Part shown: piece by piece, positions 1 through 64,000 of the stretch
How positions within the stretch are numbered: position 1 is the stretch's first letter
How the letters are laid out: every line of letters begins with the position of its first letter
Source: a virus
Length of the DNA: 64,000 nt
Strand: one strand, 5' to 3'
Virus record (IMG/VR): IMGVR_UViG_3300025122_000005
Location: 124,001 to 188,000 of that record
Made by a program: the position numbers and the translations under genes
The notes under the pieces: generated by a model
What the model saw: the letters and a program-made list of their open reading frames with translations, nothing else
What the model was told of the DNA's origin: nothing
Database searches by the model: none

Positions 1-2
1 CA

Positions 3-3000
3 ACCAGAAGAGATATCAATTCCACTCGTGAAGGATCTTACGAGAACTTCTTAAGAAAGCAGTCCGAGATTGCTTTGCGAGAAGGGACAGAGAAGATCTT
101 TGACCATTATGGGAAATACACTTCTTGGGTAGTGAAGGGGAGCAAGTCGTCTCACAATGTTTATGCGCCTGTGTTATATTACCAGAATAGAATAGAAACA
201 ACGGCTATTCCGAAAGACAAAGAATATACGTTAACGATAAAGCAACAACCGTTGGCTGTAAACGTGGCTTTGGCGGGTCAAGACACACCTGTAGACGTTT
301 TATTTGGTCAGGATTTGAAAGAAGGCGCATGGACTATATTTGCCTCTATCCACAAAATTCATAGCCCAACTAGGAGACCAAATTCAAAATTTAAGTTTAC
401 AATAAGAGTCAACAAGAAGATGCTAGACCAAGTTACTTATCCTCCTGGGCCAACTCAAGCTATGACTCTTGGGGCACTAATTGGGGAAATAAGAGAAACT
501 GGTAAGCGGATTATTGAAGCGGTTTCTGCAGCTGATGAAATGGCTGAAGAGCTAGCTTCGGCCGCCCACGATAGAGCAAACGACGCCATCGATGCAGTTA
601 ATAACGCAGGAAAGGCAGTAACAGAGGGCATTGATTGGGTGTCAGAAAACAAAACCGAAGCAGTAAAGAAGGGCGTCGGAGCAGCTTTCGGGATGGCAAA
701 AAAGTACGCTCGCGACGCAGAGGCGGAAGCTCTCAAGCAATTGAGTGGATTCGGAGACAGAGTCAGTAGGAAGCAGGAAAGAGCATTTCAGGCAGCATTG
801 GCATCGATGGATATAAGAAGGGAAAGCCTTCCATCGACGGTCACATATGAACCAAGGTATATGGAAGACAAAATTGAGAAAATAAGAGATCTGTTTTTGA
901 AATATAGCGCGGACCTTTGGACGTGGAGGATTAAAGGCGGCCGCATGCGCCCTCAAATTGATTTTAAGAAGGAAGCCGATAATCTTAAGGAGGCTTTCAC
1001 TGCCCTTAAAACAATCCTAAGAGCTAACGGATACTCCAACCCAAAGATGGGTGACGAGATAGAGATTACTTTTGAAGAGGTATTGATGGAGAGAAAGGTC
1101 TCTAAAAAACCGCTTAAGACGGTTGAGGATCGTGCCGGTGTAGTTCCTGTCATGATCACATATAAGAAGCCTGGAGAATTTGAAGTGCAAAAGATTCTTC
1201 AGCGAGCCACAAAAAATATGCACAAGAAACATCCGTGGAATAATCCACGAACAATGAATTATTTGATGAATTTGGACGATTTATATAAGGCGGCAATTGA
1301 GGACGCAAGAATATGTTTAGAGGATTTTGAAGAGCTTCTGGGAGCACCGAGAGAGAATATGTTTGAGGTTATCCAACAATTCACAACTCCGTATGTAATA
1401 ATACTGAAGGCTAATGCAAAATCGCAAATTAATTTACCATCGGAGGCAAAATTTTTTGGACCCATAAAGAGATGGCAAGACAAGGCAAACGAAGACTGGA
1501 ATTTAGACGGCAAGAATCCAAAATCAACACTATTCAGGGACGGGATGATAAGGTTCGAAAAGGGAAAGACATATAGTATTATTGATCCGATCCCGAAAGA
1601 AGACCTTTGTACCTTAGAAGAGCTTTATCAGGAGTTTCTAGATAAGTTTGATTTCGCGGCATTATTTTGTAGTTATGCGTCTTGTATACCAGCAATCCCG
1701 TGGCCGATAAAGTTTGACTGGGATTTTGATTGGAAAATGCCACCAATGCCGAAAATGCCCCGTTGGGATCCGTTAAGGATACTCATTCCAATGATTGAAG
1801 CAGCATTATTAGAAATGTTAATCGCATTTTTGTGCGGCTTGGTAAGAGGAATATTGGACCTTATTAAATTCCCCAGTTGTTCAGACTTGTTGGACTACGG
1901 TGCCTCTTTGTGGGACGATGCATGGGGGAAGAAAGAAGGCACAGATAAGAAATTGCTAGTGATGAAGGACGCCGCCAACGCACTGGATGAAATGGACCTT
2001 CCAGTCGAATCTTATTCGGACCTTGCGGATTTATTTGATACTCTCGCAAAGGCTCTTACGCCACCGGAAATGTGCTCTTTGTTGGAAGGAGAGGCAGATA
2101 TAGAGACATTAATAATAGTAAAAGAATTGATGGAAAAGCATTATTCAGGACTAAGTGAGCACCTAAAGAATGAATCTTTAATTGCAGAGTTTTTTGGATT
2201 GTTGGGTCGGTTTATAGATCCGGAATTATGCGCAAAGCTTTCAAACTCTGCTAACGTTGTCGTCGGTGATCTTTGTCCTGACATCGAATCCCCTACGTTG
2301 AGGGACCAATTGTTATCTCAAAACGCCACTCCGGAAGAAGTTTCTCGTGCCATTGTCGATTCGGAGAAGCGTCGCGCCGCCTTAAAGGAATTGATGGAGA
2401 ATAATCCTTTGGACTCTCTTCTCGAAAAAATGAACCTTCCAGGACCATATGATACGGATAGCTCAAATAAGATGGCAAGTTTAGCAATAGAGTCTGTTGT
2501 ACGCAATATAGCGATTGTTTTTAAAAATGATTTATCATTTTTTGTTCCTTCTTTGTTTGAAATGGAAACGTCCCAGAAGGTTCCCGGCGACCCTGGATAT
2601 AATCCTGTCGAGGGAGGACGGTACCAGTTTGTAACAAACCACATTAAGTCGACACTTCCTAGAGTCCAGAGTGTAACAAAAATCAGAGAAGCTGTCGCGG
2701 CTTTGTCGACGGCAGGCGCATCCGGAGTCAGGAACCTTAGTACCCTTGTCAATTCTCTGAGTGATTACAACGACACTGTTGGTTTAGACCTCGTGAACCC
2801 GGACACTGGAGCCCGAGAAAACCTATATCATTATGAATGGGAAACCTATGAGATCATCGGCACCACCCAGCGCATCGGCCGATTCAAAACAGCAGAGGGC
2901 GAAGCGGCTGACATAAACGACGCTAATCAACTAGGGTTTACGATTGGCAGAAAAGGCAACGGCTTTGCAATATATTGGAAAGGTGCGAACATCTTGAAAA

Positions 3001-6000
3001 CAGGCAGCGGGGCTTGGGCTAATGATAACGCCGGCCGCGCCGCCGCCATCGCAAAGATGGAGGAGGTAATCGCACAAGAGACTGCCGATGTGCAGCGTAT
3101 CCCCAAGCCAGGGCGAATGGATGTCACTCGCGTCGCAGGATATAAAGTGGTGACGTTTGAGCAGCTTCAAACGGGGACCGGTGCGGATAAAGAGCCAGCT
3201 TTCTTTGACTTGTCCGATCCTTCTGACAGTGCTCTTATGCAAGATATTTTAACTTTTCCCATGAGGAATCTCAAAGATGAGGTAAAGCCGTCTCCTGTGT
3301 TGAGGAGCATACTAGAACAAGAGCAATTACAAGAAATACAAGAGAGATTCGTCAAGTTTGAGCTTCCATCTGAAAAAGATATGATTTATCAAGAAAATTA
3401 CTTTGAAGGTGAAGACATAAGAGATTGCTTTAGCTTGGAAAGACCAAGTAGACTATTTTTTAACTTGGGAGAACCGGAGATGCTTTGGGAGAATAAAACC
3501 TACAACGGATACCTGTCAGAAGAGACTATTAATACAAGATTGCTAGCAAGAGACATCTCCAGGCAAGAGGGCCCAAAACACTTACGTTCTGGTGCTTTTT
3601 CAGAAATGTTTTTAAGTTCTTGGTCAAATACTCTTCAAAGAGTTTATCCGAATATGGGACAAGGCGGCCGCCTCGACCTTGCAAGAAGGGTAAACGGACA
3701 CGGAAATAGTTTGTGGAATAAACTAAATGGTGGTCTTGGAAAATCGGTCACCCATCCGCAAGACTCTTACAGGGTGACTGCGAATATGCTACTAGACAAG
3801 GTGGGAGAAGGTATTCGAAATTCCAGATATTTTGATGTAGAGCAAATAAAAGATTTGGCAGACAGAATCTCTGCAGAATTTATACCTGTTTCTGAAGATG
3901 AACAAGTTGTTTGTTATGCAAGGAATAGAAATGTAATCAGTTTTAAGAAAATGAGACAAGAAATCATGGACAAGTATAAGGAGATGCTGGATCTCCCAGA
4001 GAATGATCCAATAAAAAGAGACTTTTCTTCTTCCGGTCCTCTCGAAAACAGCATGACTTCTCAATTAACATATGTTTATGTTAAGACTTATATTATAGAA
4101 TTTATGTTGAAGGGTCTTTACGTTTTTTCTAGATTTGGGGCAGGCATGCTAAGTGGAGAACCCATCGTTAATGATTATCTTAAGAGCTACCTCATATCTT
4201 CTTTAAAGGCGGATCTGACTCTTGACGAGCTTAGTAAGGAAGTTTTCGAATCAGAAATTTTAAAATTGGCAAACCGCACTGACCTCGACCGAGCAGTTTC
4301 TGTGCTTATCGATAGTGTTCTCGACGAAGAAGAGATCATAGAAGCAGCAAACAAAATCTTCAAGCCAAGATGCAATTCTTTTAAAGAAGACTTTTTTAAT
4401 GAGTTGACTTCAAATATTCGTGCCGTTCAATCATTAGAACACATAACACCGAGTAGATATGAGAACAGGGGATATCGCAGAGGAATGGTTCCACTACATT
4501 CTAGTTTTGGAGGCGTCTACGAAGACCCTGAAGATTTAAGTCAACCAACTTTCTTTCTAGAAAAGTATTTCAGATTTTCAGAAAATGTTATTAACACGCA
4601 CATCTCTCCTCGACAACCATCCTTCGGCATCCCCGGCGATGCGCCACCACGAAGTGTTGTTCAAAAGATGATTGACGCTGACCCTGATTTTGAGATAAGC
4701 ATAGAAGCATATAAGGGAGTATTTAATCAATACGAATTGAATGAGTTATTAAAACTTTTCTCGGACCACATAGACCGATCAATGAACCTAGAAGGTCCAG
4801 CACTTGAAGCCTGGCGCACGACATATCCGGATGAGATTGAATTTGTGGATAGCATGTACACTCTCGGAAATTTAAAGGTCGGATTAAGATTGGTGTTTGT
4901 CCCCAGTACTGAAGAATATTCTCAAAGAGCCATGGAGCGGATAGACCCAGACCCTTCTTTAAAACCGATAAACGAAACAGACATTTTTGGCAATGGCGGC
5001 ATTGACTCCGAGGAATTCTGGGCACCGGACATGATAGAGCAATTCCAGATCGACCCAGAGCTTATTCCGGGGTCAGAGTTATCCCCGGCTGAGATTCAGG
5101 CACTCTTCCTGCAAGGTCGCGGTCTGGAAGCACAGGCTGCTATCAACGCTGTGGCAGAGGGCGCACGCCAATGGGGATTGATAAACAATCTAAAAACTTT
5201 AAATATGAGTCTTCATGGATTGACAACAAAAACTAGATCGTATATAGCGGATACAAATCCTAGATTTGGGTATATTCGAGGTCCTAGAATTATAGAGGAA
5301 GATCTTTATATTGTTGAGCGCGACGAATCAGGCGAGGATGTCATCAGTGAGATGAACCGCCAAACTCAAGACCCAATCAGGTGGAAAACGGACCCCGCAT
5401 ATGCGATGGGAACGTCTCATCTTGTAAAGATGGAAGAGACTGCAACTTATTCTGCTAATGACGAGGGTGTAGTAACAAGAGAGGTGACAGACTCAGAACA
5501 AGTGGGTATTATGACTGCTGGTAAACCACAAAACATTATGTTTCCAACTCCATTAGTGGAAGTAGAACTGGATTATTGCCCAAAAGAACTTGCACAGATG
5601 CTTCTCACTATCGATAATCCAAGGCAGATGAGACCAGAGTATCACCGCACCGACGATGTCCTGGCGGCAGCAATGTTCGGGTTGGGTCGCAAACAAGAGA
5701 TAACTGTTGGAGATGACCGACAACACATTAGAAGAATAGAGGCATCACCCGACTCAAAGATTGAATATTTGTTTGATTTTATATTTCCGCTTGACAGGTA
5801 CCAGGCTTTATTCATGATATACAATCAAGTAATATTGGACCCTGATCAAGAATTATCAACGATGATGGACCCAACACGGGGAGCGGTAAGAAGATTGGTT
5901 TTGGGACTGAAAAACCCAGCAGGATCGACCGACCTTTCGGCAGCACCACCCGGAGATCTTTTCAATATATTAAATTCAGATCAAACTTCGTTTGGATTTG

Positions 6001-6638
6001 GAAATATCGCCGATAAGATAATGGCTGATTTCGCCAAAATAGCTTGGAAAATGGTGAAAAATACAATTCCATCGCTAGTCAGGGGCGGCGCAGCGGCATT
6101 GGACCCTGCTTACAAGGACATGAAGAAGGTTTGGGATGCCGACCCTGCGAAGGTGAGGAGTGGGTTGAATATGTCGTCGTTATCTCACGATTTGTTATTT
6201 TCACCAACTGGTGATAGCGATCCATTAGTAAATGGTTTCGCTGCCGACAAGGACTATATGCCGTTTAACTTTCAGGGCCCAATCGATATCGGGCTTGCTA
6301 TGGGTATGTTAGCCGCCGCGGTCATCCCACCCGGGAACGTCGTTGGTGCCGCTATAGCTACTGACCAATTAGCAACAATTTATGAACATCTTGAAAACGC
6401 CGTAACCGGTAGAGGTGAGAACCGATACGGAAAGTTCATGACCCCGGTGGGTCTTCTTGGGCTGTCAATGCCTGAGTTGTCTGGTGAAAGAGATCGGACG
6501 AGAAAGAGGCGGGGCACTAAGGAATTTAAGATATGTGAAGAAGATCATGAAGACATACTTACTAGTGAAGAGGAAAATGAATCAGCAGCTGCTGCAGCAT
6601 ATGCAGCCAAGGTTGAGGGTCTCACAGGAGGAGATTAA
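3..6638 (+). CDS. Giant virion structural protein, 5' end outside the window
   Basis: The frame is open to the first base, so at least 2,211 residues are visible and the true start lies upstream. I do not recognise a named family. An alanine-rich helical stretch (about 470-760) looks coiled-coil-like. A proline- and tryptophan-rich segment with repeated PMPKMP-type motifs is followed by a hydrophobic stretch (about 1783-1866). Another glycine/alanine-rich hydrophobic stretch lies near the C-terminus (about 6286-6372). Several Cys-containing PE(M/L)C motifs occur between 2060 and 2280. It ends three bases before a gp25-like wedge gene, so a baseplate or tail role is inferred. Size, helices and hydrophobic segments would also suit a tape measure, but position does not prove this. 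Confidence 0.75.
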   Translation, partial: TRRDINSTREGSYENFLRKQSEIALREGTEKIFDHYGKYTSWVVKGSKSSHNVYAPVLYYQNRIETTAIPKDKEYTLTIKQQPLAVNVALAGQDTPVDVLFGQDLKEGAWTIFASIHKIHSPTRRPNSKFKFTIRVNKKMLDQVTYPPGPTQAMTLGALIGEIRETGKRIIEAVSAADEMAEELASAAHDRANDAIDAVNNAGKAVTEGIDWVSENKTEAVKKGVGAAFGMAKKYARDAEAEALKQLSGFGDRVSRKQERAFQAALASMDIRRESLPSTVTYEPRYMEDKIEKIRDLFLKYSADLWTWRIKGGRMRPQIDFKKEADNLKEAFTALKTILRANGYSNPKMGDEIEITFEEVLMERKVSKKPLKTVEDRAGVVPVMITYKKPGEFEVQKILQRATKNMHKKHPWNNPRTMNYLMNLDDLYKAAIEDARICLEDFEELLGAPRENMFEVIQQFTTPYVIILKANAKSQINLPSEAKFFGPIKRWQDKANEDWNLDGKNPKSTLFRDGMIRFEKGKTYSIIDPIPKEDLCTLEELYQEFLDKFDFAALFCSYASCIPAIPWPIKFDWDFDWKMPPMPKMPRWDPLRILIPMIEAALLEMLIAFLCGLVRGILDLIKFPSCSDLLDYGASLWDDAWGKKEGTDKKLLVMKDAANALDEMDLPVESYSDLADLFDTLAKALTPPEMCSLLEGEADIETLIIVKELMEKHYSGLSEHLKNESLIAEFFGLLGRFIDPELCAKLSNSANVVVGDLCPDIESPTLRDQLLSQNATPEEVSRAIVDSEKRRAALKELMENNPLDSLLEKMNLPGPYDTDSSNKMASLAIESVVRNIAIVFKNDLSFFVPSLFEMETSQKVPGDPGYNPVEGGRYQFVTNHIKSTLPRVQSVTKIREAVAALSTAGASGVRNLSTLVNSLSDYNDTVGLDLVNPDTGARENLYHYEWETYEIIGTTQRIGRFKTAEGEAADINDANQLGFTIGRKGNGFAIYWKGANILKTGSGAWANDNAGRAAAIAKMEEVIAQETADVQRIPKPGRMDVTRVAGYKVVTFEQLQTGTGADKEPAFFDLSDPSDSALMQDILTFPMRNLKDEVKPSPVLRSILEQEQLQEIQERFVKFELPSEKDMIYQENYFEGEDIRDCFSLERPSRLFFNLGEPEMLWENKTYNGYLSEETINTRLLARDISRQEGPKHLRSGAFSEMFLSSWSNTLQRVYPNMGQGGRLDLARRVNGHGNSLWNKLNGGLGKSVTHPQDSYRVTANMLLDKVGEGIRNSRYFDVEQIKDLADRISAEFIPVSEDEQVVCYARNRNVISFKKMRQEIMDKYKEMLDLPENDPIKRDFSSSGPLENSMTSQLTYVYVKTYIIEFMLKGLYVFSRFGAGMLSGEPIVNDYLKSYLISSLKADLTLDELSKEVFESEILKLANRTDLDRAVSVLIDSVLDEEEIIEAANKIFKPRCNSFKEDFFNELTSNIRAVQSLEHITPSRYENRGYRRGMVPLHSSFGGVYEDPEDLSQPTFFLEKYFRFSENVINTHISPRQPSFGIPGDAPPRSVVQKMIDADPDFEISIEAYKGVFNQYELNELLKLFSDHIDRSMNLEGPALEAWRTTYPDEIEFVDSMYTLGNLKVGLRLVFVPSTEEYSQRAMERIDPDPSLKPINETDIFGNGGIDSEEFWAPDMIEQFQIDPELIPGSELSPAEIQALFLQGRGLEAQAAINAVAEGARQWGLINNLKTLNMSLHGLTTKTRSYIADTNPRFGYIRGPRIIEEDLYIVERDESGEDVISEMNRQTQDPIRWKTDPAYAMGTSHLVKMEETATYSANDEGVVTREVTDSEQVGIMTAGKPQNIMFPTPLVEVELDYCPKELAQMLLTIDNPRQMRPEYHRTDDVLAAAMFGLGRKQEITVGDDRQHIRRIEASPDSKIEYLFDFIFPLDRYQALFMIYNQVILDPDQELSTMMDPTRGAVRRLVLGLKNPAGSTDLSAAPPGDLFNILNSDQTSFGFGNIADKIMADFAKIAWKMVKNTIPSLVRGGAAALDPAYKDMKKVWDADPAKVRSGLNMSSLSHDLLFSPTGDSDPLVNGFAADKDYMPFNFQGPIDIGLAMGMLAAAVIPPGNVVGAAIATDQLATIYEHLENAVTGRGENRYGKFMTPVGLLGLSMPELSGERDRTRKRRGTKEFKICEEDHEDILTSEEENESAAAAAYAAKVEGLTGGD

Positions 6639-6640
6639 TT

Positions 6641-7036
6641 ATGGCTGGTATATCAGTAAAATTGCCATTAGAGCGCGACGCTCAAGATGGATATGCCCTA
6701 AACAAGACAACTCTAGAAGCAGTAAAACAGAATCTTAAAATGGTCGTTTTGACATCACCCGGAGAGAGAGTTATGGAACCGACCTTCGGTGTTGGTCTAA
6801 AGAGGTTTTTATTTGAATTAGCCAACGAACATACTTACGACAATATCAGAACAACGATCACATCGCAGGTGGGGAAGTGGTTACCATTTATAAAGATTTT
6901 GGGGATAGCGATTAGAGGACCGGATGACAACACTTTTATATCAAGTGGCGTACCATTGTCTATACAAATACAATATACGGTACCGGGATTGAATACTGCG
7001 GATATTCTTGAAATAAGTATGCCCGAAACTACTTAA
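6641..7036 (+). CDS. Baseplate wedge protein, gp25-like (GPW/gp25 family)
   Basis: This 131-residue protein has the length and layout of the gp25/gpW family, small wedge components that help start sheath assembly on the baseplate. Supporting motifs are the central LTSPGERVMEPTFGVGL segment (the conserved pattern of a turn, PGER and F-G-G-L) and the following FEL plus helix. The start ATG follows AGGAGG with a short spacer, two bases after the upstream stop. It sits directly before the gp6-like wedge gene, the usual pairing in T4-type baseplates. Family assignment is firm; exact role in this virion is inferred from the family. Confidence 0.9.
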   Translation: MAGISVKLPLERDAQDGYALNKTTLEAVKQNLKMVVLTSPGERVMEPTFGVGLKRFLFELANEHTYDNIRTTITSQVGKWLPFIKILGIAIRGPDDNTFISSGVPLSIQIQYTVPGLNTADILEISMPETT

Positions 7037-7054
7037 TAGAGGGGAAAACATAAA

Positions 7055-8848
7055 ATGCCAAAAAAAATAATTCCTATAAAATATACCAATAGAGACTTTT
7101 CTTCGATAAGAGAATCATTGCTGGAACATGCAAAAAGGTATTATCCAAATACGTATAGGGATTTTAACGAAGCTGGTTTTGGTTCCTTAATGATCGATAC
7201 GGTGTCTTACGTCGGCGATGTTTTATCATTTTATTTAGACTACCAGGCAAATGAGTCATTTTTGGAAACAGCAGCAGAGTATGAGAATGTTCTCAAGTTG
7301 TCAAAATTTTTAGGATTTAGTTTTAACAAGGCACCCTCTTCCTACGGAACGTGTCAGTTTTATGCTTTGGTACCTGTATCAGTAGCAACTGGTGCTCCTG
7401 ATACTAGATATTCACCAACTTTGAAGGCGGGATCTACGGTAGCTACTGCTGGAGGTGTGTCCTTCACACTACTTGATGATGTGTCTTTTGCAGACTCGGT
7501 TAACGAAGTTATTGTAGCAAAAGTGAACGATGACACCGGGGCACCTACATATTTTGCTGTTAAAGCGGAAGGTAGAATCGTATCTGGGGAATTATTGGAA
7601 CACGTGGAAACGGTTGACGCATTCGAAAGATTTCTTAAGGTGGTCATCCCGGGAGATAATGTTTCTGCGATTGTTCAAGTAACGGACTCCGAGGGTCACG
7701 AATATTTTGAGGTTGAGCATTTATCGCAAAATTCTATTTATAAGCCTGTGACAAACAAGAACGCAAAAAACGATTCGGTTCCAAACATCCTGAAGAAGAT
7801 AGCAGTCCCTAGAAGATTTGCAGTGGAACACCTCGACGACACAACCACTATTCAATTCGGATATGGATCTGAAAACGAACTGGTGAGCGGTTCAATCGCA
7901 GACCCCGCAAACGTTGCCCTCAAGAGACACGCAAGAGAATATATATCAGATACAAGTATCGACCCTACAAAACTTACTTCTACTGATAAGTTTGGCGTAG
8001 CACCTGCGAACACTATGCTATCAGTCGTATACCGATCTAATACTTCTGAGAATGTTAACGCGGGTTCTGGCCAAGTAAATCGAGTCGTTGATGCTGTAGT
8101 GGACTTTGACAATGTTGCTTCCTTGAATGAGGATATAAGGCGATATGTTGTAAATTCAATAGAGGTTTCGAATGAGGATCCAATAGTCGGAGATATAAGT
8201 ATTCCCGGCGTCGAGGAACTGAAAATCCGGGCACTGGGGAACTTCTCTGCCCAGAATAGAGCTGTTACAAGACAAGATTATATAAGTATGGCGTATGCAA
8301 TGCCAGGGCACTTCGGCGCAATAAAGCGATGCACCATTTTCAGAGATAACGACTCTTTTAAGAGAAATCTAAATATGTATGTTATTTCTGAGAACGCCGA
8401 GGGAGACTTGGTGAGAGCAAACAATACTATAAAACAAAATCTAAAAACATGGCTGAATGGTGTTAGAATGATTAATGATACTATTGATATATTAGACGCT
8501 TTTATTATAAATGTTGGCGTAGAGTTTGATATAGTAATAGAAGAAAACGCTAATAAGTATGAAGTATTGAGAATGGCACAGTTGGCGATAGAAGAGCAGT
8601 TTCTCTTGCAAAGAGAAATGGGAGAGCCAATAGTGGTTTCCGACTTTTTTAAAGCACTAAAAGATGTAGAGGAAATAGTGGATGTTGTTAGTGTTAGGGT
8701 GGTTAATAAATCCGGATCACCGTATTCATCACTTGATTATGATATTAAAGGAAATTCGTCAAAAGATGGGAGAGTAATATACGCTCCTCGTACTGCGGTC
8801 TTTGAATTAAAATATCCGGAAGTTGATATAAAAGGTAAAATTGTTTAA
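7055..8848 (+). CDS. Baseplate wedge protein, gp6-like (baseplate J family)
   Basis: The 597-residue product matches the baseplate J/gp6 type. Its N-terminus has the characteristic start (YTNRDFSSIRESL, then an F-NEAGFGSLMID-type segment, then SYVGDVLSFYLD). A C-terminal region with KIRALGNFSAQNRAVTRQDY and a later VVSDFFKAL-DVEEIVDV pattern is typical of the family. In T4, gp6 dimers form the ring that links wedges around the hub. Start ATG is preceded by GAGGGG. The stop shares one base with the next start (TAATG), suggesting translational coupling. Confidence 0.9.
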   Translation: MPKKIIPIKYTNRDFSSIRESLLEHAKRYYPNTYRDFNEAGFGSLMIDTVSYVGDVLSFYLDYQANESFLETAAEYENVLKLSKFLGFSFNKAPSSYGTCQFYALVPVSVATGAPDTRYSPTLKAGSTVATAGGVSFTLLDDVSFADSVNEVIVAKVNDDTGAPTYFAVKAEGRIVSGELLEHVETVDAFERFLKVVIPGDNVSAIVQVTDSEGHEYFEVEHLSQNSIYKPVTNKNAKNDSVPNILKKIAVPRRFAVEHLDDTTTIQFGYGSENELVSGSIADPANVALKRHAREYISDTSIDPTKLTSTDKFGVAPANTMLSVVYRSNTSENVNAGSGQVNRVVDAVVDFDNVASLNEDIRRYVVNSIEVSNEDPIVGDISIPGVEELKIRALGNFSAQNRAVTRQDYISMAYAMPGHFGAIKRCTIFRDNDSFKRNLNMYVISENAEGDLVRANNTIKQNLKTWLNGVRMINDTIDILDAFIINVGVEFDIVIEENANKYEVLRMAQLAIEEQFLLQREMGEPIVVSDFFKALKDVEEIVDVVSVRVVNKSGSPYSSLDYDIKGNSSKDGRVIYAPRTAVFELKYPEVDIKGKIV

Positions 8849-10785
8849 TGGCTATTAAGAGATATCTTGCTAATGCAGACACTACAATAACTAATGCCTA
8901 TAAGATGAACTTGTCAACTCGTGGCACCGGATCTAACATGGGTGAGTCTGATGTGCTGGAGGTATTCTCCATTCTTGGTCAGGCTTCAACTAGTTCTGTG
9001 GAGAAAACAAGAGCACTACTTAAATTTCCCGTAGGCACAATCAACACAGACAGGAGTAATGGAGACATCCCAGAATCTGGAAGTGTTAAATTTTATTTAC
9101 GAGTTTTTAATTGTCCTCACGGTCAGACACTTCCGAAACAATATGATATGCAAATTTTGCCCCTTTCCAGGTCTTGGTCCGAAGGACAGGGTCTTGATAT
9201 GGAAGAATACACGGATGAAGACGAAGCTAATTGGGTAATGGCTTCTGCGACCAAAAGACCACAAATAACAGATGTCAAATTTTTGACGACTAATGAACAA
9301 CTCTTAAAACAAGAATATTTTACCTTATATAATTCGTCAAATACAAGATACAATTTTGTTTTTACAACACAAGTGGGAGAGACATTCTCGGGATCACTGC
9401 CGGGAATTGAAATAGTTGTGCCATTGACGGGGAACATGTCCACCGTCAAAGATATAGCTAGCGTTTTTAGTGCTTCTATAAACGTATATGAAACAGGTCT
9501 TTCTGCTTCAATTTCTGCAGAGGACACATCTGATACATCGGGAGCGACAATTAGAGTAACCACGACCGGCTCGTCCGGTCAATCTGGATCATATCAGGGC
9601 ACCGTATCCACAGATCATTTATCTTTAACGACTGTGCAAGAGGGTGGCAAAACGAAATGGACGACAGCGGGTGGTGACTATCATGAAGTGGGGTACACAG
9701 CAGGAAGAAACCTTCCTCACTATGTTAAGAACTTTCAAAACGGAACAGAGAATCTAGAAGTTAATATAACAGCACTAGTAGAAGAATGGATTGCAGCTGA
9801 GTCAGCAGACGATCCGGATAGAGAAAATTATGGCGTTATGCTAAAAATGTCTGGATCTTATGAAGATGGCACTAGAAACCGTTCTTATTATACAAAGAAG
9901 TTTTTTGCGAGAGGGTCCGAGTTCTTTTACAAACGACCGATAATTGAGGCCAGGTGGGATGATTCGAAAAGAGATGACAGATCAAATTTTTATTTGAGTA
10001 GTTCTTTATTGCTGGGCGAAGACAACTTGAATACCTTGTATCTTTATAATATAGTGAACGGAAAGTTAAAGAATATTCCTGTCTTGGGCGGCGCATCCGG
10101 GAGTAATAACGCTTATACACAAATAAATGTACAAGTGTTTCCGTCTGGGAATGTGAAAAATCAAGTTATAAAGCCAAAAACACTTCCAATCGGTGGCGGT
10201 GTGACTGTAAATGCGGCGACTGTTATAACTGGCGGTTGGGTGAGCACCGGCATATATTCCGCATCCTTTGCTTTTACGGGATCAGAAAGTGAAATATTCG
10301 ATGTCTGGAGTAAGCCAACGAAGGTGGTACAGGGAATACAATTAGTTACGGGGTCGACGTTTAAAGTGAATAAGCACAAGACCTATGATTATAATCCAAG
10401 TACCACATATATCACAACTTTAAAGAATCTCAAATCATCTTACTCGCAGAGTGACAAGGTGCGAATAAGATTGTTTGTTCGCCCAAAGGACTGGCAACCA
10501 AACATATATACTGTGGCGTCGAAGAAAGCGGAACCATCGATAATTAAAGACGCATATTACAGAGTATTCAGATTGATAGATCAGTTTGATGTAATTCCTT
10601 TTGGTACCGGAAGCGGAGCCCAATCGAAATACACTAGAATGTCGTATGATAAGAATGGTAATTATTTTGATTTAGAAATGTCCCTTTTTGAGTCGGACTA
10701 CGCTTACGGTATTCAGCTGGCTTATGATACGGACGGCAAACACACAGTACAGGATAAGATTTTTAAATTTAGAGTTGAGAAGTAA
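8848..10785 (+). CDS. Virion structural protein with DNRLRE-like N-terminal domain
   Basis: The 645-residue protein starts with an ADTTITNAY segment and continues with TRALLKFPV and a series of beta-strand-like stretches, with SWSEGQGLDMEEYTDEDEANW following. That arrangement resembles DNRLRE-type beta-sandwich domains found in surface and fibre proteins. A central domain (about residues 150-270) resembles a small beta domain seen in other virion proteins of this window (ETFSGSLPGIEIVVPLTG). Placed immediately after the gp6-like gene with a TAATG overlap, it is likely part of the outer baseplate or an attachment for fibres. No enzymatic motif is visible. Function is inferred from context only. 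Confidence 0.65.
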   Translation: MAIKRYLANADTTITNAYKMNLSTRGTGSNMGESDVLEVFSILGQASTSSVEKTRALLKFPVGTINTDRSNGDIPESGSVKFYLRVFNCPHGQTLPKQYDMQILPLSRSWSEGQGLDMEEYTDEDEANWVMASATKRPQITDVKFLTTNEQLLKQEYFTLYNSSNTRYNFVFTTQVGETFSGSLPGIEIVVPLTGNMSTVKDIASVFSASINVYETGLSASISAEDTSDTSGATIRVTTTGSSGQSGSYQGTVSTDHLSLTTVQEGGKTKWTTAGGDYHEVGYTAGRNLPHYVKNFQNGTENLEVNITALVEEWIAAESADDPDRENYGVMLKMSGSYEDGTRNRSYYTKKFFARGSEFFYKRPIIEARWDDSKRDDRSNFYLSSSLLLGEDNLNTLYLYNIVNGKLKNIPVLGGASGSNNAYTQINVQVFPSGNVKNQVIKPKTLPIGGGVTVNAATVITGGWVSTGIYSASFAFTGSESEIFDVWSKPTKVVQGIQLVTGSTFKVNKHKTYDYNPSTTYITTLKNLKSSYSQSDKVRIRLFVRPKDWQPNIYTVASKKAEPSIIKDAYYRVFRLIDQFDVIPFGTGSGAQSKYTRMSYDKNGNYFDLEMSLFESDYAYGIQLAYDTDGKHTVQDKIFKFRVEK

Positions 10786-13700
10786 ATGAGTTTAAAGAAC
10801 CTTTTTAGCAAAATTAGCTCAAAACATATTTTGCCAGAGTCAAGTGTCAATGATCTTCTGGAGGACATCGAGTCTGGCCGGTACATTGATGAATACATAA
10901 AGAGAAAGGCTAGATTCTTACCTCACATTGATTACGCCACCGCTTCGAACTTTGCTCGATTTGGATTAGCCGAGGAATATTATGATTCTGCGGCAAGAAG
11001 AATCTATCAGACTTATCCTTACGACGGATCCTCATATGAAAAGATTAAATGGATCAACAATTCAAACGGTTTAGATCTTTACGTATTTGATAACGAATAT
11101 CCCAGAACACACGGACATGCTAGATTTTCACCCACAGGTTGGGGGTCTAGAACATCATTGTCGGGGAACTATGGTAATCCAGCAACAAAAGAATACATCT
11201 ACATTAAAGGTGGACCCAACGTTGACAACATTTGGCATACGGCAAGCAACAGAACATCCAACCTTGAAATAGATGGCAACAAGGGCAACACAGTAGAATT
11301 TTGGCTTAAAAAATCTGCTTTCCAAACATTGACAAAGAGAGAAGTTGTCTTCGACGCTTGGACAACAGGCTCTGTTCCTTCGGGACACCAATACGGTCGC
11401 CTAACTATAGAGCTGGACAGGACGAGACCACAAGAAGACTCTCCTTGGGTAGTTACTTATCAATCTGCTTCAAGCGGCGTTAAGAACCTTTATGTTTCCG
11501 GCACGGCAGGCTTGTATGCAAGCGCATCAGACGGCGAGTGGCATCACTATGCATTCAGTTTTCAGAATACTGGTAGCCAAGTTAACTTTAGGCTACATGT
11601 CGACGGCGATTTAAATCATTCTGTATTGACTGGTTCTTCGATAGGAAATTTGAATACTGCGATAGTTGCAAACATCGGCGCATTGGTCGCAGCAAAGGAT
11701 TCAGATCCACAACCACGTCTGGGTCCATCGACTACGACCAATCCTGGTCTTGGTTTTGGTAAGCTTTCCGGCTCTATAGACGAATTCAGATTTTGGAAAG
11801 CAAAAAGATCCTCTAAAGATATAGGAAGGTATTGGTTTACTCAAGTACATGGAGGGACCAACACAGATGACCCGAACACAGATCTAGGGGTGTATTACAA
11901 GTTTAACGAAGGCATAACCTTAACAAGCAGCATAGACCAAATTGCTTTAGATTATTCTGGTAGAATTTCTAATGGTAGTTGGACAGGATATAGTTCTGAT
12001 AGCAGGAGCACTAAATCTGCGATGATTCAATCGTCGGCTTCTTTAACGGAATTTGCAGAACCGATAATCCACACAGAAAATCCCAAAGTTAATGAATATC
12101 TGGACGATATCTTGGAGAAGGGAAGAAATTATGACATCAACAACAACTCTTCCATATACAAGTCTGTGCCAGGATGGATATTAGAAGAGGATGACGAGGG
12201 GGAGTTAAAACAATTAACTCAAATAATGGGAGCTTATTTTGATGAATTGTTTATGCAAATACAGTCTTTATCTAAACTCAAGCACGTAAAGAGTGAGAAC
12301 TATAGCAAGAAGCCCTTGCCGTTTATGGATAAGGTTCTTAGGTCTATGGGGTTTGAAACACCGGAAATATTTATTGATGCCGATGTCCTGGCGAGTTTGG
12401 CGTCTCGTGACGAAGAAAAAGAGTTTGAACAAAGACTTGAAGATGTTAAGAATGTTATATATCAAAATATATACAATAACTTAATCCACATATACAAATC
12501 CAAAGGAACAGAAAAAGCTTTCCGCAATTTGCTTCGCTGTTATGGGATTGATGAAGAGGTAATTAAGATAAATGTTTATGCTGACGGTGTGGATTATCCA
12601 GTTGAGCAAAACTATCGTGTTGGCAGTTTTAAGACAAGGTGCATTAATTTCAATAGACCAGCTAATTTTTCATCGACGATTTATCAATATAGTTCGAGTC
12701 TTCATCATTCGGGTAAATCATCAGAGTTTCCTGTTTCCGGATACATAACGGGTGCCCACGCAAACGATTCCGCTGTTGGACTCTCTTTCACAACAGAGGC
12801 AGAAGTGGTGTTCCCGATCCGCCACCGCGCCGGTACCGTCCTTCATTTTGACACGCCTATTTCTAGTTCTCTTTTCGGCGCACATACAGTCTTGGATAGT
12901 CACGGCGACACGCATGATTTAACGTGGAAGGCAGCAGCAAAAGATTTTGCCAACTTTGAAGTATACGCAGTTAAAGACAGAGAAGATTCTAGGCATGCTA
13001 AATTCGTTGTTAAATCAACTTCTGGCATTGTAGCACCAGTAGAAACTGGCATATATTATGATGTTTACGATGGAAACAAGTGGAATTTTGCAGTGAGGGT
13101 CGCCCCAAAGGGAACCTTCGGAAATACAATTTCTGGTTCAACGAACTCTTATAATTTAGAACTCTTTGGAGTGAAGACGGATGCTGGGGAGGTAAAGGAG
13201 GAGTTTCTCTTAACTTCTTCTCTAACCAATGCTCAAGGACAGAGGTTCCATCAGTATTCTAAGAGATTATATGCCGGTGCACATAGACGCAACTTCACAG
13301 GATCTACGATTGATTTATCTGATGTCCAGCTATCTTCCTTGAGACATTGGATGTCTTACTTGGATAATGAAACAATCAGGTCACACGCTCTGGATCCTAA
13401 GTCATACGGTGTTCCACACCCAATGAGGAATGCTTATACTTTTATGCCAGGTCTGGATAATCCGGTACCGACAATAGAGACACTAGCGTTAGACTGGGGT
13501 TTCAACACAGTAACTGGGTCTACAAAGGGCGGCCAACTTATTATACGAGATTTTTCTTCTGGGTCTCTTAAGAACAAGAGAGATTACGGATGGATAGGTG
13601 ACGTTATCTCTTCTAATCATCCTGGTCGCGGCAACTTCTTTCCTTCTGAGACAACTGCAAGCGTGTCTGTTGCCTACTTGCAAACTGCTAGACAACAGAT

Positions 13701-16700
13701 TCTCGAAAACGTTCACAGTTCTGACATGATTAGGGTACTAACAAGGGATGACACAACATATACAAGAGAATCTCGACCGGTCAATCACTTCTTTTCAATA
13801 GAGAAGAGCATGTATCAGGCGATTTCAGAAGAAATGCTGGATATGTTCGCAACAATTAAAGATTTTAGCAATCTTATTGGAGACCCTGTAAACCGCTACC
13901 GGCCGAATTATAAGGCGATGGAAAAGCTTCGAAGCTTATTTTTCGAGAGGGTTGAGAATACTCCAAGCATAGAAAAGTATATTGAATTTTATAAGTGGAT
14001 AGATGCTTCTATCTCGCAAGTATTGGACCAATTAAAACCGGCAAGTGCCAACTTTTCAGAAGATGTCCGAACGATGATAGAGAGTCACGTACTTGAAAGG
14101 AACAAATATTGGACAAAATTTCCAACACTTGAAGGGAAGCAAGCGGAACCAGAACCAGGACAAGTGAAATCAGTTGGTGAGATGTTGTATAATTGGCGAT
14201 ACGGTCACGCGCCATTGCCGTCAGCCACCGGCCCGGTTGCAGCCACCGCAACAATAACCATCACGGCGTACACCGAACTCAACGCCGGGGACAAGGTAAA
14301 CTTGGTTGCTGCTGATGGCACTAGTTATGATTTTGAACAAGGCGACCAAAGTTCTGTCAACGGCACATTTGAAGCTACTACATCAAACGAGCAAACAGCA
14401 ACTAACCTGATGAATGTTATTAACACTTCATCGGGACCAGCAGGGGCAAGGTTTACTGCCACCGTTGATGGAGCAGTTGTAACTGTAACCCAGGCAACAC
14501 CAGGCTCCGCGGGCAACACGAGCGTTACTTTGACAGATAGTGGTACTGCTGGCATGACTAAAGCAAATTTTACTGGCGGCACAGATAATAATAGGTCTGA
14601 AACCGAAAACTGCCTTTGGTGGAGTGAGCGCGCAAGCAGGAAGGACGCACCTCTTACTACCGGTATCGCTGCAACCGATGCAGAAAGAGAAACGCTTAGA
14701 AGGGTCGCAATTGCAGATGTTTCAGGATCAACATATGCTTTAAGAAGATTAGCAAAGCCATATAGATTTAAATTAGAGTTGCAGCCCGTGCTTCATGGCG
14801 GTGATAATTTTCACCTAAATAAGAAAAAGGATCTTTATCTTGGAACCTCGAATCCTGGTGCGTTGGATTTCATCCGTATCAGTGGTTCCGATGTGACCTT
14901 CGCCGGGGGAGAGTGTACTGACGTTTATAATCCAAGAATAAATCTTGGAGCACCATATTCAACTACAACTACAGGCGAAGCAGGCGGCGGCACTGTCATC
15001 GAAAAGAAGAAGGCGTTTGCAAAAGCAGATATTAGTAACACAAATTCTGACCACGATCTTAGTACAATAGCACCGTTTAGTCTCTATAGCAGTTCTATAG
15101 ACGATCCTAAAGATTACAAGGCAGAGATTTATGATAATTTCAAGAAGGGTGTGGATATAACGAATCTTCATTCGGATGCTTATGGGGATGATAGGGAGAT
15201 CCCAATTCAGTCTCCTTTTACGGAACATTGGGTAGGGGGTCACTCCCATAGGCATCAACATTTAAACATGATGCGTCCGAAGATACCGCAAGCAGACCCA
15301 GGATTGCAAAACATCACAATGAGTCTAGACCACGCTGGACGCAGGTTCGAGGGATTCAATCTTACAATGTCTCAGGGACAACTATATGTTACCTCCCCAA
15401 ACTTGTATGCCTTGAATCATGAGCCACCAGGAACATTTAATGTTTCTCTTACTTCTAGTACACACAACAGGTCGAGAATTCTGAGGGATCCACTAGCAAA
15501 GAGACCGGTCAATATAAGAAATATAAAGACAACAGCCAGTGAATATGCAAAAGACACAACGCTAAACATCGGCAATTATAAGCATGAATATGAAATAGTC
15601 CAAGGAACGTCGGTAGAGATGAATCCCGTGTTTCTTGTTCGAACAGCTTCAACTGAACCAGTGGAGAACACAAGCAACTCTCCATTCTTTGTTGAGATAA
15701 ACGAGAGAAGAAAGTTTGAGAGACCAACAAGAAAGAACGTATTCGTTAACAGGTTTTCTGCTCCTGGTGGGCCCGAGACTGCTGGTGATAGTTTGGGTGG
15801 ACCAGGTCTTGATATAGCGACAAATCAATATTCTGTTTATAATTCACTAAACTATAGAAACATGATGCCGAGAATGGCACTGGACGAGTGGTCAATGGAC
15901 AGGGCAGGCAAGTTTGGACATGCTAGTAACAGTTCAATAACCGCCTCTAGTCCGACCGCATCGTATCACAAGGTTTATCACAACCCTCGATACGTCGCTA
16001 CTGCAAGTTGGGAATCCGGAGTGGAATGCAGAATAAAACACGACAACCAGTTTGTGCAACATCAGATACCTCAGAGTGATCTAGGGTATGCTTGGATAAA
16101 GAATTCTACAACAGAGACTACCTGCAGTTATGCAAGACTAGAATCTAAGTTTACATACCCAAAAGCACAATCGGATCAGACGGTTTACGAAACCAATGAA
16201 GCAAACGCCGTCGATTTTGACTCTCCAGGGTTTGTTTCTGCAAGTGACATGGGCTTTGGTCATTATGGTGCTAACGGCAGGGTCCTCACTACTCGACCTG
16301 ATGTCCTTGGTGGAGGCTCATCGCTGGTGGGATTCGAGCCAGTAGATTTTGCTGGATTAAATTTTATAGTTGTCGAGCCGATATCTTCAAGCTATAATCT
16401 GCTTGGATATGATGATGTGAGTGTTAAATCTGTTGGCGGTGTTTATTCGAGAGTAAATTATTTAGCAGCCCGAGATGACGGCGCACGTTTTCGCTCTAAT
16501 GTAGCGCACGGCACGCTGTCGCCAGATGTGTTTAAGTGGGACGCACATCTCTTAAATGCGATCTTGTCAAACAGAAACGGTCCATACGGTTATCCTTCTT
16601 GGAAGCAACTGAGAGCAGGGCAGCATCCAGTTGCTAGAAAGCTTCGAAGGGACAACATAATGGCACCTATTGTGGAAAGGGATAACGCACTAGTAAACTC

Positions 16701-19700
16701 ATTCTCGCCTGCTTATTTTACTAGAGGTGATTATTCTTGGCCAGATAATATAGACCACCAGAGAGCAAGAACAAGCAGGACAATTAGTGCTCAAAGATAT
16801 CGCTTTACAGAATCTGCAGTAACATCAAAATTCGGACCCCTCAAAACAACAATGATAGGCAAGTCTGTAGCTGGACTAGCCAATTCGTATGGGTCCTGGA
16901 GGGACGCTCATTCTGCTGGTGGTACCCAAATTTCTGTAGGGGGAAAGGTTACGCACGGAAACGATTTAGTCACTTTTTCAAACCCGGAACTGGTAAACTT
17001 TTTACAAATAGACGAAAAAGCATCAGCCACTCCGTTGAGAGATAAAATTGGAGCGGACATTATTCAGACATTATATTCCGAAACAATATATCCGAGAGAT
17101 TCCAATTCTTATTCAAACAGAGTTAGAGGAAGAGAAAATTTTATCATTGACTGGTGGAAGCCAAAGAGAGCGGACAGGCAAACTATAGATAAGCACAACT
17201 CTCAGGGATTGCACATTGGATTAACTAGCAGTATGTGGCCACTCGATGCACAAACAAATTTTGGAACATCTAACGAAATAGCTCTGGGCACAGACATCCC
17301 GGGAGCCTTCGGAGAAGGTGAATTAATGTCTTCTTATTGTTTGTTTCGTTCAGGTGGAGTTGGCTTAGGTGCATATCCAACCGCTTCAGCCATGTATGCT
17401 AGAAAGTTTCCAGAAGAAAATTATATATTTAATTTAACATTTAATACGACAGTTACAGAAAAATACTGGGGCGGCGCAAGCGACGGCGATCATACATCAT
17501 ATTACATACAGTTTTATCCTCCTGAAGCCTCTGCCGTGGTGCATTATATATATTTTTGTAGGACTGCCGAGACTGCAAGCGTAAACAATGCGGCTGACAT
17601 CGTCGTCGGAGCTAACAAAATATGGATCCCCCTTTCGGAAAGTAGCTATACAACAACTACACTCGCATCAGCTGTCAAAGATGGGCTTAATAGTAATTCT
17701 ATATTTAAAAAAGTTGCAAAAGCAGAATCAAGCACCAATAAACTTAGTCTACATTTTAAGGGCACTTGGGACAATTCTTATGTCGGCGGTGATTATTTGG
17801 CGGATGAATATTCTGACTCCACCATCGATGGTCAAATCATGATCGGCTACCTCGACACGAGCCCCGTTTTTCTATCGGCGTCCTCCAATACTAGCACTTA
17901 TTTGGCTGGTGCAGCAAAGTGGGAAGCTGGTGAGATGGCAGGACGCGATCCTTTTAATTATAAGGATTATGATGATTACGCGATGCAGATGAGATTAATT
18001 GGAAAAGATTATTCTATAGTTCCTGAATATAGAATTAGTGAGGAAATGCCAAACTATATTGGTAGAGCCGCAGCGGATCCCTATTTTTCATGCCCACAGG
18101 CAGATTTTTTGCAGATGACCGGAGCACTGGATGATTTTGCTGATAGTAGTAAATCAGATTTTTTCAAAGTCTACGGACATAGTGACTTTATAAAATACTT
18201 TGACATTGTGAAGGAAGGGCATAAAGAACTGGCAATGTCAGAGAACAGTCTAACTCTCAGGTGTAAAGCGATGAAAAAGTTTCTTCCATATGAAGGAATA
18301 TATCCAGCACAGAGAACTTTGCAGTTAGCAACTATGTTTAGTGAATCATACGGTCCACAAACTAATGTTGCGGTTGAAAAATTCGGGCAGACGAAGGGAG
18401 GATACGAGCCTTATGGAAGTTGGAGAACAGCTTTACAACCTTTTTACGCTCCAGGAATCGCCTACAATTCTATAAAATCTGGCATTGCTGTTGATTATCC
18501 TGTCTTTACTCCCAACAGAGATAGAAAGTTTAATTTGTTTTGTACGACATTCGACAAACAAGACAACAATCATATTAATATAGGACAAGCCAGCGAATGG
18601 GCGCAGCTTATATCTGGAAGTCATGGTAAAAATTCATCCGCTGCCAATTCCGGATTAAGTATATCGATGTGGGTTTATTTTGATGAAGATCCTGATGCAG
18701 ACGGCAACACTGATACTTCCGGAAGCTTGTTGGTATTCAAGGATGATGATAATGCTACAGAGGGTATTCATTTTACAAAACATGGCGGCCGCCTGATGCT
18801 ATCGATGTACACCGATGCATCAAATTATAAAAAGTGGTGGACAAAGCCATATAAGTCCTTAACAACTGCAGATAAATGGTACCATGTCGCCGTCGCAAAG
18901 AAATTTGATACATCTACACCAGATTTTTATATCGACGGCGAACAAATCGAAACTCAAGGGGCTGCTACCGCTGCGGGAATAACTGGCACCGCCGGGAGTT
19001 TAACGGAAACGTCCGTTAACATGGACGGTCATAGCACAACAGCAACCGGAAATTGTACCATAGGAAATCACAGATATGGGCACACCAACACTAATCATGC
19101 TCTCAACGCAATGGAAGTTGCTATTTCTGAAGTCAGTATTTTCAATACAAAGTTGACGGACGAGTCTGTTAGAGGACTCTTCGGCGGCGGCGTCAGGCAG
19201 CGTGGACCCTGGCGACCAGATTTGTGTGTGGAACAGCCTCATGTGGATAACTTAATAGGGTGGTTCCGAATGGGAAACGACACTGGTTATGTCATGGCTG
19301 GAACTTCTGGTTCTATAACAATGACAAACAATCTTGGATTAAATAATCATGCTATGCCTCTGTACAGGAAGACTCTTGTCGGCGGCGGCAAAGGTTCTTT
19401 GGCTGGAGTCGAGACCACGACTAAGGGCAAATTTGTAGGATTTACAGATGCTTGGTCAGCTGGTGCCCAAACTGGATATGGAATTACATTGTTGGGAGAA
19501 AACGGCGTAGACACAAACATGGAACTAACAGGGGCTTTTCAATATCCTTCCTACATCACTGGTTCCGCGTTTAACGAAACATCTGATTTCGGCATACCAC
19601 GCATCGGTTCTGCCAGCTGGGGGGAACATCAGGCGAAAGGAGCAGACCCAGAGTTGGCGGAAGCAACGTCTTATTGGACTCAGGGAGATTATGGAAGAAA

Positions 19701-21852
19701 TTTTGGTACATGGGGCGTCCAACGTGTTGAAAGACTTCCGTTTGAGGTAATTATTGATCCAACCCGCTTGGTCACAAATACAGTTAAAAATATTGGCACA
19801 GCCAGAAATGTTGCAAGATTAGACGAGAGGTTCACCTTTTACGAAATGGAGCCACACCCAAGTGCCAGTTTACAGCCATGCTCATTCTTGAGAAGTAGGT
19901 CATCTGGATCGGCAGATACTGGTGCTCGACACCTACCCCATCTTTCAACTGTGGTTCCGGAAACATACTGGGGGGCGACACACCAAACACCGATAACCTC
20001 TTCTATGTTGACCGCTAGTTTTAGTTTGTCGAGAATGCGGGTCTTGAGTGACACGACATACTCGAAGGCAGCTAACAATTTTTTTGCTGAAAGTTCAAGA
20101 TTCTTTTTGGAGGGGGGACATACTACAACTATCGCATCCGAAGATACGTTACAGACTGCTGTAGATCCGAGTAAAACATACAAGTTCCGATTGAGGTTAA
20201 ATCGTCCCAATACGCAGGACTTTCCGATGTATAATCGTGCGGCTGCATTTGGACCACCAATCAACGCAGGACCTGGTGATCATGGATTGAATCGGTCACA
20301 GAACTACGTAGGTCATGGATTCGCCCCGTATACTCCACCTCATTATGACAATTATGCAGAGGTTGAATATATATTCAATCCGTCCGTTGGCGTCTCATAT
20401 GAGACCATAGAAGATGTTCTTAACAGGATAACCGAACAAAATAGTTTGGGCACCGCAACCATTAACTATAATAGGTATATTCAGGGTACTGGTTCAAAAA
20501 ATAATTTTGGAATCTCAGGAATTACAAATAGTGATTATGTGTCGGGTCCAGGCACCAGTACTGATTTTCAAAGTATCAATGCCGCGACTGCATCTTTAAA
20601 TAAAACACATGCGATGCAATTATCTGCTAGTTTTTATGGTATGGATTTGGCACAAGGAAGCCTGGTTCCAATATTTGAGGGAACAGAAAGAGATGCGGAC
20701 ATTCTTCGAAAATCGTGGGTTATACAGAGTAAGTGGGAAACCCCAAATATGGATTTCCGTCAGACCACTCCTACAATAGCAAAGCCTCATTATATAACCA
20801 CTGCGAAAGGGATGTGGCACCAAACAGGAGCGTATGATGATCCCAGTTCGTTTATAGAAATTATGCCACCAATTGATGGGTCTGAAGATTTGTCAAGTTT
20901 ATTAGGTGTTCATTTTAGAAAAGGTGAGCGAAAAATAAAGGAGCAAAGAGCCCTTTCTATCGGACAATTGCCAGAAGAGCGTAAAGTATCGGAAGCGGTT
21001 GTTGCGATTCCGTTTGTGGAAGATGAGAGTGGCAACAGAAAGTTCTTTAACATTCCAAAGAACGAGGTATATAAGGCTGTCCAGAACGAGGGGTATCCAA
21101 ATTACAAGAAAGCGTATATTGATACTGTTGAGGGACGAAGACTTAGACACGGTCGCGGTCGTAACAAGGGGACAACCACAGAAGTCGTGGCAAACCCCAT
21201 ATCATCCCGGACAAGTATTCAAACAATGGTAGGAAAGATGCTTAAATATGTTATTCCTCCAAAAATGAATTTCTTAAAATATAACAATGAGGAAGAAAAA
21301 TTTGTGCACCCATTTGCAATGTACATCTTTGAATTTGAGCATACTTTGTCTAAGTCGGATTTGGCGTATATGTGGCAGAATCTCCCGCCAGATGTTGCAT
21401 TGAACGACTTTCATAACAATGATGATGATACACTGCAAGCAGAATCTGTAGTTTCTCATGATTTGGGAGGCGCAACAGATCTCTTAGGTGGCAGCTTTAA
21501 CAAAAATGTAAAATGGATGGTATTCAAAGTTAAACAAAGAGCTGAAACAAACTATTTTAAGAAGATATCACGAGACAAACTACCGGTCGGTCACCCTGAA
21601 AGGGAGTTATCCGTTGAAAACGATATTTTTGAATATGGATACAACTGGCCTTATGATTATTTCTCGTTGGTTGAACTAGTTAAAATTGATGCTGGAGTGT
21701 CTTTTGCGAAGGATAGGGACATAGTAGAACCCTTAACACCGGAACAGGCAGAACAAACCGCAAGAGCTGTTGCTGGATTGGTGCCACAAGAGAACGAAGA
21801 AGGGGAACAAGAGGTCGACTTCAAGAATTTGTTCCCAAAAGAGGATGAATAA
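10786..21852 (+). CDS. Giant (3,688 aa) baseplate/appendage protein with two LamG-like domains
   Basis: One uninterrupted frame of 11 kb starts directly after the previous stop. Domains by position: a conserved-looking N-terminus; a LamG/concanavalin-type domain around residues 160-370 (EFWLKKS, GEWHHYAFSF, GSIDEFRFWK motifs); a helical segment around 420-600 containing HIYKSKGTEKAFRNLL, the KGT motif typical of tail proteins related to P2 gpI; a compact beta domain around 1145-1266 (ITITAYTELNAGDKV to ANFTGG); and a second LamG-like domain around 2618-2820 (SISMWVYFDED, KWYHVAVAK, AISEVSIFNTK). The C-terminus is acidic. LamG folds bind glycans or proteins, so host-surface contact or baseplate decoration is plausible. 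Position after wedge genes supports a baseplate location. Function remains inferred. Confidence 0.75.
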   Translation: MSLKNLFSKISSKHILPESSVNDLLEDIESGRYIDEYIKRKARFLPHIDYATASNFARFGLAEEYYDSAARRIYQTYPYDGSSYEKIKWINNSNGLDLYVFDNEYPRTHGHARFSPTGWGSRTSLSGNYGNPATKEYIYIKGGPNVDNIWHTASNRTSNLEIDGNKGNTVEFWLKKSAFQTLTKREVVFDAWTTGSVPSGHQYGRLTIELDRTRPQEDSPWVVTYQSASSGVKNLYVSGTAGLYASASDGEWHHYAFSFQNTGSQVNFRLHVDGDLNHSVLTGSSIGNLNTAIVANIGALVAAKDSDPQPRLGPSTTTNPGLGFGKLSGSIDEFRFWKAKRSSKDIGRYWFTQVHGGTNTDDPNTDLGVYYKFNEGITLTSSIDQIALDYSGRISNGSWTGYSSDSRSTKSAMIQSSASLTEFAEPIIHTENPKVNEYLDDILEKGRNYDINNNSSIYKSVPGWILEEDDEGELKQLTQIMGAYFDELFMQIQSLSKLKHVKSENYSKKPLPFMDKVLRSMGFETPEIFIDADVLASLASRDEEKEFEQRLEDVKNVIYQNIYNNLIHIYKSKGTEKAFRNLLRCYGIDEEVIKINVYADGVDYPVEQNYRVGSFKTRCINFNRPANFSSTIYQYSSSLHHSGKSSEFPVSGYITGAHANDSAVGLSFTTEAEVVFPIRHRAGTVLHFDTPISSSLFGAHTVLDSHGDTHDLTWKAAAKDFANFEVYAVKDREDSRHAKFVVKSTSGIVAPVETGIYYDVYDGNKWNFAVRVAPKGTFGNTISGSTNSYNLELFGVKTDAGEVKEEFLLTSSLTNAQGQRFHQYSKRLYAGAHRRNFTGSTIDLSDVQLSSLRHWMSYLDNETIRSHALDPKSYGVPHPMRNAYTFMPGLDNPVPTIETLALDWGFNTVTGSTKGGQLIIRDFSSGSLKNKRDYGWIGDVISSNHPGRGNFFPSETTASVSVAYLQTARQQILENVHSSDMIRVLTRDDTTYTRESRPVNHFFSIEKSMYQAISEEMLDMFATIKDFSNLIGDPVNRYRPNYKAMEKLRSLFFERVENTPSIEKYIEFYKWIDASISQVLDQLKPASANFSEDVRTMIESHVLERNKYWTKFPTLEGKQAEPEPGQVKSVGEMLYNWRYGHAPLPSATGPVAATATITITAYTELNAGDKVNLVAADGTSYDFEQGDQSSVNGTFEATTSNEQTATNLMNVINTSSGPAGARFTATVDGAVVTVTQATPGSAGNTSVTLTDSGTAGMTKANFTGGTDNNRSETENCLWWSERASRKDAPLTTGIAATDAERETLRRVAIADVSGSTYALRRLAKPYRFKLELQPVLHGGDNFHLNKKKDLYLGTSNPGALDFIRISGSDVTFAGGECTDVYNPRINLGAPYSTTTTGEAGGGTVIEKKKAFAKADISNTNSDHDLSTIAPFSLYSSSIDDPKDYKAEIYDNFKKGVDITNLHSDAYGDDREIPIQSPFTEHWVGGHSHRHQHLNMMRPKIPQADPGLQNITMSLDHAGRRFEGFNLTMSQGQLYVTSPNLYALNHEPPGTFNVSLTSSTHNRSRILRDPLAKRPVNIRNIKTTASEYAKDTTLNIGNYKHEYEIVQGTSVEMNPVFLVRTASTEPVENTSNSPFFVEINERRKFERPTRKNVFVNRFSAPGGPETAGDSLGGPGLDIATNQYSVYNSLNYRNMMPRMALDEWSMDRAGKFGHASNSSITASSPTASYHKVYHNPRYVATASWESGVECRIKHDNQFVQHQIPQSDLGYAWIKNSTTETTCSYARLESKFTYPKAQSDQTVYETNEANAVDFDSPGFVSASDMGFGHYGANGRVLTTRPDVLGGGSSLVGFEPVDFAGLNFIVVEPISSSYNLLGYDDVSVKSVGGVYSRVNYLAARDDGARFRSNVAHGTLSPDVFKWDAHLLNAILSNRNGPYGYPSWKQLRAGQHPVARKLRRDNIMAPIVERDNALVNSFSPAYFTRGDYSWPDNIDHQRARTSRTISAQRYRFTESAVTSKFGPLKTTMIGKSVAGLANSYGSWRDAHSAGGTQISVGGKVTHGNDLVTFSNPELVNFLQIDEKASATPLRDKIGADIIQTLYSETIYPRDSNSYSNRVRGRENFIIDWWKPKRADRQTIDKHNSQGLHIGLTSSMWPLDAQTNFGTSNEIALGTDIPGAFGEGELMSSYCLFRSGGVGLGAYPTASAMYARKFPEENYIFNLTFNTTVTEKYWGGASDGDHTSYYIQFYPPEASAVVHYIYFCRTAETASVNNAADIVVGANKIWIPLSESSYTTTTLASAVKDGLNSNSIFKKVAKAESSTNKLSLHFKGTWDNSYVGGDYLADEYSDSTIDGQIMIGYLDTSPVFLSASSNTSTYLAGAAKWEAGEMAGRDPFNYKDYDDYAMQMRLIGKDYSIVPEYRISEEMPNYIGRAAADPYFSCPQADFLQMTGALDDFADSSKSDFFKVYGHSDFIKYFDIVKEGHKELAMSENSLTLRCKAMKKFLPYEGIYPAQRTLQLATMFSESYGPQTNVAVEKFGQTKGGYEPYGSWRTALQPFYAPGIAYNSIKSGIAVDYPVFTPNRDRKFNLFCTTFDKQDNNHINIGQASEWAQLISGSHGKNSSAANSGLSISMWVYFDEDPDADGNTDTSGSLLVFKDDDNATEGIHFTKHGGRLMLSMYTDASNYKKWWTKPYKSLTTADKWYHVAVAKKFDTSTPDFYIDGEQIETQGAATAAGITGTAGSLTETSVNMDGHSTTATGNCTIGNHRYGHTNTNHALNAMEVAISEVSIFNTKLTDESVRGLFGGGVRQRGPWRPDLCVEQPHVDNLIGWFRMGNDTGYVMAGTSGSITMTNNLGLNNHAMPLYRKTLVGGGKGSLAGVETTTKGKFVGFTDAWSAGAQTGYGITLLGENGVDTNMELTGAFQYPSYITGSAFNETSDFGIPRIGSASWGEHQAKGADPELAEATSYWTQGDYGRNFGTWGVQRVERLPFEVIIDPTRLVTNTVKNIGTARNVARLDERFTFYEMEPHPSASLQPCSFLRSRSSGSADTGARHLPHLSTVVPETYWGATHQTPITSSMLTASFSLSRMRVLSDTTYSKAANNFFAESSRFFLEGGHTTTIASEDTLQTAVDPSKTYKFRLRLNRPNTQDFPMYNRAAAFGPPINAGPGDHGLNRSQNYVGHGFAPYTPPHYDNYAEVEYIFNPSVGVSYETIEDVLNRITEQNSLGTATINYNRYIQGTGSKNNFGISGITNSDYVSGPGTSTDFQSINAATASLNKTHAMQLSASFYGMDLAQGSLVPIFEGTERDADILRKSWVIQSKWETPNMDFRQTTPTIAKPHYITTAKGMWHQTGAYDDPSSFIEIMPPIDGSEDLSSLLGVHFRKGERKIKEQRALSIGQLPEERKVSEAVVAIPFVEDESGNRKFFNIPKNEVYKAVQNEGYPNYKKAYIDTVEGRRLRHGRGRNKGTTTEVVANPISSRTSIQTMVGKMLKYVIPPKMNFLKYNNEEEKFVHPFAMYIFEFEHTLSKSDLAYMWQNLPPDVALNDFHNNDDDTLQAESVVSHDLGGATDLLGGSFNKNVKWMVFKVKQRAETNYFKKISRDKLPVGHPERELSVENDIFEYGYNWPYDYFSLVELVKIDAGVSFAKDRDIVEPLTPEQAEQTARAVAGLVPQENEEGEQEVDFKNLFPKEDE

Positions 21853-22811
21853 TGTCGTTTTTCAATAAAAAAGAAGAAGTGATGGAGGTTCAGCTTACTC
21901 AATACGGGAAGTATCTTCTTTCTAAGGGGCGATTTAAGCCAGAATTCTATGCCTTCTCAGATGACGAGGTTCTTTATGATGCGTCTTACGGAGAGAATGT
22001 GAATGAAACCGCAAAAACATCGTTTGAGAGGATACAGAACGACACAGTAAGGATGAGACCCTTGTACGAACACGAGGGAGCGGAAACTCGTGTCACCAGA
22101 ACAAACAAGCATATTATGTTGGCAAATCTTTTTCGAAACATAGGAGCATCCCAAAAGAGGGTCGCTGGTAATCTTTATGGGAAAGACTATGTCAACGACA
22201 CCGCAATGGTTCCGGATGATAGGAAGTTGATGAGAAACATCCTAGGGAATTCAGAGGTGGGCAACAAATACGCTCCTGCATGGTGCGTTTATAGCTTGAA
22301 TGATCAAGAATTTGAGAGCCCGATACAATTAAGCTCTTCTGGTCCCAACATAGGAATGAGAAGACCACAGATAAACTTGATTGTTGATTATAACATGGAG
22401 GCTGAAAAGGTAGAAGTCGGAGATACCATAACAATGAATGAATACTTTGAGCAGGACGGTATGGGTCAAGTTCTAGGATTTGTTGACGGATATGAATTAA
22501 CTATTGATACTGAGAGTATCACTTTAGAAGTATTAGAAAAGAATGTTTCCACTTCTGATGATAAATTCGATGTTGAATTTTTTTTGGTTGAGGATGAGGA
22601 AGAGTTTCTAGAAGGAACAACAACGGTAAAGGAAGAAAAACTTTTATCATTAAAGGTGGATGCCAACTTTGATTCAACCATGAGAGACGAGTTATCGACA
22701 TATGTAGAGGTTTTGTTTGATGAGCATGCTGGGCTGGGCATACCAGAAGATTTTGAAGGAGAAACTTTTTATGGACACATCGGAATAGAAGACGAGCAGG
22801 TGTGTGACTAA
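21852..22811 (+). CDS. Virion structural protein with LTxxGKxxLxxGxFxPxxFAxxDDEV N-terminus
   Basis: The 319-residue product has an N-terminal motif of LTQYGKYLLSKGRFKPEFY followed by AFSDDEVLYD. A related motif occurs at the start of the gene at 29970, so the two share an N-terminal domain and then diverge. The C-terminal third is strongly acidic. It overlaps both neighbours by a single base (TAATG), inside the tail operon. Proteins starting this way occur in marine T4-like phages as virion components, from memory of the family rather than a search. A role in baseplate or appendage assembly is inferred. Confidence 0.6.
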   Translation: MSFFNKKEEVMEVQLTQYGKYLLSKGRFKPEFYAFSDDEVLYDASYGENVNETAKTSFERIQNDTVRMRPLYEHEGAETRVTRTNKHIMLANLFRNIGASQKRVAGNLYGKDYVNDTAMVPDDRKLMRNILGNSEVGNKYAPAWCVYSLNDQEFESPIQLSSSGPNIGMRRPQINLIVDYNMEAEKVEVGDTITMNEYFEQDGMGQVLGFVDGYELTIDTESITLEVLEKNVSTSDDKFDVEFFLVEDEEEFLEGTTTVKEEKLLSLKVDANFDSTMRDELSTYVEVLFDEHAGLGIPEDFEGETFYGHIGIEDEQVCD

Positions 22812-25800
22812 TGTCTAGAGTAGATTTTTCAAAAGATGACATTATCGGAGATTTCTTGCCAAACGTGGGAATACGTAGAATCACGCTAGAGTCTGCTTCA
22901 GAAGAAGACATGGCAGTAATGGTAGACTTGGTCATCGACGACGTACTGGACGAAGATATCAAAAACGCCACCGCAAAAGCAGTTGATGAAGATTTAACTG
23001 TAGTCCGTCGTCAAATGGGTCGCGGCCGCCACGCAAGAAATATTGTAGTGGGGTCCAAATCATCCATGTCTGTAATAGACGAGGCTTTAAAGGTTTGTGT
23101 TGTGGTGGCAACAAGCGAAGCAGCGAATATAGTGATAAAAAGACTTTTTTCTCGACGAGGTCAGGTGGCAAATTTTCAAGATCGCTTAAGACAGATTACG
23201 TCAAGAGGGCTTGAATATTTGGAATCTTCCATCGCCCAAGCGATGCAGGGATTGGCGAATAGAAGGCAAGACATTTTATTTTTCCAAGACGGAGCTAGAC
23301 CTATTAGCGGCGAACAATACTATGCAGCTATAGCAGATCATCTTAAGGAATATGATACCGACGGCAACGAAGTACATAAACTTTATAAAACTTTTTCAAT
23401 GCCAGAAATAAAAAATGATGTTAATAGTTTGCACATTTATGCGTTTACTTTTATGGATTTTAATGTTTTTGACTTGGAGATGGATCCAAGTGAAATGACC
23501 TTTTTAAATAATACATATGGGAAACTGTCGTACAGCAAAGTTATAGAAAACGGATCGTTGAACCCTCACAGTATGGTTTTGTTAGATTCAAAAGGCACTC
23601 CTTGGTCTGGACCCTATCATGTCATGCAAGACGGGTCTTACATGAAGGGAAGGTTTCACGAAGCAGACGTTAATGACCCAGAACAGTATTTAGCAAGCCT
23701 TATGATTCCCAATGTTAAGGTTCAGGATTTTAGAAGGTTTCAGAGATCGGAAAAGGATACGTACTTACCAAAAACTTTACCGAGTTTTTTACAAGAGAAC
23801 AAAAGAGCAAAATACCTTAATAATATTCGAGCAAATCAGTTTAATGCAAGAGCAGAGATAGATCACGATCCTATCACTGGTCATGTTAGTCTTGAGTTTT
23901 TAGTAGATCAAGAACAAATATTTGTAAACAATTCTAAATATGGGCACCTTTATAACAATTTACCCAATCGTTCAAAATATAAGATAATGCGTTCTAGAGA
24001 TTATTTTAGATTGACTAACTTAAAAATTCTTAGAAGAAGAATGACTAAAAGAGATCTTGGAATTAATAGACTGGGATTCGGAGCAAAAGACATATTCGAC
24101 AGAGAAGTTCCAGAGTTTATAGTTGTCCAATCTGGCGAAAGACCATCAACTGCTTATCGAGCCAGCACATTTGATACAAATGACCTATTGGTGCCTCGTG
24201 AATCCAGTAATGGTTCAGTTTCGGACGAACCATTTGGCACTTTGGCTTGGGAAGTTTACGGGCACTTGACGACTTGGTTTCAAAATTCTCCTAGAACTCC
24301 TCTGCCTATTGCAAATGACGGGATGCCCCCGTTTCCTTTCTACAGAAATTTTATAGGAACAGACGAGTCCCTGGATAGTGTTTACGATGGAGTATATCAA
24401 TATGGTATTGAGTTATCGTATGAGGACGGATTAGAAAAATATTTACAGGAGATTCTTATTGTTCTCAGAGACCAAACAAAGCAACTAGAGAGATATTACA
24501 ATGAATGTTCTATCCCAGTTACTACGTCCAAATATTTTAGTAGATCCGGACTCTCTAGTCCGACTTCGGATGAGTTATATCCGGACTATAGAGAGAAAAA
24601 CGTTGAACGAACAGAAAGCAGGGGAAACTACAACCACATAACAAGAACCTTCGATCCTGCTTTTGTAAATTCTGCCAGACAAAGATATAGTTTCGTGGAA
24701 ATGGCAAGGGCATACTTTGAAGCAGTTAACGTTGTGTACGCTGACGCAATTTTTAGGATTGGAAATCTAAATCCTAGTGATTCTCCGAGGTTATCTGGAT
24801 TTAATCTCGACAATGTTGTAGCACTACTGAGACCTGAGAACTCTCGGCCGGAACAAATATTGGAGATTTTAAGATCATTCCAGGAATTACACGGATTACT
24901 GGAAGACATTTTAGACATAGATTTAATAAAAGACGCTTCCAATGTTAGGTTGACCCCATCGGAAGCAGGGTCTGCAGGTAGAAACCCCAGGATAATGAGG
25001 GTTAAGAAGTGGTTTTCCGAAGCGGATGACTTTGTAAGTGCCGATTTAAGATATTTACCAGTTGCAGCCCCAGGAATTTTTGATCTTATAGGGAAAGCTA
25101 CACAGATATCTGCTGTGGACGATGCTTCTGTTTTCGGGACGGACCTCGTGGGCAATACAGGCATAAGAGATTTGGGCCCCGATGTAGGCGACCTCGCAGC
25201 CGATGTGGAATTGCTTGACCAATTCACCGGACCGGGACCAGTGGAATATGAGATGGAGGACAGAACTGCGGTTACAACTGAGAAGGTAAGACTGGCTGCG
25301 GGAGGAAAGAATTACAGAGGTCGCCGCCGCCGTCGAGGGTCTCATCGCGTTACCAGCGAGCAGGTAAAAGAAATGTGGTTTCTGGAGGAAGATAAATTCG
25401 GGATTGACGCCGAATCGGATGGAAAAAAATTTAACAACGCACCAGCTGCTTTTACTATGAATTCATACAAGATGGGCAAAAACCAACCCACCTTTACTTT
25501 TGGGACTGGAACAGAAAATGGAGCAGAAGAGGACTTTATAATACAATATGAAAAGAAGTCATCCCGCCGCGGCGCACGCGGTAGAAAGAGGCGGTCTTCT
25601 GGAATTAGTGGAAAGCAGCTTGATATTATAGACAAGCACGTAGAATATACTCTTATTAATAAGAAGAAGAATGATAGTGGTAATTCAAATTTCTCTTCAT
25701 GGAGGACCGGACCACCCAAACCGATGAAAAACAAGGGAATCTCCGCTGCGGTCAACCAATCAATCTTGGACAAGATGGAAAAAAAGTTGAATATTGAATT

Positions 25801-26812
25801 AGTAACGGAAAATAATGGGGCGTACTTTGTAAGAAATCTTGACGAAATTATGGAGTCTAATAAGCGGAGTTTAGCGGATAAAATTCAAGACAGCATGAAG
25901 GTTCTTTGTGACGCAGTGGCGATTGAGGATAAAAACTTAATAGAGTTTATTCCGGACTTCTCCCCCGAGTCGGCTCCAGAGTTTGAGATTACGGATAGGG
26001 CGGTTATAATAACAGAGATGGTAAGAAAAGCATCAGTTGCTATGAGTGACAAATCGGAGATGGAGTCTAGGCAGATTAGGATTCCAAAAATAGAGAAAAT
26101 TTTGTCCAATAAGCCGTCTGTGCTGAAGACAGATGAGGAAAAAAACACCTTTAATCCGCCGGTTCAAATAAAGAAGTTGGCGGATGGAATAAAGCCAATT
26201 GGTGCAACAAACTTTAAGGCATCCAATACTTTGTTTGGAACGGTGCAGAAGATAAAGAAATTAGATGGATTTACAAAGGATGCATCGGGTAAACCGATCC
26301 TGTCAGCCCCCAAGTACAGGGATGTAAAGGTTTCGGAGGTTAAGGCAGGTCTCCCGCCTGGAAAATATAAGCTAGAAACGTTTGAGGATTCTAAATTGGG
26401 AATAGAGAAACCACCGGTCTCTACCGGCAAGAAGTTCTTTACAGTTGAGAAGCCCACCAACATTGAATCTAAATCAAAAAAGAAGATTCCGAAAGCTAAA
26501 TCAAACTTTGAACAAATAGAGAAGATGGCAAGAGATGTGGCACCATCTGGAATTAAGAGCAAGTCCGGACAAGTGATAAAGACGGGGTCTAAGATTCGTG
26601 CATCCAAGACTCCCATCGCGAATAAGAAAAAGGGAAGAAAAGGAAAGGTGAAGTTAGGAAAGTCTACCCCTCCTAGCCCCTTTAAGTCTTCTAGGGCAGC
26701 ACCAGCGATTACAGGAAGGGCGGCAGCTCCTCTTCGTGCTGCACCTGCAGGCGTTCCAGCGATGTCTCCGATGTCATTACCCTCCCCAGGCGGCGGCGGG
26801 AAGGGGTACTAA
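22811..26812 (+). CDS. Large virion protein (1,333 aa) with basic, Pro/Lys-rich tail
   Basis: I do not recognise a named domain. The first 900 residues look globular, with acidic N-terminal segments (DLVIDDVLDEDI) and many aromatic motifs. Two Arg-rich patches occur around 25316-25345 (GRRRRRG) and 25563-25592 (RRGARGRKRR). From about 26440 the chain becomes Lys/Ser/Pro-rich and ends in an Ala/Pro/Gly-rich region closing with GGGGKGY. The basic low-complexity tail may be disordered or bind nucleic acid or an acidic partner. It starts with a TAATG overlap and is followed by AAGGAG before the next gene. Baseplate or tail location is inferred from the operon. Confidence 0.6.
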   Translation: MSRVDFSKDDIIGDFLPNVGIRRITLESASEEDMAVMVDLVIDDVLDEDIKNATAKAVDEDLTVVRRQMGRGRHARNIVVGSKSSMSVIDEALKVCVVVATSEAANIVIKRLFSRRGQVANFQDRLRQITSRGLEYLESSIAQAMQGLANRRQDILFFQDGARPISGEQYYAAIADHLKEYDTDGNEVHKLYKTFSMPEIKNDVNSLHIYAFTFMDFNVFDLEMDPSEMTFLNNTYGKLSYSKVIENGSLNPHSMVLLDSKGTPWSGPYHVMQDGSYMKGRFHEADVNDPEQYLASLMIPNVKVQDFRRFQRSEKDTYLPKTLPSFLQENKRAKYLNNIRANQFNARAEIDHDPITGHVSLEFLVDQEQIFVNNSKYGHLYNNLPNRSKYKIMRSRDYFRLTNLKILRRRMTKRDLGINRLGFGAKDIFDREVPEFIVVQSGERPSTAYRASTFDTNDLLVPRESSNGSVSDEPFGTLAWEVYGHLTTWFQNSPRTPLPIANDGMPPFPFYRNFIGTDESLDSVYDGVYQYGIELSYEDGLEKYLQEILIVLRDQTKQLERYYNECSIPVTTSKYFSRSGLSSPTSDELYPDYREKNVERTESRGNYNHITRTFDPAFVNSARQRYSFVEMARAYFEAVNVVYADAIFRIGNLNPSDSPRLSGFNLDNVVALLRPENSRPEQILEILRSFQELHGLLEDILDIDLIKDASNVRLTPSEAGSAGRNPRIMRVKKWFSEADDFVSADLRYLPVAAPGIFDLIGKATQISAVDDASVFGTDLVGNTGIRDLGPDVGDLAADVELLDQFTGPGPVEYEMEDRTAVTTEKVRLAAGGKNYRGRRRRRGSHRVTSEQVKEMWFLEEDKFGIDAESDGKKFNNAPAAFTMNSYKMGKNQPTFTFGTGTENGAEEDFIIQYEKKSSRRGARGRKRRSSGISGKQLDIIDKHVEYTLINKKKNDSGNSNFSSWRTGPPKPMKNKGISAAVNQSILDKMEKKLNIELVTENNGAYFVRNLDEIMESNKRSLADKIQDSMKVLCDAVAIEDKNLIEFIPDFSPESAPEFEITDRAVIITEMVRKASVAMSDKSEMESRQIRIPKIEKILSNKPSVLKTDEEKNTFNPPVQIKKLADGIKPIGATNFKASNTLFGTVQKIKKLDGFTKDASGKPILSAPKYRDVKVSEVKAGLPPGKYKLETFEDSKLGIEKPPVSTGKKFFTVEKPTNIESKSKKKIPKAKSNFEQIEKMARDVAPSGIKSKSGQVIKTGSKIRASKTPIANKKKGRKGKVKLGKSTPPSPFKSSRAAPAITGRAAAPLRAAPAGVPAMSPMSLPSPGGGGKGY

Positions 26813-26824
26813 GGAGTATGAATA

Positions 26825-29800
26825 ATGTCTGAAGAAAATAACAACGGAAACAACAACTCTTGTGATCCGCCAGCGTATTGTCCTCCATGGCGTGCAGGTT
26901 GCACGCCGAGTCCTGGTTATATGGATGACCCACGGAATCACGTAGAACCTCTTCCGCCTGAGCCCACTCCGGTTGAAATAGAGAGAATACATCCAGCTTT
27001 GTTCTACGCCCAGCCTGAAGCAGACTTTGAAGAAATAGAAGAGGTTCACTCTGGACATAATTTTTCTGCTGGGAAAAGCAAGTGGTTAATAGACCCAAAT
27101 CTTCTTCCTGGTAATCAACATGACCCGATAGTTAAGTTTTTTCCGAAAAACCAGGATCCTCTTGCGGGCAATTCATACCCAGCGAATGTTCCTGCTCAGG
27201 ACATAGTGCACGAAGACTCTCACGGACCTGTAGATACTTTTAGATATGTAAGTGGAAAATTTTGGTTGCATCGTGGCCACGGCGAGGGCATCGTTTCTCC
27301 TGGTATACGGTTCCACTGGATTGCCAAGCCAAAATTCACATATTATAATTCTTCAAATACTTTATGTAGGGGATCTGGGCACACTTTAAGCAAAGCAGAC
27401 CCAAATGATGCTAGAATTCTTCCACAAGAAGTATGGATAAATTCTGATTGGGTATTAAATTCTTTAACGCCCCGCACCGAGATTGCGGGAGGACTGGACC
27501 TCCCAGTCTTTTATGAGTCGTTTAAAATTACATTCCCGCCACATCCTGAACCAGGAGGGTGGTCCTCGTGGAAGTGGAGAGATTACATGTACGGATTAGC
27601 AGGACATCTTTCAGAACTTGGTACATTGAGTCGTGCTGAGACCCTAGAATTCGGCCGAACTCATGCGAGGACCGATCCTAGGTTTTTACCATCTGGTCCG
27701 GATTCTTTACTCACCTGGCCCAATTGGGGCGACGCATCATATACAAAAAATTTGTTTCCGGTGATACCGTTTTTTGGAGATATGAGCCTGTGGGACGACC
27801 CTGACGGTGCTGCTTTTCGAGATCCGTCTTTTCGACCACCACACGCCGGAGGATTAATCTTCTTTGATCACGCTACAAACATCCCGGACTTCATGACAAA
27901 GGAAGAGCTAGAAGAGACAGATTTCAATCCAGGATTGTATTCGGATGTGAGAGGGGTTTATAATTTTTATGATTGTGTGTATGAAGAACTAATTTCTCCC
28001 AATTATACAGAAAACCGTCTTCCCAATTATTATAGGATGAGACCGGAAAAGAGGAATAAAAGGAATACCGTTACAGAGGAATACTTCCGGAAAAATATTG
28101 CAGAAAGTATGTCTGGGGACGAGGGAAGTAGACAGCAGGAAATTATCCGTCGCAAAGCAATAGAAAATTATGGAGTATTTGATCCAATTGGTCATCCTGT
28201 TGTTAATACATGGGATGTTTTTGAGAATCCGGGTTTGGAAGAATTTAAAACAATATATGATGAACGCCGAGTATTTCCAATGTACGCGGAAATTGAATTC
28301 ACATCTAACGAAAGATCTTTGTTTGTAGAATCTCTAGAGATGGGATCAGAGAAGAATTTTATGGGAGAGATAATGACACCCCTTGCAAGAACTTCGAATG
28401 GTGGTGGATCCGTGAGAGACAGGATGCTAGTAAAAACGCTTCCAATGAAGGTTGTTACACAATTTTTGGGCGGCGGCACCGGGAAATCTGAACGCCGCCG
28501 CGCCAGAACGTGGGGAATTGGATCTTTATCTACAGATAAGACGCATTCTATGTCGGATGTTTTTAAGCATAACGTGAGATCTATGTCTTTAGAAACGTGG
28601 ATGCAATGGTTAAACCAGGAAGAAGAGGCAATTCAAGAAGAGGAGGGCACTGCGGTATCCCCACAAGATAAGTTTAGAAGTTTAATTGGTAAAATCGTTA
28701 TAAAATCTAGGATTAAGCAAACAATTGAACAAACTTATAGAGAGAAATTTACGCAAGTATTAAACGGAAAACCCGCACATTCTGAAATATTGGCATATAG
28801 GGTAGAAAAACTTTTGAATGGTACTCCAATACAGAATTTCTTTTTCGCAACAAGTAATGATGTAGAGATAATCAGATACTTAGACAGTCAGGTTGAATAC
28901 GGGAAACAATATTCTTATAGGGTTCATGCCATATCTTTAGTGGTAGGAACAAAATATGCGTATGTTGATTGTATGACTGACGCTGCAGTTGAGAATTTCT
29001 ATAATCAATCCCGTGACCCCCGTAGAATTTCAGAAATGTTTTTCGGAGTTATACACAAGCCAAGCGTTCTAGTTGTGGAAGTCCCGATGCAAGAAAGAAG
29101 CATAACAATCATCGACAAACCCCCAATACCTCCGGACATTAATATAATCCCTTTCAGGGGAGATAAAAATAGAGTGTTATTTAATTTGAACGGGACAACT
29201 GGAGAAATGGCCGCAAAACCAGTGGTACTAGAGGAAGACGATTACGGACAGTTTAGTACTGTCGTGGCATCTCAGAATCCGGGCACCACCGACGTTTCGA
29301 AGGAATCCCTTCCGAACCAAATAATACACTTTCGAAATGATGACCCAGTTAAAATATTTGAGATTTTTAGGACTGATGAGGAACCGACATCGTGGGAGTC
29401 ATTTTTTGATAAAAAGATAAAAAGGATAGAATCAGAGGCCACAAATGCTTCGCATGTTGACGTGATAAGTCCGAATAAAAAATATTATTATGCATTTAGA
29501 ACAGAAGATATCCACGGTCATCCATCCAACCCTTCTCACATTTATCAGGTGGAATTGGTGGCTGATGATGAGATGACGTTCTTGAAGATGGATATTTTCA
29601 ATTTTAAAGAAGAGATTGAACCTAGAAAGATGTCCTTTGACCATAAAATAGAAATCTCACCATCGTCCTTGCAAAGGGTGCTTCCGATGCCATCGAACGG
29701 CAGTTTAGAAACTTGGGATGCAGAAGGTCAACCAGTTGGGGATGTTGGTACTGCCGAAAATCCACGCGAAACATTGTGGGGTAAGCAGTTTAAATGTCGA

Positions 29801-29914
29801 ATAACGTCGCGCTCTACGGGCAAACAAATTGATATAAACTTTAAATTTAAAAAGAAGTATACTAAAATAGAAGAAGAAATTCAGAATAATGTAGATATTA
29901 ATAATAAATGTTAG
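26825..29914 (+). CDS. Large virion structural protein (1,029 aa)
   Basis: No family is recognised. The N-terminus is Asn-rich, followed by a Cys/Pro segment (SCDPPAYCPPWRAGC) with three cysteines in 15 residues. The middle is rich in Trp, Pro and His. Around 28780-28970 a stretch (VEKLLNGTP, then VEYGKQYSYRVHAI) has the pattern of a fibronectin type III-like strand pair, and a second similar one (NKKYYYAFRTEDIHGHPS) occurs around 29470-29530. Such domains are common in exposed tail proteins. ATG at 26825 is chosen because AAGGAG lies 8 bases upstream. It is the last gene before a short gap with a candidate promoter. Confidence 0.6.
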   Translation: MSEENNNGNNNSCDPPAYCPPWRAGCTPSPGYMDDPRNHVEPLPPEPTPVEIERIHPALFYAQPEADFEEIEEVHSGHNFSAGKSKWLIDPNLLPGNQHDPIVKFFPKNQDPLAGNSYPANVPAQDIVHEDSHGPVDTFRYVSGKFWLHRGHGEGIVSPGIRFHWIAKPKFTYYNSSNTLCRGSGHTLSKADPNDARILPQEVWINSDWVLNSLTPRTEIAGGLDLPVFYESFKITFPPHPEPGGWSSWKWRDYMYGLAGHLSELGTLSRAETLEFGRTHARTDPRFLPSGPDSLLTWPNWGDASYTKNLFPVIPFFGDMSLWDDPDGAAFRDPSFRPPHAGGLIFFDHATNIPDFMTKEELEETDFNPGLYSDVRGVYNFYDCVYEELISPNYTENRLPNYYRMRPEKRNKRNTVTEEYFRKNIAESMSGDEGSRQQEIIRRKAIENYGVFDPIGHPVVNTWDVFENPGLEEFKTIYDERRVFPMYAEIEFTSNERSLFVESLEMGSEKNFMGEIMTPLARTSNGGGSVRDRMLVKTLPMKVVTQFLGGGTGKSERRRARTWGIGSLSTDKTHSMSDVFKHNVRSMSLETWMQWLNQEEEAIQEEEGTAVSPQDKFRSLIGKIVIKSRIKQTIEQTYREKFTQVLNGKPAHSEILAYRVEKLLNGTPIQNFFFATSNDVEIIRYLDSQVEYGKQYSYRVHAISLVVGTKYAYVDCMTDAAVENFYNQSRDPRRISEMFFGVIHKPSVLVVEVPMQERSITIIDKPPIPPDINIIPFRGDKNRVLFNLNGTTGEMAAKPVVLEEDDYGQFSTVVASQNPGTTDVSKESLPNQIIHFRNDDPVKIFEIFRTDEEPTSWESFFDKKIKRIESEATNASHVDVISPNKKYYYAFRTEDIHGHPSNPSHIYQVELVADDEMTFLKMDIFNFKEEIEPRKMSFDHKIEISPSSLQRVLPMPSNGSLETWDAEGQPVGDVGTAENPRETLWGKQFKCRITSRSTGKQIDINFKFKKKYTKIEEEIQNNVDINNKC

Positions 29915-29934
29915 GTTTTCTTTTTTATTGAATC

Positions 29935-29944
29935 CTAATTAGAT
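29935..29944 (+). promoter_or_regulatory. Candidate late promoter element CTAATTA
   Basis: Within the 55-base gap after the 1,029-residue virion gene, CTAATTAGAT lies 35 bases before the next ATG. It matches the CTANTTA element repeated in other gaps of this window. A T-rich run precedes it, but I see no stem that would make it a terminator. Confidence 0.4.
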
Positions 29945-29969
29945 AGTAGAATAGTAAGGAGTAAAAAAT

Positions 29970-30983
29970 ATGGCTTTTCTTGATAATTCCGGAGATATTA
30001 TATTAGATGCAGTGTTAACGGATACTGGACGCTTCCGGATGGCAAGAGGGGATTTCAAAATAACAAAGTTTGCGCTTGGTGACGACGAAGTAGATTATTC
30101 CCTTTATAATAGAAATCACCCAAGCGGGTCCTCTTATTACGATTTAGAAATCTTAAAAACACCGGTATTAGAATCTTTTACGAACAATACTTCTCTCATG
30201 AAGTCAAAACTCATGACCATCACCAATACTAACATACTTCATTTACCGATCTTGAAACTATCCGACGGCGGGTACAAGGGTACCGCAGCAGAACTGCTTT
30301 TTTCAAAACTAGCAAACATCGGAACGTATGTTGTGACTGTGGACTCAAATACTGAGGACTCTGATACTTCGCTAAAGGAGCCAGATGTTAACGGGAAGGG
30401 CGTGCTTTTAGGTGCTCTGCGCGGCGGCGGACCCAATTACATTGCAGTTGAAACAGGGCTGGATACATTGAAGATTCCGCCTTCGTTGGATGTCCCCGCC
30501 AATTTGCAAGAAACACAATTTATAATAGAGATGGATGATAGGCTTGGGTCTTTAACGGGACCTCCGTTTTCTCCTAGTCAAGGAGCATCTCTACCTGCTT
30601 CATTTATAGATGATGACCAGATTGCCAGCTATTACATTAGTGCAAACTCAGGGATGGATTCTGGAGGGCTAATACGAAATCGTTATGATACTCGCCGCGG
30701 CACTGAAGAGCGCGGGAGCCCAACCGCACATAGAATCCGCGGTCCTAGAGGAAGAGTGTTAAACTTCAGAGTAAAACCCAGTATAAACCTAACAACTTCG
30801 ACATATCTTTTCGAAAAGTTGGGGAGCACATTTACTCAAACGGCAGATGACGCCCCACTCACCGGATTCAGAAGTGGTAAGACGTATTATTATATTGACT
30901 CATACGTGAGAGTTACGGCGGCAACGACTGGGTATTCTATCGACATACCAGTTCGATATATAAAGAAACAAGGAACAACTTAA
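29970..30983 (+). CDS. Virion structural protein, DDEV-type N-terminus (partial paralogue of 21852 gene)
   Basis: The 337-residue product begins with a segment LTDTGRFRMARGDFKITKF followed by ALGDDEVDYSLY. This aligns with LTQYGKYLLSKGRFKPEFY then AFSDDEVLYD in the gene at 21852: shared L-T, G, G-F, F-A, DDEV and Y positions. The remainder is beta-rich and unrelated by eye. AAGGAG precedes the ATG. It is followed 15 bases later by another structural gene. It is probably a baseplate or tail-associated virion protein; the exact role is not visible. Confidence 0.65.
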   Translation: MAFLDNSGDIILDAVLTDTGRFRMARGDFKITKFALGDDEVDYSLYNRNHPSGSSYYDLEILKTPVLESFTNNTSLMKSKLMTITNTNILHLPILKLSDGGYKGTAAELLFSKLANIGTYVVTVDSNTEDSDTSLKEPDVNGKGVLLGALRGGGPNYIAVETGLDTLKIPPSLDVPANLQETQFIIEMDDRLGSLTGPPFSPSQGASLPASFIDDDQIASYYISANSGMDSGGLIRNRYDTRRGTEERGSPTAHRIRGPRGRVLNFRVKPSINLTTSTYLFEKLGSTFTQTADDAPLTGFRSGKTYYYIDSYVRVTAATTGYSIDIPVRYIKKQGTT

Positions 30984-30998
30984 TACAAGGATTATAAG

Positions 30999-32294
30999 AT
31001 GGCTACAACTTTCAAGACATTTCTCAACAGCGATATCGTAACAACAAAGACTCTACTTCATGAGGCTATTCCCATTACTGGTGCGATAGTGTCAGGGACA
31101 TACAACAGGGACGGGAGTCTTGGGACAGAATTAAATATTAAAAATTATTCCCATAAGATGTTCCAGTCTGTTTATGATTATCCATATCTGAGTTCTTCTG
31201 CGAATCATATATTCGACATTACTGCTGGTTACTCTACTGGCTCTGTCCTGTCTGGAAACGTTAAGCAAGTAGCCAGAACCGATCAAGAAAAGAAGATTCA
31301 AATTTATAATCAGATGGCACAAGTTTTGATGGGTCACGATAAAGACGGAAACATTAGAGCATTTGACCAAGACGGCGATGTAACCGGCAACCCAAAGACA
31401 GGAAAGATTCACGAAGCGTTTTTCGTTAATTTCGCTCGCCTTCTCACAAAGGATGAGATAAAGAAGGGGTCCTTCAATATGAAGATAGGTGTTTCGCCTC
31501 ATTACGGAAATCCTGCTTCTCCTGAAGAAACTCACGGCGACTTGCGAAAATATGCTGGACGGTATATTACAATCGCAGACACCAACGCTGCTAACGAATA
31601 TAGAATCAACTCACCAGCGGGTGAATACGGCATACTATCAGCCTCTTCTGGCGGTACTGCTAACGCTATAGTCGCCCCAATTGCGCACGGTTTGACGACC
31701 GGTTCAAGCCACCCAACTTTGCCAGGAAACATTGGTTTGATATTTTATCAAGCAGGCATAGCCGTATTAGATGCTAGAATGTTTGCTAGAGCAAGCCACG
31801 ACGGCGGCGGACCCGCTGGAGTCAGGCAGGTGACGGCTTCATCCGGAGTAGTCTATCACTTGACAGGCGGCATACTTAACTCTGCTAGCTGTATGATGCA
31901 TAGGCAAATCGCAGATTCTGCCACGAGTGACATAACAGCATTGGCTCACTCTGATGTCTATTCTCTATTTACAGGATCTTCCATTCAAACAGCTTGTGAT
32001 TCTTTGCGACATAGGATACTTAATGTCTCATTTAATAACTCTACAGAGCTTAACTCAACAGTGTATTTCTGTAGAGCACATCACAATGAATTCAACTACA
32101 GCTCTAACCCAACTTATTTAACGGAGAGTCAAGTCAGGGTCAAGAATGTTCCAAGCGACATGCCTGTAAGTTACATTACTACAGTTGGATTGTACTCGCC
32201 AGATAACGAATTGTTAGCGGCGGCAAAGGTCTCAGAACCTTTGAGAAAAGATCCGACCAACGAACTAACTTTAAGAGTTAGGTTGGATTATTAA
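30999..32294 (+). CDS. Virion structural protein, first of a C-terminally related pair
   Basis: The 431-residue product has a mixed N-terminal half (YNQMAQVLMGHDKDG, FFVNFARLLTKDEI) and a C-terminal domain with SSNPTYL, then YITTVGLYSPDNELLAAAKVS and ending LTLRVRLDY. The next gene ends with the same pattern, so the pair shares a C-terminal domain. I have the impression, without a search, that similar proteins are annotated as structural in T4-like cyanophages. AAGG lies upstream of the ATG. Role inferred: outer baseplate or fibre connector. Confidence 0.6.
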   Translation: MATTFKTFLNSDIVTTKTLLHEAIPITGAIVSGTYNRDGSLGTELNIKNYSHKMFQSVYDYPYLSSSANHIFDITAGYSTGSVLSGNVKQVARTDQEKKIQIYNQMAQVLMGHDKDGNIRAFDQDGDVTGNPKTGKIHEAFFVNFARLLTKDEIKKGSFNMKIGVSPHYGNPASPEETHGDLRKYAGRYITIADTNAANEYRINSPAGEYGILSASSGGTANAIVAPIAHGLTTGSSHPTLPGNIGLIFYQAGIAVLDARMFARASHDGGGPAGVRQVTASSGVVYHLTGGILNSASCMMHRQIADSATSDITALAHSDVYSLFTGSSIQTACDSLRHRILNVSFNNSTELNSTVYFCRAHHNEFNYSSNPTYLTESQVRVKNVPSDMPVSYITTVGLYSPDNELLAAAKVSEPLRKDPTNELTLRVRLDY

Positions 32295-32300
32295 AGTGAT

Positions 32301-33566
32301 ATGCCATATTATAGATTCAAATCAGGAGATTTGCTCTACAATAGGATAAAGACCTTTCCTCAACAAAACTTTGTAATCTTTGATTCAAAGGTTTATATAA
32401 GCGGGTTTAAAAATTCTAAAGCAAAATTCAACAACGTCAATGCAACAACTCAGGGGTACCTAAGTCTTTATGAGCTGAACGTCGATAGAGCCATCGACCA
32501 GTCTGGAGCCCCTCCGGGTAGCGGATCTATCTTTCCTTTTGTGACAAAGGGGGGAGCAAGAACAGCGTTTAGGACGATAAGCACCAGCGAATTTGACAGT
32601 CTAGACCAATATTCTTATGGAGATACTATAAAGGGCAAGTACCCTTTGACATCTAGTATTAAAAGAACATACTTTGCGTCAGTTGGTGCTTCAACTGTTG
32701 ATGTAACTGAGGATATTGGCTCGTTTAAAAAGCTTACCGGTAATAGAAAATATATTACAGCGTTGAAAAACACTTTTGATAAGTATACTCACTTAAGCGA
32801 GCATTATGCTTTCAACACTTCGTCTACAAACTTAAAGGGCGTCAATTGGGATAAGGGAACCCAGGAAATGTCCCTTATTGAGATTCCATCTATTTTTTAT
32901 GGATCCTCGATAAAGAAGGGGTCGGTAGCTCTTAAATTCTACGTAACGGGAACATTGGCCGCCGAACTAAGAGACACGAAAAGAAATGGAGAACTTATAC
33001 AGGTATCGGGAACGTATAACGCCTCGACTGATGATGGTAAGGTGGCAGGAGTTGTGTTATATAACGAAGGGTTTTTGGCACTAACTGGGTCCTGGGACAT
33101 CAACGATGCTTTCACGGACAAATATATAGGCAGCGATTCTTATACCCCAAAATGGAAATACTTTGGAGTTGGAACAAATGATGGCACTGCCGCAGGAGTT
33201 TTGACCGGGTCAACTTTTGTAATCGATTTCGAAGGAGTGAATTACGTTCCAACAATAACAATGTTAACACACGCGCCAAAAGGGGTTCTAAACAATTCTT
33301 CTAACCCAACATACATTAAAAAAGGACAGCATACTAATCCCTCTACTTCAAGTGTTCACTTCGAAGAATACGATAAGGTGGAAATAAAAAATCTAGAACA
33401 TACTCCGTATTCAGATCCAACCGGATCATTTAAAAAGCAAACATATATATCGAAGATCGGAATATATGATGAAAATAGAAATCTTATCGCTATAGCAAAA
33501 TTAGCGAACCCCGTCAGAAAGACTGAGGACCGAGAATATACTTTTAAAATAAAGCTAGATTTTTAA
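32301..33566 (+). CDS. Virion structural protein, second of a C-terminally related pair
   Basis: The 421-residue product ends with SSNPTYI, then YISKIGIYDENRNLIAIAKLA, P-V-RK and FKIKLDF, matching the C-terminus of the gene just upstream. The N-terminal portion (MPYYRFKSGDLLYNRIK) is different. The ATG lies six bases after the upstream stop with only a weak Shine-Dalgarno sequence, so expression is probably coupled to the neighbour. Tail or baseplate role is inferred from the operon. It is the last structural gene before the nucleic-acid block. Confidence 0.6.
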   Translation: MPYYRFKSGDLLYNRIKTFPQQNFVIFDSKVYISGFKNSKAKFNNVNATTQGYLSLYELNVDRAIDQSGAPPGSGSIFPFVTKGGARTAFRTISTSEFDSLDQYSYGDTIKGKYPLTSSIKRTYFASVGASTVDVTEDIGSFKKLTGNRKYITALKNTFDKYTHLSEHYAFNTSSTNLKGVNWDKGTQEMSLIEIPSIFYGSSIKKGSVALKFYVTGTLAAELRDTKRNGELIQVSGTYNASTDDGKVAGVVLYNEGFLALTGSWDINDAFTDKYIGSDSYTPKWKYFGVGTNDGTAAGVLTGSTFVIDFEGVNYVPTITMLTHAPKGVLNNSSNPTYIKKGQHTNPSTSSVHFEEYDKVEIKNLEHTPYSDPTGSFKKQTYISKIGIYDENRNLIAIAKLANPVRKTEDREYTFKIKLDF

Positions 33567-33567
33567 A

Positions 33568-34179
33568 ATGTCCGCCAAGCATCGGCAAGAGTTCGAATTG
33601 CTAATATTGCAGGCCAGATATCTCAGAGCACAATTAGAAGTAGACAAAAAAACCTATGAAGAGTCCCAAAAATCTTTTTCTGAATCTTTTAATCAACGAG
33701 TGAAAGAGATATTAACAAAGGAACAGAGAGAGAGTTTAGAAAAAGTATCAAAGAAGAAGGAAATTAAAAAAGAAAAAGTACCCAATGATAAAATTAAGCA
33801 AGAAAGAAAGGTACATCATCCGGAAAGTATAAAGAAGATCTATAAGGGAATAGCGAGAAGATCACACCCCGACAAGCTTGTAAACATTCCAGAAGTGGAA
33901 GCAAATATCAAAAAACAATTATTTAGAGAAGCACAGAGTGCAATGGAGAAACAGGACTTTTTGAATTTATTTGATATTGCAAGAGTCTTGGATGTTGAAC
34001 TACCAGAACCAGAAGAAGGTCAAATCGACACGCTCGAAAAGAACATAAAAGACATAAAAAATGAAATAAAACAAATAAAAGAGACATCAGCTTGGCATTG
34101 GTATCACTCTTTGGATGAAAAAAAGGATGAAATTATGGTAAGATATATACAGCATGTATATGAAAGTCACATAAAATGA
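33568..34179 (+). CDS. J-domain (DnaJ-like) coiled-coil protein
   Basis: Residues 86-140 of 203 read as the second half of a J domain: helix II (SIKKIYKGIARRS), the invariant HPD tripeptide at residues 100-102, then a helix ending FREAQSAMEKQDFLNLFDIARVL. J domains recruit and stimulate the Hsp70 DnaK. The flanking regions are long charged helices, with KE-rich coiled coil at residues 25-80 and again after residue 150. No Gly/Phe or zinc-finger region of full DnaJ is present. It starts one base after the preceding stop and overlaps the RuvC-like gene (ATGA). It likely couples host DnaK to virion assembly or DNA metabolism; which one is not shown. Confidence 0.7.
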   Translation: MSAKHRQEFELLILQARYLRAQLEVDKKTYEESQKSFSESFNQRVKEILTKEQRESLEKVSKKKEIKKEKVPNDKIKQERKVHHPESIKKIYKGIARRSHPDKLVNIPEVEANIKKQLFREAQSAMEKQDFLNLFDIARVLDVELPEPEEGQIDTLEKNIKDIKNEIKQIKETSAWHWYHSLDEKKDEIMVRYIQHVYESHIK

Positions 34180-34715
34180 TATTAGGATTAGATGTTTCTA
34201 CGAGTATAACGGGGGCGACCCTTCTAGACGAAAATGGCGAGATAGTTTTTTGTGAGGCTTGGGATATGAGGGACAAGAAGCGTTTTAAGGATTTGTTTGA
34301 TAAGGCGAGCGGTATCCGTTTGTGGCTCTTGGAGATAGCACTCAGACATAAAGTGAAAAAGATATACATAGAAGAACCGTTCATGTTTTTTAACTCTGGT
34401 GGGTCTTCCGCTAAAACAATGTCAACTTTGCAGACATTCAACGGGATGGTTTCTTGGGCAGCGTTTAGAATGCTAGGTGTGAAGCCAGAATATTTCAAGG
34501 CAACAGCTGCAAGGAAAATATGTGGCATTAAGGTTTCTCGCGGAGAGAAGGCAAAAGAAAAAGTATTGAAGTTTATCCTTGACAACATACCTGATTTTGA
34601 GGTAGAATATACTAAGTTTAATAATCCAAAGCCCGGTGTTTATGACCGAGCAGATAGTTGGGTTATCGCAAAATCGGGACTAATCACGTGGAAAGAGAAA
34701 AACTCGGAATCTTAA
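34176..34715 (+). CDS. RuvC-like Holliday junction resolvase/nuclease
   Basis: The 179-residue product has the RuvC/RNase H-like layout. Strand 1 carries GLDVSTSITG (Asp6), the end of strand 4 gives IYIEEPF (Glu66/Glu67), and the last helix has YDRADSWVIA (Asp157/Asp160). These acidic residues would bind two metal ions for cutting branched DNA. Length matches RuvC (about 170 residues). T4 uses a different fold (endonuclease VII) for this task, so this may substitute for it in clearing branches before packaging. Start overlaps the preceding stop (ATGA). The downstream primase overlaps its end. Confidence 0.8.
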   Translation: MILGLDVSTSITGATLLDENGEIVFCEAWDMRDKKRFKDLFDKASGIRLWLLEIALRHKVKKIYIEEPFMFFNSGGSSAKTMSTLQTFNGMVSWAAFRMLGVKPEYFKATAARKICGIKVSRGEKAKEKVLKFILDNIPDFEVEYTKFNNPKPGVYDRADSWVIAKSGLITWKEKNSES

Positions 34716-35614
34716 AAGATATCCTTGGCAGGTACTACCAGTCGGGGTCAGAACATCTTTTTAAATGCCCTAAATGCCAACATGAAAAGAGAAAACTTTC
34801 CATTAACTTAGACAAGGGTGTTTTTAAGTGTTGGGTCTGTGATTATTCTGGACTCAAAATAGCAAATCTTGTTAAAAGATATGGAACCCTGTCCAGTCAT
34901 TCGAAGTGGGCTGAGATAGACGGTAGTGTTGATATTTCGTCTTTCGAAGATTTATTCCTTTCACCAGCCGTCCCAGAGAGGGATGAGGTTTCTCTTCCGG
35001 AATCTTTCGTTACTTTAACGGGTCGTGACAAATCATTTAATTCTAGGCACGCGCACTCTTATTTAAGATCTCGTGGCATAACAAGGAAGGACATTTTGAG
35101 ATGGAAGATAGGGTATTGCCCCGACGGAGAATATTCGGGCAGGATCTGCATTCCTTCCTTTGATGAGAGCGGTGATTTAAATTACTTTATAGCCAGGTCA
35201 TACGGGAAGCAATTTCCCAAATATAAGAACCCGCCAGTAAGTCGTGATATCGTATTCAACGACTTGTATGTAGATTGGGATGCTCCTATAGTGTTAGTGG
35301 AGGGTGTCTTTGATGCAATTGTAGCAGACAATGCTGTCCCCATATTGGGCTCGACTCTCAAAGAAGGTTCAGCGTTGTTTGAGAAAATCGTGAGGAATAA
35401 GGCGACGGTATATATGGCTCTAGACCCGGATGCAGCAGAGAAAGAGAAAAGAATAATTAATTCTCTTCTGGAATATGATATAAAGGTACATAAGATAGAC
35501 GTTTCTCCTTATGAAGATGTTGGAAGCATGACAAAAGCAGAATTCGACAGGAGAAAGAAAGAATCTACCATTATTGATTCGATACACTATTTATATCAGT
35601 GTTTAAAGTTTTAG
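34688..35614 (+). CDS. DnaG-type DNA primase (zinc finger plus TOPRIM)
   Basis: From GTG at 34688 the protein is 308 residues. A zinc-binding domain has CPKC (Cys27, Cys30) and CWVC (Cys48, Cys51). A TOPRIM domain follows, with LVEGVFDAI around residue 204 and LDPDA around residue 245, the acidic metal-binding motifs that support RNA primer synthesis. No helicase domain is fused. The frame extends up to a TTG at 34658, but the conserved part begins at EREKLGILKDILG, so I prefer GTG 34688; no strong Shine-Dalgarno decides between them. It overlaps the end of the RuvC-like gene by 28 bases, implying coupling. Confidence 0.85.
   Translation: MEREKLGILKDILGRYYQSGSEHLFKCPKCQHEKRKLSINLDKGVFKCWVCDYSGLKIANLVKRYGTLSSHSKWAEIDGSVDISSFEDLFLSPAVPERDEVSLPESFVTLTGRDKSFNSRHAHSYLRSRGITRKDILRWKIGYCPDGEYSGRICIPSFDESGDLNYFIARSYGKQFPKYKNPPVSRDIVFNDLYVDWDAPIVLVEGVFDAIVADNAVPILGSTLKEGSALFEKIVRNKATVYMALDPDAAEKEKRIINSLLEYDIKVHKIDVSPYEDVGSMTKAEFDRRKKESTIIDSIHYLYQCLKF
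35587..35596 (+). promoter_or_regulatory. Possible CTATTTA element inside the primase 3' end
   Basis: CTATTTATAT lies within the last codons of the primase, 43 bases before the ATG of the next small gene. It matches the element found in intergenic gaps, but being in coding sequence (residues Tyr-Leu-Tyr) it may be chance. Confidence 0.2.
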
Positions 35615-35629
35615 GGAGGCTACTACAAT

Positions 35630-35821
35630 ATGGAAATTACTAAAGGAAAATTAAAGAAAATAATTCGTGAAGAAGTAGAACGAATGACCATCGCGGAAGA
35701 AGCCACCGTCGGAAAAGAAATGGCTGACAATCTTATCCAAGAATTCAAAAACCTACCTTTGAGTGACCAACGAGTTTTCTTATCTAGATTTGTTAAATTT
35801 CTAAATCAAGAAAACATTTGA
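35630..35821 (+). CDS. Small protein (63 aa) with capsid-targeting-like N-terminus
   Basis: The product begins MEITKGKLKKIIREEVERM, a basic amphipathic helix of the form ITKxxLKxIIREE that I associate with small and virion proteins of many T4-like marine phages. The rest is helical and ends KFLNQENI. T4 internal head proteins carry short N-terminal targeting helices that gp21 removes after a Leu/Ile-x-Glu site; IRE and similar tripeptides occur here. GGGAGG precedes the ATG. The stop TGA is embedded in the -35 hexamer of the next promoter. Possible roles are an encapsidated internal protein or a small regulator. Function is not established. Confidence 0.6.
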   Translation: MEITKGKLKKIIREEVERMTIAEEATVGKEMADNLIQEFKNLPLSDQRVFLSRFVKFLNQENI

Positions 35822-35846
35822 CTTCCTTGTCAAAGTATACTATAAT
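35818..35846 (+). promoter_or_regulatory. Near-consensus sigma70 promoter for the gp47-gp46 fusion gene
   Basis: TTGACT (35818-35823) and TATAAT (35841-35846) are separated by exactly 17 bases, five of six and six of six matches to the sigma70 consensus. It ends 26 bases before the ATG of the nuclease-ATPase gene. The -35 box overlaps the stop codon of the preceding gene. This is the only clear sigma70-type promoter I see in the window and suggests early expression independent of the late genes. Confidence 0.75.
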
Positions 35847-35872
35847 ATAAGTTAAGAAGCATTGGAGGTTAC

Positions 35873-38800
35873 ATGCGTTTTGCGCATATTGCGGACACAC
35901 ACATCAGGAATCTGAAATATCATTTTGAATATCGAGAAATTTTTAAGCAACTTTATTCTTCCCTAAAGGAAGAAAACGTCGATTATATTATTCATTGCGG
36001 CGATATCGCTCATACGAAGACACAAATATCACCAGAATTTGTTGATCTGTGCCGTGATTTCTTTGAGAATTTAAGCAATATTGCTCCGACTTATATAATT
36101 TTAGGGAATCATGACGGCAATTTACGTAATAGTAGTAGGCAAGATGCTTTAACTCCGATTGTTAAAGCATTAAAATCTCCCAATCTTCACCTAATTAAGA
36201 ATGCCAGAGAAGTTGTTTTGGATGAGAATTTTTGTTTAAATATTCTTTCTGTTTTTGATGAGGAAAATTGGATAAAACCGACGAATACTGAAATGATTAA
36301 TATTGCTCTTTATCATGGGGCGATAGATAAGTCTAAGACTGACTTAGACTGGACATTGGGGGGTGATCATGATATTGGGATCTTTGATAATTTTGATTTC
36401 GCTTTGCTTGGCGATATCCACAAGACGCAGAATCTAGACAAGGAGGGTCGTGTATGGTATGCTGGATCAACAGTCCAGCAGAACTTTGGAGAATCACTAG
36501 ATAAGGGATATTTACTTTGGGACATCGAAGATAAAGAAACGTTTACTACACGTCATATTGCATTTGATAATCCAAAGCCGTTCATTACCATTCCTCTTAC
36601 CAAGAAGGGCAATTTGCCTAGAAAGATAAGCGTTCCGTCTGGAGCACGTTTAAGAATCGTTTCTGATAATAATGTTTCTTTGGATAAGATGAGAAAAGCG
36701 GTAGAAATCATTAAGTACAGACACAATCCAGAATCTGTGACCTATCTTAACCGCGCCGCTGGGCAAAAGATATCTTTAGAATCTGCTTCGGGATTTGCGA
36801 AGAAGGACCTGAGAGACATAAAGACACAAGAGGACTTAATAAAGGATTATCTTAAAGATTTTCAAGTTTCAGAAGAAGTGTTAAACAGGGTGCTGGACTT
36901 AAACTCAAAGTATAATAAAGATATTGAACGCCAAGAAGACACTTATCGCAATATAAGCTGGAGTTTAAAGTCGCTTGAATGGGATCATCTCTTTAATTAC
37001 GGCGAAGGTAACAGGATAGATTTTTCGAAATTAGAGGGTATTGTTGGGATTTTTGGAAAAAACTTTTCAGGCAAGTCGTCAATTGTTGATTCTCTCTTGT
37101 ACGCTCTTTACAATTCTTCTTCGAAGTCTGTTCGTAAAAATCTTAACATTATTAACCAAAATAAGGACAAGTGCTTATCACGCGCCACTCTAGAGATTGA
37201 TAACACGATTTATTCTGCTGAAAGAACATCTGAGAAGTATATTAAAAAACTTAAGGGCGAAGAAACCTTGGAAGCTAAAACAAATTTAGAATTTAGTTCT
37301 GTGGATTTGCTGGGAAACGTAACAAGCTTGAACGGCACATCCCGCCAGGATACCGACAAGAATGTTAGAAAATATTTTGGGTCAATTGATGATTTTTTGC
37401 TGACATCTATGTCAAGCCAACTGGACTCTCTTGCGTTTATAAACGAGGGGTCTACAAAAAGAAAAGAAATTTTAGCGAAGTTCCTTGACTTGGAGATATT
37501 TGAAAAGAAATTTAAGATGGCAAAAGAGGATAGCTCTCTGACTAAAGGTGCTCTTAAAAAGCTAGAAGATATAGATTATGAATCTTTGATAGAGGAAGTA
37601 AAGAATAAGATTATCAAAAGTGAACTAGCGATTGTTAGGAATAAGGCAATTTGCGAGACCCTCCAAGAAGACACCGCAGATATGGGGGAAGAAATAAAGT
37701 CTTTGCAGGAAAAGATAGATTCTGTACCGGCGGAAATAATTGATATTGTTTCTTTGAAGGAGAAAATAAGAAATAAAAAAAGTAATATTAAAAGTATTTC
37801 AAATAACCAAAATATTAAGGAGGAAAAGCTAAAGGATGATCAATCACTTTATTTAAAAATGGAAGATTTTTTGAAGGACTTTGATATTGCTGAATGTTTG
37901 GAGCAAAAGGACCTTTACGAAGAAAAGGAAGAGCAGCTCTCTAATTTTCTTTCGGAGATGAAGCGGAAGTCGGAAAAGCTGAACACATATCACGACAAAG
38001 AGAGACTCTTACAGGAGGTTCCATGTGGTTCTGAGTACTCTCATTGTAAGTTTATAAAGGATGCTTACAAGGCGATTGATTTAATACAGATTTCGCAAAG
38101 AAGCATAAAGGATACTTCTATTAGCATTAATAACACAGGCGCAGAGATAAGAAAGATTGATTATAAGAAGATAGAAGAGCATATTGACAAATACAATCAG
38201 CTTTTAGACAAGAAAAACATTACTGCGAATAGAATGGCAGATTTGCAAGTCGAAATGGCCAAAGGCAAAACTGCCCTAATCCAGGCAAATGTTTTTTTGA
38301 AAGATCTTTTGGAAAAGGAAAAAGATTACGAAGACAATCGCGAGGTGATTGAAAATTTAGAAATTCTAATAAAAAAGAGAAACGAAATTAAAAGGTCCCT
38401 CTCCAAAAAGGAGAAGGAATATAAAGAATGTTATGAGGATACCTTGTCTTTTCACAAATCTCACGGCTCTCTAGAGGAAAGATTAAAACTATTAGGCGAA
38501 CAACAGGCGGAATACAAAACGTTAGCAACAGACTTTGCAGCTTATGATCTTCTTATGACTTGTTCTCATGCAAACGGTATTTCGTATGATATTATTAAGG
38601 AGCGGCTACCCATCATAAATCAGGAGATCGCTAAAATATTAACTAATATTGTTGAGTTTGAGATTTTTATTCAAAACGATGATAAAAAGTTGGATATCTT
38701 CATAAAGCATCCAAAACACGACCCGCGACCATTAGAAATGGGCTCCGGAGCTGAAAAGACGATTGCTTCAATGGCTATTCGTTTAGCTTTCTTAACTGTG

Positions 38801-39013
38801 TCGAGTTTACCAAAATCGGACCTATTTATATTAGACGAACCTGGTACTGCTTTGGATGAAGAGAACATGGAAGGATTTGTCAGGATTCTAGATATGGTTA
38901 AGGGGTATTTTAAAACTGTGCTTCTCATTTCCCATCTGGATACCCTCAAAGACTGTGTGGACATGCAAATAAGTATCGAGAGAAAATCTGGTTTTGCTCA
39001 TGTCAACGTATAG
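35873..39013 (+). CDS. Fused recombination endonuclease: gp47-like nuclease joined to gp46-like ATPase (SbcD-SbcC / Mre11-Rad50 type)
   Basis: The single 1,046-residue chain holds both subunits normally made separately. Residues 1-330 carry metallophosphoesterase motifs: ADTH (8-10), GDIAH (Asp44), LGNHD (His80), a YHG motif near 147 and LGDIHKT near 180. A linker with a helical capture region follows. The ATPase starts around 380, with Walker A GKNFSGKSS around 395. Long coiled coils flank an apex at about 717 with Cys-x6-Cys (PCGSEYSHCKF) instead of the classical CxxC zinc hook. Signature GSGAEKTIASM (about 957), Walker B LFILDEPG (about 984) and an H-loop ISHLD close the domain. Expected role: processing of double-strand ends for recombination-dependent replication. 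Confidence 0.9.
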   Translation: MRFAHIADTHIRNLKYHFEYREIFKQLYSSLKEENVDYIIHCGDIAHTKTQISPEFVDLCRDFFENLSNIAPTYIILGNHDGNLRNSSRQDALTPIVKALKSPNLHLIKNAREVVLDENFCLNILSVFDEENWIKPTNTEMINIALYHGAIDKSKTDLDWTLGGDHDIGIFDNFDFALLGDIHKTQNLDKEGRVWYAGSTVQQNFGESLDKGYLLWDIEDKETFTTRHIAFDNPKPFITIPLTKKGNLPRKISVPSGARLRIVSDNNVSLDKMRKAVEIIKYRHNPESVTYLNRAAGQKISLESASGFAKKDLRDIKTQEDLIKDYLKDFQVSEEVLNRVLDLNSKYNKDIERQEDTYRNISWSLKSLEWDHLFNYGEGNRIDFSKLEGIVGIFGKNFSGKSSIVDSLLYALYNSSSKSVRKNLNIINQNKDKCLSRATLEIDNTIYSAERTSEKYIKKLKGEETLEAKTNLEFSSVDLLGNVTSLNGTSRQDTDKNVRKYFGSIDDFLLTSMSSQLDSLAFINEGSTKRKEILAKFLDLEIFEKKFKMAKEDSSLTKGALKKLEDIDYESLIEEVKNKIIKSELAIVRNKAICETLQEDTADMGEEIKSLQEKIDSVPAEIIDIVSLKEKIRNKKSNIKSISNNQNIKEEKLKDDQSLYLKMEDFLKDFDIAECLEQKDLYEEKEEQLSNFLSEMKRKSEKLNTYHDKERLLQEVPCGSEYSHCKFIKDAYKAIDLIQISQRSIKDTSISINNTGAEIRKIDYKKIEEHIDKYNQLLDKKNITANRMADLQVEMAKGKTALIQANVFLKDLLEKEKDYEDNREVIENLEILIKKRNEIKRSLSKKEKEYKECYEDTLSFHKSHGSLEERLKLLGEQQAEYKTLATDFAAYDLLMTCSHANGISYDIIKERLPIINQEIAKILTNIVEFEIFIQNDDKKLDIFIKHPKHDPRPLEMGSGAEKTIASMAIRLAFLTVSSLPKSDLFILDEPGTALDEENMEGFVRILDMVKGYFKTVLLISHLDTLKDCVDMQISIERKSGFAHVNV

Positions 39014-39022
39014 GAGGGTATC

Positions 39023-39244
39023 ATGGTGACACAGATAAAGGCTTTCGCGGATAAATATACAGAAAAATTTATATCTAGAAAATTTCTTGCTTGGGTAACG
39101 GCAACAGTATTGTGTGCTTATGGTGTGGTTACTAGTGATAACTGGACAGCGATCACTCTAGCATACATAGGGACTCAAGCTTTGGTAGATATGGCCGTTC
39201 AGTGGAAACATGGACCTGGTGGTGACAATGGCAGCGTTATTTAA
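39023..39244 (+). CDS. Holin-like small membrane protein
   Basis: The 73-residue product has two predicted membrane segments (about residues 21-37, LAWVTATVLCAYGVV, and 43-58, AITLAYIGTQALVDMA), a charged N-terminus and a short polar tail ending near GPGGDNG. Size and two-segment layout suit a class II holin that would permeabilise the inner membrane at lysis. It is preceded by AGGAGGG, and its end overlaps the start of a spanin-like gene. No endolysin is adjacent. Call rests on topology and context, so another small membrane protein is possible. Confidence 0.5.
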   Translation: MVTQIKAFADKYTEKFISRKFLAWVTATVLCAYGVVTSDNWTAITLAYIGTQALVDMAVQWKHGPGGDNGSVI

Positions 39245-39623
39245 ACTAAAAAAGGTTTGGGTGTGGTTAAAAACCTATTGGGTTGTTCCCCTCTTGGTCG
39301 CTTGGTCTATATTGGTTTGGGTACTCGCAAGAAAGGATTTCAATGCTGCGAAAGAGGTTATGGAGGCTAGATCGAAGTCTTATGAGGACCAAATCTCGGC
39401 GATTAAAGATGCCCATAACAAGGAAATTATTAAGAGAGACGACCTCATCAGCGAATACAACGAGACAATCTCTAAAATTGAAAAGGAATTTGCAAAGAGG
39501 GAAAAGACCCTTAAGAAAGATCACGAAAGGGTGGTGAGAGAAATGATTGTAAAGTCTAAAAGTAACCCGGAAGTGATTAAAGAAATGATTGAAAAGGAGT
39601 TCGGTTTTGAAAATATTGAATAA
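39228..39623 (+). CDS. Inner-membrane coiled-coil protein, i-spanin-like
   Basis: From ATG 39228 (131 residues), a short basic N-terminus leads into one membrane segment (about residues 17-33, WVVPLLVAWSILVWVLA). A long periplasmic-type charged coiled coil rich in Lys, Glu and Asp follows. That is the topology of an i-spanin, which with an outer-membrane partner fuses the two membranes at the end of lysis. The longer frame starting at 39210 (GTG-type) is less likely because the internal ATG fits the overlap with the holin-like gene. It overlaps the next gene, as spanin pairs often do. Confidence 0.55.
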   Translation: MAALFKLKKVWVWLKTYWVVPLLVAWSILVWVLARKDFNAAKEVMEARSKSYEDQISAIKDAHNKEIIKRDDLISEYNETISKIEKEFAKREKTLKKDHERVVREMIVKSKSNPEVIKEMIEKEFGFENIE

Positions 39624-40095
39624 GATAATAGTATGTCTTCTAATCTCTGCTCTGGTGTTTCCTGTGTGTGCCCAGCCGGTCGAAGGCGTAGTGGGCAGTT
39701 ACATCTACATCCCGCCCGGGGGGAAGCTTCCAGTAAACTTTCCAGATGCCGACTCGGGTGCTTGGTGTTACGACGACGAAGCAAATATGGTCTTGTTGAC
39801 TGCTGCTTCTAGGGCGAAGGCTAGGTGCGAGTTGGTGTCAGAATTAAAAATCACACAGGAAAAAGCAAAATTTAATTTAAAGATAGAGCTTTTGAAAGCT
39901 CATATAATATCATTGAAAGAATCTCACGAGCAAGTTTTGTTTGCTTTAAAAGAAGAAAATCTTAAGCTTGGCAAAATCGCAATGGACAGACCGACCAACA
40001 AGGGAATGTGGTATGCTGCGGGAGGTTTCGTTACCGGAGTTGCCATCACTATAGTTATTAGTTGGGTTGCAATAGATTTAAAAGCGAGTTTCTAA
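39607..40095 (+). CDS. Exported protein with signal peptide and C-terminal membrane segment, possible spanin partner
   Basis: I choose TTG 39607 because AAGGAG lies about 8 bases upstream. The chain of 162 residues begins with a signal peptide (KILNKIIVCLLISALVFPVCAQ), with a likely cleavage after VCA. A proline/glycine-rich segment (SYIYIPPGGKLPVNFP), a helical coiled-coil region and a C-terminal membrane segment (GGFVTGVAITIVISWVAI) follow. A Cys sits near the cleavage site, but the preceding residues (FPV) do not make a good lipobox. Topology resembles a one-protein (u-)spanin if the Cys is lipidated. Start overlaps the i-spanin-like gene by 17 bases. Function is inferred. Confidence 0.5.
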   Translation: MKILNKIIVCLLISALVFPVCAQPVEGVVGSYIYIPPGGKLPVNFPDADSGAWCYDDEANMVLLTAASRAKARCELVSELKITQEKAKFNLKIELLKAHIISLKESHEQVLFALKEENLKLGKIAMDRPTNKGMWYAAGGFVTGVAITIVISWVAIDLKASF

Positions 40096-40096
40096 A

Positions 40097-40495
40097 ATGA
40101 GCGATGATCCGAATTACGTCGCAAAGTTAGAAAAGGCTATAAGTGAAAAATACGGCGAAGAAGCAATTCAGAATCCAAAGAAGTTATGGAACAAGGAAAA
40201 GGAACAAAAATATCTGAAGGATTTAAAAGAATTTTATTCACGAGAAACAGAGAAAAGAGAATCAGAGAGACAGCGCACAGAAGGTGGCATTTTAATCTCT
40301 AAAAGAATTCTAGAAAAAGAGAGCAATAGAGAGTGTCCCGTGTGTGTAAAATATTCTTTTGCAATGAAAGACGACCTTTATATGAGCAAGTTTCAATGTT
40401 GTTTTGATTGCTACATTCACTACGTTGAAGGACGTGAAGCACGATGGAGGTCAGGTTGGCGTCCGGATAAGAATACTATGGCAATTATGAAATGA
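40097..40495 (+). CDS. Cysteine-rich putative zinc-binding protein (132 aa)
   Basis: A charged helical N-terminal half is followed by a compact C-terminal domain with CPVC (around residue 80), then FQCCFDCYIHYVEGREARW and a final SGWRP. Two Cys pairs spaced by about 25 residues suggest a zinc ribbon. The combination of CPVC, a CCxxC motif and the VEGREARW tail looks conserved and specific, and I recall similar unnamed proteins near terminase genes in marine T4-like phages. It lies one base after the preceding stop and before a candidate late promoter. No activity can be assigned. Confidence 0.6.
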   Translation: MSDDPNYVAKLEKAISEKYGEEAIQNPKKLWNKEKEQKYLKDLKEFYSRETEKRESERQRTEGGILISKRILEKESNRECPVCVKYSFAMKDDLYMSKFQCCFDCYIHYVEGREARWRSGWRPDKNTMAIMK

Positions 40496-40500
40496 AACTA

Positions 40501-40510
40501 CTATTTAGTA
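40501..40510 (+). promoter_or_regulatory. Candidate late promoter element CTATTTA
   Basis: CTATTTAGTATAA lies in the 32-base gap, 27 bases before the ATG of the first packaging-module gene. It matches the repeated CTANTTA element and would start the packaging and head operon. Confidence 0.45.
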
Positions 40511-40527
40511 TAAAGCGAGGATTTTAA

Positions 40528-41127
40528 ATGGCTACTATATTAAACATCATAAACGGTATATCTCAAGTATGCTCAAACACACATGACGGCGCGACTGACT
40601 CCGACGGCAATCGTGTTGAGTTGGGTCTTAAAAGAGAAGAGGGCGACCCGATAATTGATTCTAGAGTTATGGATGGGTTTTCTGTGCGGTTTTATGGGGA
40701 TAAAATCTGCGTCTCATATCAGTGTGACCCTAAACTAAAAGATGTCCACAAGAATAATTTTGAGTCTAATATCGAATCAATGATAAATGACGTTGTCAAA
40801 TTTATTAAAAAGGAATATAAAAAGTTGACCAAAAACACTCTTTCTTTAACGGAGGAAGGCGAAATAGATGTTCTTGTACAATACATCTCCAGCGTTAGAA
40901 CAACCGTCACTGCTAAGAAGCACTACAAAATAGGCGGCAATCCACTGAGGGGTCAGGACGGCGCAAAAGACGGAAGTAAGGATCGTCTAGACGACACTTT
41001 TAAGAAGTTTCTTGAACTTGGTAAAAAGAGCCCCCGCGCCAAGAACGATAAATCTAAAAAAGATAATTATAAACCATTCGATCCGTTTAATATGGAAACT
41101 GGTGCTAGAAACAAAAATCTAAAGTAG
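40528..41127 (+). CDS. Conserved-looking protein upstream of the large terminase
   Basis: The 199-residue product has an N-terminal helical start (ATILNIINGISQV), a central mixed region (FSVRFYGDKICVSYQCD), and a C-terminal basic, Lys/Asp-rich tail. No family is recognised. Its place directly before the terminase large subunit is where T4 has the small terminase gp16, but I see no sequence evidence for that: the mixed fold does not show the expected helix-turn-helix and coiled coil. It could equally be a head or neck component. GCGAGGA lies upstream of the ATG. Confidence 0.55.
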   Translation: MATILNIINGISQVCSNTHDGATDSDGNRVELGLKREEGDPIIDSRVMDGFSVRFYGDKICVSYQCDPKLKDVHKNNFESNIESMINDVVKFIKKEYKKLTKNTLSLTEEGEIDVLVQYISSVRTTVTAKKHYKIGGNPLRGQDGAKDGSKDRLDDTFKKFLELGKKSPRAKNDKSKKDNYKPFDPFNMETGARNKNLK

Positions 41128-41131
41128 GAAA

Positions 41132-42718
41132 ATGTCTTTCCAGTTAACCAAGAAGGAAATAATGCGGGAGATTGTTAAGTGTGGCAAGGATCCTGTTTAT
41201 TTCATTAATAGCTACGCTCGCATTACCCATCCACAAAAAGGGCTAATTCCGTTTCATTTATATGATTTTCAAGAAGATTTGGTTGAGGACTTCCTAGACA
41301 ATCGTTTTAACGTCATTTTAAAAGCCAGACAATTAGGAATATCTACAATAACTGCTGCTTATGTCGTTTGGATGATGCTCTTCCATAGAGAAAAGAACGT
41401 TCTCGTTATCGCAACTAAATTCTCAACTGCATCCAATTTAGTGAAAAAAGTTAAAAATATTTTAAAAAATATACCAGAATGGTTAACTATCGCACACGTT
41501 ACAATTGACAACAGAACTTCTTTTGAGTTGTCAAACGGGTCTCAAATAAAGGCATCTTCAACTAGTGGTGACGCTGGACGGTCAGAGGCTCTTTCTTTAT
41601 TGGTTGTAGATGAGGCCGCTCACGTAGACGGATTAGACGATCTTTGGACTGGGCTGTATCCCACTCTTTCTACTGGCGGCCGCTGTATCGCCCTATCAAC
41701 ACCAAATGGTGTTGGCAATTGGTTTCACAAAGCTTATATGGAGGCGGAGCAGTCAATCAACGATTTTAAATCAACTAAACTTCCGTGGGATAGGCACCCG
41801 GATAGAGATAGAACGTGGTTTGAAAAAGAAACGAGAAATATGTCCAGACGCGAAATCGCACAAGAATTAGAATGTAATTTTAATATGTCTGGAGAGACTG
41901 TCTTTCATGGAGAGGACATTGCCTGGGTAGAAAACATGGTAAGAGAACCCAAGTATAGAACTGGGTTTGATAGAAATTATTGGATTTGGGAAGAGTATAA
42001 GCACGATAGTGATTATATGATAAGTGCCGATGTGGCACGAGGTGATGGAAGAGACTATTCAGTTTTTCATCTTATTAAGTTGGCGACAATGGAGATCATC
42101 GCAGAATATCAGGGAAAAGTAACGCCCGATGTCTTTTCAGATGTTTTGTTGAATGCTGGAAAAGAGTACGGCAGCTGCATGATAACAGTGGAAAACAATT
42201 CGGTAGGATATTCTGTTTTAGAGAAGCTTAGAGAAAAGAATTATCCCAATATTTACCACTCGATAAAATCTACCCATGAATACATAGACCAGATACAGGC
42301 AGAAAATAAATCAAATGCCGTCGCAGGATTCACCACTTCTTCTAAAACTAGACCATTAGTTATCGCTAAGATGGAGGAATTCGTAAGGAACAAACTAATT
42401 AAAATATATTCTGCGCGTCTTCTTAATGAAATGAAGACTTTTATATGGAATAACGGCAAACCTGAAGCAATGAGAAGCTATAATGATGATCTGGTTATGG
42501 CATGCTCAATTGGTTGTTGGATAAGGGATACTGCATTGGTGGAAAATCAGAGAAACACGGAATATAAAAAAGCTTGTCTGGATTCTATGATTGTAACGAA
42601 TTCTAGACTGGATACTACAATTCCAGGTCAAAATAGCTATAAAAATAAGAGCATATTTGATAAAATAGAGAAAACAAAGAGTCAATACGAACAATTTCCG
42701 TGGCTCTTCAAAGGATAA
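41132..42718 (+). CDS. Terminase large subunit (gp17-like ATPase-nuclease)
   Basis: The 528-residue protein has the two terminase domains. The N-terminal ATPase has a variant Walker A LKARQLGIST (residues 63-72, T4-like with Gln-Leu-Gly), Walker B LLVVDEAAH (156-164, Asp160/Glu161) and motif III CIALSTPNG (185-193). The C-terminal nuclease is RNase H-like: ISADVARGDGRDYS (Asp300), MITVENNSVGY, and a late NDDLVMA. It would pump DNA into the prohead through the portal and cut concatemers. It lies immediately before the portal gene, as in T4-like packaging modules. Confidence 0.95.
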   Translation: MSFQLTKKEIMREIVKCGKDPVYFINSYARITHPQKGLIPFHLYDFQEDLVEDFLDNRFNVILKARQLGISTITAAYVVWMMLFHREKNVLVIATKFSTASNLVKKVKNILKNIPEWLTIAHVTIDNRTSFELSNGSQIKASSTSGDAGRSEALSLLVVDEAAHVDGLDDLWTGLYPTLSTGGRCIALSTPNGVGNWFHKAYMEAEQSINDFKSTKLPWDRHPDRDRTWFEKETRNMSRREIAQELECNFNMSGETVFHGEDIAWVENMVREPKYRTGFDRNYWIWEEYKHDSDYMISADVARGDGRDYSVFHLIKLATMEIIAEYQGKVTPDVFSDVLLNAGKEYGSCMITVENNSVGYSVLEKLREKNYPNIYHSIKSTHEYIDQIQAENKSNAVAGFTTSSKTRPLVIAKMEEFVRNKLIKIYSARLLNEMKTFIWNNGKPEAMRSYNDDLVMACSIGCWIRDTALVENQRNTEYKKACLDSMIVTNSRLDTTIPGQNSYKNKSIFDKIEKTKSQYEQFPWLFKG

Positions 42719-42723
42719 ATTAA

Positions 42724-44688
42724 ATGGCCAGAAAAAACAAAAATACAAAAAATCCTGTAAATAGCCAAAACGAACTTTTTAAGAAGTTAACAAAATTGTT
42801 ATCTGGACCGCTAGTAACTTACAGAACACAAACCGCCAGAAGATTAAGAAGAAGACAACTAGATAAGTACTCTCGCAGATTTCGCTCTGCCAGTGGGCAA
42901 CAATTCAAAAAGACGGAATACAACCCTTTCGATAACTTGATGGCGAACGTCATGCAAAATCAAAATCGTTTGGAGCGATATGTTGATTTTGACCAAATGG
43001 AATACACACCAGAGATTGCTTCAGCTTTGGATATATATGCCGACGAGATGACGACATCTACCAACTTGCAACCGCTACTCACTATTGATTGCCCTAATGA
43101 CGAGATAAAAAGTATTTTAGATTCTTTGTATCACAATATATTAAATTTGGAATTTAATTTATTTGGTTGGTGTCGCACAATGTGCAAGTATGGGGACTTT
43201 TTCTTATATTTGGATATGGATGAAACCATTGGTATCCAAAGTGTTATTGGTTTGCCGACCCAAGAAGTAGAAAGGCTAGAAGGGGAAGACAAAACTAATC
43301 CAAATTACGTCCAGTTTCAGTGGAATTCCGCAGGAATGACTTTTGAGAATTGGCAAATGGCACATTTCAGAATATTGGGAAATGATAAGCACGCTCCATA
43401 TGGGACTTCTGCACTAGAACCCGCACGAAGAATCTGGCGTCAATTAACCCTCTTGGAAGACGCAATGATGGCCTATCGCATTGTTAGATCGCCCGAACGA
43501 AGAGTTTTTTATATCGATGTCGGCAGTATACCGCCACAGGACGTAGAGCAATATATGCAAAAGGTCATGACTCAGATGAAGAGGAACCAAGTCGTCGATC
43601 CAAACACCGGTCGTGTCGACCTCCGCTATAATCCGATGTCTGTAGACGAAGATTATTTCATTCCAGTGCGAGGGGATGCTTCTTCTCGGGTTGAGAGTTT
43701 GCCTGGTGGGACATATACGGGAGACATTGATGATGTTAAGTACTTAAGAGACAAGTTATTTTCAGCATTGAAGATCCCGCCATCTTATCTTTCACAAACC
43801 GAAGGGTCCGAAGAAGATAAAACAACTTTGGCTCAAAAAGATATTAGATTCGCGAGAACCGTCAACAGGCTGCAGAGGTCTGTTATAACTGAGCTTGAAA
43901 AAATTGGAATAGTGCACCTTTATATACTGGGATATCGCGGAGAAGATTTAACATCGTTTTCTTTGAAGCTAGCAAATCCATCAAAGATAGCAGAATTGCA
44001 AGAGCTAGAGCACTGGAAGGTTAAGTTCGAAACTGCTTCTGGAGCAACTGAAGGATTCTTTAGCAAGAGGTGGATAGCCACGAAGGTGTTCAATCTTTCT
44101 GAAGAAGAATTCATCAGGAATCAACGTGAAATGTTTTATGATCGTAAATTTGAGGCTGTGCTAGAAACAGCTGGAGAAATGGAACAGGCAGAAATAATGC
44201 CGTCAACCGGAATGGATGATATAGAGGGTTCCGAATTCGAACCTGGCGGTGAGGGATCACCCGGGTTGGAGCCAGAACTTGGAGGTGAAGAAGGCGGCGA
44301 AGAGCCCCCAGAAGATGACTCCATGTTGTTAGCGGCTCCTGGTAAAAGAGACGACGACATCTGGACAGACAAGAGAGGTAGAACGAAGTCGGATCGTAGA
44401 AAAGAGTATGCTAAGACCGCGTCTAAGGTCGATAAGAGACCCTCTGGCGCACGTAAACGCTCTTACAAGGGTCAGTACGCAGGAGAGGTGGCTTCGTCGA
44501 CTAGAAGGAACACCTTGAAGGGTTTTGATAGTTTAGCAGGGTTGACTTCATTATCTAGGGGCATTTACGAAGAACAGGAATCTACTTATGATAGGGAAGA
44601 AATTTTAATCACAGAAATTAATTCTGATGTGAGGAAACTGATTCAAGATCTTGAAAAGAGGGGAAAGAATGAGACTAAAACACAATAA
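42724..44688 (+). CDS. Portal protein (gp20-like)
   Basis: This 654-residue product is longer than T4 gp20 (524). Family motifs include YTPEIASALDIYADEM near the N-terminus, WCRTMCKYGDFFLYLDMD, the region YGTSALEPARRIWRQL and DVKYLRDKLFSALKIPPSYLSQ, which is a hallmark of T4-type portals. The dodecameric ring forms the DNA entrance, docks terminase, and later joins the neck. The extra C-terminal region holds an acidic Gly/Glu/Pro-rich stretch (around residues 500-540) and a basic Lys/Arg-rich segment. It lies just after the terminase, with AAAGGA upstream of the ATG. The next gene starts inside its last codons. Confidence 0.95.
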   Translation: MARKNKNTKNPVNSQNELFKKLTKLLSGPLVTYRTQTARRLRRRQLDKYSRRFRSASGQQFKKTEYNPFDNLMANVMQNQNRLERYVDFDQMEYTPEIASALDIYADEMTTSTNLQPLLTIDCPNDEIKSILDSLYHNILNLEFNLFGWCRTMCKYGDFFLYLDMDETIGIQSVIGLPTQEVERLEGEDKTNPNYVQFQWNSAGMTFENWQMAHFRILGNDKHAPYGTSALEPARRIWRQLTLLEDAMMAYRIVRSPERRVFYIDVGSIPPQDVEQYMQKVMTQMKRNQVVDPNTGRVDLRYNPMSVDEDYFIPVRGDASSRVESLPGGTYTGDIDDVKYLRDKLFSALKIPPSYLSQTEGSEEDKTTLAQKDIRFARTVNRLQRSVITELEKIGIVHLYILGYRGEDLTSFSLKLANPSKIAELQELEHWKVKFETASGATEGFFSKRWIATKVFNLSEEEFIRNQREMFYDRKFEAVLETAGEMEQAEIMPSTGMDDIEGSEFEPGGEGSPGLEPELGGEEGGEEPPEDDSMLLAAPGKRDDDIWTDKRGRTKSDRRKEYAKTASKVDKRPSGARKRSYKGQYAGEVASSTRRNTLKGFDSLAGLTSLSRGIYEEQESTYDREEILITEINSDVRKLIQDLEKRGKNETKTQ

Positions 44689-45496
44689 GAAAAGAAACAC
44701 CGCATTTGTTTACGAGGCACTTGTTCGAGAGTTGACAAAAAGTGCTATCAAGAACGATAAAAATAAAATGAAGATAATAAAGGGGATAATTAAAGAGCAC
44801 TTTGCGAAAGATTCTTCTTTGAAGCAAGAGCTTAAGGTTTTTAAGCCACTTTATGAAACTCATGGACTGGAAAGAGACTTAGCAGAGAAGATGATCATTG
44901 AAGCGAAAATTGCGTATTCCAAGATAAGCAAAAAAGAAGTGTTCAGAGAGCAGAGTTCTCTCATCAGGGTGATAAACAAGACTTTGGGTACTTCTGTTTT
45001 CGCTAATTTTGTTCCAAATTACAAGAACCTGGCCAGTATTTATTCGATGTTTAATGACTCTATCGGAATCAAGGACAAGGTTCTCTTGGAAGGGAAGGTT
45101 GTTGAGGCATTGACAAAAGAGCCCGAGAAAAAAGAAACAAAGGATCCCATAGATAACCTAGTTTATAAGTCTTTCGTGAAAAGATTTAATGAAAGGTACC
45201 AAAACAAGCTCAATGAGAGTCAAAAAACGTTGTTGACAAAGTACGTCACATCTTTTGTAGATGGCGGACTAGAGTTAAAAATCATCATGAATGAAGAGAT
45301 AGGGACTCTTAAGGAAAAAATACGCTCCATGGAGAGCCATTCGGCAGTTTCTTCTGATAAAGAAATGGAAGCCAAAACAGGAAAGGTTTTGAGCCTTTTA
45401 GAGAGCTATAGAGACAAAGAGATCGACATAGTGATGATCGAAGAGGTGCTGAAAATACAAAGTTTAGTAGAAGAGTTAGAAAGAGATGACGGTTAA
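44669..45496 (+). CDS. Helical protein in the prohead-core position (gp67/gp68 position)
   Basis: From ATG 44669 (275 residues), preceded by GAGGGGAAAG, which is better than the longer start 18 bases upstream. The product is helical, with a basic N-terminus (RLKHNKKRNTAFVYEALVREL), a middle Lys-rich region, and a charged C-terminal coiled coil. I recognise no domain. T4 encodes the small prohead core proteins gp67 and gp68 between portal and protease, so this and the next gene occupy that position. Homology is not visible by eye. It overlaps the portal gene by 20 bases and the next gene by 11 bases. Confidence 0.6.
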   Translation: MRLKHNKKRNTAFVYEALVRELTKSAIKNDKNKMKIIKGIIKEHFAKDSSLKQELKVFKPLYETHGLERDLAEKMIIEAKIAYSKISKKEVFREQSSLIRVINKTLGTSVFANFVPNYKNLASIYSMFNDSIGIKDKVLLEGKVVEALTKEPEKKETKDPIDNLVYKSFVKRFNERYQNKLNESQKTLLTKYVTSFVDGGLELKIIMNEEIGTLKEKIRSMESHSAVSSDKEMEAKTGKVLSLLESYRDKEIDIVMIEEVLKIQSLVEELERDDG

Positions 45497-46094
45497 AATA
45501 AAAATAGTCCCTACTGAAGGAGTATCGGAAACAGCCCCTTCAGGCAACATAAAAATACAAATAATTGCAGAAGAACCCGACGCTGTATCTGTAGAGTTAA
45601 TTGCTCGCCGAGCATTGAACGGGGATATCATGATATTCGATCATGATTTGGTAGATATAGTGATATCTCCAGCAAAAAGCAAAATAACAACATTCCCAAA
45701 GAAGCTAATGGAAAGGGAAGTTTATCCTGTTCAGGATAGGTTTTATAGATTCTTGAGAACAAAGGGTGTAATAGACCCTTCGAGTGTCCAATCGGGTAAC
45801 GTGTTCTCTTCAATGGAAGCTAAAATTTATGATTCTATTTTAGAGGGTATAGACTCGGTCCAAAGTGCTATTTTCGCGACTAGTCTGTTTCTAAGAGAGG
45901 AAGAACCCGATATTAAGGCTCGCAAGCATCTAAACTACGATATGATGACTCATATGCTCGACCCTGACGAAGAAGACAGCACAGAGCTGGGAGAAGTACC
46001 CCATTCAGATAGTAAGGGATCTCTGGATCATCGTGTTAGACCGTATGGTTACCAATACATGTATTCAATTCTTAGAGAAAGCGAGGATAAGTGA
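45486..46094 (+). CDS. Acidic protein in the prohead-core position
   Basis: The 202-residue product has an acidic, unordered-looking C-terminal half (DPDEEDSTELGEV) and a mixed N-terminal half (FDHDLVDIVISPAKSKITTFP). No family is recognised. The ATG overlaps the previous gene by 11 bases, and the stop overlaps the next start (GTGA). The location between portal and prohead protease is the same as T4 genes 67-68. A role in prohead core or vertex initiation is inferred by position only. Confidence 0.55.
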   Translation: MTVKIKIVPTEGVSETAPSGNIKIQIIAEEPDAVSVELIARRALNGDIMIFDHDLVDIVISPAKSKITTFPKKLMEREVYPVQDRFYRFLRTKGVIDPSSVQSGNVFSSMEAKIYDSILEGIDSVQSAIFATSLFLREEEPDIKARKHLNYDMMTHMLDPDEEDSTELGEVPHSDSKGSLDHRVRPYGYQYMYSILRESEDK

Positions 46095-46444
46095 ATCTAC
46101 TATATTTTGTGCTTTGTTCTTACGGGTTAACACAAATTCTGGTATATGCAAAAATACTGGACAAGCTCCGCCCCACTAGGGGATTTATGAAGGAACTCAT
46201 ATCTTGCCCTATGTGTGTGGGTTTCTGGGTGGGCGTTCTTTTATGGGCTCTAAACGGTTACACAACACTATTTACTTTTGATAATTATCTTGTTACTGGT
46301 ATGCTCCTGGGCTGTCTCAGTTCTGGAACAAGTTACGTTTTGAATATGTTATTTGGCGACGATGGAGTTAGGTTAGATCATAAGGGAATCAAGATTCAAA
46401 CGCGCTCATTAAATCGCAATAACGGCGTGCGCACTAGGAGGTAG
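46091..46444 (+). CDS. Small membrane protein with SCPMCVGFWVG motif (DUF1360-like)
   Basis: This 117-residue product starts at GTG 46091, overlapping the upstream stop. It has an N-terminal hydrophobic segment (LLYFVLCSYGLTQILVYA), a conserved-looking SCPMCVGFWVGVLLWAL segment with two Cys, and a third hydrophobic segment (LVTGMLLGCLSSGTSYVL). The C-terminus is basic. The CPMCVGFWVG motif resembles DUF1360-type membrane proteins of unknown function found in bacteria and phages. Its presence between prohead genes is odd and could reflect prohead assembly at the membrane, as occurs for T4. Family name is a recollection, not checked. Confidence 0.6.
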   Translation: MNLLYFVLCSYGLTQILVYAKILDKLRPTRGFMKELISCPMCVGFWVGVLLWALNGYTTLFTFDNYLVTGMLLGCLSSGTSYVLNMLFGDDGVRLDHKGIKIQTRSLNRNNGVRTRR

Positions 46445-46490
46445 ACTGTGAAACCGTTTGTCACTATAAGGTGGTATATCCGCCCAGTAG

Positions 46491-46500
46491 CTAATTGTTG
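46491..46500 (+). promoter_or_regulatory. Near-match to the CTANTTA element upstream of the protease gene
   Basis: CTAATTGTTG differs from CTANTTA at one position and lies 55 bases before the protease ATG, in a 101-base gap. Between it and the start, a short GC-rich hairpin (GCGGG...CCCGC, 46519-46533) sits just before the Shine-Dalgarno sequence AAGGAGAG. Confidence 0.25.
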
Positions 46501-46545
46501 CAAGGGATCCTGGTCGAAGCGGGTGGCCCCCGCACAAGGAGAGAC

Positions 46546-47139
46546 ATGAAACTATTGAGAGAATATTATGAACTTTGTGAAGGTGGCATATGCCAAGACC
46601 TTCTTACGGAAGATGAAAAACGCCGCGTCGCCGAAGGAGCTATAATCCTATCAGGTGTTATGCAAATGGCCGAAACCAAGAATCATAACGATAGAGTTTA
46701 TTCCCAGTCCATCTTAGAGAGAGAAGTGAATAATTATCGCAAGATGGTAGATGAGAGAAGAGCATTGGGCGAATTAGATCATCCTGATACTTCAGTTGTG
46801 AATTTGATAAATGTTTCGCACCTGGTGACAAATATATATATGGATGGTAACAAGTGTATGGGAAAGATAGAAGTCCTCGACACTCCTTCTGGCAACATTC
46901 TTCGAAATCTTGTTCAAAATCGCATCCCTCTTGGTATTTCTTCTAGAGGAATGGGTTCGACAAGGCAGGAGAATGGGTTAACGATAGTGGAAGACGATTT
47001 TCAATTGATTTGTTTTGATATGGTTTCTGATCCTTCGACACCTGGTGCCTTTATGGTGACAGAAGCCAAAGAAAGATCAAATATTTTTACAAAAGCTGAT
47101 AAGATTAACAGATTGCTGAACAGCATCATTAAAGAGTAA
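46546..47139 (+). CDS. Prohead maturation protease (gp21-like)
   Basis: I use ATG 46546, because AAGGAGAG lies just upstream; the frame extends 51 bases further but without a signal. The 197-residue product carries the herpesvirus-assemblin-like motifs of T4 gp21: ALGELDHP with catalytic His79 and PLGISSRGMG with Ser132/Ser133, and the strand DDFQLICFDMVSDPS that precedes the C-terminal part. It cleaves the scaffold, capsid and its own chain after Leu/Ile-x-Glu sites during head maturation. Position between the portal group and scaffold/capsid is the T4 order. Confidence 0.9.
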   Translation: MKLLREYYELCEGGICQDLLTEDEKRRVAEGAIILSGVMQMAETKNHNDRVYSQSILEREVNNYRKMVDERRALGELDHPDTSVVNLINVSHLVTNIYMDGNKCMGKIEVLDTPSGNILRNLVQNRIPLGISSRGMGSTRQENGLTIVEDDFQLICFDMVSDPSTPGAFMVTEAKERSNIFTKADKINRLLNSIIKE

Positions 47140-47142
47140 ATT

Positions 47143-47553
47143 ATGAAGAAGAGCGAATTAAGAGAAATACTCAAACCGTTGATTAAACAATGCATAAAGG
47201 AAGTCATCTTCGAAGAGGGGGTGCTGTCTGGTATAATCACGGAAGTTGTAGGTGGGCTTACAACGCCTCAAGCTCAACCAATTGTTGAGTCGAGAACAAG
47301 TGACGGGATGTTAGAAGAGAGAAAAAGCAAAAAGATAAAAGAAACAAAGAAGAAATTATTTGCAGCGATATCAAAGGACGCTTATAACGGAGTAGATGTT
47401 TTCGAAAGTACAGAGCCGCTGTCCAAAGGTGGGTCTGTCGGAGGTTCTCCCACCCCATCGAGTCCGCTATCTTCCTATGCCCCTGGTGACCCCGGGGTTA
47501 ATATAGACGGACTTTTGTCGGTCGCCGGAAAAGCGTGGACAAAGTTATTATGA
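47143..47553 (+). CDS. Small head-module protein with basic N-terminal helix
   Basis: The 136-residue product starts MKKSELREILKPLIKQCIKEV, a helix of the KxxLRxILKxLIK type resembling the start of the small protein at 35630, and followed by IFEEG, a possible Ile/Leu-x-Glu processing site. The centre is Lys-rich and the C-terminal half is Ser/Pro/Gly-rich (GGSVGGSPTPSSP), ending VAGKAWTKLL. Lying directly after the protease gene, it may be an internal head protein that gp21 trims. That is inference. No enzymatic motif is visible. Confidence 0.55.
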   Translation: MKKSELREILKPLIKQCIKEVIFEEGVLSGIITEVVGGLTTPQAQPIVESRTSDGMLEERKSKKIKETKKKLFAAISKDAYNGVDVFESTEPLSKGGSVGGSPTPSSPLSSYAPGDPGVNIDGLLSVAGKAWTKLL

Positions 47554-47566
47554 AAGTGAGGGCGTA

Positions 47567-47800
47567 ATGTCAAAAGGACCAATTCATGTGTTAGTCGAAG
47601 CGAATACTAGGTATGCTAGTGAAAACGAAAGATTAATCAAGAAGTTTTGTAGAAAAGTTAAGAAAAATGGGATTTTGGATTTAGTTAGGAAAAGAAGATT
47701 TTTTGAAAAGCCTTCAGTTAAGAGAAAGAGAAAACGTGAGAGAAAGTTAAAAGTTTCTCGCGAAATAACAAACAAGCATAATGCTAAGTTTAATAATTAA
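47567..47800 (+). CDS. rpsU: Ribosomal protein bS21 homologue
   Basis: The 77-residue product aligns end to end with bacterial bS21 (E. coli has 71): HVLVEANTRYASENERLIKKFCRKVKKNG matches the helix region, and RRFFEKPSVKRKRKRERKL matches the signature EFYEKPTTERKRAKA. In bacteria bS21 sits near the anti-Shine-Dalgarno sequence of the 30S subunit and aids initiation. Phage copies are known, for example in pelagiphage HTVC008M, and may replace the host protein to favour phage messages. It is preceded by GTGAGGG and sits between protease and scaffold genes, so it is likely co-expressed late. Exact role in the phage is inferred. Confidence 0.85.
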   Translation: MSKGPIHVLVEANTRYASENERLIKKFCRKVKKNGILDLVRKRRFFEKPSVKRKRKRERKLKVSREITNKHNAKFNN

Positions 47801-47811
47801 GGAGTTAAAAG

Positions 47812-48201
47812 ATGGCACAAAGTACAAGTTCGGGATTTCATACCCATGCAAGTTGGGGTAGAACCCGCAGACCAAAGAATGTAAACGGCGCAAGCAGTAC
47901 TACACATATTACTAGCACTACCGCATATTTTACAGAAAATCAAAGATTCTTACATCTTGTTTGTGATGGTACCGCTAACATTACCAAGGTAGAGGTTTAT
48001 TATCACGGCACAGGTGTGTGGTCCGAGTTGGTTGAAGCGGTAGACGCCGACGGCGGGCCGGGCTCTGGCACCCAGTCCATTATCGTCGCTGCAGCCATGA
48101 CTAGAATAATTGAGATTGCAGGTGTTGATAAAATCAGGGTAACTGTTGCCAATGATGGTTCTGAAGGGAACAGGGCTTACGCCTTGCTTTCAACTTTTTA
48201 A
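47812..48201 (+). CDS. Small beta-rich head-module protein, possible capsid accessory
   Basis: The 129-residue product is rich in Thr, Ser, Ala and Val, with alternating beta-strand-like segments (FLHLVCDGTANITKVEVYYHG, ITKVEV-type strands) and a glycine-rich loop. No signal peptide is present. Its size and composition resemble capsid decoration or fibre-type beta sandwiches, and it lies in the head operon. It has a good AAGGAG before the ATG. I do not recognise a family; the accessory-capsid role is inferred from location and composition. Confidence 0.5.
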   Translation: MAQSTSSGFHTHASWGRTRRPKNVNGASSTTHITSTTAYFTENQRFLHLVCDGTANITKVEVYYHGTGVWSELVEAVDADGGPGSGTQSIIVAAAMTRIIEIAGVDKIRVTVANDGSEGNRAYALLSTF

Positions 48202-48211
48202 GGAGACTATC

Positions 48212-48394
48212 ATGGCAAGGTCTAATATTAAAAAATCATCAGATTACATAATCAAAACTTTTGACGTAAAACGTCAATACACCCCGATAGCCACAAAACA
48301 GGGAGCAGACACAAAAGAAAATCTGCAGCCACCCCCATTTATACTGGGTTTCAGGGGCGTTCCAACAATCCGCATCCGCACTAAAGCAGAGTAA
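48212..48394 (+). CDS. Small basic protein (60 aa) in the head operon
   Basis: I use ATG 48212, which has AAGGAG upstream; the frame extends further up only through the neighbouring gene. The 60-residue product is basic (ARSNIKKSSDYIIKTF, then FRGVPTIRIRTKAE) and has no recognised motif. It starts 10 bases after the upstream stop and is followed by an untranslated gap with a candidate promoter. It could be a minor head protein or a nucleic acid-binding peptide. Role unknown. Confidence 0.5.
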   Translation: MARSNIKKSSDYIIKTFDVKRQYTPIATKQGADTKENLQPPPFILGFRGVPTIRIRTKAE

Positions 48395-48426
48395 TATAAT
48401 TTCCTGTCATTTAACAAATTTAAATA

Positions 48427-48436
48427 CTAATTACTT
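48427..48436 (+). promoter_or_regulatory. Candidate late promoter element CTAATTA for scaffold and capsid genes
   Basis: CTAATTACTT lies in the 77-base AT-rich gap, 45 bases before the scaffold ATG. It matches the CTANTTA element and closely resembles CTATTTACT at 51408. Confidence 0.45.
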
Positions 48437-48471
48437 TTGAGAAATATTTCTACTTTTTAAGGGGTAAATGT

Positions 48472-49569
48472 ATGTCATCCATGTTAGAACAAGCGATAGT
48501 TGATGCGAAAGCACTCAAAGAATCAGCAATCAAAAATGCAGAAGCAATAGTTGTTGAAAGATACTCAGATCAAATAAAGGAAGCGGTTTCTGCTTTGCTA
48601 GAGCAGGAAGAAGATCCCTTCGCAGAAGAAGACGAATTTGCGGAGGATTCTCCTGTTGAACCAGATATGGAGGCAGCGACAGATCCTTCTTTGGCTCAGG
48701 TCCCGCCTGCACTCGAAGAAGACCTTCCTGATTCTGCCGGACCGGTAAGCGACACCGACATCGTTCAATTGGATTTGGATGGTCTCCGACAACAGATAGA
48801 CAATTTGGAATCTGAAACTGGACAGGACGCATCGGATGTTCTCGCACCTGATCAGGTTTCTCACGAAACGGTGGCTCAAAACCTTGAACCTGCTGTAGCA
48901 GCTGCTCCCGAAGCAGTTTCTCCTTTGACTGAAGAGTCGGAAGAGATAGACGAGGAAATGGATATTGAGATTGATGAATCTTTACTAGAGGACATTTTAG
49001 AGAGACTTACAGTGGATATTGATCCACAAATGCGCGGTTGGGCGGGAACTCCGCAGAGTCAAATGGAAGAATACGCTGATATGGCCCTTGCCCGTGAAAA
49101 TGATGACAAGGTTAAAGAAGAAAACGAAGCCTTAAGGTCGAGACTTGAAGAGCTAAAAGAATCCCTTAAGAAAAACACAGATCAAAAAGAAAAACTTGCT
49201 GAAGAAAATAGCAAGTTTATGGAAGCAGTAATGATTTTAAAAGAGAAGGTTGATATGGTAAATGTTTCAAATGCGAAACTCTTGTATATCAACAAGGCAC
49301 TTGAAAATTCCTCCCTGAATGAGCGACAAAAAAGAAAGATTGTCGAAGCGATTTCTAAGGCCGAATCGACTAAGGAAGCGAAGGTTATTTATGAAACACT
49401 TCAAAGCACCGTGGGAAGTACAGAAAAACGTTCTGTGCCGAAATCACTTAGCGAAGCAGTTAATAGAAATTCTTCATTGCTTATTCACTCGCAACGAAAT
49501 AGGGAAAAAGATTCTACAGACCCCTTTTCAGCGCGACTTCAGCGTTTGGCTGGAATTAAAAAAACATAG
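48472..49569 (+). CDS. Prohead scaffold/core protein (gp22-like)
   Basis: This 365-residue protein is very acidic in its first half, with repeated Glu/Asp-rich stretches (EEDPFAEEDEFAEDSPVEPD), and a long charged coiled coil in its second half (EENEALRSRLEELKESLKKN). The C-terminal segment (ERQKRKIVEAISKAESTKEA, then NSSLLIHSQ and FSARLQRLAGI) resembles T4-type gp22 tails. Scaffold proteins guide capsid assembly and are cut up by gp21. It lies directly before the major capsid gene, as in T4. Family match is by position and composition; its acidic region contains several possible protease sites. Confidence 0.75.
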   Translation: MSSMLEQAIVDAKALKESAIKNAEAIVVERYSDQIKEAVSALLEQEEDPFAEEDEFAEDSPVEPDMEAATDPSLAQVPPALEEDLPDSAGPVSDTDIVQLDLDGLRQQIDNLESETGQDASDVLAPDQVSHETVAQNLEPAVAAAPEAVSPLTEESEEIDEEMDIEIDESLLEDILERLTVDIDPQMRGWAGTPQSQMEEYADMALARENDDKVKEENEALRSRLEELKESLKKNTDQKEKLAEENSKFMEAVMILKEKVDMVNVSNAKLLYINKALENSSLNERQKRKIVEAISKAESTKEAKVIYETLQSTVGSTEKRSVPKSLSEAVNRNSSLLIHSQRNREKDSTDPFSARLQRLAGIKKT

Positions 49570-49582
49570 GAGGTTACTATAA

Positions 49583-51343
49583 ATGTCTGTTTTACAAAAA
49601 TTAACTGAAGGCATTATTCAACGCGATGTCTCTAGAGAGGGCGCAGCTATTCTCAACAAGTGGGAAAAGACTGGTCTTTTAGAGGGTCTCGGTAATGATG
49701 GTGCTAAAAATAATATGGCGGTTCTTCTTGAGAACCAAGCCAAGGAGCTTCTACGTGAGGCTTCTTCAATGGCAGCTGGCGATGTCGAAGGCTTCGCAGC
49801 AGTTGCTTTTCCAATCGTTCGTCGAGTATTCGGTGGATTGATTGCTAATGATCTAGTCTCGGTACAGCCGATGAGCCTACCAAGTGGTCTCATCTTCTTC
49901 CTTGACTTTACGCATACTCACGAGAAGGCTGGTGTCTCCCCCGGTGAGTCGGTTTATGGCGGCAACGTCATCGGTCGTCAAATCACTGGTGGTGTGAATC
50001 TTGCTCCGTCAGACCGCACCGGTCCTGGTGGGTTCTATGATCTCGGAACGGGATACACTTCGCCTACTGGGTCCGATACTTGGACTGCTGGTGAACTGGG
50101 TGAAAATTCTAGCTTTGGACGAAATAGCGCAGTTACAATTTCCGCCTTATCGGAGAATCAAAAGAAAGCTATTCGTTTTGACCCGGATATCCTTGCAGCC
50201 ACTTCGACCGAAAAGGTCGCTGTCGTGATGGTTTCTGCTTCTGCACTACCTGCTGATCTTAACAGAAACGCCCTTACGGCTCTTACCGTTGTTTCGGGCG
50301 CAGAAGGTGCTAGTGGTACTTTGGTGCGAAGACTGACTGCTCTGGACTCTTCTGGCAATCTTAAGCTGGTTTTCCACGGCGCAGCCGATGAGCAACTCCC
50401 GGAAGGTCTTGATAGCATTGCTATTACGTATCCACGTACAGATAAGTTTGAAGGCGGCGGCGCAGGCGCAGGCGCAGCTGACGCTCTTGGTTCGATTGTT
50501 GGCAACGACACATGGGGGCTTGAAGAGCCGGATGTCGCTACTGGCGAGGTCGGGTCAAGCACCAATAAGCAACGTATACCTGAGATCGACATCAAGGTTG
50601 ATAGTATTGCCGTAACGGCAGTCACTAAGAAACTCAAGGCTAAGTGGTCACCGGAATTGGGACAAGATCTCAATGCCTATCACAACCTTGATGCAGAAGT
50701 TGAGTTGACTGGTATTCTTTCGGAGCAGATTGCTCTAGAAATCGATCAGGAAATTCTCGGTGATCTTATCGTAGGTGCAAAAGCTGGTACTCGCTACTGG
50801 AGTCGTGCTCCTGGTTTGTTTGTTGACAGTAATGGTAATGAGCTTGGGGCAACATCTGCTGCTCCTGACTTCACTGGTACTGTCAGTGAATGGTATGAGA
50901 CTCTCATCGAGACTATCAATGATGTTAGTGCTCAGATTCACCGCAAGACGCTTCGCGGTGGCGCAAACTTCGTTGTTTGCTCGCCAGAAGTGGCCAACAT
51001 TCTTGAATTCACCAGTGGTTTCCGCGCAAGCGTAACTGCTGATCAAGACAAGGGTGATATCGGTGCTGTAAAGGTCGGCGCACTTTCTAAGAAGTTTGAG
51101 GTCTTTGTTGATCCTTATTTCCCAAGAAACGTGATCCTAGTTGGACGTAAGGGTAGTTCATTCCTTGAGAGTGGCTATGTATACGCCCCATATGTACCTC
51201 TACAGGTCACACCGACCATTTTCGGTACGGAAGATTTCGTGCCACGTAAGGGTGTTATGACCCGTTACGCGAAGAAAATGGTTCGACCAGATATGTATGG
51301 TCTTGTTATCGTTCGCGGTCTCTTAGGTGAGGCAGGATCTTAA
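49583..51343 (+). CDS. Major capsid protein (gp23-like)
   Basis: The 586-residue product carries the gp23 hallmark region: FAAVAFPIVRRVFGGLIANDLVSVQPMSLPSG (residues 71-102) followed by a FLDFTH strand, matching the HK97-like capsid fold. The C-terminal part has RKTLRGGANFVVCSPEVANIL and YAPYVPLQVTPTIF. The N-terminal 60 residues likely form a cleaved delta domain: LREA at residues 57-60 fits the gp21 Leu/Ile-x-Glu site. It forms the hexamers of the shell. AGGAGG precedes the ATG. A terminator follows the stop. No vertex protein gene (gp24) is seen beside it. Confidence 0.95.
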   Translation: MSVLQKLTEGIIQRDVSREGAAILNKWEKTGLLEGLGNDGAKNNMAVLLENQAKELLREASSMAAGDVEGFAAVAFPIVRRVFGGLIANDLVSVQPMSLPSGLIFFLDFTHTHEKAGVSPGESVYGGNVIGRQITGGVNLAPSDRTGPGGFYDLGTGYTSPTGSDTWTAGELGENSSFGRNSAVTISALSENQKKAIRFDPDILAATSTEKVAVVMVSASALPADLNRNALTALTVVSGAEGASGTLVRRLTALDSSGNLKLVFHGAADEQLPEGLDSIAITYPRTDKFEGGGAGAGAADALGSIVGNDTWGLEEPDVATGEVGSSTNKQRIPEIDIKVDSIAVTAVTKKLKAKWSPELGQDLNAYHNLDAEVELTGILSEQIALEIDQEILGDLIVGAKAGTRYWSRAPGLFVDSNGNELGATSAAPDFTGTVSEWYETLIETINDVSAQIHRKTLRGGANFVVCSPEVANILEFTSGFRASVTADQDKGDIGAVKVGALSKKFEVFVDPYFPRNVILVGRKGSSFLESGYVYAPYVPLQVTPTIFGTEDFVPRKGVMTRYAKKMVRPDMYGLVIVRGLLGEAGS

Positions 51344-51367
51344 TAGGTCCCGATAACTAAAAGAATC

Positions 51368-51394
51368 GCCCCCCATTGATTTGGGGGGCTTTTT
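51368..51394 (+). terminator. Rho-independent terminator after the capsid gene
   Basis: A perfect 7-bp stem GCCCCCC / GGGGGGC with loop ATTGATTT is followed by TTTTT. It lies 24 bases after the capsid stop codon and would end the packaging and head operon. Confidence 0.9.
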
Positions 51395-51407
51395 CTAAAC
51401 TGTTAAA

Positions 51408-51417
51408 CTATTTACTA
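51408..51417 (+). promoter_or_regulatory. Candidate late promoter element CTATTTA after the capsid terminator
   Basis: CTATTTACTA begins 13 bases after the T-run of the terminator and 58 bases before the next ATG. A terminator-element pair recurs after the next gene, arguing that the element marks new transcription starts. Confidence 0.5.
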
Positions 51418-51465
51418 CAAGTGATAAGGCGAAATGCTTTTATATATTAAAGGGAGATTTTAAAA

Positions 51466-51909
51466 ATGGCTAAAGTAGGAAGAGCAGCATATTCAGCAAG
51501 CAGAGCGAGATTAGAGGTTGTAACTGCTAGCAAGACGATTTCAAAAAATGAGAGTGGGGAACTTTACGCAATCGACGCAGGCGGCGCGGTAGCCATCACC
51601 CTGCCAACTGATCCGGAGAACGGGACTAGATACTCGTTTTGGATTATCGACGACGTTACAGGCGGCACGGTGACGATCACCGCCGCAGCAGCCGACGCCT
51701 TCCAGGGCGCGGTAACGTGGGACGACGACGATGCCGCAGGGGATACGGATCAGATAAAGGCTGACGGTGTTACCACTGATGATGATGTGTTGACCCTCGC
51801 AGCGGACACAGAGCAAGGTTCCTGGGTAGATGTAGTCTACGACAAGGACAATACAAGGTGGCTCGTTCAGGGATTCATTTCTGCAGCGACCACACCAGCG
51901 TTCGCCTAA
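51466..51909 (+). CDS. Putative capsid decoration or surface protein
   Basis: The 147-residue product is an alanine-, aspartate-, threonine-rich chain with beta-strand-like segments (SGELYAIDAGGAVAITLP, FWIIDDVTGGTVTITA) ending in a WLVQGFIS strand. Similar compact beta domains occur as tail or capsid accessory proteins in many phages. It is framed by two terminators and has its own candidate promoter, so it can be expressed separately and strongly from the capsid gene, as expected for a decoration protein. The assignment is inferred. AGGGAG precedes the ATG. Confidence 0.55.
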   Translation: MAKVGRAAYSASRARLEVVTASKTISKNESGELYAIDAGGAVAITLPTDPENGTRYSFWIIDDVTGGTVTITAAAADAFQGAVTWDDDDAAGDTDQIKADGVTTDDDVLTLAADTEQGSWVDVVYDKDNTRWLVQGFISAATTPAFA

Positions 51910-51939
51910 TAAGCAATTAGCTCGCCTTATCATAGAAGC

Positions 51940-51967
51940 AACCCCAAGTCTTATGGCTTGGGGTTTT
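51940..51967 (+). terminator. Rho-independent terminator after the decoration-like gene
   Basis: A perfect 9-bp stem AACCCCAAG / CTTGGGGTT with loop TCTTATGG ends in a T-run. It lies about 30 bases after the stop codon. Confidence 0.88.
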
Positions 51968-51979
51968 CTATTGTGTGGA

Positions 51980-51989
51980 CTATTTATTA
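51980..51989 (+). promoter_or_regulatory. Candidate late promoter element CTATTTA
   Basis: CTATTTATTATAC lies 12 bases after the terminator and 36 bases before the next ATG. The 11 bases CTATTTATTAT also occur at 56364. Confidence 0.5.
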
Positions 51990-52015
51990 TACAAGCCTAA
52001 ACAAAGGAGTTTACA

Positions 52016-52408
52016 ATGGGCAAAACAAGAAAGAGATTAACAAAGACGAAATACGCTGCAAAGTATGCTACAAAACGAGCAGCATTATTCGGAGCGAAGA
52101 GCGCACCGGAACCAACAGTAACGGTACCCGAAGAGCCGGTTGTTCAGAAAGAAGAGCCGGAACCTGAACCAACAATCGAACCTGAAGAAGCAGTATTCCA
52201 AATATCGGAACCTATACAGAAGGTAGAAGAACAATCTGTTGAATGTGTTTTACCAGAAGAAAAAGCACCAGAGCCCGTGGTTAATGCTCTTAAGGAAACA
52301 ACTAATAAAAATAGAAAACGCAGAAACAAATCTAACACAACTAATAAAACTACTGCTGAAACTAAGACAAAGACCACAAGAAGACGGAGAACAAAGGCTT
52401 CTTCATAA
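52016..52408 (+). CDS. Pro/Glu-rich protein with basic ends (130 aa)
   Basis: The chain starts and ends with Lys/Arg-rich segments (GKTRKRLTKTKYAAKYATKR and RRRRTKASS). Between them is an acidic Pro-Glu repeat region (EPEPEPTIEPEEA). A Thr/Lys/Asn-rich stretch precedes the C-terminus. Such low-complexity composition suggests a flexible, possibly DNA- or capsid-interacting internal protein. No domain is recognised. It has its own candidate promoter and AAAGGAG before the ATG. Codons for Pro and Glu in the repeat vary (CCG, CCT, CCC, CCA), so this is not a simple DNA repeat. Confidence 0.5.
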   Translation: MGKTRKRLTKTKYAAKYATKRAALFGAKSAPEPTVTVPEEPVVQKEEPEPEPTIEPEEAVFQISEPIQKVEEQSVECVLPEEKAPEPVVNALKETTNKNRKRRNKSNTTNKTTAETKTKTTRRRRTKASS

Positions 52409-52435
52409 CATAGCGGATTTTCTTTGTTTGTCTAA

Positions 52436-52445
52436 CTAATTAAAA
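52436..52445 (+). promoter_or_regulatory. Candidate late promoter element CTAATTA before the neck genes
   Basis: CTAATTAAAA lies in the 60-base gap, 33 bases before the neck-protein ATG. It is an exact CTANTTA match. Confidence 0.4.
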
Positions 52446-52468
52446 GAGAAACTCCGGAGGATCCCTAA

Positions 52469-53767
52469 ATGCCAACGACACTAACCCCAGCTAGCACAAT
52501 GAGCAAGTCTGTACTACCATCTACTGGTTCTGTTAATGATGTCGATGCAGTGGTACCGTATAGGGTATATTCCAAGACCACATCAGATTTCTATGATTTT
52601 AACTTCTTGTCTGGAGCAGCAGATCAGGTTACTTATGTATATAGAAAATTAGGTGGTGACGTACTAGATATTGAACTAACGACAGCGAATGTATATGCTG
52701 CGTATGAAGAGGCAGTTTTAGAATATTCATACATACTAAATATTCATCAAGCGAATAACTCGCTTTCTTCATTTTTGGGTCATTCAACGGGAGCATTCGA
52801 CCATCTAGGCAACCTTAAATCAACAGGAGACACCAGTCTGTCATCTTCGTTAGGCGGCACTCAAGTAGCATTAAAATACCCGCGTTTTGACTTTGGATAT
52901 GCTAGAAGGGCTTCTGAAGCCGCAGGCGCAGAAGCAGGCGTTGGACGTGGTCAAGCAGAATATTCAGCGTCTTTCGATGTTACAATTGGTCAGCAAGATT
53001 ATGATTTACAGACGATAATCTCATCATCAGCTATCGCTTCCGGCAGTCTTCCATATTTCAATAAAGTTGGGAACAAGAAGCTTCTTGTGAAGAAGGTTTT
53101 TTATAAAACACCTGCAGCAATGTGGAGATTCTTTGGATATTACGGAGGGTTAAACGTTGTAGGAAACCTCCACAGTTATGGACAATTTTCAGATACTTCA
53201 ACATTTGAGTTAATTCCCGCTTGGCACAACAAAGCTCAGGCGATGGCGTTTGAAGACTCCATTTATACAAGGATGTCCCACTTCTCGTATGAATTAAAGG
53301 ATAATAAGTTGAGAATTTTTCCAATACCATACCACCGTGGACCTTCTAAAATGTGGGTCCAGTTTTCAATTCCTTCGGATCCGTTTTCTGAGGAAGCTTC
53401 AGGAACTGACACTGGGATAGATGGTATTAACAACATGAATACTCTACCGTTTGCAAACTTGCCATATAAGAGCATAAACAGCATAGGTAAGCAGTGGATT
53501 AGGAGGTTCGCTCTATCTTTGTGCAAAGAGATACTTGGCCAGATTAGGAGTAAGTTTCAAACCATTCCTATTCCAGGCGAGTCGGTTACGTTAAACGGTT
53601 CAGATTTGTTAACTCAGGCGAGAGAAGAACAAGATAAGTTAAGGGAGGAGTTAAAGACGACACTGGCTGAAATGACATATTCTAAGTTAGCTCAAATTGA
53701 TTCAGAAACAATGGACGCCAGCATCAATATACAAAAGAAGATACCGTTGTCGGTATTTGTGGGGTAA
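52469..53767 (+). CDS. Neck/head completion protein, gp13-like
   Basis: The 432-residue product contains LGGDVLDIELTTANVYAAYEEAVLEYSYILN near residue 70-100, the helical segment I associate with gp13-type neck proteins of T4-like cyanophages. A C-terminal helical region (IRSKFQTIPIPG) follows. The protein is larger than T4 gp13 (309 residues), with extra Ser/Gly-rich N-terminal sequence. Gp13 and gp14 close the head after packaging and provide the attachment for the tail. It is followed by a gp14-like and two gp15-like genes, the T4 13-14-15 order. CGGAGGA precedes the ATG. Confidence 0.7.
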   Translation: MPTTLTPASTMSKSVLPSTGSVNDVDAVVPYRVYSKTTSDFYDFNFLSGAADQVTYVYRKLGGDVLDIELTTANVYAAYEEAVLEYSYILNIHQANNSLSSFLGHSTGAFDHLGNLKSTGDTSLSSSLGGTQVALKYPRFDFGYARRASEAAGAEAGVGRGQAEYSASFDVTIGQQDYDLQTIISSSAIASGSLPYFNKVGNKKLLVKKVFYKTPAAMWRFFGYYGGLNVVGNLHSYGQFSDTSTFELIPAWHNKAQAMAFEDSIYTRMSHFSYELKDNKLRIFPIPYHRGPSKMWVQFSIPSDPFSEEASGTDTGIDGINNMNTLPFANLPYKSINSIGKQWIRRFALSLCKEILGQIRSKFQTIPIPGESVTLNGSDLLTQAREEQDKLREELKTTLAEMTYSKLAQIDSETMDASINIQKKIPLSVFVG

Positions 53768-53773
53768 TAATTC

Positions 53774-54262
53774 ATGGCAGACAATAAATGGAAGCAGCCC
53801 CAGGATGCTCCTCCACCACTCTTTCTGGGAAAAAAAGAAAGAGACCTGGTAAAACAAATAAATGATGAATTGGTCGAAAAGGTCATTGGCCAGCAAATCT
53901 TGTATTATCCAATTAGCATCGAGGACACCGACTTTCATCCCGTTTATGGTGAGGCAATTCATAAAAACTTTTTAAACCCAATAAGGGTATATGCTCTTGT
54001 CGAGTGGCAGGGATATGAAACAGAAACTACAAATTTGGGAGTGGACCGGTTATCAAAAATAACTGTTCATTTTCACAAAAGAAGATTAACAGAAGATCAG
54101 AATTTGTTCGTCCGAGAGGGTGATTTTGTTTTGTACGGTGAAGAATACTACGAAATAGTGACCCTTAACGAACCAAAACAGATATTCGGTCAAGTTGGAC
54201 ACAAAATGGAAGTAACCGCCGAATGTGTCAAGGCAAGAGAGGGACTCTTCAATGCCGGATAA
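53774..54262 (+). CDS. Neck protein, gp14-like
   Basis: The 162-residue product has an N-terminal Pro-rich start, then KKERDLVKQINDELVEKVIGQQILYYPIS, and later DTDFHPVYGEA and a FVREGDFVLYGEEYYEIV strand pair. This pattern is typical of gp14 neck proteins in cyanophages and related T4-like phages, which are shorter than T4 gp14 (256). It sits after a gp13-like gene and before gp15-like genes. The end overlaps the start of the next gene by 11 bases. Call rests on recalled family pattern and gene order. Confidence 0.65.
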   Translation: MADNKWKQPQDAPPPLFLGKKERDLVKQINDELVEKVIGQQILYYPISIEDTDFHPVYGEAIHKNFLNPIRVYALVEWQGYETETTNLGVDRLSKITVHFHKRRLTEDQNLFVREGDFVLYGEEYYEIVTLNEPKQIFGQVGHKMEVTAECVKAREGLFNAG

Positions 54263-55124
54263 TGATGACCATATTAAAAAATTAAAAGAAATTCCATTCC
54301 CTCCGTCTAGAATAGAGAATATTGATACTGCGATGCTTTCGTATTTAGAGGGGCTTAATTTACACACAACCACAAATAATGGATGGACCCCTCTTCCTGT
54401 TATCTGGACATCTGCTGAAAGAGTTTTTCAAAGCAAGAGAGACTCTAGAGTTAGGGACAAAGACGGGTCTTTGGTTCTTCCGCTAATGACCGTCGAGAGA
54501 ACAAGTCTTGTGAAAGATCCTTCTAAAAAGGGAACGATTCAGGCAGCTTTGGTACCAGAATCTGATGAGAAGGGTGGTGTCATATTAGTAGCAAGAAGGA
54601 TTAAGCAGGATAAAACGTCTAATTTCGCAAATGCTGACGCACAAAGAAAAAGGGGGCAACCAAACTTTCCAACTGCTAACAAAAAGGTGGTATATGAATC
54701 CATAACAATACCACTTCCGGTATATATAACTGTTAATTATGAGATAACGATCAGAACAGAGTACCAACAACAAATGAACGAGATAATGGTGCCGTTTATA
54801 ACCTCTCCAGGGGGCATAAACTATATTATAATAAGCGATGAGCATCATAGATATGAGGGTTTCATCCAGCAGGACTTCTCTCATAGCAATAACTTGAGTT
54901 CTTTTTCAAATGAAGAGAGGAAGTTCGAAACCAAGATGAATATTGAAGTTTTAGGTCATTTGATAGGTGGGGGGAAGGACGAATTAGGCCCAAACATAAC
55001 AATTAGGGAAAATCCTGTAGATTTTAAAATACCCAGAGAAAGAGTCATGACTCAAGATGAAGTGGAGAGGGAAATAGGCGAATTTATTGGTCGTCAGAAC
55101 CTTCCGGGGTGGTCCGATGCATAA
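54252..55124 (+). CDS. Tail terminator, gp15-like (first of two tandem paralogues)
   Basis: From ATG 54252 (290 residues). The pattern PLPVIWTSAERVFQSK, SLVLPLMTVER, YITVNYEITIRTEYQQQMNEIMVPFIT and FETKMNIEVLGHLIG matches the layout of T4 gp15 (VPITYASKEHF, ILPRI, YELSIFTRYEDDMFQIVEQILPYF). Gp15 forms the hexamer that caps the tail and stabilises the sheath, then binds the neck. The next gene is a clear paralogue, sharing NFANADAQRKRGQ and YRTEYQQQMN-type segments almost unchanged. One copy may do the T4 gp3 tube-terminator job. The ATG choice avoids a GTG-like longer start. Confidence 0.65.
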   Translation: MPDNDDHIKKLKEIPFPPSRIENIDTAMLSYLEGLNLHTTTNNGWTPLPVIWTSAERVFQSKRDSRVRDKDGSLVLPLMTVERTSLVKDPSKKGTIQAALVPESDEKGGVILVARRIKQDKTSNFANADAQRKRGQPNFPTANKKVVYESITIPLPVYITVNYEITIRTEYQQQMNEIMVPFITSPGGINYIIISDEHHRYEGFIQQDFSHSNNLSSFSNEERKFETKMNIEVLGHLIGGGKDELGPNITIRENPVDFKIPRERVMTQDEVEREIGEFIGRQNLPGWSDA

Positions 55125-56358
55125 AATAAATGATTTTATGCTTGGCGGTGTTCCTTCGGATCAAGAATTTCCAATTCGCTTCGGAGCTTCAGATATTGAA
55201 AATGTCGACGCGGCAATGTTGGATTATGTTAAAGATTTAAATTTACATACAATGACTCCGAACGGATTCGAGCCCGTAAGGCTTACTTGGGTGTCACCAG
55301 AAAGAAGTTTAGCGGCGAAAAGAGATGTATATTTCAGGGATGCCACTGGTGCTTTAATACTTCCGATCATTGCAGTGGAAAGAACCAATATAGCGAAGGA
55401 TTTAAGCAAGAAAGGTGCAGTTTGGGGCAACGTTGTTCCTCATGATGATGAGAAGGGCGGGTCTATAAAGATCGCAAGAAGAATCAAACAAGATAAATCG
55501 TCTAATTTCGCGAATGCTGACGCCCAGCGAAAGAGGGGACAAGTCAACTTTCCAGGAATGCGCAATAACAAAATAGTATATGAAACTATAAGCATTCCGA
55601 TGCCTGTTTATGTAGAGATGTCCTATAAGATCACTTTGCGTACAGAATATCAACAGCAAATGAATCAATTAATAACTCCTTTTTTAACAAAGCCTGGTGG
55701 AGTTAATTATATTTTGATTTCTAGGCATGGACACAGATATGAGGGATTTATACAGCAAGATTTTTCACAAAATAATAATTTCGCTTCTTTTACATCTAAA
55801 GAAAGACAGCTGGAAACGACAATAGAAATAAAAGTCCTGGCCTATTTGATAGGGGAGGGTAAAAATCAGTCTCAACCGATATATTCGATAAGAGAGAATG
55901 CAGTTGATATCAAAATACCAAGAGAAAGAATAGTTTTTGGCGATTCTCCCGAAACAGAGATAGGAAGGTTTTATGGTCTCGCAGGAATTACAAAACTTAC
56001 CCCCATTGGAGAACCTGATCAGGTAATCACTCCATTTGTTTTTGATAGAGGGGCAGAGAGCACAGGCGGAGGAGGGACTACGACGACTACAACAACTACA
56101 ACTGCAGGAACAATCACAACAACGAGATATGCGCCGAATCAGAGCTTTCAGGAAACCCCAAACGGCTCTAGAACAACATTTACCGTTTCAGAGGAATTTG
56201 TTATCGGCAGTCAAATGGTGTTTAGAGATGGTATTTTAATGTTATTGGGCGACGGTAACGATTACACAGTTACAAATGATACTACAATCGAATTTAATTC
56301 TGATGACCCCCCGGGGACCAATGAAAATCTTGTAATAAGTTATGTTAAAGCTGCGTAG
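55117..56358 (+). CDS. Tail terminator-like protein, second gp15 paralogue with C-terminal beta domain
   Basis: From ATG 55117 (413 residues), overlapping the upstream stop. Residues 1-300 are paralogous to the preceding gene (PVRLTWVSPERS, LILPIIAVERT, ITLRTEYQQQMNQLITPFLT). After a Gly4 segment, a run of nine Thr residues and a further Thr-rich stretch (about 56070-56130), a separate domain follows: TFTVSEEFVIGSQMVFRDG, LLGDGNDYTVTNDTTIEF and LVISYVKA. That domain resembles small beta modules at the ends of fibre-type proteins and is echoed in the fibre-like gene downstream. It may present an extra head-tail junction surface. A gp3- or gp15-type role is inferred. Confidence 0.65.
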   Translation: MHKINDFMLGGVPSDQEFPIRFGASDIENVDAAMLDYVKDLNLHTMTPNGFEPVRLTWVSPERSLAAKRDVYFRDATGALILPIIAVERTNIAKDLSKKGAVWGNVVPHDDEKGGSIKIARRIKQDKSSNFANADAQRKRGQVNFPGMRNNKIVYETISIPMPVYVEMSYKITLRTEYQQQMNQLITPFLTKPGGVNYILISRHGHRYEGFIQQDFSQNNNFASFTSKERQLETTIEIKVLAYLIGEGKNQSQPIYSIRENAVDIKIPRERIVFGDSPETEIGRFYGLAGITKLTPIGEPDQVITPFVFDRGAESTGGGGTTTTTTTTTAGTITTTRYAPNQSFQETPNGSRTTFTVSEEFVIGSQMVFRDGILMLLGDGNDYTVTNDTTIEFNSDDPPGTNENLVISYVKAA

Positions 56359-56363
56359 GGGCT

Positions 56364-56373
56364 CTATTTATTA
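56364..56373 (+). promoter_or_regulatory. Candidate late promoter element CTATTTA
   Basis: CTATTTATTATGTGG lies in the 57-base gap just after the second terminator-like gene and 52 bases before the next ATG. It has the same 11-base core as the element at 51980. Confidence 0.45.
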
Positions 56374-56415
56374 TGTGGAAAAAACCATAATACTACATTA
56401 AAAGGAGAGAGAATA

Positions 56416-56928
56416 ATGGCTGCGCTAGATAAATTGATTGACTTACTTGAACAAATTAAACAAACAGATCCAAGCTTTAGCGAAAAGGCGTCAAGAGCTT
56501 TAGACGTTCTTATAGAAGAAGATCCTGCGGAAACAAGCACTGTTTTTAAGGGAGGAACAATTAAAGATGGCAAGTTAGTTACGAAATTGGAGAAAAAAGA
56601 ACCCGCACCGGAGCCCGCACCGGAACCCGTGCCGGAAGTAATAGAATACCCTTCTGAAGTAGAGATATCAGATGAAAATCTTCAAGAAATAAGGTCTAGG
56701 CAGCATATAATATCTATGGAGATAGCAAGGTTGGGCTTATTACAACAAAACTATGAATCCGACAAAGAGCTTCTTTTGGAGTTAATCGAAGAAAACCAAA
56801 AATCTTTACAAACCTTTTTGCAAAGCTTGCAAGAATCTTACAATCTAGACGTGAAAGCGACATATGTTTTAAATCTTCCTCCTGACGGAAAACAAAAGGC
56901 ATCTTTCATTAAGAGGGAATCTAATTAG
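56416..56928 (+). CDS. Coiled-coil protein with Pro-Glu linker (170 aa)
   Basis: A helical N-terminal segment (MAALDKLIDLLEQIKQ) is joined by an acidic Glu-Pro-Ala-rich linker (EPAPEPAPEPVPE) to a long C-terminal coiled coil (ARLGLLQQNYESDKELLLELIEENQKS), ending LNLPPDGKQKASF. Similar coiled-coil proteins occur near tail genes of many phages. No catalytic motif. AAAGGAGAG precedes the ATG. A tail-associated or chaperone-like assembly role is inferred from the position before a fibre-like and tail sheath gene. Confidence 0.5.
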   Translation: MAALDKLIDLLEQIKQTDPSFSEKASRALDVLIEEDPAETSTVFKGGTIKDGKLVTKLEKKEPAPEPAPEPVPEVIEYPSEVEISDENLQEIRSRQHIISMEIARLGLLQQNYESDKELLLELIEENQKSLQTFLQSLQESYNLDVKATYVLNLPPDGKQKASFIKRESN

Positions 56929-56931
56929 TTC

Positions 56932-57168
56932 ATGGAAACAAAAGAGGAAAAAGACGCAACGTACACGACTTCTGACATTGGAATCGCAGCGTATTTACAA
57001 ATGTTTAATATTAAGCTGCTACAGTGTCATCGCCTTGAGGGCGGAAGGTTCTATTTTGAATTTGAAAACCTAAAAGAATGCAAGGAGAGATCAATAGAAT
57101 TTCTAAGTTCAGATTTTTGTAAGTTTGATAATAATGTCCGAAATTTAAAGAAAATACTCTTTTCGTAA
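56932..57168 (+). CDS. Small protein with DUF5659-like pattern (78 aa)
   Basis: The sequence TTSDIGIAAYLQMFNIKLLQCHRLEGGRFYFEFEN followed by SIEFLSSDFCKFD and a terminal VRNLKKIL helix fits the pattern of DUF5659, short proteins of unknown function in phages and archaea. AAGAGGG lies upstream of the ATG and the stop of the upstream gene is three bases before it. I judge the family match by pattern from memory. A role cannot be assigned. Confidence 0.5.
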   Translation: METKEEKDATYTTSDIGIAAYLQMFNIKLLQCHRLEGGRFYFEFENLKECKERSIEFLSSDFCKFDNNVRNLKKILFS

Positions 57169-57177
57169 ATTCATAAC

Positions 57178-57190
57178 ATATTTATTTAAG
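57178..57190 (+). promoter_or_regulatory. Near-match promoter element ATATTTATTTAAG in the gap before the fibre gene
   Basis: This one-mismatch version of CTANTTA lies 141 bases before the next ATG in a 150-base AT-rich gap. Its last 12 bases (TATTTATTTAAG) are identical to those at 60499, upstream of the sheath gene. The rest of the gap shows no further signal to me beyond a late AGGAGG. Confidence 0.3.
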
Positions 57191-57318
57191 TCCAGTTAAT
57201 TTATTCCATCTCACCTAAAATTTAAATGAATTAAATATTCACTCCAATCCCAGTTACAATTTTATAAATCATTAATTAAAAGTTCAGCCATAAATCAAAA
57301 AAATAGGAGGATTTAAAA

Positions 57319-60300
57319 ATGGCAAGAACAAGAATAGGCACTAAAATTATTAAAATAGGTGGTGTCACAATGGACAATCTGAGTAGCGGATCTGTTAAAG
57401 GTCATATCGCTGCCGGTGGATTTGATCTAACCGCAAGTAACGCTATGAAGCTGTATTTCGCGGAACCTGGAGCATATACTGCTTCAACATCAACGCCGAG
57501 AATACATTCAACCAAGTCACGTTTCTTATATATTTCAGCAGGTGGCAAAGGTCTTAACGAAGACGGCGCAGTCATCATTGGTGCGTCTGGATCGAACGGA
57601 GCTAATAAGTCGCGCCTCATGGTAAATGACTCCAAAGTTATGCTTGATGGCAACACTCAAATTGATTTTATGCAAGGCGGATCCCAGATCGCGGCATTTT
57701 CTACTGGCGGCGATAGCGGCGGCGGATTAACAATCGACGCCGGTCCAAGCACAGGTGGCGGAACCAATTTGTTACTTAGAGCATATAACGCAACCAGCGG
57801 AATGCAGGCTATTGAAATTGGTCATACCATCTTTACTGACGGTACAGGTCGCTTCGGTCTTAAGGTGCCCCAATCCGGCGCATTGATGTTCCGCGACACC
57901 GGTTCTTATATCTATTCAGACGCTGCAAGCAAGTTAAAGATTAAGACAGTTAGCGATCTTGAGATAGAAAGTGGAAGGGATATCATTCTCGATTCGACGA
58001 GAGCAACTTATTTTATGGACTCGTCAGCGCAGACCGCAATGATAGGTTATTTTACTGCTACTGGCCAACCTCAACGTGTTATCGGTGATGGTCGACTAGA
58101 GATCAGTGATGCAGGTGCTCTGGGAGGCGACTACTACAATATCAGGTTCCTGGGAACTTCCGGTACTTCAACGATGTCAGTTTATTCTGGTTCGACAGAT
58201 ATTTTGAGTTTTGATGGTAGTCACATGAAGCAGAAAGTCTCCGGTGGTAAACTCTACTTTGATGGTGGTACCACATATTATGCAGGTTCAACAGCCAAGT
58301 TCCAATATTTGACAGCTTCTGCTGCTTATATTAATAGCCTTGAAGTTGACGAGATCGTTTCTCGCACAATCACAAAGGACTCTTTGGAAATCAAGGATAA
58401 CTTGATTATTGCAGGTGTTTCGGGATCCACTCCAGGCGACTATGTCGGAGCTGGTTTTCAGCTTGGCGGTAAAGTCGGCGTTGCTGGTACTGGTTCCGCA
58501 CCTTTGATGTCATTGACTCTTGGTTCCAGGACTCTTACTGGTGACTCGTTGATGGTTAACGTCGACGGACAGGAAGGTGCTAGCTTCAAGTCTGGCTCCG
58601 TCACTCAGGCAGCTCTTGGAAAGGCTGGTATGCGTTTTGGTGTTACTGGTTCGGTTTCTGGTTCTCTCGTTCAGGCGAAGAGAGCAGAGCTAGGACACAT
58701 AGCGGTGGGTAATGTAACTTCGACATCCACAGTGCAAGGCGTGTCCATAACCGGCACGACACTAGTTTCTGGTGCTGCAGGTACGTTCCACACGACTACA
58801 ACTGACAAGGTTGTTGCGAAACAAATCAATGCAACTTCTTTTACTTCATCAGCCAATGTTGTGTTTGGGGGAGCCACAAGTACTGTTCAGGTCGATGGTA
58901 GCTTAATCTCAAATCTTAGTCCACTCCAGAGCAATAAGAACGATCTTGGTGCCTCTGGCGCGAAGTGGAAGGACCTTTATATTGACGGTACAGGATATTT
59001 TGACGCTGTTGACATCAACGGCGGCGCAATTGACGGAGCTACAATTGGTGCGAACTCGGCAGCTGCTGGTACCTTTACTGCCGTTGCTGGTACAACTGGC
59101 ACCTATAGTGGCATCCTTAAAACAGATGATACCACAGCAGCAACCTCTACAACTGACGGTTCTTTACAGACCGACGGTGGTTTGAGTGTAGCTGGGGATG
59201 CAGTTATCGGCGACGATATCATGTTATTGTCGGACGCAGCTGTAATCCACTTTGGTTCAGATAAGGATATCACGTTGACTCATGATGCTGATAATGGTCT
59301 TAGGCTGTCGACTTTGGCAGCTAACAACGGTGCTGGTGGTCTTGTTACAGGAAGTAACATACCAAGCTTTGTGTTGCACAATGCTAGTAATTCGCCTGCT
59401 GATGATGACTACTTGGGTGGTCTTTACTTCTCAGGTATGGACGATGCTTCCAATCAAAAGGAGTATGGTTCAATCGTTGCTAGAGCTAAAGACGTTACCA
59501 AGGATACGACTGATGGTGCTGTTCTTTTTAGGGCAGCGATCAATGATACTGAGACTACGGTAATTGACTTTTTTGACACTGCGGCGTCAACGATTACTGT
59601 CTTGGACGGTGCGTATGACTTCAATATTGCGTCTCATGATGCTACTAACGGTCTTAAACTTGGTGGTACGCTCGTGTCTGCAACTGCAGCCGAGCTTAAC
59701 TTAACTGACGGTGCTGTTGCTGCAACCGTTGTCGGCAGCAAGGCAGTTATTTACAGTACAACTGGTGGACTTACGGGTTCGGCAGCAACTATCGGAGGAA
59801 CCGTTTCAGGGTCAGCAGTTACTGCCCACGAAGTGACCACCAACAAGTTGCATGGTACAGGTATTGTAACTCAGGACAATATGCAAACTGGCTCGGTTTT
59901 GACTGCCGCTATCCTTGATTCAGCAGTCACGACAGCAAAGCTTGGAGCACTGTCAGTAACTAAGGCAAAGTTGAATTCAGACGTTGTTATTAATAAGACC
60001 GATGCAAACGGTGGTATCACATATACCTCTGGTCGACTTAGTGTCGGTTGGAGAAAACATACGTTTGTCCGAGCCGATGGCTCGAACATATCGGGGTCTG
60101 TGCCAATGAAGGGGCTTCATGCTACTAACGCAGTACCAACTCCGTACATAACCGCATCCTTGGGTGCGCAACCGATGTCAGGTAGTATAATGGTCTATCT
60201 GAACGGTCTGTTGTTACACGGTGATCATATTGGTAACGCACTATCGGCTTCAGCCCAACACCGAAGTCCGACCGATTACCACTTGGTAACTGGTTCGGCT

Positions 60301-60396
60301 AACAGATACAAGGTTCTGCTTCACACAGATCTTGCGCTGGATTCCGACGATGTTCTTACTGTTACTTATCTTTCTGGTTCGGGAACTAATTCATAA
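57319..60396 (+). CDS. Fibre-like virion protein (1,025 aa)
   Basis: Gly/Ser/Thr/Ala-rich beta-repetitive chain of 1,025 residues. Mid-protein segments are typical of marine phage fibre or surface proteins: QSNKNDLGASGAKWKDLYIDGTG, then DGATIGANSAAAGTFTAV, TTDGSLQTDGGLSVAGDAV. The C-terminal part has SIMVYLNGLLLHGDH, then YHLVTGSANRYKVLLHTDLALDSDDVLTVTYLSGSG, resembling the C-terminal domain of the gene at 55117. Shares no enzymatic motif. It may be a tail or head fibre; since it precedes the sheath gene it could be on either. AGGAGG precedes the ATG. A terminator follows. Confidence 0.65.
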   Translation: MARTRIGTKIIKIGGVTMDNLSSGSVKGHIAAGGFDLTASNAMKLYFAEPGAYTASTSTPRIHSTKSRFLYISAGGKGLNEDGAVIIGASGSNGANKSRLMVNDSKVMLDGNTQIDFMQGGSQIAAFSTGGDSGGGLTIDAGPSTGGGTNLLLRAYNATSGMQAIEIGHTIFTDGTGRFGLKVPQSGALMFRDTGSYIYSDAASKLKIKTVSDLEIESGRDIILDSTRATYFMDSSAQTAMIGYFTATGQPQRVIGDGRLEISDAGALGGDYYNIRFLGTSGTSTMSVYSGSTDILSFDGSHMKQKVSGGKLYFDGGTTYYAGSTAKFQYLTASAAYINSLEVDEIVSRTITKDSLEIKDNLIIAGVSGSTPGDYVGAGFQLGGKVGVAGTGSAPLMSLTLGSRTLTGDSLMVNVDGQEGASFKSGSVTQAALGKAGMRFGVTGSVSGSLVQAKRAELGHIAVGNVTSTSTVQGVSITGTTLVSGAAGTFHTTTTDKVVAKQINATSFTSSANVVFGGATSTVQVDGSLISNLSPLQSNKNDLGASGAKWKDLYIDGTGYFDAVDINGGAIDGATIGANSAAAGTFTAVAGTTGTYSGILKTDDTTAATSTTDGSLQTDGGLSVAGDAVIGDDIMLLSDAAVIHFGSDKDITLTHDADNGLRLSTLAANNGAGGLVTGSNIPSFVLHNASNSPADDDYLGGLYFSGMDDASNQKEYGSIVARAKDVTKDTTDGAVLFRAAINDTETTVIDFFDTAASTITVLDGAYDFNIASHDATNGLKLGGTLVSATAAELNLTDGAVAATVVGSKAVIYSTTGGLTGSAATIGGTVSGSAVTAHEVTTNKLHGTGIVTQDNMQTGSVLTAAILDSAVTTAKLGALSVTKAKLNSDVVINKTDANGGITYTSGRLSVGWRKHTFVRADGSNISGSVPMKGLHATNAVPTPYITASLGAQPMSGSIMVYLNGLLLHGDHIGNALSASAQHRSPTDYHLVTGSANRYKVLLHTDLALDSDDVLTVTYLSGSGTNS

Positions 60397-60424
60397 GAAA
60401 TAGTTTCTAAAGAGAGAACATCTG

Positions 60425-60451
60425 GGGGGAGGCCGTAGCCTCCCCCTTTTT
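60425..60451 (+). terminator. Rho-independent terminator after the fibre-like gene
   Basis: A perfect 9-bp stem GGGGGAGGC / GCCTCCCCC with a CGTA loop is followed by TTTTT, 28 bases after the stop codon. Confidence 0.92.
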
Positions 60452-60497
60452 GTTTATTTGTATCATTTATTAACGATACCTTTCGGGTTCTAGAATA

Positions 60498-60507
60498 CTA
60501 TTTATTT
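60498..60507 (+). promoter_or_regulatory. Candidate late promoter element CTATTTA before the sheath gene
   Basis: CTATTTATTTAAG lies 46 bases after the terminator T-run and 74 bases before the sheath ATG. It is an exact CTANTTA match and shares TATTTATTTAAG with the gap at 57179. Confidence 0.5.
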
Positions 60508-60571
60508 AAGAAAGAAGTTTAAAGATTAGTCGATTCTTGTCAAAAAATTGTTTTTTAAGGAGAAATAAAAT

Positions 60572-63500
60572 ATGTCCGTTGATAGATTTAAATTCGTCTC
60601 ACCTGGAGTTTTTATTAATGAAATTGATAACTCACAACCCGGGCCCGCCCCCGGGGTTCTCGGTCCTGCAATAATTGGTCGCTTAGAAAGAGGACCCAGT
60701 AACCGACCCGTCACTGTTGGGTCAATGAGTGAATTCGTAGAAATATTTGGAAATCCAATTGCCGGTGGTAGAGGCGGTGACGTTTGGAGAGATGGCAATT
60801 ATCTTGCCCCTACATACGCAGCATACGCTGCCATGGCGTATCTGAGGAATTCAGCACCCGTTACTGTGGTGCGAGTACTCGGAGAGGCACACGACTCAGC
60901 GGTCGCGGGAGGTGAAGCAGGATGGAAACACTCTAACTCTCATGCTGCAGGAACGGATGTAACCCCATCAGGAAACGGTGGTGCTTTTGGACTATTCCTG
61001 TTTTCTTCGGGGTCCAACCAATACGATTTTGAAGGATCGTATGTTGGCGACAGGAGAAACTTGGGTGCTAAGAGTAGTAGAGCTAAAGCAAGAACCACTG
61101 GTTCTCTGGCGGCGGTTTGGTATTTCGATGCAGGTGCTATCGAGCTTTCGGGTACCTTTATAGCGGGACAACGAGCGACCTACCGATCAGGATCGCAAGC
61201 AGCGAGTAAACTGGGCGCAGGCAATACTGCCGCCGCCGGTAATTCCATTTTCTTTAAGGCAAGTAACACCGACACGATGGAGTTCACAACTGTTCTTTTC
61301 GATAATGCGAACGTTGGCAAGAAGGTCACTTTTAATTTTGATAGGAATAGCGATAAATATATAAGAAAGGTTTTCAATACAAATCCAACCCTCATGGGCA
61401 GCGCAGTCAGTGACTCGAAAAAGTATTTTCTGGGAGAGACATTTGACCGGCACGCGAAAGATCTGCACGGATCTGGAACACTTCATCAGGGCGAGTTGGG
61501 CGCGGACCCCACGCTTTATGGGTGTATTGTTGGATTACAGAGCACAACTCATAATTGGGGATCAAACCAGATAAGTACACAACCTGCTAAAACAGGATGG
61601 TTTTTTGGTCAAGACCTTTCAAGCAACACAACTAAGTTTGATGCAGCAAAACAACAAAAATTATTTAGGATTGTTGGTTTGGAGGACGGCGAATGGTCTT
61701 CCCGAAATGTTAAGGTTTCAATAAGTGATCACCGCGCACCAAATGACGTGGATCCATATGGGTCTTTTTCTGTCACTTTGAGATACACAAGGGATCACGA
61801 CGGACAGCGAAAGGTTTTAGAAAGATTTAGTCAATGTAACTTGAATCCTAATTCAAATAATTTTATTGGTGCAAAGATAGGTGACCAATATCAAGAATGG
61901 GATGAGACAGATAAGCGATATAGAACTTACGGGACTTGGCCAAATCAGTCTCGTTTTGTGAGAGTTGAATTAGATTCAGATGTGGAAGAGGGAATATCAG
62001 ATCCGGCATATTTGCCATTTGGGTTCTACGGTCCACCTAGATATAAGAGATTCACTCTCACAGCTGTTACATCTGGAGAATTATCCGGATCAACTGTTCA
62101 CGCTATCAACGCTGGAAACGCAACCCCTAACGGTGGCGTAGAGGGCGCATTGATGTCCGGTTCGCTGTTTGTTTCTGGTTCACGTAACGCGATTTTGTCT
62201 GGAGGATTAGGCGCAATTCCTTTTAAGTGTAACGGGATTTTCGCATCTGCAACAACTGGTTCTCACACAGTTTATGCTGGTGAAGCATCATCTGTCGCAT
62301 CGGTTGTGTTCCCGTCACTTCCCCTAAGAAGATCTGCTTCTGCAGAGGGATTAAGAAACGACAAGATGGCTCACTTCGGAGTCAGCACTTACAGGTCACC
62401 CACAAGCACTAGATTTGATGAGTCTTATCTGGACATTGTAAGGGGTGGTCAAGGAATAGCAGCAGATACATATGACCCAGGCAACAACACTGAATATTCT
62501 TTTATATTCACGCTAGACGACGTTATCGCAGCCAATTCGGCGGCCACTAGCGTTAAGACAGCGTTCTACCAGTCCGGATCTAGAAAAGCAGCTACTTCTT
62601 ATACTGCACTTAGAATGGGCGCGGGGTCTGGCTCTTGGACGGAATTGATTAAGACCGGATTTACCAAGTTTACTTCACCGATGTATGGTGGTTTCGACGG
62701 TCTGAACATCAAGGAGAGAGCACCTTTTGGCAATCACGTTGTCGGTGCTTCCGGAGTGGCGTTTAAGAACAATTACGCGGCAAACTCATTGAAGCGCGCC
62801 ATCGATGCTGTGGCAGAACCAGAGGTTGTAGATATCAACCTAATGGCAGTCCCTGGCATTCGTGAGCCTCTCATCACAGACCACGTATTAAGGGTCTGCG
62901 AGGACCGCGGAGACGCCCTTGCAGTGATCGATCTAGAGCAGGGTGGGTATCAGCCATCAACAGAAACAACCGATAACTTTAAGACAAGAATATCCAATAA
63001 TAATGTTACAGACTGTGTTAATACTCTGTCACAGAGAGGGCTAAACACGAGTTATGGTTGTGCTTACTTCCCGTGGGTAAAGATCTACGATGAGATTAAC
63101 GCACAACAGGTTTGGGTACCACCGTCAGTTGTGGCACTCGGCACAATGGCATCAACCCAGAGACTCGGCGAACTTTGGTTCGCTCCTGCAGGATTTACCC
63201 GCGGCGGTCTAAGTGAAGGCTCCGCTGGTATGCCGGTACTGGCGGTATCGCAAAGATTGTCTGCCAAGGATAGAGACGATCTATATGAGAACCAAGTTAA
63301 TCCGATAGCATCATTCCCGGCAGAGGGGATTGTGATTTTCGGACAAAAGACGCTACAGGCAACACCTTCAGCACTTGACAGAATCAATGTCAGAAGACTA
63401 ATGGTGTACCTAAAGAAGGAAATCTCCAGAATTGCTTCAAGACTGCTGTTTGAGCAGAATGTGCAGGCAACTTGGAATAAATTCCGCGGTCAGGTAGAAC

Positions 63501-63694
63501 CATTCCTTCAGCAGGTGAAGTCTGGTTTTGGGGTTCAGGAATATAAGGTTGTTCTTGACGGAACTACGACAACTCCTGATTTAATTGATAGAAACATCAT
63601 GTATGCCAAGATCTTCATAAAGCCAGCGAAGGCTTTGGAATTCATTGCGATAGATTTTATTGTTACGAACCAAGGCGCGGCTTTTGATGATTAA
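60572..63694 (+). CDS. Tail sheath protein (gp18-like), enlarged
   Basis: The 1,040-residue product is far longer than T4 gp18 (659). The family N-terminus is present: SPGVFINEIDNSQ, GPAIIGRLERGP, VGSMSEFVEIFGNP. The C-terminal conserved domain is complete: RINVRRLMVYLKKEI, RLLFEQNVQATWNKFR, YKVVLDGTTTTPD and DRNIMYAKIFIKPAKALEFI. The extra length lies in the middle, with Ser/Gly/Ala-rich segments that probably form outward domains. Sheath subunits polymerise around the tube and contract to drive infection. AAGGAG precedes the ATG. The tail tube gene follows after 65 bases. Confidence 0.93.
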   Translation: MSVDRFKFVSPGVFINEIDNSQPGPAPGVLGPAIIGRLERGPSNRPVTVGSMSEFVEIFGNPIAGGRGGDVWRDGNYLAPTYAAYAAMAYLRNSAPVTVVRVLGEAHDSAVAGGEAGWKHSNSHAAGTDVTPSGNGGAFGLFLFSSGSNQYDFEGSYVGDRRNLGAKSSRAKARTTGSLAAVWYFDAGAIELSGTFIAGQRATYRSGSQAASKLGAGNTAAAGNSIFFKASNTDTMEFTTVLFDNANVGKKVTFNFDRNSDKYIRKVFNTNPTLMGSAVSDSKKYFLGETFDRHAKDLHGSGTLHQGELGADPTLYGCIVGLQSTTHNWGSNQISTQPAKTGWFFGQDLSSNTTKFDAAKQQKLFRIVGLEDGEWSSRNVKVSISDHRAPNDVDPYGSFSVTLRYTRDHDGQRKVLERFSQCNLNPNSNNFIGAKIGDQYQEWDETDKRYRTYGTWPNQSRFVRVELDSDVEEGISDPAYLPFGFYGPPRYKRFTLTAVTSGELSGSTVHAINAGNATPNGGVEGALMSGSLFVSGSRNAILSGGLGAIPFKCNGIFASATTGSHTVYAGEASSVASVVFPSLPLRRSASAEGLRNDKMAHFGVSTYRSPTSTRFDESYLDIVRGGQGIAADTYDPGNNTEYSFIFTLDDVIAANSAATSVKTAFYQSGSRKAATSYTALRMGAGSGSWTELIKTGFTKFTSPMYGGFDGLNIKERAPFGNHVVGASGVAFKNNYAANSLKRAIDAVAEPEVVDINLMAVPGIREPLITDHVLRVCEDRGDALAVIDLEQGGYQPSTETTDNFKTRISNNNVTDCVNTLSQRGLNTSYGCAYFPWVKIYDEINAQQVWVPPSVVALGTMASTQRLGELWFAPAGFTRGGLSEGSAGMPVLAVSQRLSAKDRDDLYENQVNPIASFPAEGIVIFGQKTLQATPSALDRINVRRLMVYLKKEISRIASRLLFEQNVQATWNKFRGQVEPFLQQVKSGFGVQEYKVVLDGTTTTPDLIDRNIMYAKIFIKPAKALEFIAIDFIVTNQGAAFDD

Positions 63695-63720
63695 AAGCAG
63701 CAATAAACAATATAATATGA

Positions 63721-63730
63721 CTAGTTAAAG
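63721..63730 (+). promoter_or_regulatory. Candidate element CTAGTTA before the tail tube gene
   Basis: CTAGTTAAAG matches CTANTTA with G at the variable position and lies 39 bases before the tube ATG. AATATAATATG directly upstream also resembles a -10 box, but no -35 box is visible. Confidence 0.3.
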
Positions 63731-63759
63731 TTGTAGAGAAAACTAGGAGGACACCACAG

Positions 63760-64000
63760 ATGGGAAACCGAAGATTTTGGAGCGATCATTCAATTGAGCC
63801 AAAGAGAAAATTTAGATGGATTATGGGATTTAACGGAATCCCTTACTGGTTGCTCAAGAAAGCCAGCCGACCGACGGTGACTGTCACAGAGGCAGAGCAC
63901 GTATTTTTAAATTATAAGTTTTTCTTTCCGGGTAGAGTAGAGTATGACGAGATGAGTGTAACTATAGCAGATCCTTTGCATCCGGATGCATCGAAAACGA
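63760..64000 (+). CDS. Tail tube protein (gp19-like), 3' end outside the window
   Basis: The frame from ATG 63760 is open to the right edge, giving 80 visible residues. EPKRKFRWIMGFNGIPYWLLKKASRPTVTV followed by EAEHVFLNYKFFFPGRVEYDEMSVTIADP is the gp19-type tube start (PKRKFRW, the KKASRP turn, EHxFLN, FPGRV, DP). Tube subunits stack as hexamers inside the sheath and form the DNA channel. AGGAGG lies 9 bases upstream, and position directly after the sheath gene is the standard T4 order. Confidence 0.9.
   Translation, partial: MGNRRFWSDHSIEPKRKFRWIMGFNGIPYWLLKKASRPTVTVTEAEHVFLNYKFFFPGRVEYDEMSVTIADPLHPDASKT

Follow-up and report, generated by a model that had tools for sequence, protein, structure and literature searches.

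The 8-bp element ACTANTTA, which recurs in the gaps upstream of the virion genes of this phage, is in all likelihood its late-promoter box, a −10-type element read by the phage's own gp55-family σ factor on the host core RNA polymerase. The window analyzed here, a stretch of 64,000 nucleotides, spans bases 124001 to 188000 of the 190,183-base virus record IMGVR_UViG_3300025122_000005. It encodes a T4-superfamily myovirus, in which a terminase, a portal, a gp23-type capsid protein, a head-tail adaptor, and a contractile sheath were recognized, together with one SbcCD-like nuclease gene (Table 1). A simple gene caller placed 44 of 44 window genes on the plus strand, and a near-identity DNA search of 20 kb against a phage collection returned no match. 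Elsewhere in the record, a modified-base (PurZ) reading of the gene at record positions 70317 to 71312 was rejected, as adenylosuccinate synthase scored higher than PurZ; neither passed its cut-off.

A first-pass annotation of this DNA had noticed CTANTTA in "almost every" intergenic gap and proposed it as a likely late promoter, suggesting a distinct late σ factor or a modified RNA polymerase. All nine exact copies that it listed are present on the plus strand at 27 to 74 nt before start codons, the distances from the C being 27, 33, 35, 36, 39, 45, 52, 58, and 74 nt. Gaps of at least 30 nt number 13 and total 1,076 nt; the gap at positions 1 to 74 is bounded by the window edge, which leaves 12 internal gaps, in agreement with the earlier count of twelve (about 1.05 kb). 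The motif stands forward in 9 of the 13 gaps, with one reverse match; the enrichment is clear, and "almost every" gap is more correctly 9 of the 12 internal ones. In 5,000 dinucleotide shuffles of the gaps, the mean number of gaps with CTANTTA was 0.86, the maximum was 5, and none reached 9. The earlier chance expectation of about 0.5 was slightly low, since A+T makes up 69% of the gaps rather than 59%. When 7-mers with up to one internal wildcard were ranked, CTANTTA came first in the window gaps. The tighter subset CTATTTANTA, which had been assigned to four sites, occurs in the gaps four times forward and zero times in reverse, against a shuffle mean of 0.03. Two one-mismatch sites of the first-pass annotation do exist but are weak, and the gene start at 46495 that goes with one of them is uncertain.

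Table 1. Promoter boxes, terminators, and genes of the window discussed in the text (window positions)
Feature	Position	Strand	Remarks
Late promoter box cCTAATTA	29934..29941	+	predicted +1 29947; upstream of ORF 29970-30983
Late promoter box aCTATTTA	40500..40507	+	predicted +1 40513; upstream of ORF 40528-41127
Late promoter box aCTAATTA	48426..48433	+	predicted +1 48439; upstream of ORF 48472-49569 and the capsid gene
Late promoter box aCTATTTA	51407..51414	+	predicted +1 51420; 13 nt past terminator
Late promoter box aCTATTTA	51979..51986	+	predicted +1 51992; 12 nt past terminator
Late promoter box aCTAATTA	52435..52442	+	predicted +1 52448; upstream of gene 52469-53767
Late promoter box tCTATTTA	56363..56370	+	predicted +1 56376
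Late promoter box aCTATTTA	60497..60504	+	predicted +1 60510; upstream of tail sheath gene
Late promoter box aCTAGTTA	63720..63727	+	predicted +1 63733
Degenerate candidate box, one mismatch, weak	57178..57184	+	sequence inspection
Degenerate candidate box, one mismatch, weak	46491..46497	+	overlaps uncertain start codon; gene caller starts gene at 46546
Intrinsic terminator	51368..51394	+	after major capsid gene
Intrinsic terminator	51940..51967	+	
Intrinsic terminator	60424..60451	+	upstream of sheath promoter
σ70-type promoter TTGACT-N17-TATAAT	35818..35846	+	before SbcCD-like gene; gap without late box
SbcCD-like gene	35873..39013		
Terminase gene	41132..42718		preceded by ORF 40528-41127
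Major capsid protein gene, gp23 family	49583..51343	+	anchor for comparison of relatives
Gene with head-tail adaptor match	52469..53767		
Tail sheath gene	60572..63694		

What is special about the motif is its placement in gaps. Over the whole window and both strands, CTANTTA occurs 26 times against 39 expected, i.e., without enrichment, and 13 of the 22 forward matches fall within coding sequence; thus, the motif is gap-specific. Enrichment is likewise lacking across the whole record, which holds 60 forward and 15 reverse copies, and the same letters read backwards are commoner (66 and 93). Outside the gaps, the strand difference arises in part because the reverse complement contains stop codons (TAA and TAG), which leaves the gap counts unaffected. 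Outside the window, four stretches of the record of 20 kb each had CTANTTA in 9 of 54 gaps, with one reverse match and 1.9 expected, and 0 of 200 shuffles reached 9. Seven of these nine gaps carry CTAATTA; in the other two, only 11 nt separate the box from the called start, which leaves too little room for a promoter if that start is correct.

Relatives were represented by the best 80 of 599 loci from a search with the capsid protein, whose best segments are 58 to 79% identical. Their gaps of up to 400 nt were delimited with our own gene caller; the loci are related, and the gaps are not independent events. In these best 80 of 599 loci, CTANTTA stands forward in 333 of 444 gaps and in reverse in 15, with 27.2 expected from shuffles. 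It ranks first there among all 7-mer patterns, and ACTATTTA alone occurs in 206 of the 444 gaps versus 3.4 expected. The T4 box TATAAATA is found in 0 of the 13 window gaps and in 5 of the 444 gaps of the same best 80 loci versus 5.8 expected, i.e., at chance level. Capsid proteins so divergent leave little chance identity in gaps, and survival of the box therefore points to selection. Around the σ gene described below, 80 loci yielded CTANTTA in 36 of 204 gaps (6 reverse; 7.7 in shuffles), and 19 of the 36 matches lie in gaps of 30 to 39 nt, probably one orthologous gap. The box stands before virion genes, and its contrast between the capsid side (best 80 of 599 loci) and the σ side rests on the capsid side.

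The profile of 357 different sites reads A (88%), CTA, N (mostly T), and TTA, followed by T or A. Distances from box to start codon run from 25 to 97 nt (5th to 95th percentile), and 7 of 361 boxes lie less than 24 nt from the start, whereas random placement would give 76.6 of 340. Sequence downstream of the box was read from the 99 boxes at least 50 nt upstream of a start codon, away from the confusing ribosome-binding site; at C+12, G makes up 52%, and at C+13, A makes up 64%. In T4 numbering, this peak puts the box at −13 to −6 (A−13, C−12, T−11, A−10, N−9, T−8, T−7, and A−6) and G or A at +1/+2; a purine occupies only six of the nine predicted +1 positions in the window. In T4 P23, G and A follow TATAAATA at the same spacing, judging from an oligonucleotide printed in the available part of PMC7892883. 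Our first reading was another register, TATTTATA versus TATAAATA, with the T of CTA at −13 or the element taken as the T4 box on the opposite strand. It was dropped on three grounds: ACTANTTA is precisely the block that is conserved, purines peak at C+12/C+13, and the boxes of phages Aeh1 and P-HM2 begin with C (−12 in Aeh1).

A box of this shape might also be the −10 element of a host σ factor, primary or alternative, used for the virion genes, with the gp55-like protein doing something else. CTATTTA does look like a weak version of a −10 hexamer, and the genome does contain promoters of the host type. Nonetheless, we consider this explanation highly unlikely. The box is not accompanied by a −35 signal: a TTGACA-like hexamer at the right spacing (15 to 19 nt upstream) was found at 69 of 361 boxes versus 61 of 361 for the reversed hexamer. 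The record's host-type promoters look different and stand elsewhere. The motif-free gap that the first-pass annotation had credited with a σ70 promoter indeed carries one (Table 1), probably of an early class embedded in the late region, and other stretches of the record contain eight forward and one reverse, seven of the eight beginning TTGACTT; they are a class separate from the CTANTTA boxes of the same record. In addition, a gp55-family σ is present and co-occurs with the box, and similar T-rich boxes are found in relatives with hosts as unlike as Flavobacterium, Rhodothermus, and Microcystis, as described below.

Boxes often follow closely behind terminators. The 12- to 13-nt spacing previously noted behind two terminators of the window is right (Table 1), a terminator is present in 131 of 337 motif gaps versus 6 of 92 motif-free gaps, and the GG...TTTT pattern that precedes the box in the profile of sites is read as terminator tails. 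The distance from T run to box is broad, with 37 of 63 at 11 to 18 nt (26 loci), and stays much the same when the gap behind the capsid gene is set aside; a fixed spacing was therefore rejected as a functional feature and taken as compact packing. These placements bear on two further explanations. An element that acts in the RNA leader, by affecting translation, stability, or processing, would agree with the position ahead of start codons and the near absence of copies on the noncoding strand, but the varying distance to the start, the frequent location close behind terminators, where little read-through RNA is expected, and the purine signal at a fixed distance downstream make it extremely improbable. 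Scarcely any weight falls on the view that a phage protein with no relation to gp55, whether an activator or a replication or recombination protein, binds the box: an operator could likewise be short and conserved, and gp33 and gp45 homologs were not found in the record, yet orientation on one strand with the downstream gene (333 versus 15 in the best 80 of 599 loci) and fixed spacing to a purine are features of a promoter.

A candidate for reading the box, a 239-amino-acid protein, is encoded at record positions 117453 to 118172, about 6 kb upstream of the window. The late-σ family phrog_234 gave a single match in the record, with an E value of 9.8e-7, and at the loose limit used the same family also matched 7 of 14 control genomes; the protein itself matched phrog_234 with an E value of 9e-6. 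A profile of the protein compared with seven gp55 proteins gave an E value of 3.4e-5 and a probability of 72, with residues 8 to 118 aligned. Its AlphaFold2 model has a mean pLDDT of 80 and a pTM of 0.43. With VIA-align, the best of 348 chains for this model was T4 gp55 in the open complex (7d7c_F; Z 11.1, 119 residues, 3.8 Å), and further rows were mostly σ factors; for a helical protein, this score of a predicted model is supportive, not proof. Foldseek with the same model returned no match at an E value of 0.001 or better, a PDB sequence search returned none at an E value of 10, and a single-sequence hhalign comparison with T4 gp55 was uninformative. These matches identify the protein as a divergent gp55-family late σ. 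Its model has extra C-terminal helices, residues 171 to 233, that are absent from T4 gp55 and whose pattern suggests a helix-turn-helix-like domain.

The σ and the box also occur together in relatives. Fourteen of 15 long contigs with this σ also encode the capsid protein, and in 13 of these 14 the box lies in a gap beside the capsid gene, the 14th locus having no gap. Across these 14 short capsid loci, 29 of 35 gaps carry the box forward and 2 in reverse. Conversely, the σ was found in 2 of 15 box-bearing capsid-side contigs, most of which are fragments. A gp55-like relative is also encoded by the uncultured phage LR756508, yet no such motif is prominent in its 43 to 48 gaps. Very probably, the box is common to a large, mostly uncultured group of T4-like viruses with a matching σ protein.

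Residues aligned with those that face the box in T4 gp55 partly differ from them. In the structure described in the available text of PMC7892883, T4 gp55 places A−12, A−9, and A−8 in pockets with Y97, N13/H95, and T99. The equivalents in 31 aligned clade proteins are an invariant Y99, T20/F97, and S101. Three cyanophage gp55s have F at the H95 place but keep N13 and T99; the gp55-like protein of Flavobacterium phage immuto has Q at the T99 place, and that of LR756508 has D at the N13 place. The change of H95 to F was rejected as a mark of altered specificity because cyanophages also have F yet keep AAATA. By alignment, N13 to T and T99 to S appear to accompany N−9 and T−8, a correlation in one clade.

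In T4 late transcription, the partners of gp55 are the coactivator gp33 and the sliding clamp gp45. Searches of the record for gp45 (PF02916 and phrog_223), gp33 (phrog_254), and a bacterial beta clamp (PF02767) found none of them, which in a possibly incomplete record, and with families that may be too divergent for the models, is weak evidence. The RNA polymerase family Rpb2 was likewise sought in the record and not found; thus, nothing points to a phage-encoded multisubunit polymerase. One arrangement would be a two-domain σ whose gp55-like region 2 reads ACTANTTA and whose C-terminal helix-turn-helix-like domain does the job of gp33 at the RNA polymerase flap, so that gp33 itself would be absent, and a gp45-type clamp perhaps as well. 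We regard it as speculative and rather doubtful; if true, late transcription would lack the link to replication that it has in T4. It is in its C-terminal domain and missing helpers that the system is more novel.

T4 late promoters consist of an 8-bp box, TATAAATA, at −13 to −6 and depend on gp55, gp33, and gp45, as set out in the available parts of PMC7892883, PMC2988020, and PMC1524935. The promoters predicted here are T4-like in having one 8-bp box at −13 to −6, without a −35 element, before virion genes, and with a gp55-family σ on the host RNA polymerase. They are unlike those of T4 in that the box is ACTANTTA, with C at −12, N (mostly T) at −9, and T at −8, and in that the σ has 239 amino acids with an extra C-terminal domain, while gp33 and gp45 were not detected in the record. 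The available portion of PMC1524935 gives the late box of Aeromonas phage Aeh1 as CTAAATA, inferred from sequence, with C at −12 according to its authors and a diverged gp55. As far as that portion goes, the two boxes share C−12, T−11, A−10, T−7, and A−6, whereas Aeh1 keeps A−9 and A−8 and our phage has N−9 and T−8; Aeh1 is a precedent for a diverged gp55 paired with a diverged box. Thus, the first-pass annotation was right that the box differs from that of T4, but agreement with Aeh1 at 5 of 7 positions indicates a variant of the gp55 system, not an unrelated one. The late promoter of cyanophage S-PM2 is NATAAATA in the available part of PMC2984593; cyanophage late promoters have the same register and gene class as the window box and keep AA at −9/−8. 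As controls, the method ranked TTATAAA first in the T4 late region, where TATAAATA occurs in 9 of 21 gaps forward and 6 reverse, and ranked CTAAATA first in cyanophage P-HM2 (4 of 11 gaps; 0.17 expected).

T-rich boxes are also found more widely in the T4 family. TATTTAT occurs in 20 of 31 gaps of Flavobacterium phage immuto (1.45 expected) and in 10 of 19 gaps of Microcystis phage Mel-JY01 (1.8 expected), and TATTTAA occurs in 14 of 32 gaps of Rhodothermus phage RM378 (1.2 expected). These three gp23-type phages lie on the same side of the capsid tree as the window phage and share with it a T-rich core upstream of genes; unlike in the window, a C before TATTTA is not required, and the strand bias of TATTTAA/T is weaker than in the window clade (20 forward and 7 reverse in immuto, 14 and 9 in RM378, and 10 and 5 in Mel-JY01). 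Neither LR756508 nor LR756511 has such a box among its top patterns. The annotated σ of RM378 is of another type, with Pfam Sigma70_r2 and r4, and the RM378 record gave no match to the σ of the window phage; thus, similar boxes do not always go with the same σ. Sixteen genome-bin loci were taken, 12 of them with three or more gaps; TATTTAT was clearly enriched in L190 (6 gaps forward and 0 reverse) and L199 (7 and 1) and more weakly in others. Among five further gp23 phages, XacN1 had ATAAATA as its top pattern (6 of 25 gaps); the other four, namely, CM1, X1, S-SKS1, and a Klebsiella jumbo phage, have a few A-rich boxes, which were not top-ranked. The capsid tree of 24 rows has two sides split at 100/100; its root was placed at the midpoint, where, as the tool cautions, long branches meet. 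The change from A-rich to T-rich boxes coincides with this deep split.

A search of open-licence papers found none recognized as describing this motif, a scope that does not imply undescribed status. No description was recognized in the available parts of PMC3037559, PMC5587285, and PMC5780444, and in that of PMC5931544, the CTATTTA listed in a table belongs to a terminator.

Taken together, conservation before genes near the capsid gene, promoter-like placement, and a divergent gp55-family σ on box-bearing contigs support the proposal that a distinct phage σ reads the element as a late promoter. The system is best read as one of gp55-type late promoters whose specificity is altered, that is, as a variant of the system of T4 in which both box and σ have changed. 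The 239-amino-acid σ would direct the host core RNA polymerase to ACTANTTA at −13 to −6, without a −35 element, and RNA would start about six nt past the box, usually with a purine, presumably late in infection. Each transcription unit of virion genes would be headed by one such promoter, often close behind the terminator of the preceding unit. This provides a readable late-gene map, with units, promoters, and a candidate σ, for a large, mostly uncultured group of T4-like phages. Furthermore, it offers a natural variant pair of σ and promoter for asking how gp55 chooses bases, in which the equivalents of T4 N13 and T99 are T and S in 31 of 31 clade proteins and Y97 is kept.

Two further candidate promoter patterns were seen in the rest of the record. 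In the seven matching gaps of L182 and L183, two 20-kb stretches that together cover record positions 40001-80000, the proposed late box CTANTTA takes the form CTAATTA, not CTATTTA; promoters with this form may belong to a class of their own, either middle or weaker. L182 to L185, four such stretches lying outside the window, also hold a host-type class, in which 7/8 promoters start with TTGACTT and end in TATTAT-like hexamers; these probably represent the early class.

Several other genes of the record are listed below. A single ORF matches both SbcD-like and SbcC-like families, so it may be a fusion of both nuclease subunits. This ORF is preceded by a sigma70-type promoter of its own.

Selected genes and large ORFs of the record
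Feature	Position	Length (aa)	Family matches
Very large ORF	75-6638	2187	
Very large ORF	10786-21852	3688	
SbcCD-like ORF	35873-39013	1046	SbcD-like, residues 1-704; SbcC-like, residues 306-1043
Adenylosuccinate-synthase-like gene	L183:10317-11312 (record 70317-71312)		purA and purZ models, each match under its cut-off

Among relatives, a single in-frame TAA lies inside 3 of the 14 capsid matches on contigs bearing the gp55-family late sigma (loci L214, L218, and L219); a sequencing or reading error, a different genetic code or a disrupted gene might each account for it. The gp23-type relative L199, which carries TATTTAT boxes, comes from an assembly named Prochlorococcus sp. AG-409-L21, a cyanobacterium; this name may hint at the host of one of the side branches.

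Follow-up and report, generated by a model that had tools for sequence, protein, structure and literature searches.

In this study, we analyzed a 64,000-nucleotide stretch of viral DNA (positions 124,001 to 188,000 of IMG/VR record IMGVR_UViG_3300025122_000005; hereafter the window), and found that one of its genes, carried by a marine phage of the T4 superfamily, encodes, with a probability that we put at about 0.86, an SbcCD-type Mre11-Rad50 enzyme made as a single chain, whose dimeric state, activity and role we infer. That this gene is a true gp47-gp46 (Mre11-Rad50) fusion, as a sequence-only reading of the same DNA had claimed, was supported by a 1046-codon open reading frame (ORF) that carries the nuclease at its N-terminus and the ATPase at its C-terminus in one frame, with neither a stop nor a frameshift between 35873 and 39013. 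The gene and its start signal are located as follows:

35873..39013, + strand: fused Mre11-Rad50 (gp47-gp46, SbcD-SbcC) gene, 1046 aa, ATG start
35864..35868, + strand: Shine-Dalgarno sequence GGAGG, 4 nt upstream of the ATG of the fusion gene

A GGAG-type site also preceded the start codon of the fused gene in most relatives inspected, and the same coding sequence was present on four further IMG/VR contigs, each with at most one mismatch over the 3141 nt. Pfam searches matched metallophosphoesterase PF00149 to residues 1-152 (4.7e-13) and the Rad50/SMC ATPase PF02463 (SMC_N) to residues 365-581 plus the C-lobe (2.8e-14), with AAA_23 also matching from residue 365. Among PHROGs, the protein matched both the SbcC (8.4e-46) and SbcD (3.7e-26) families, and its sequence matches in the PDB were Mre11/SbcD for the N-terminus and archaeal Rad50 for the C-terminus. 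All of the nuclease and ATPase motifs that the sequence-only reading had quoted were found and proved conserved when 80 fused sequences were aligned. At the level of sequence, the fusion, its domain order, the intact catalytic and ATPase motifs, their conservation, the single copy and the neighbouring genes are established.

The protein was modelled with AlphaFold2 from an alignment of 33 sequences (mean pLDDT 79.8, pTM only 0.48), and the model matched the PDB folds of MRN Rad50 and Mre11/SbcD. The chain was divided into the following parts:

35873..36577, + strand: Mre11-type metallophosphoesterase domain, residues 1-235, from Pfam and PHROG matches and alignment to T4 gp47 and E. coli SbcD
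36578..36760, + strand: capping domain, residues 236-296, from the predicted structure and fold matches to the Mre11/SbcD nuclease and capping domain
36761..36808, + strand: predicted flexible segment between the capping domain and the helix-loop-helix, residues about 297-312, with the lowest pLDDT
36809..36934, + strand: helix-loop-helix, the putative Rad50-binding domain of Mre11, residues 313-354, predicted helices 316-330 and 334-354
36935..36955, + strand: fusion junction, residues 355-361, from model and alignment
36956..37552, + strand: Rad50 N-lobe, residues 362-560, with Walker A GKNFSGKS at 395-402 and a basic patch KRK at 529-531 at the base of the coil
37553..38020, + strand: outgoing coiled coil, residues about 561-716, from predicted helices
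38021..38056, + strand: coil apex PCGSEYSHCKFI, with C718 and C725 in a hook-like C-x6-C arrangement in place of the canonical CxxC
38060..38566, + strand: returning coiled coil, residues about 730-898, from the model
38579..39010, + strand: Rad50 C-lobe, residues 903-1046, with signature SGAE at 958-961, Walker B LFILDEP at 984-990, D-loop and H-loop (H1021)

A capping domain followed by a helix-loop-helix, which membership of the Mre11/SbcD family demands, was found in the predicted structure, and Rad50 strand 1 began in the model at residue 362, after a connector of about seven residues (355-361). In the same model, the outgoing coil spanned residues 541-715 and the returning coil residues 726-898. 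The model of a sister-clade protein contained two matching helices (323-336 and 343-358), with Rad50 strand 1 starting from residue 371. No indels between conserved residues were found across the junction among 77 relatives, and R359, N360 and W363 were invariant in our alignment (A1). The short linker that the sequence-only reading had placed at residues 320-380 did not hold up: this region corresponds to the predicted helix-loop-helix with which Mre11 grips Rad50 and to the first Rad50 strand, and its indel-free spacing speaks against a loose tether. The flexible stretch at about residues 296-312 sits where unfused Mre11 has its natural linker (PMC13402864). The end of Mre11 and the start of Rad50 were estimated in 2011 to lie about 28 Angstrom apart, which 9-12 residues would join (PMC3175470); the 7 joining residues of the window protein and the roughly 12 of the sister clade are close to this estimate, the fold and junction geometry being those predicted by the models.

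It appears very unlikely that two products are made in practice, either because an internal start adds a free Rad50 portion to the full-length chain or because proteolysis cuts the chain in two, in which case the subunit ratio would not be fixed. The predicted disorder of residues 296-312 means that this stretch could be cleaved. On the other hand, internal initiation, which the sequence-only reading had named as a threat to its own claim, gained no support at the junction. No ATG codon was present at residues 290-400, and a Shine-Dalgarno sequence was absent from both GTG codons of the junction region (GTG336 and GTG340), which aligned with start codons in just 30% and 19% of relatives, respectively. 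Start codons with a Shine-Dalgarno sequence were no commoner in the junction stretch (19/77) than in other windows of the gene (4-62%), and extra codon conservation at the junction was not detected. An internal start at this site was rejected for want of a candidate start codon. With neither separate copies nor any sign of internal initiation, a 1:1 ratio of the two activities would be built into the fused chain. Thus, the earlier proposal of a fixed ratio stood as far as it relied on one chain, no separate copies and no internal-start signal, and fell where it described the tether as a short flexible linker at 320-380.

In the nuclease half, all five metallophosphoesterase motifs of Mre11/SbcD proteins (D-x-H, GDxxx, GNHD/E, H and G(H/D)xH) were present, with motif V in the form GDxH. 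The metal ligands are D8, H10, D44, N79, H148, D181 and H183, and the catalytic residue is H80; D8, H10, D44, N79, H80, H148 and H183 were invariant in all 80 aligned fused sequences, and residue 181 was Asp in 79 of them. This Asp181 replaces the motif V histidine (Pfu H206), which alignment showed to be retained in the T4, cyanophage, SPO1-like and E. coli enzymes. The same Asp has been reported for Mimivirus R555 (PMC3175470). It marks the fused clade, though GDxH was also found in one T5-like SbcD encoded by a separate gene. With D181 in place of the histidine, metal preference or activity could differ, and the substitution, together with its counterpart in R555, lends some weight to a different role, namely that of an SMC-like clamp or a structural tether for DNA ends, with a nuclease half that is weakly active or regulatory. 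We consider such a role very unlikely, because the invariance of the other ligands and of H80, the conservation of the Asp and the occurrence of GDxH in the T5-like enzyme suggest that selection maintains a functional metal site.

The ATPase half contained Walker A, signature, Walker B, D-loop and H-loop divided by a long coiled coil, which is the arrangement that defines Rad50/SbcC proteins. Walker A GK400-401 and Walker B DE988-989 were present in all 80 aligned fused sequences, and the signature SG(A)E (958-961) was almost invariant. The CxxC zinc hook, also expected of Rad50/SbcC proteins, was absent from the window protein (C718-x6-C725) and present in other members of the fused family. 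Since the homology of the head is not in doubt, we filed the window protein as a Rad50 homologue with a divergent, putatively zinc-binding apex; given its C-x6-C spacing, zinc-mediated joining of the coil tips is not certain. The Pfam hook model PF04423 was uninformative as a detector, as E. coli SbcC also fell below it and T4 gp46 reached it weakly.

The search for other fused homologues, which had been suggested from the sequence, returned many, both in IMG/VR and in a few deposited phage genomes. An IMG/VR scan with the fused protein yielded 310 relatives, 80 of which were fetched; a single fused ORF was present in 82 of the first 85 loci inspected, and scans seeded with the Mel-JY01 and huge-phage proteins added about 30 fused loci. 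Loci were also picked by the neighbouring primase and large terminase (TerL), which avoids selection by the fusion gene itself, although some of these contigs overlap those found with the fusion: 70 of 80 primase-ascertained loci were fused, the other 10 stopping at or near a contig edge, and all 27 TerL-ascertained loci with at least 6.9 kb upstream were fused. No separate gp46/gp47 pair was found among the primase- and TerL-ascertained loci. Separate gp46 or gp47 genes were likewise absent from the 190,183-base virus record, whose sole metallophosphoesterase and sole SbcC match both lay in the fused ORF, and separate gp46/gp47 genes from nine other large virus records.

The fusion is rare in deposited phage genomes, where 2 of 724 matching records (Mel-JY01 and LR756508) covered over 80% of the query; LR756501 and Listeria phage LMTA-57 likewise carry fused ORFs. 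Among plasmids, no relative covered 80% of the query. A host or chromosomal copy was rejected, the two genome-contig matches being a 24-kb MAG contig of probable phage origin and a phage piece attached through Ns to a WOR-3 MAG chromosome. The latter piece (L141, CP070664.1, about 906-908 kb) carries the fused gene within the so-called chromosome, is linked to it by runs of N, and is probably a scaffolding error. Interrupted fused genes were observed in three relatives: a TGA after residue 198 in L025, a frameshift in L139 and an inserted ORF in L002. In the last of these, a 484-kb phage, a homing-endonuclease-like ORF (L002:8665-9582) splits the gene just past the active-site motif GDIHKRQ; a group I intron was rejected for L002 and L139, as no Rfam match was obtained. 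The possibility that the window fusion is an assembly or frameshift artefact uniting two adjacent genes is negligible and, for the fusion family, already refuted. The comparable single ORF of LMTA-57, which nests with separate-gene relatives, shows that such cases call for checking, but here the same ORF recurs on four other contigs, the homologous junction is free of indels in the 77 relatives, and fusion was universal at the TerL-ascertained loci with room upstream.

To place the fusion among known systems, a tree of the nuclease and ATPase heads was built, in which the window, Mel-JY01 and huge-phage lineages formed one clade (bootstrap 100, SH-aLRT 99) apart from the pairs of T4, cyanophages, T5-like and SPO1-like phages, Lak phages, Leptospira phage LE1, a Moorella phage and E. 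coli; E. coli was the sole representative of the cellular clades, and long branches limit inference on deeper relations. The proposed comparison with the separate gp46/gp47 of phage relatives thus set T4 and the other separate pairs outside the fused clade. Neither Flavobacterium immuto phage nor RM378, the cultured phages closest by capsid, had a detectable Mre11-Rad50, and therefore no recent split/fused comparison exists. In Flavobacterium immuto phages, an annotated exonuclease (L158:7938-8720) lies right after the primase, at about the place of the fusion in the window.

Viral fusion of Mre11 and Rad50 is itself already published: a 2011 study reported twelve fusions in addition to Mimivirus R555, named Bacillus phage 0305phi8-36 as the one phage case, and located many homologues of R555 on marine scaffolds that resemble phage DNA, with primase genes nearby (PMC3175470), which reduces the novelty of the window fusion. 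Like R555-type proteins, the window protein has Mre11 N-terminal and Rad50 C-terminal in a single ORF, lies outside the canonical cellular clades, as represented by E. coli, and is accompanied by no separate viral copies. The best full-length match of its model among viral structures was a 1379-aa Tupanvirus DNA repair protein (rank 1); fusions from other giant viruses and from some phages came next. R555 and its giant-virus counterparts (Tupanvirus, Harvfovirus and Catovirus) share the single-chain domain order with the window protein; the motif V Asp is common to R555 and the window protein, and the helix-loop-helix is retained. By its published description, R555 is longer (1351 aa, versus about 1050 aa in the window family, which has a shorter coil), and in contrast to R555-type carriers, the window comes from a tailed phage whose capsid and terminase are of the T4 type.

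T4 gp46/gp47 are the same two enzymes with the same motifs, the basic patch at the coil base and a setting with UvsX and a gp32-like SSB; unlike the window protein, they are encoded by two genes, have GHFH at motif V and a CPTC hook, fall outside the fused clade, and lie beside the clamp and clamp-loader genes, whereas the window fusion lies beside primase, RuvC and TerL genes. E. coli SbcCD and archaeal and eukaryotic Mre11-Rad50 have similar folds and catalytic machinery, but consist of separate subunits with a CxxC hook and the motif V His (checked in E. coli). Fused proteins are also encoded by Microcystis phage Mel-JY01 (PP395634) and the uncultured huge phage LR756501, both within the fused clade, and by the uncultured huge phage LR756508; Mel-JY01 has its primase just upstream, as in the window, and the gene of LR756508 is split by an inserted ORF. 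These three share about 22-30% identity with the window protein, and their lineages have CxxC hooks. The 1009-aa recombination exonuclease of Listeria phage LMTA-57 also combines nuclease and ATPase in a single ORF, but groups with the separate-gene Herelleviridae (SPO1-like) pair (100/100), and it may be either an independent fusion or a sequencing artefact. LMTA-57 has one ORF (L005:3908-6934) where phage P100 has three (gp45-47; L103:2587-5618), with a length difference of about 2 bp that would reflect a frameshift or a sequencing error.

Analysis of the genome context revealed three conserved neighbours:

34176..34715, + strand: RuvC-like Holliday-junction resolvase
34658..35614, + strand: DnaG-like primase, directly upstream of the fusion
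41132..42718, + strand: T4-type large terminase, downstream of the fusion

The order RuvC, primase, fusion, terminase was kept in most relatives. The record encodes a gp23-type capsid protein and the T4-type terminase, together with UvsX, a gp32-like SSB, a DnaB helicase, a 5'-3' exonuclease and ribonucleotide reductase. Outside the window, the record (G000) carries a bacterial-type DNA polymerase III alpha subunit (23157-26603), alongside its T4-type capsid and terminase, and a full-length GroEL chaperonin gene (31503-33068; TIGR02348 just over cut-off). A short adenylosuccinate synthetase (70296-71312; PHROG 1211, '2-aminooxy adenylosuccinate synthetase', with the PurZ model below cut-off) and an IMP dehydrogenase/GMP reductase (27282-28331) point to a possible modified-purine pathway, and a long run of sugar-metabolism-like genes (about 93000-116700) includes a NeuB-family synthase and a carbamoyltransferase.

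According to our proposal, the chain would run from a two-metal nuclease and its cap through the helix-loop-helix and the 7-residue connector to Rad50 strand 1, then out along the coil to its cysteine apex, and would return along the coil to the remaining half of the head. Two fused chains, supplying two nucleases and two ATPases, would be the equivalent of the canonical Mre11(2)Rad50(2) complex and would form it without a separate assembly step. ATP would dimerise the heads, the nuclease would lie beneath them, anchored to the coil root through its helix-loop-helix, and the tips of the coils would join. In Mre11-Rad50, the nuclease site is concealed while ATP keeps the heads together and becomes accessible upon hydrolysis, after which the 3'-5' nuclease acts on DNA ends (PMC13402864). 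Except at motif V, where Asp stands in place of His, and at the altered apex, the fusion has all the residues that this cycle requires. With UvsX and a gp32-like SSB encoded by the phage as well, the most likely role, by analogy with T4 gp46/47, is to process ends for recombination-dependent replication: the enzyme would process DNA ends into 3' single strands for the phage UvsX, which would feed recombination-dependent genome replication, and it may perhaps also degrade host DNA.

The canonical Rad50 hook is CxxC and was termed absolutely conserved in a 2026 T4 paper (PMC13402864). The C-x6-C apex (PCGxxFPxCxFI) was found in the window protein and in the majority of its clade, the remainder having CxxC, and well-supported branches of a heads-only tree force at least five changes of apex type. 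Pairs with 94-97% identical heads had apex regions 54-94% identical (mean 66%) when of the same type and 37% when of different type. For example, L028 has 95% head identity to L036 yet the other apex type, and its coil is closest to that of L015; apex types also differ between L008 and the window protein and between L045 and L072, the heads in these sets (L028/L036/L015 included) being 81-95% identical. Exchange of the apex by recombination is likely, but not proven, since the coil evolves fast in all members of the fused family and some pairs may be assembly chimeras. The hinge of MukB, an SMC-type protein, is able to replace the hook of fission yeast Rad50 (PMC6969161), so that apex swaps are tolerable in principle. 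The C-x7-C apex of Moorella phage MTATph1, which lies outside the fused clade, indicates that spaced apices are not limited to fusions. No description of C-x6-C-type hooks or of apex switching was found in the open-access literature searched, which is weak evidence of absence. Tentatively, and at somewhat less than even odds, we regard the apex as a cassette exchanged between near-identical heads, probably by recombination, with C-x6-C serving as a second zinc (or other) clasp; switching may stop pairing with the Rad50 of co-infecting phages or of the host.

Our results provide the full genomic context for the viral Mre11/Rad50 fusions reported in 2011, and reveal fusion as the rule within one large group of marine, uncultured phages of the T4 superfamily. 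In this family, Mre11 and Rad50 come naturally as one chain of about 120 kDa whose junction is short and indel-free, which would be handy for structural studies of the concerted motion of the helix-loop-helix, the coil root and the ATPase head. Less expected than the fusion itself is the repeated change of zinc-clasp type among close relatives, which represent natural chimeras for probing the role of the zinc hook.
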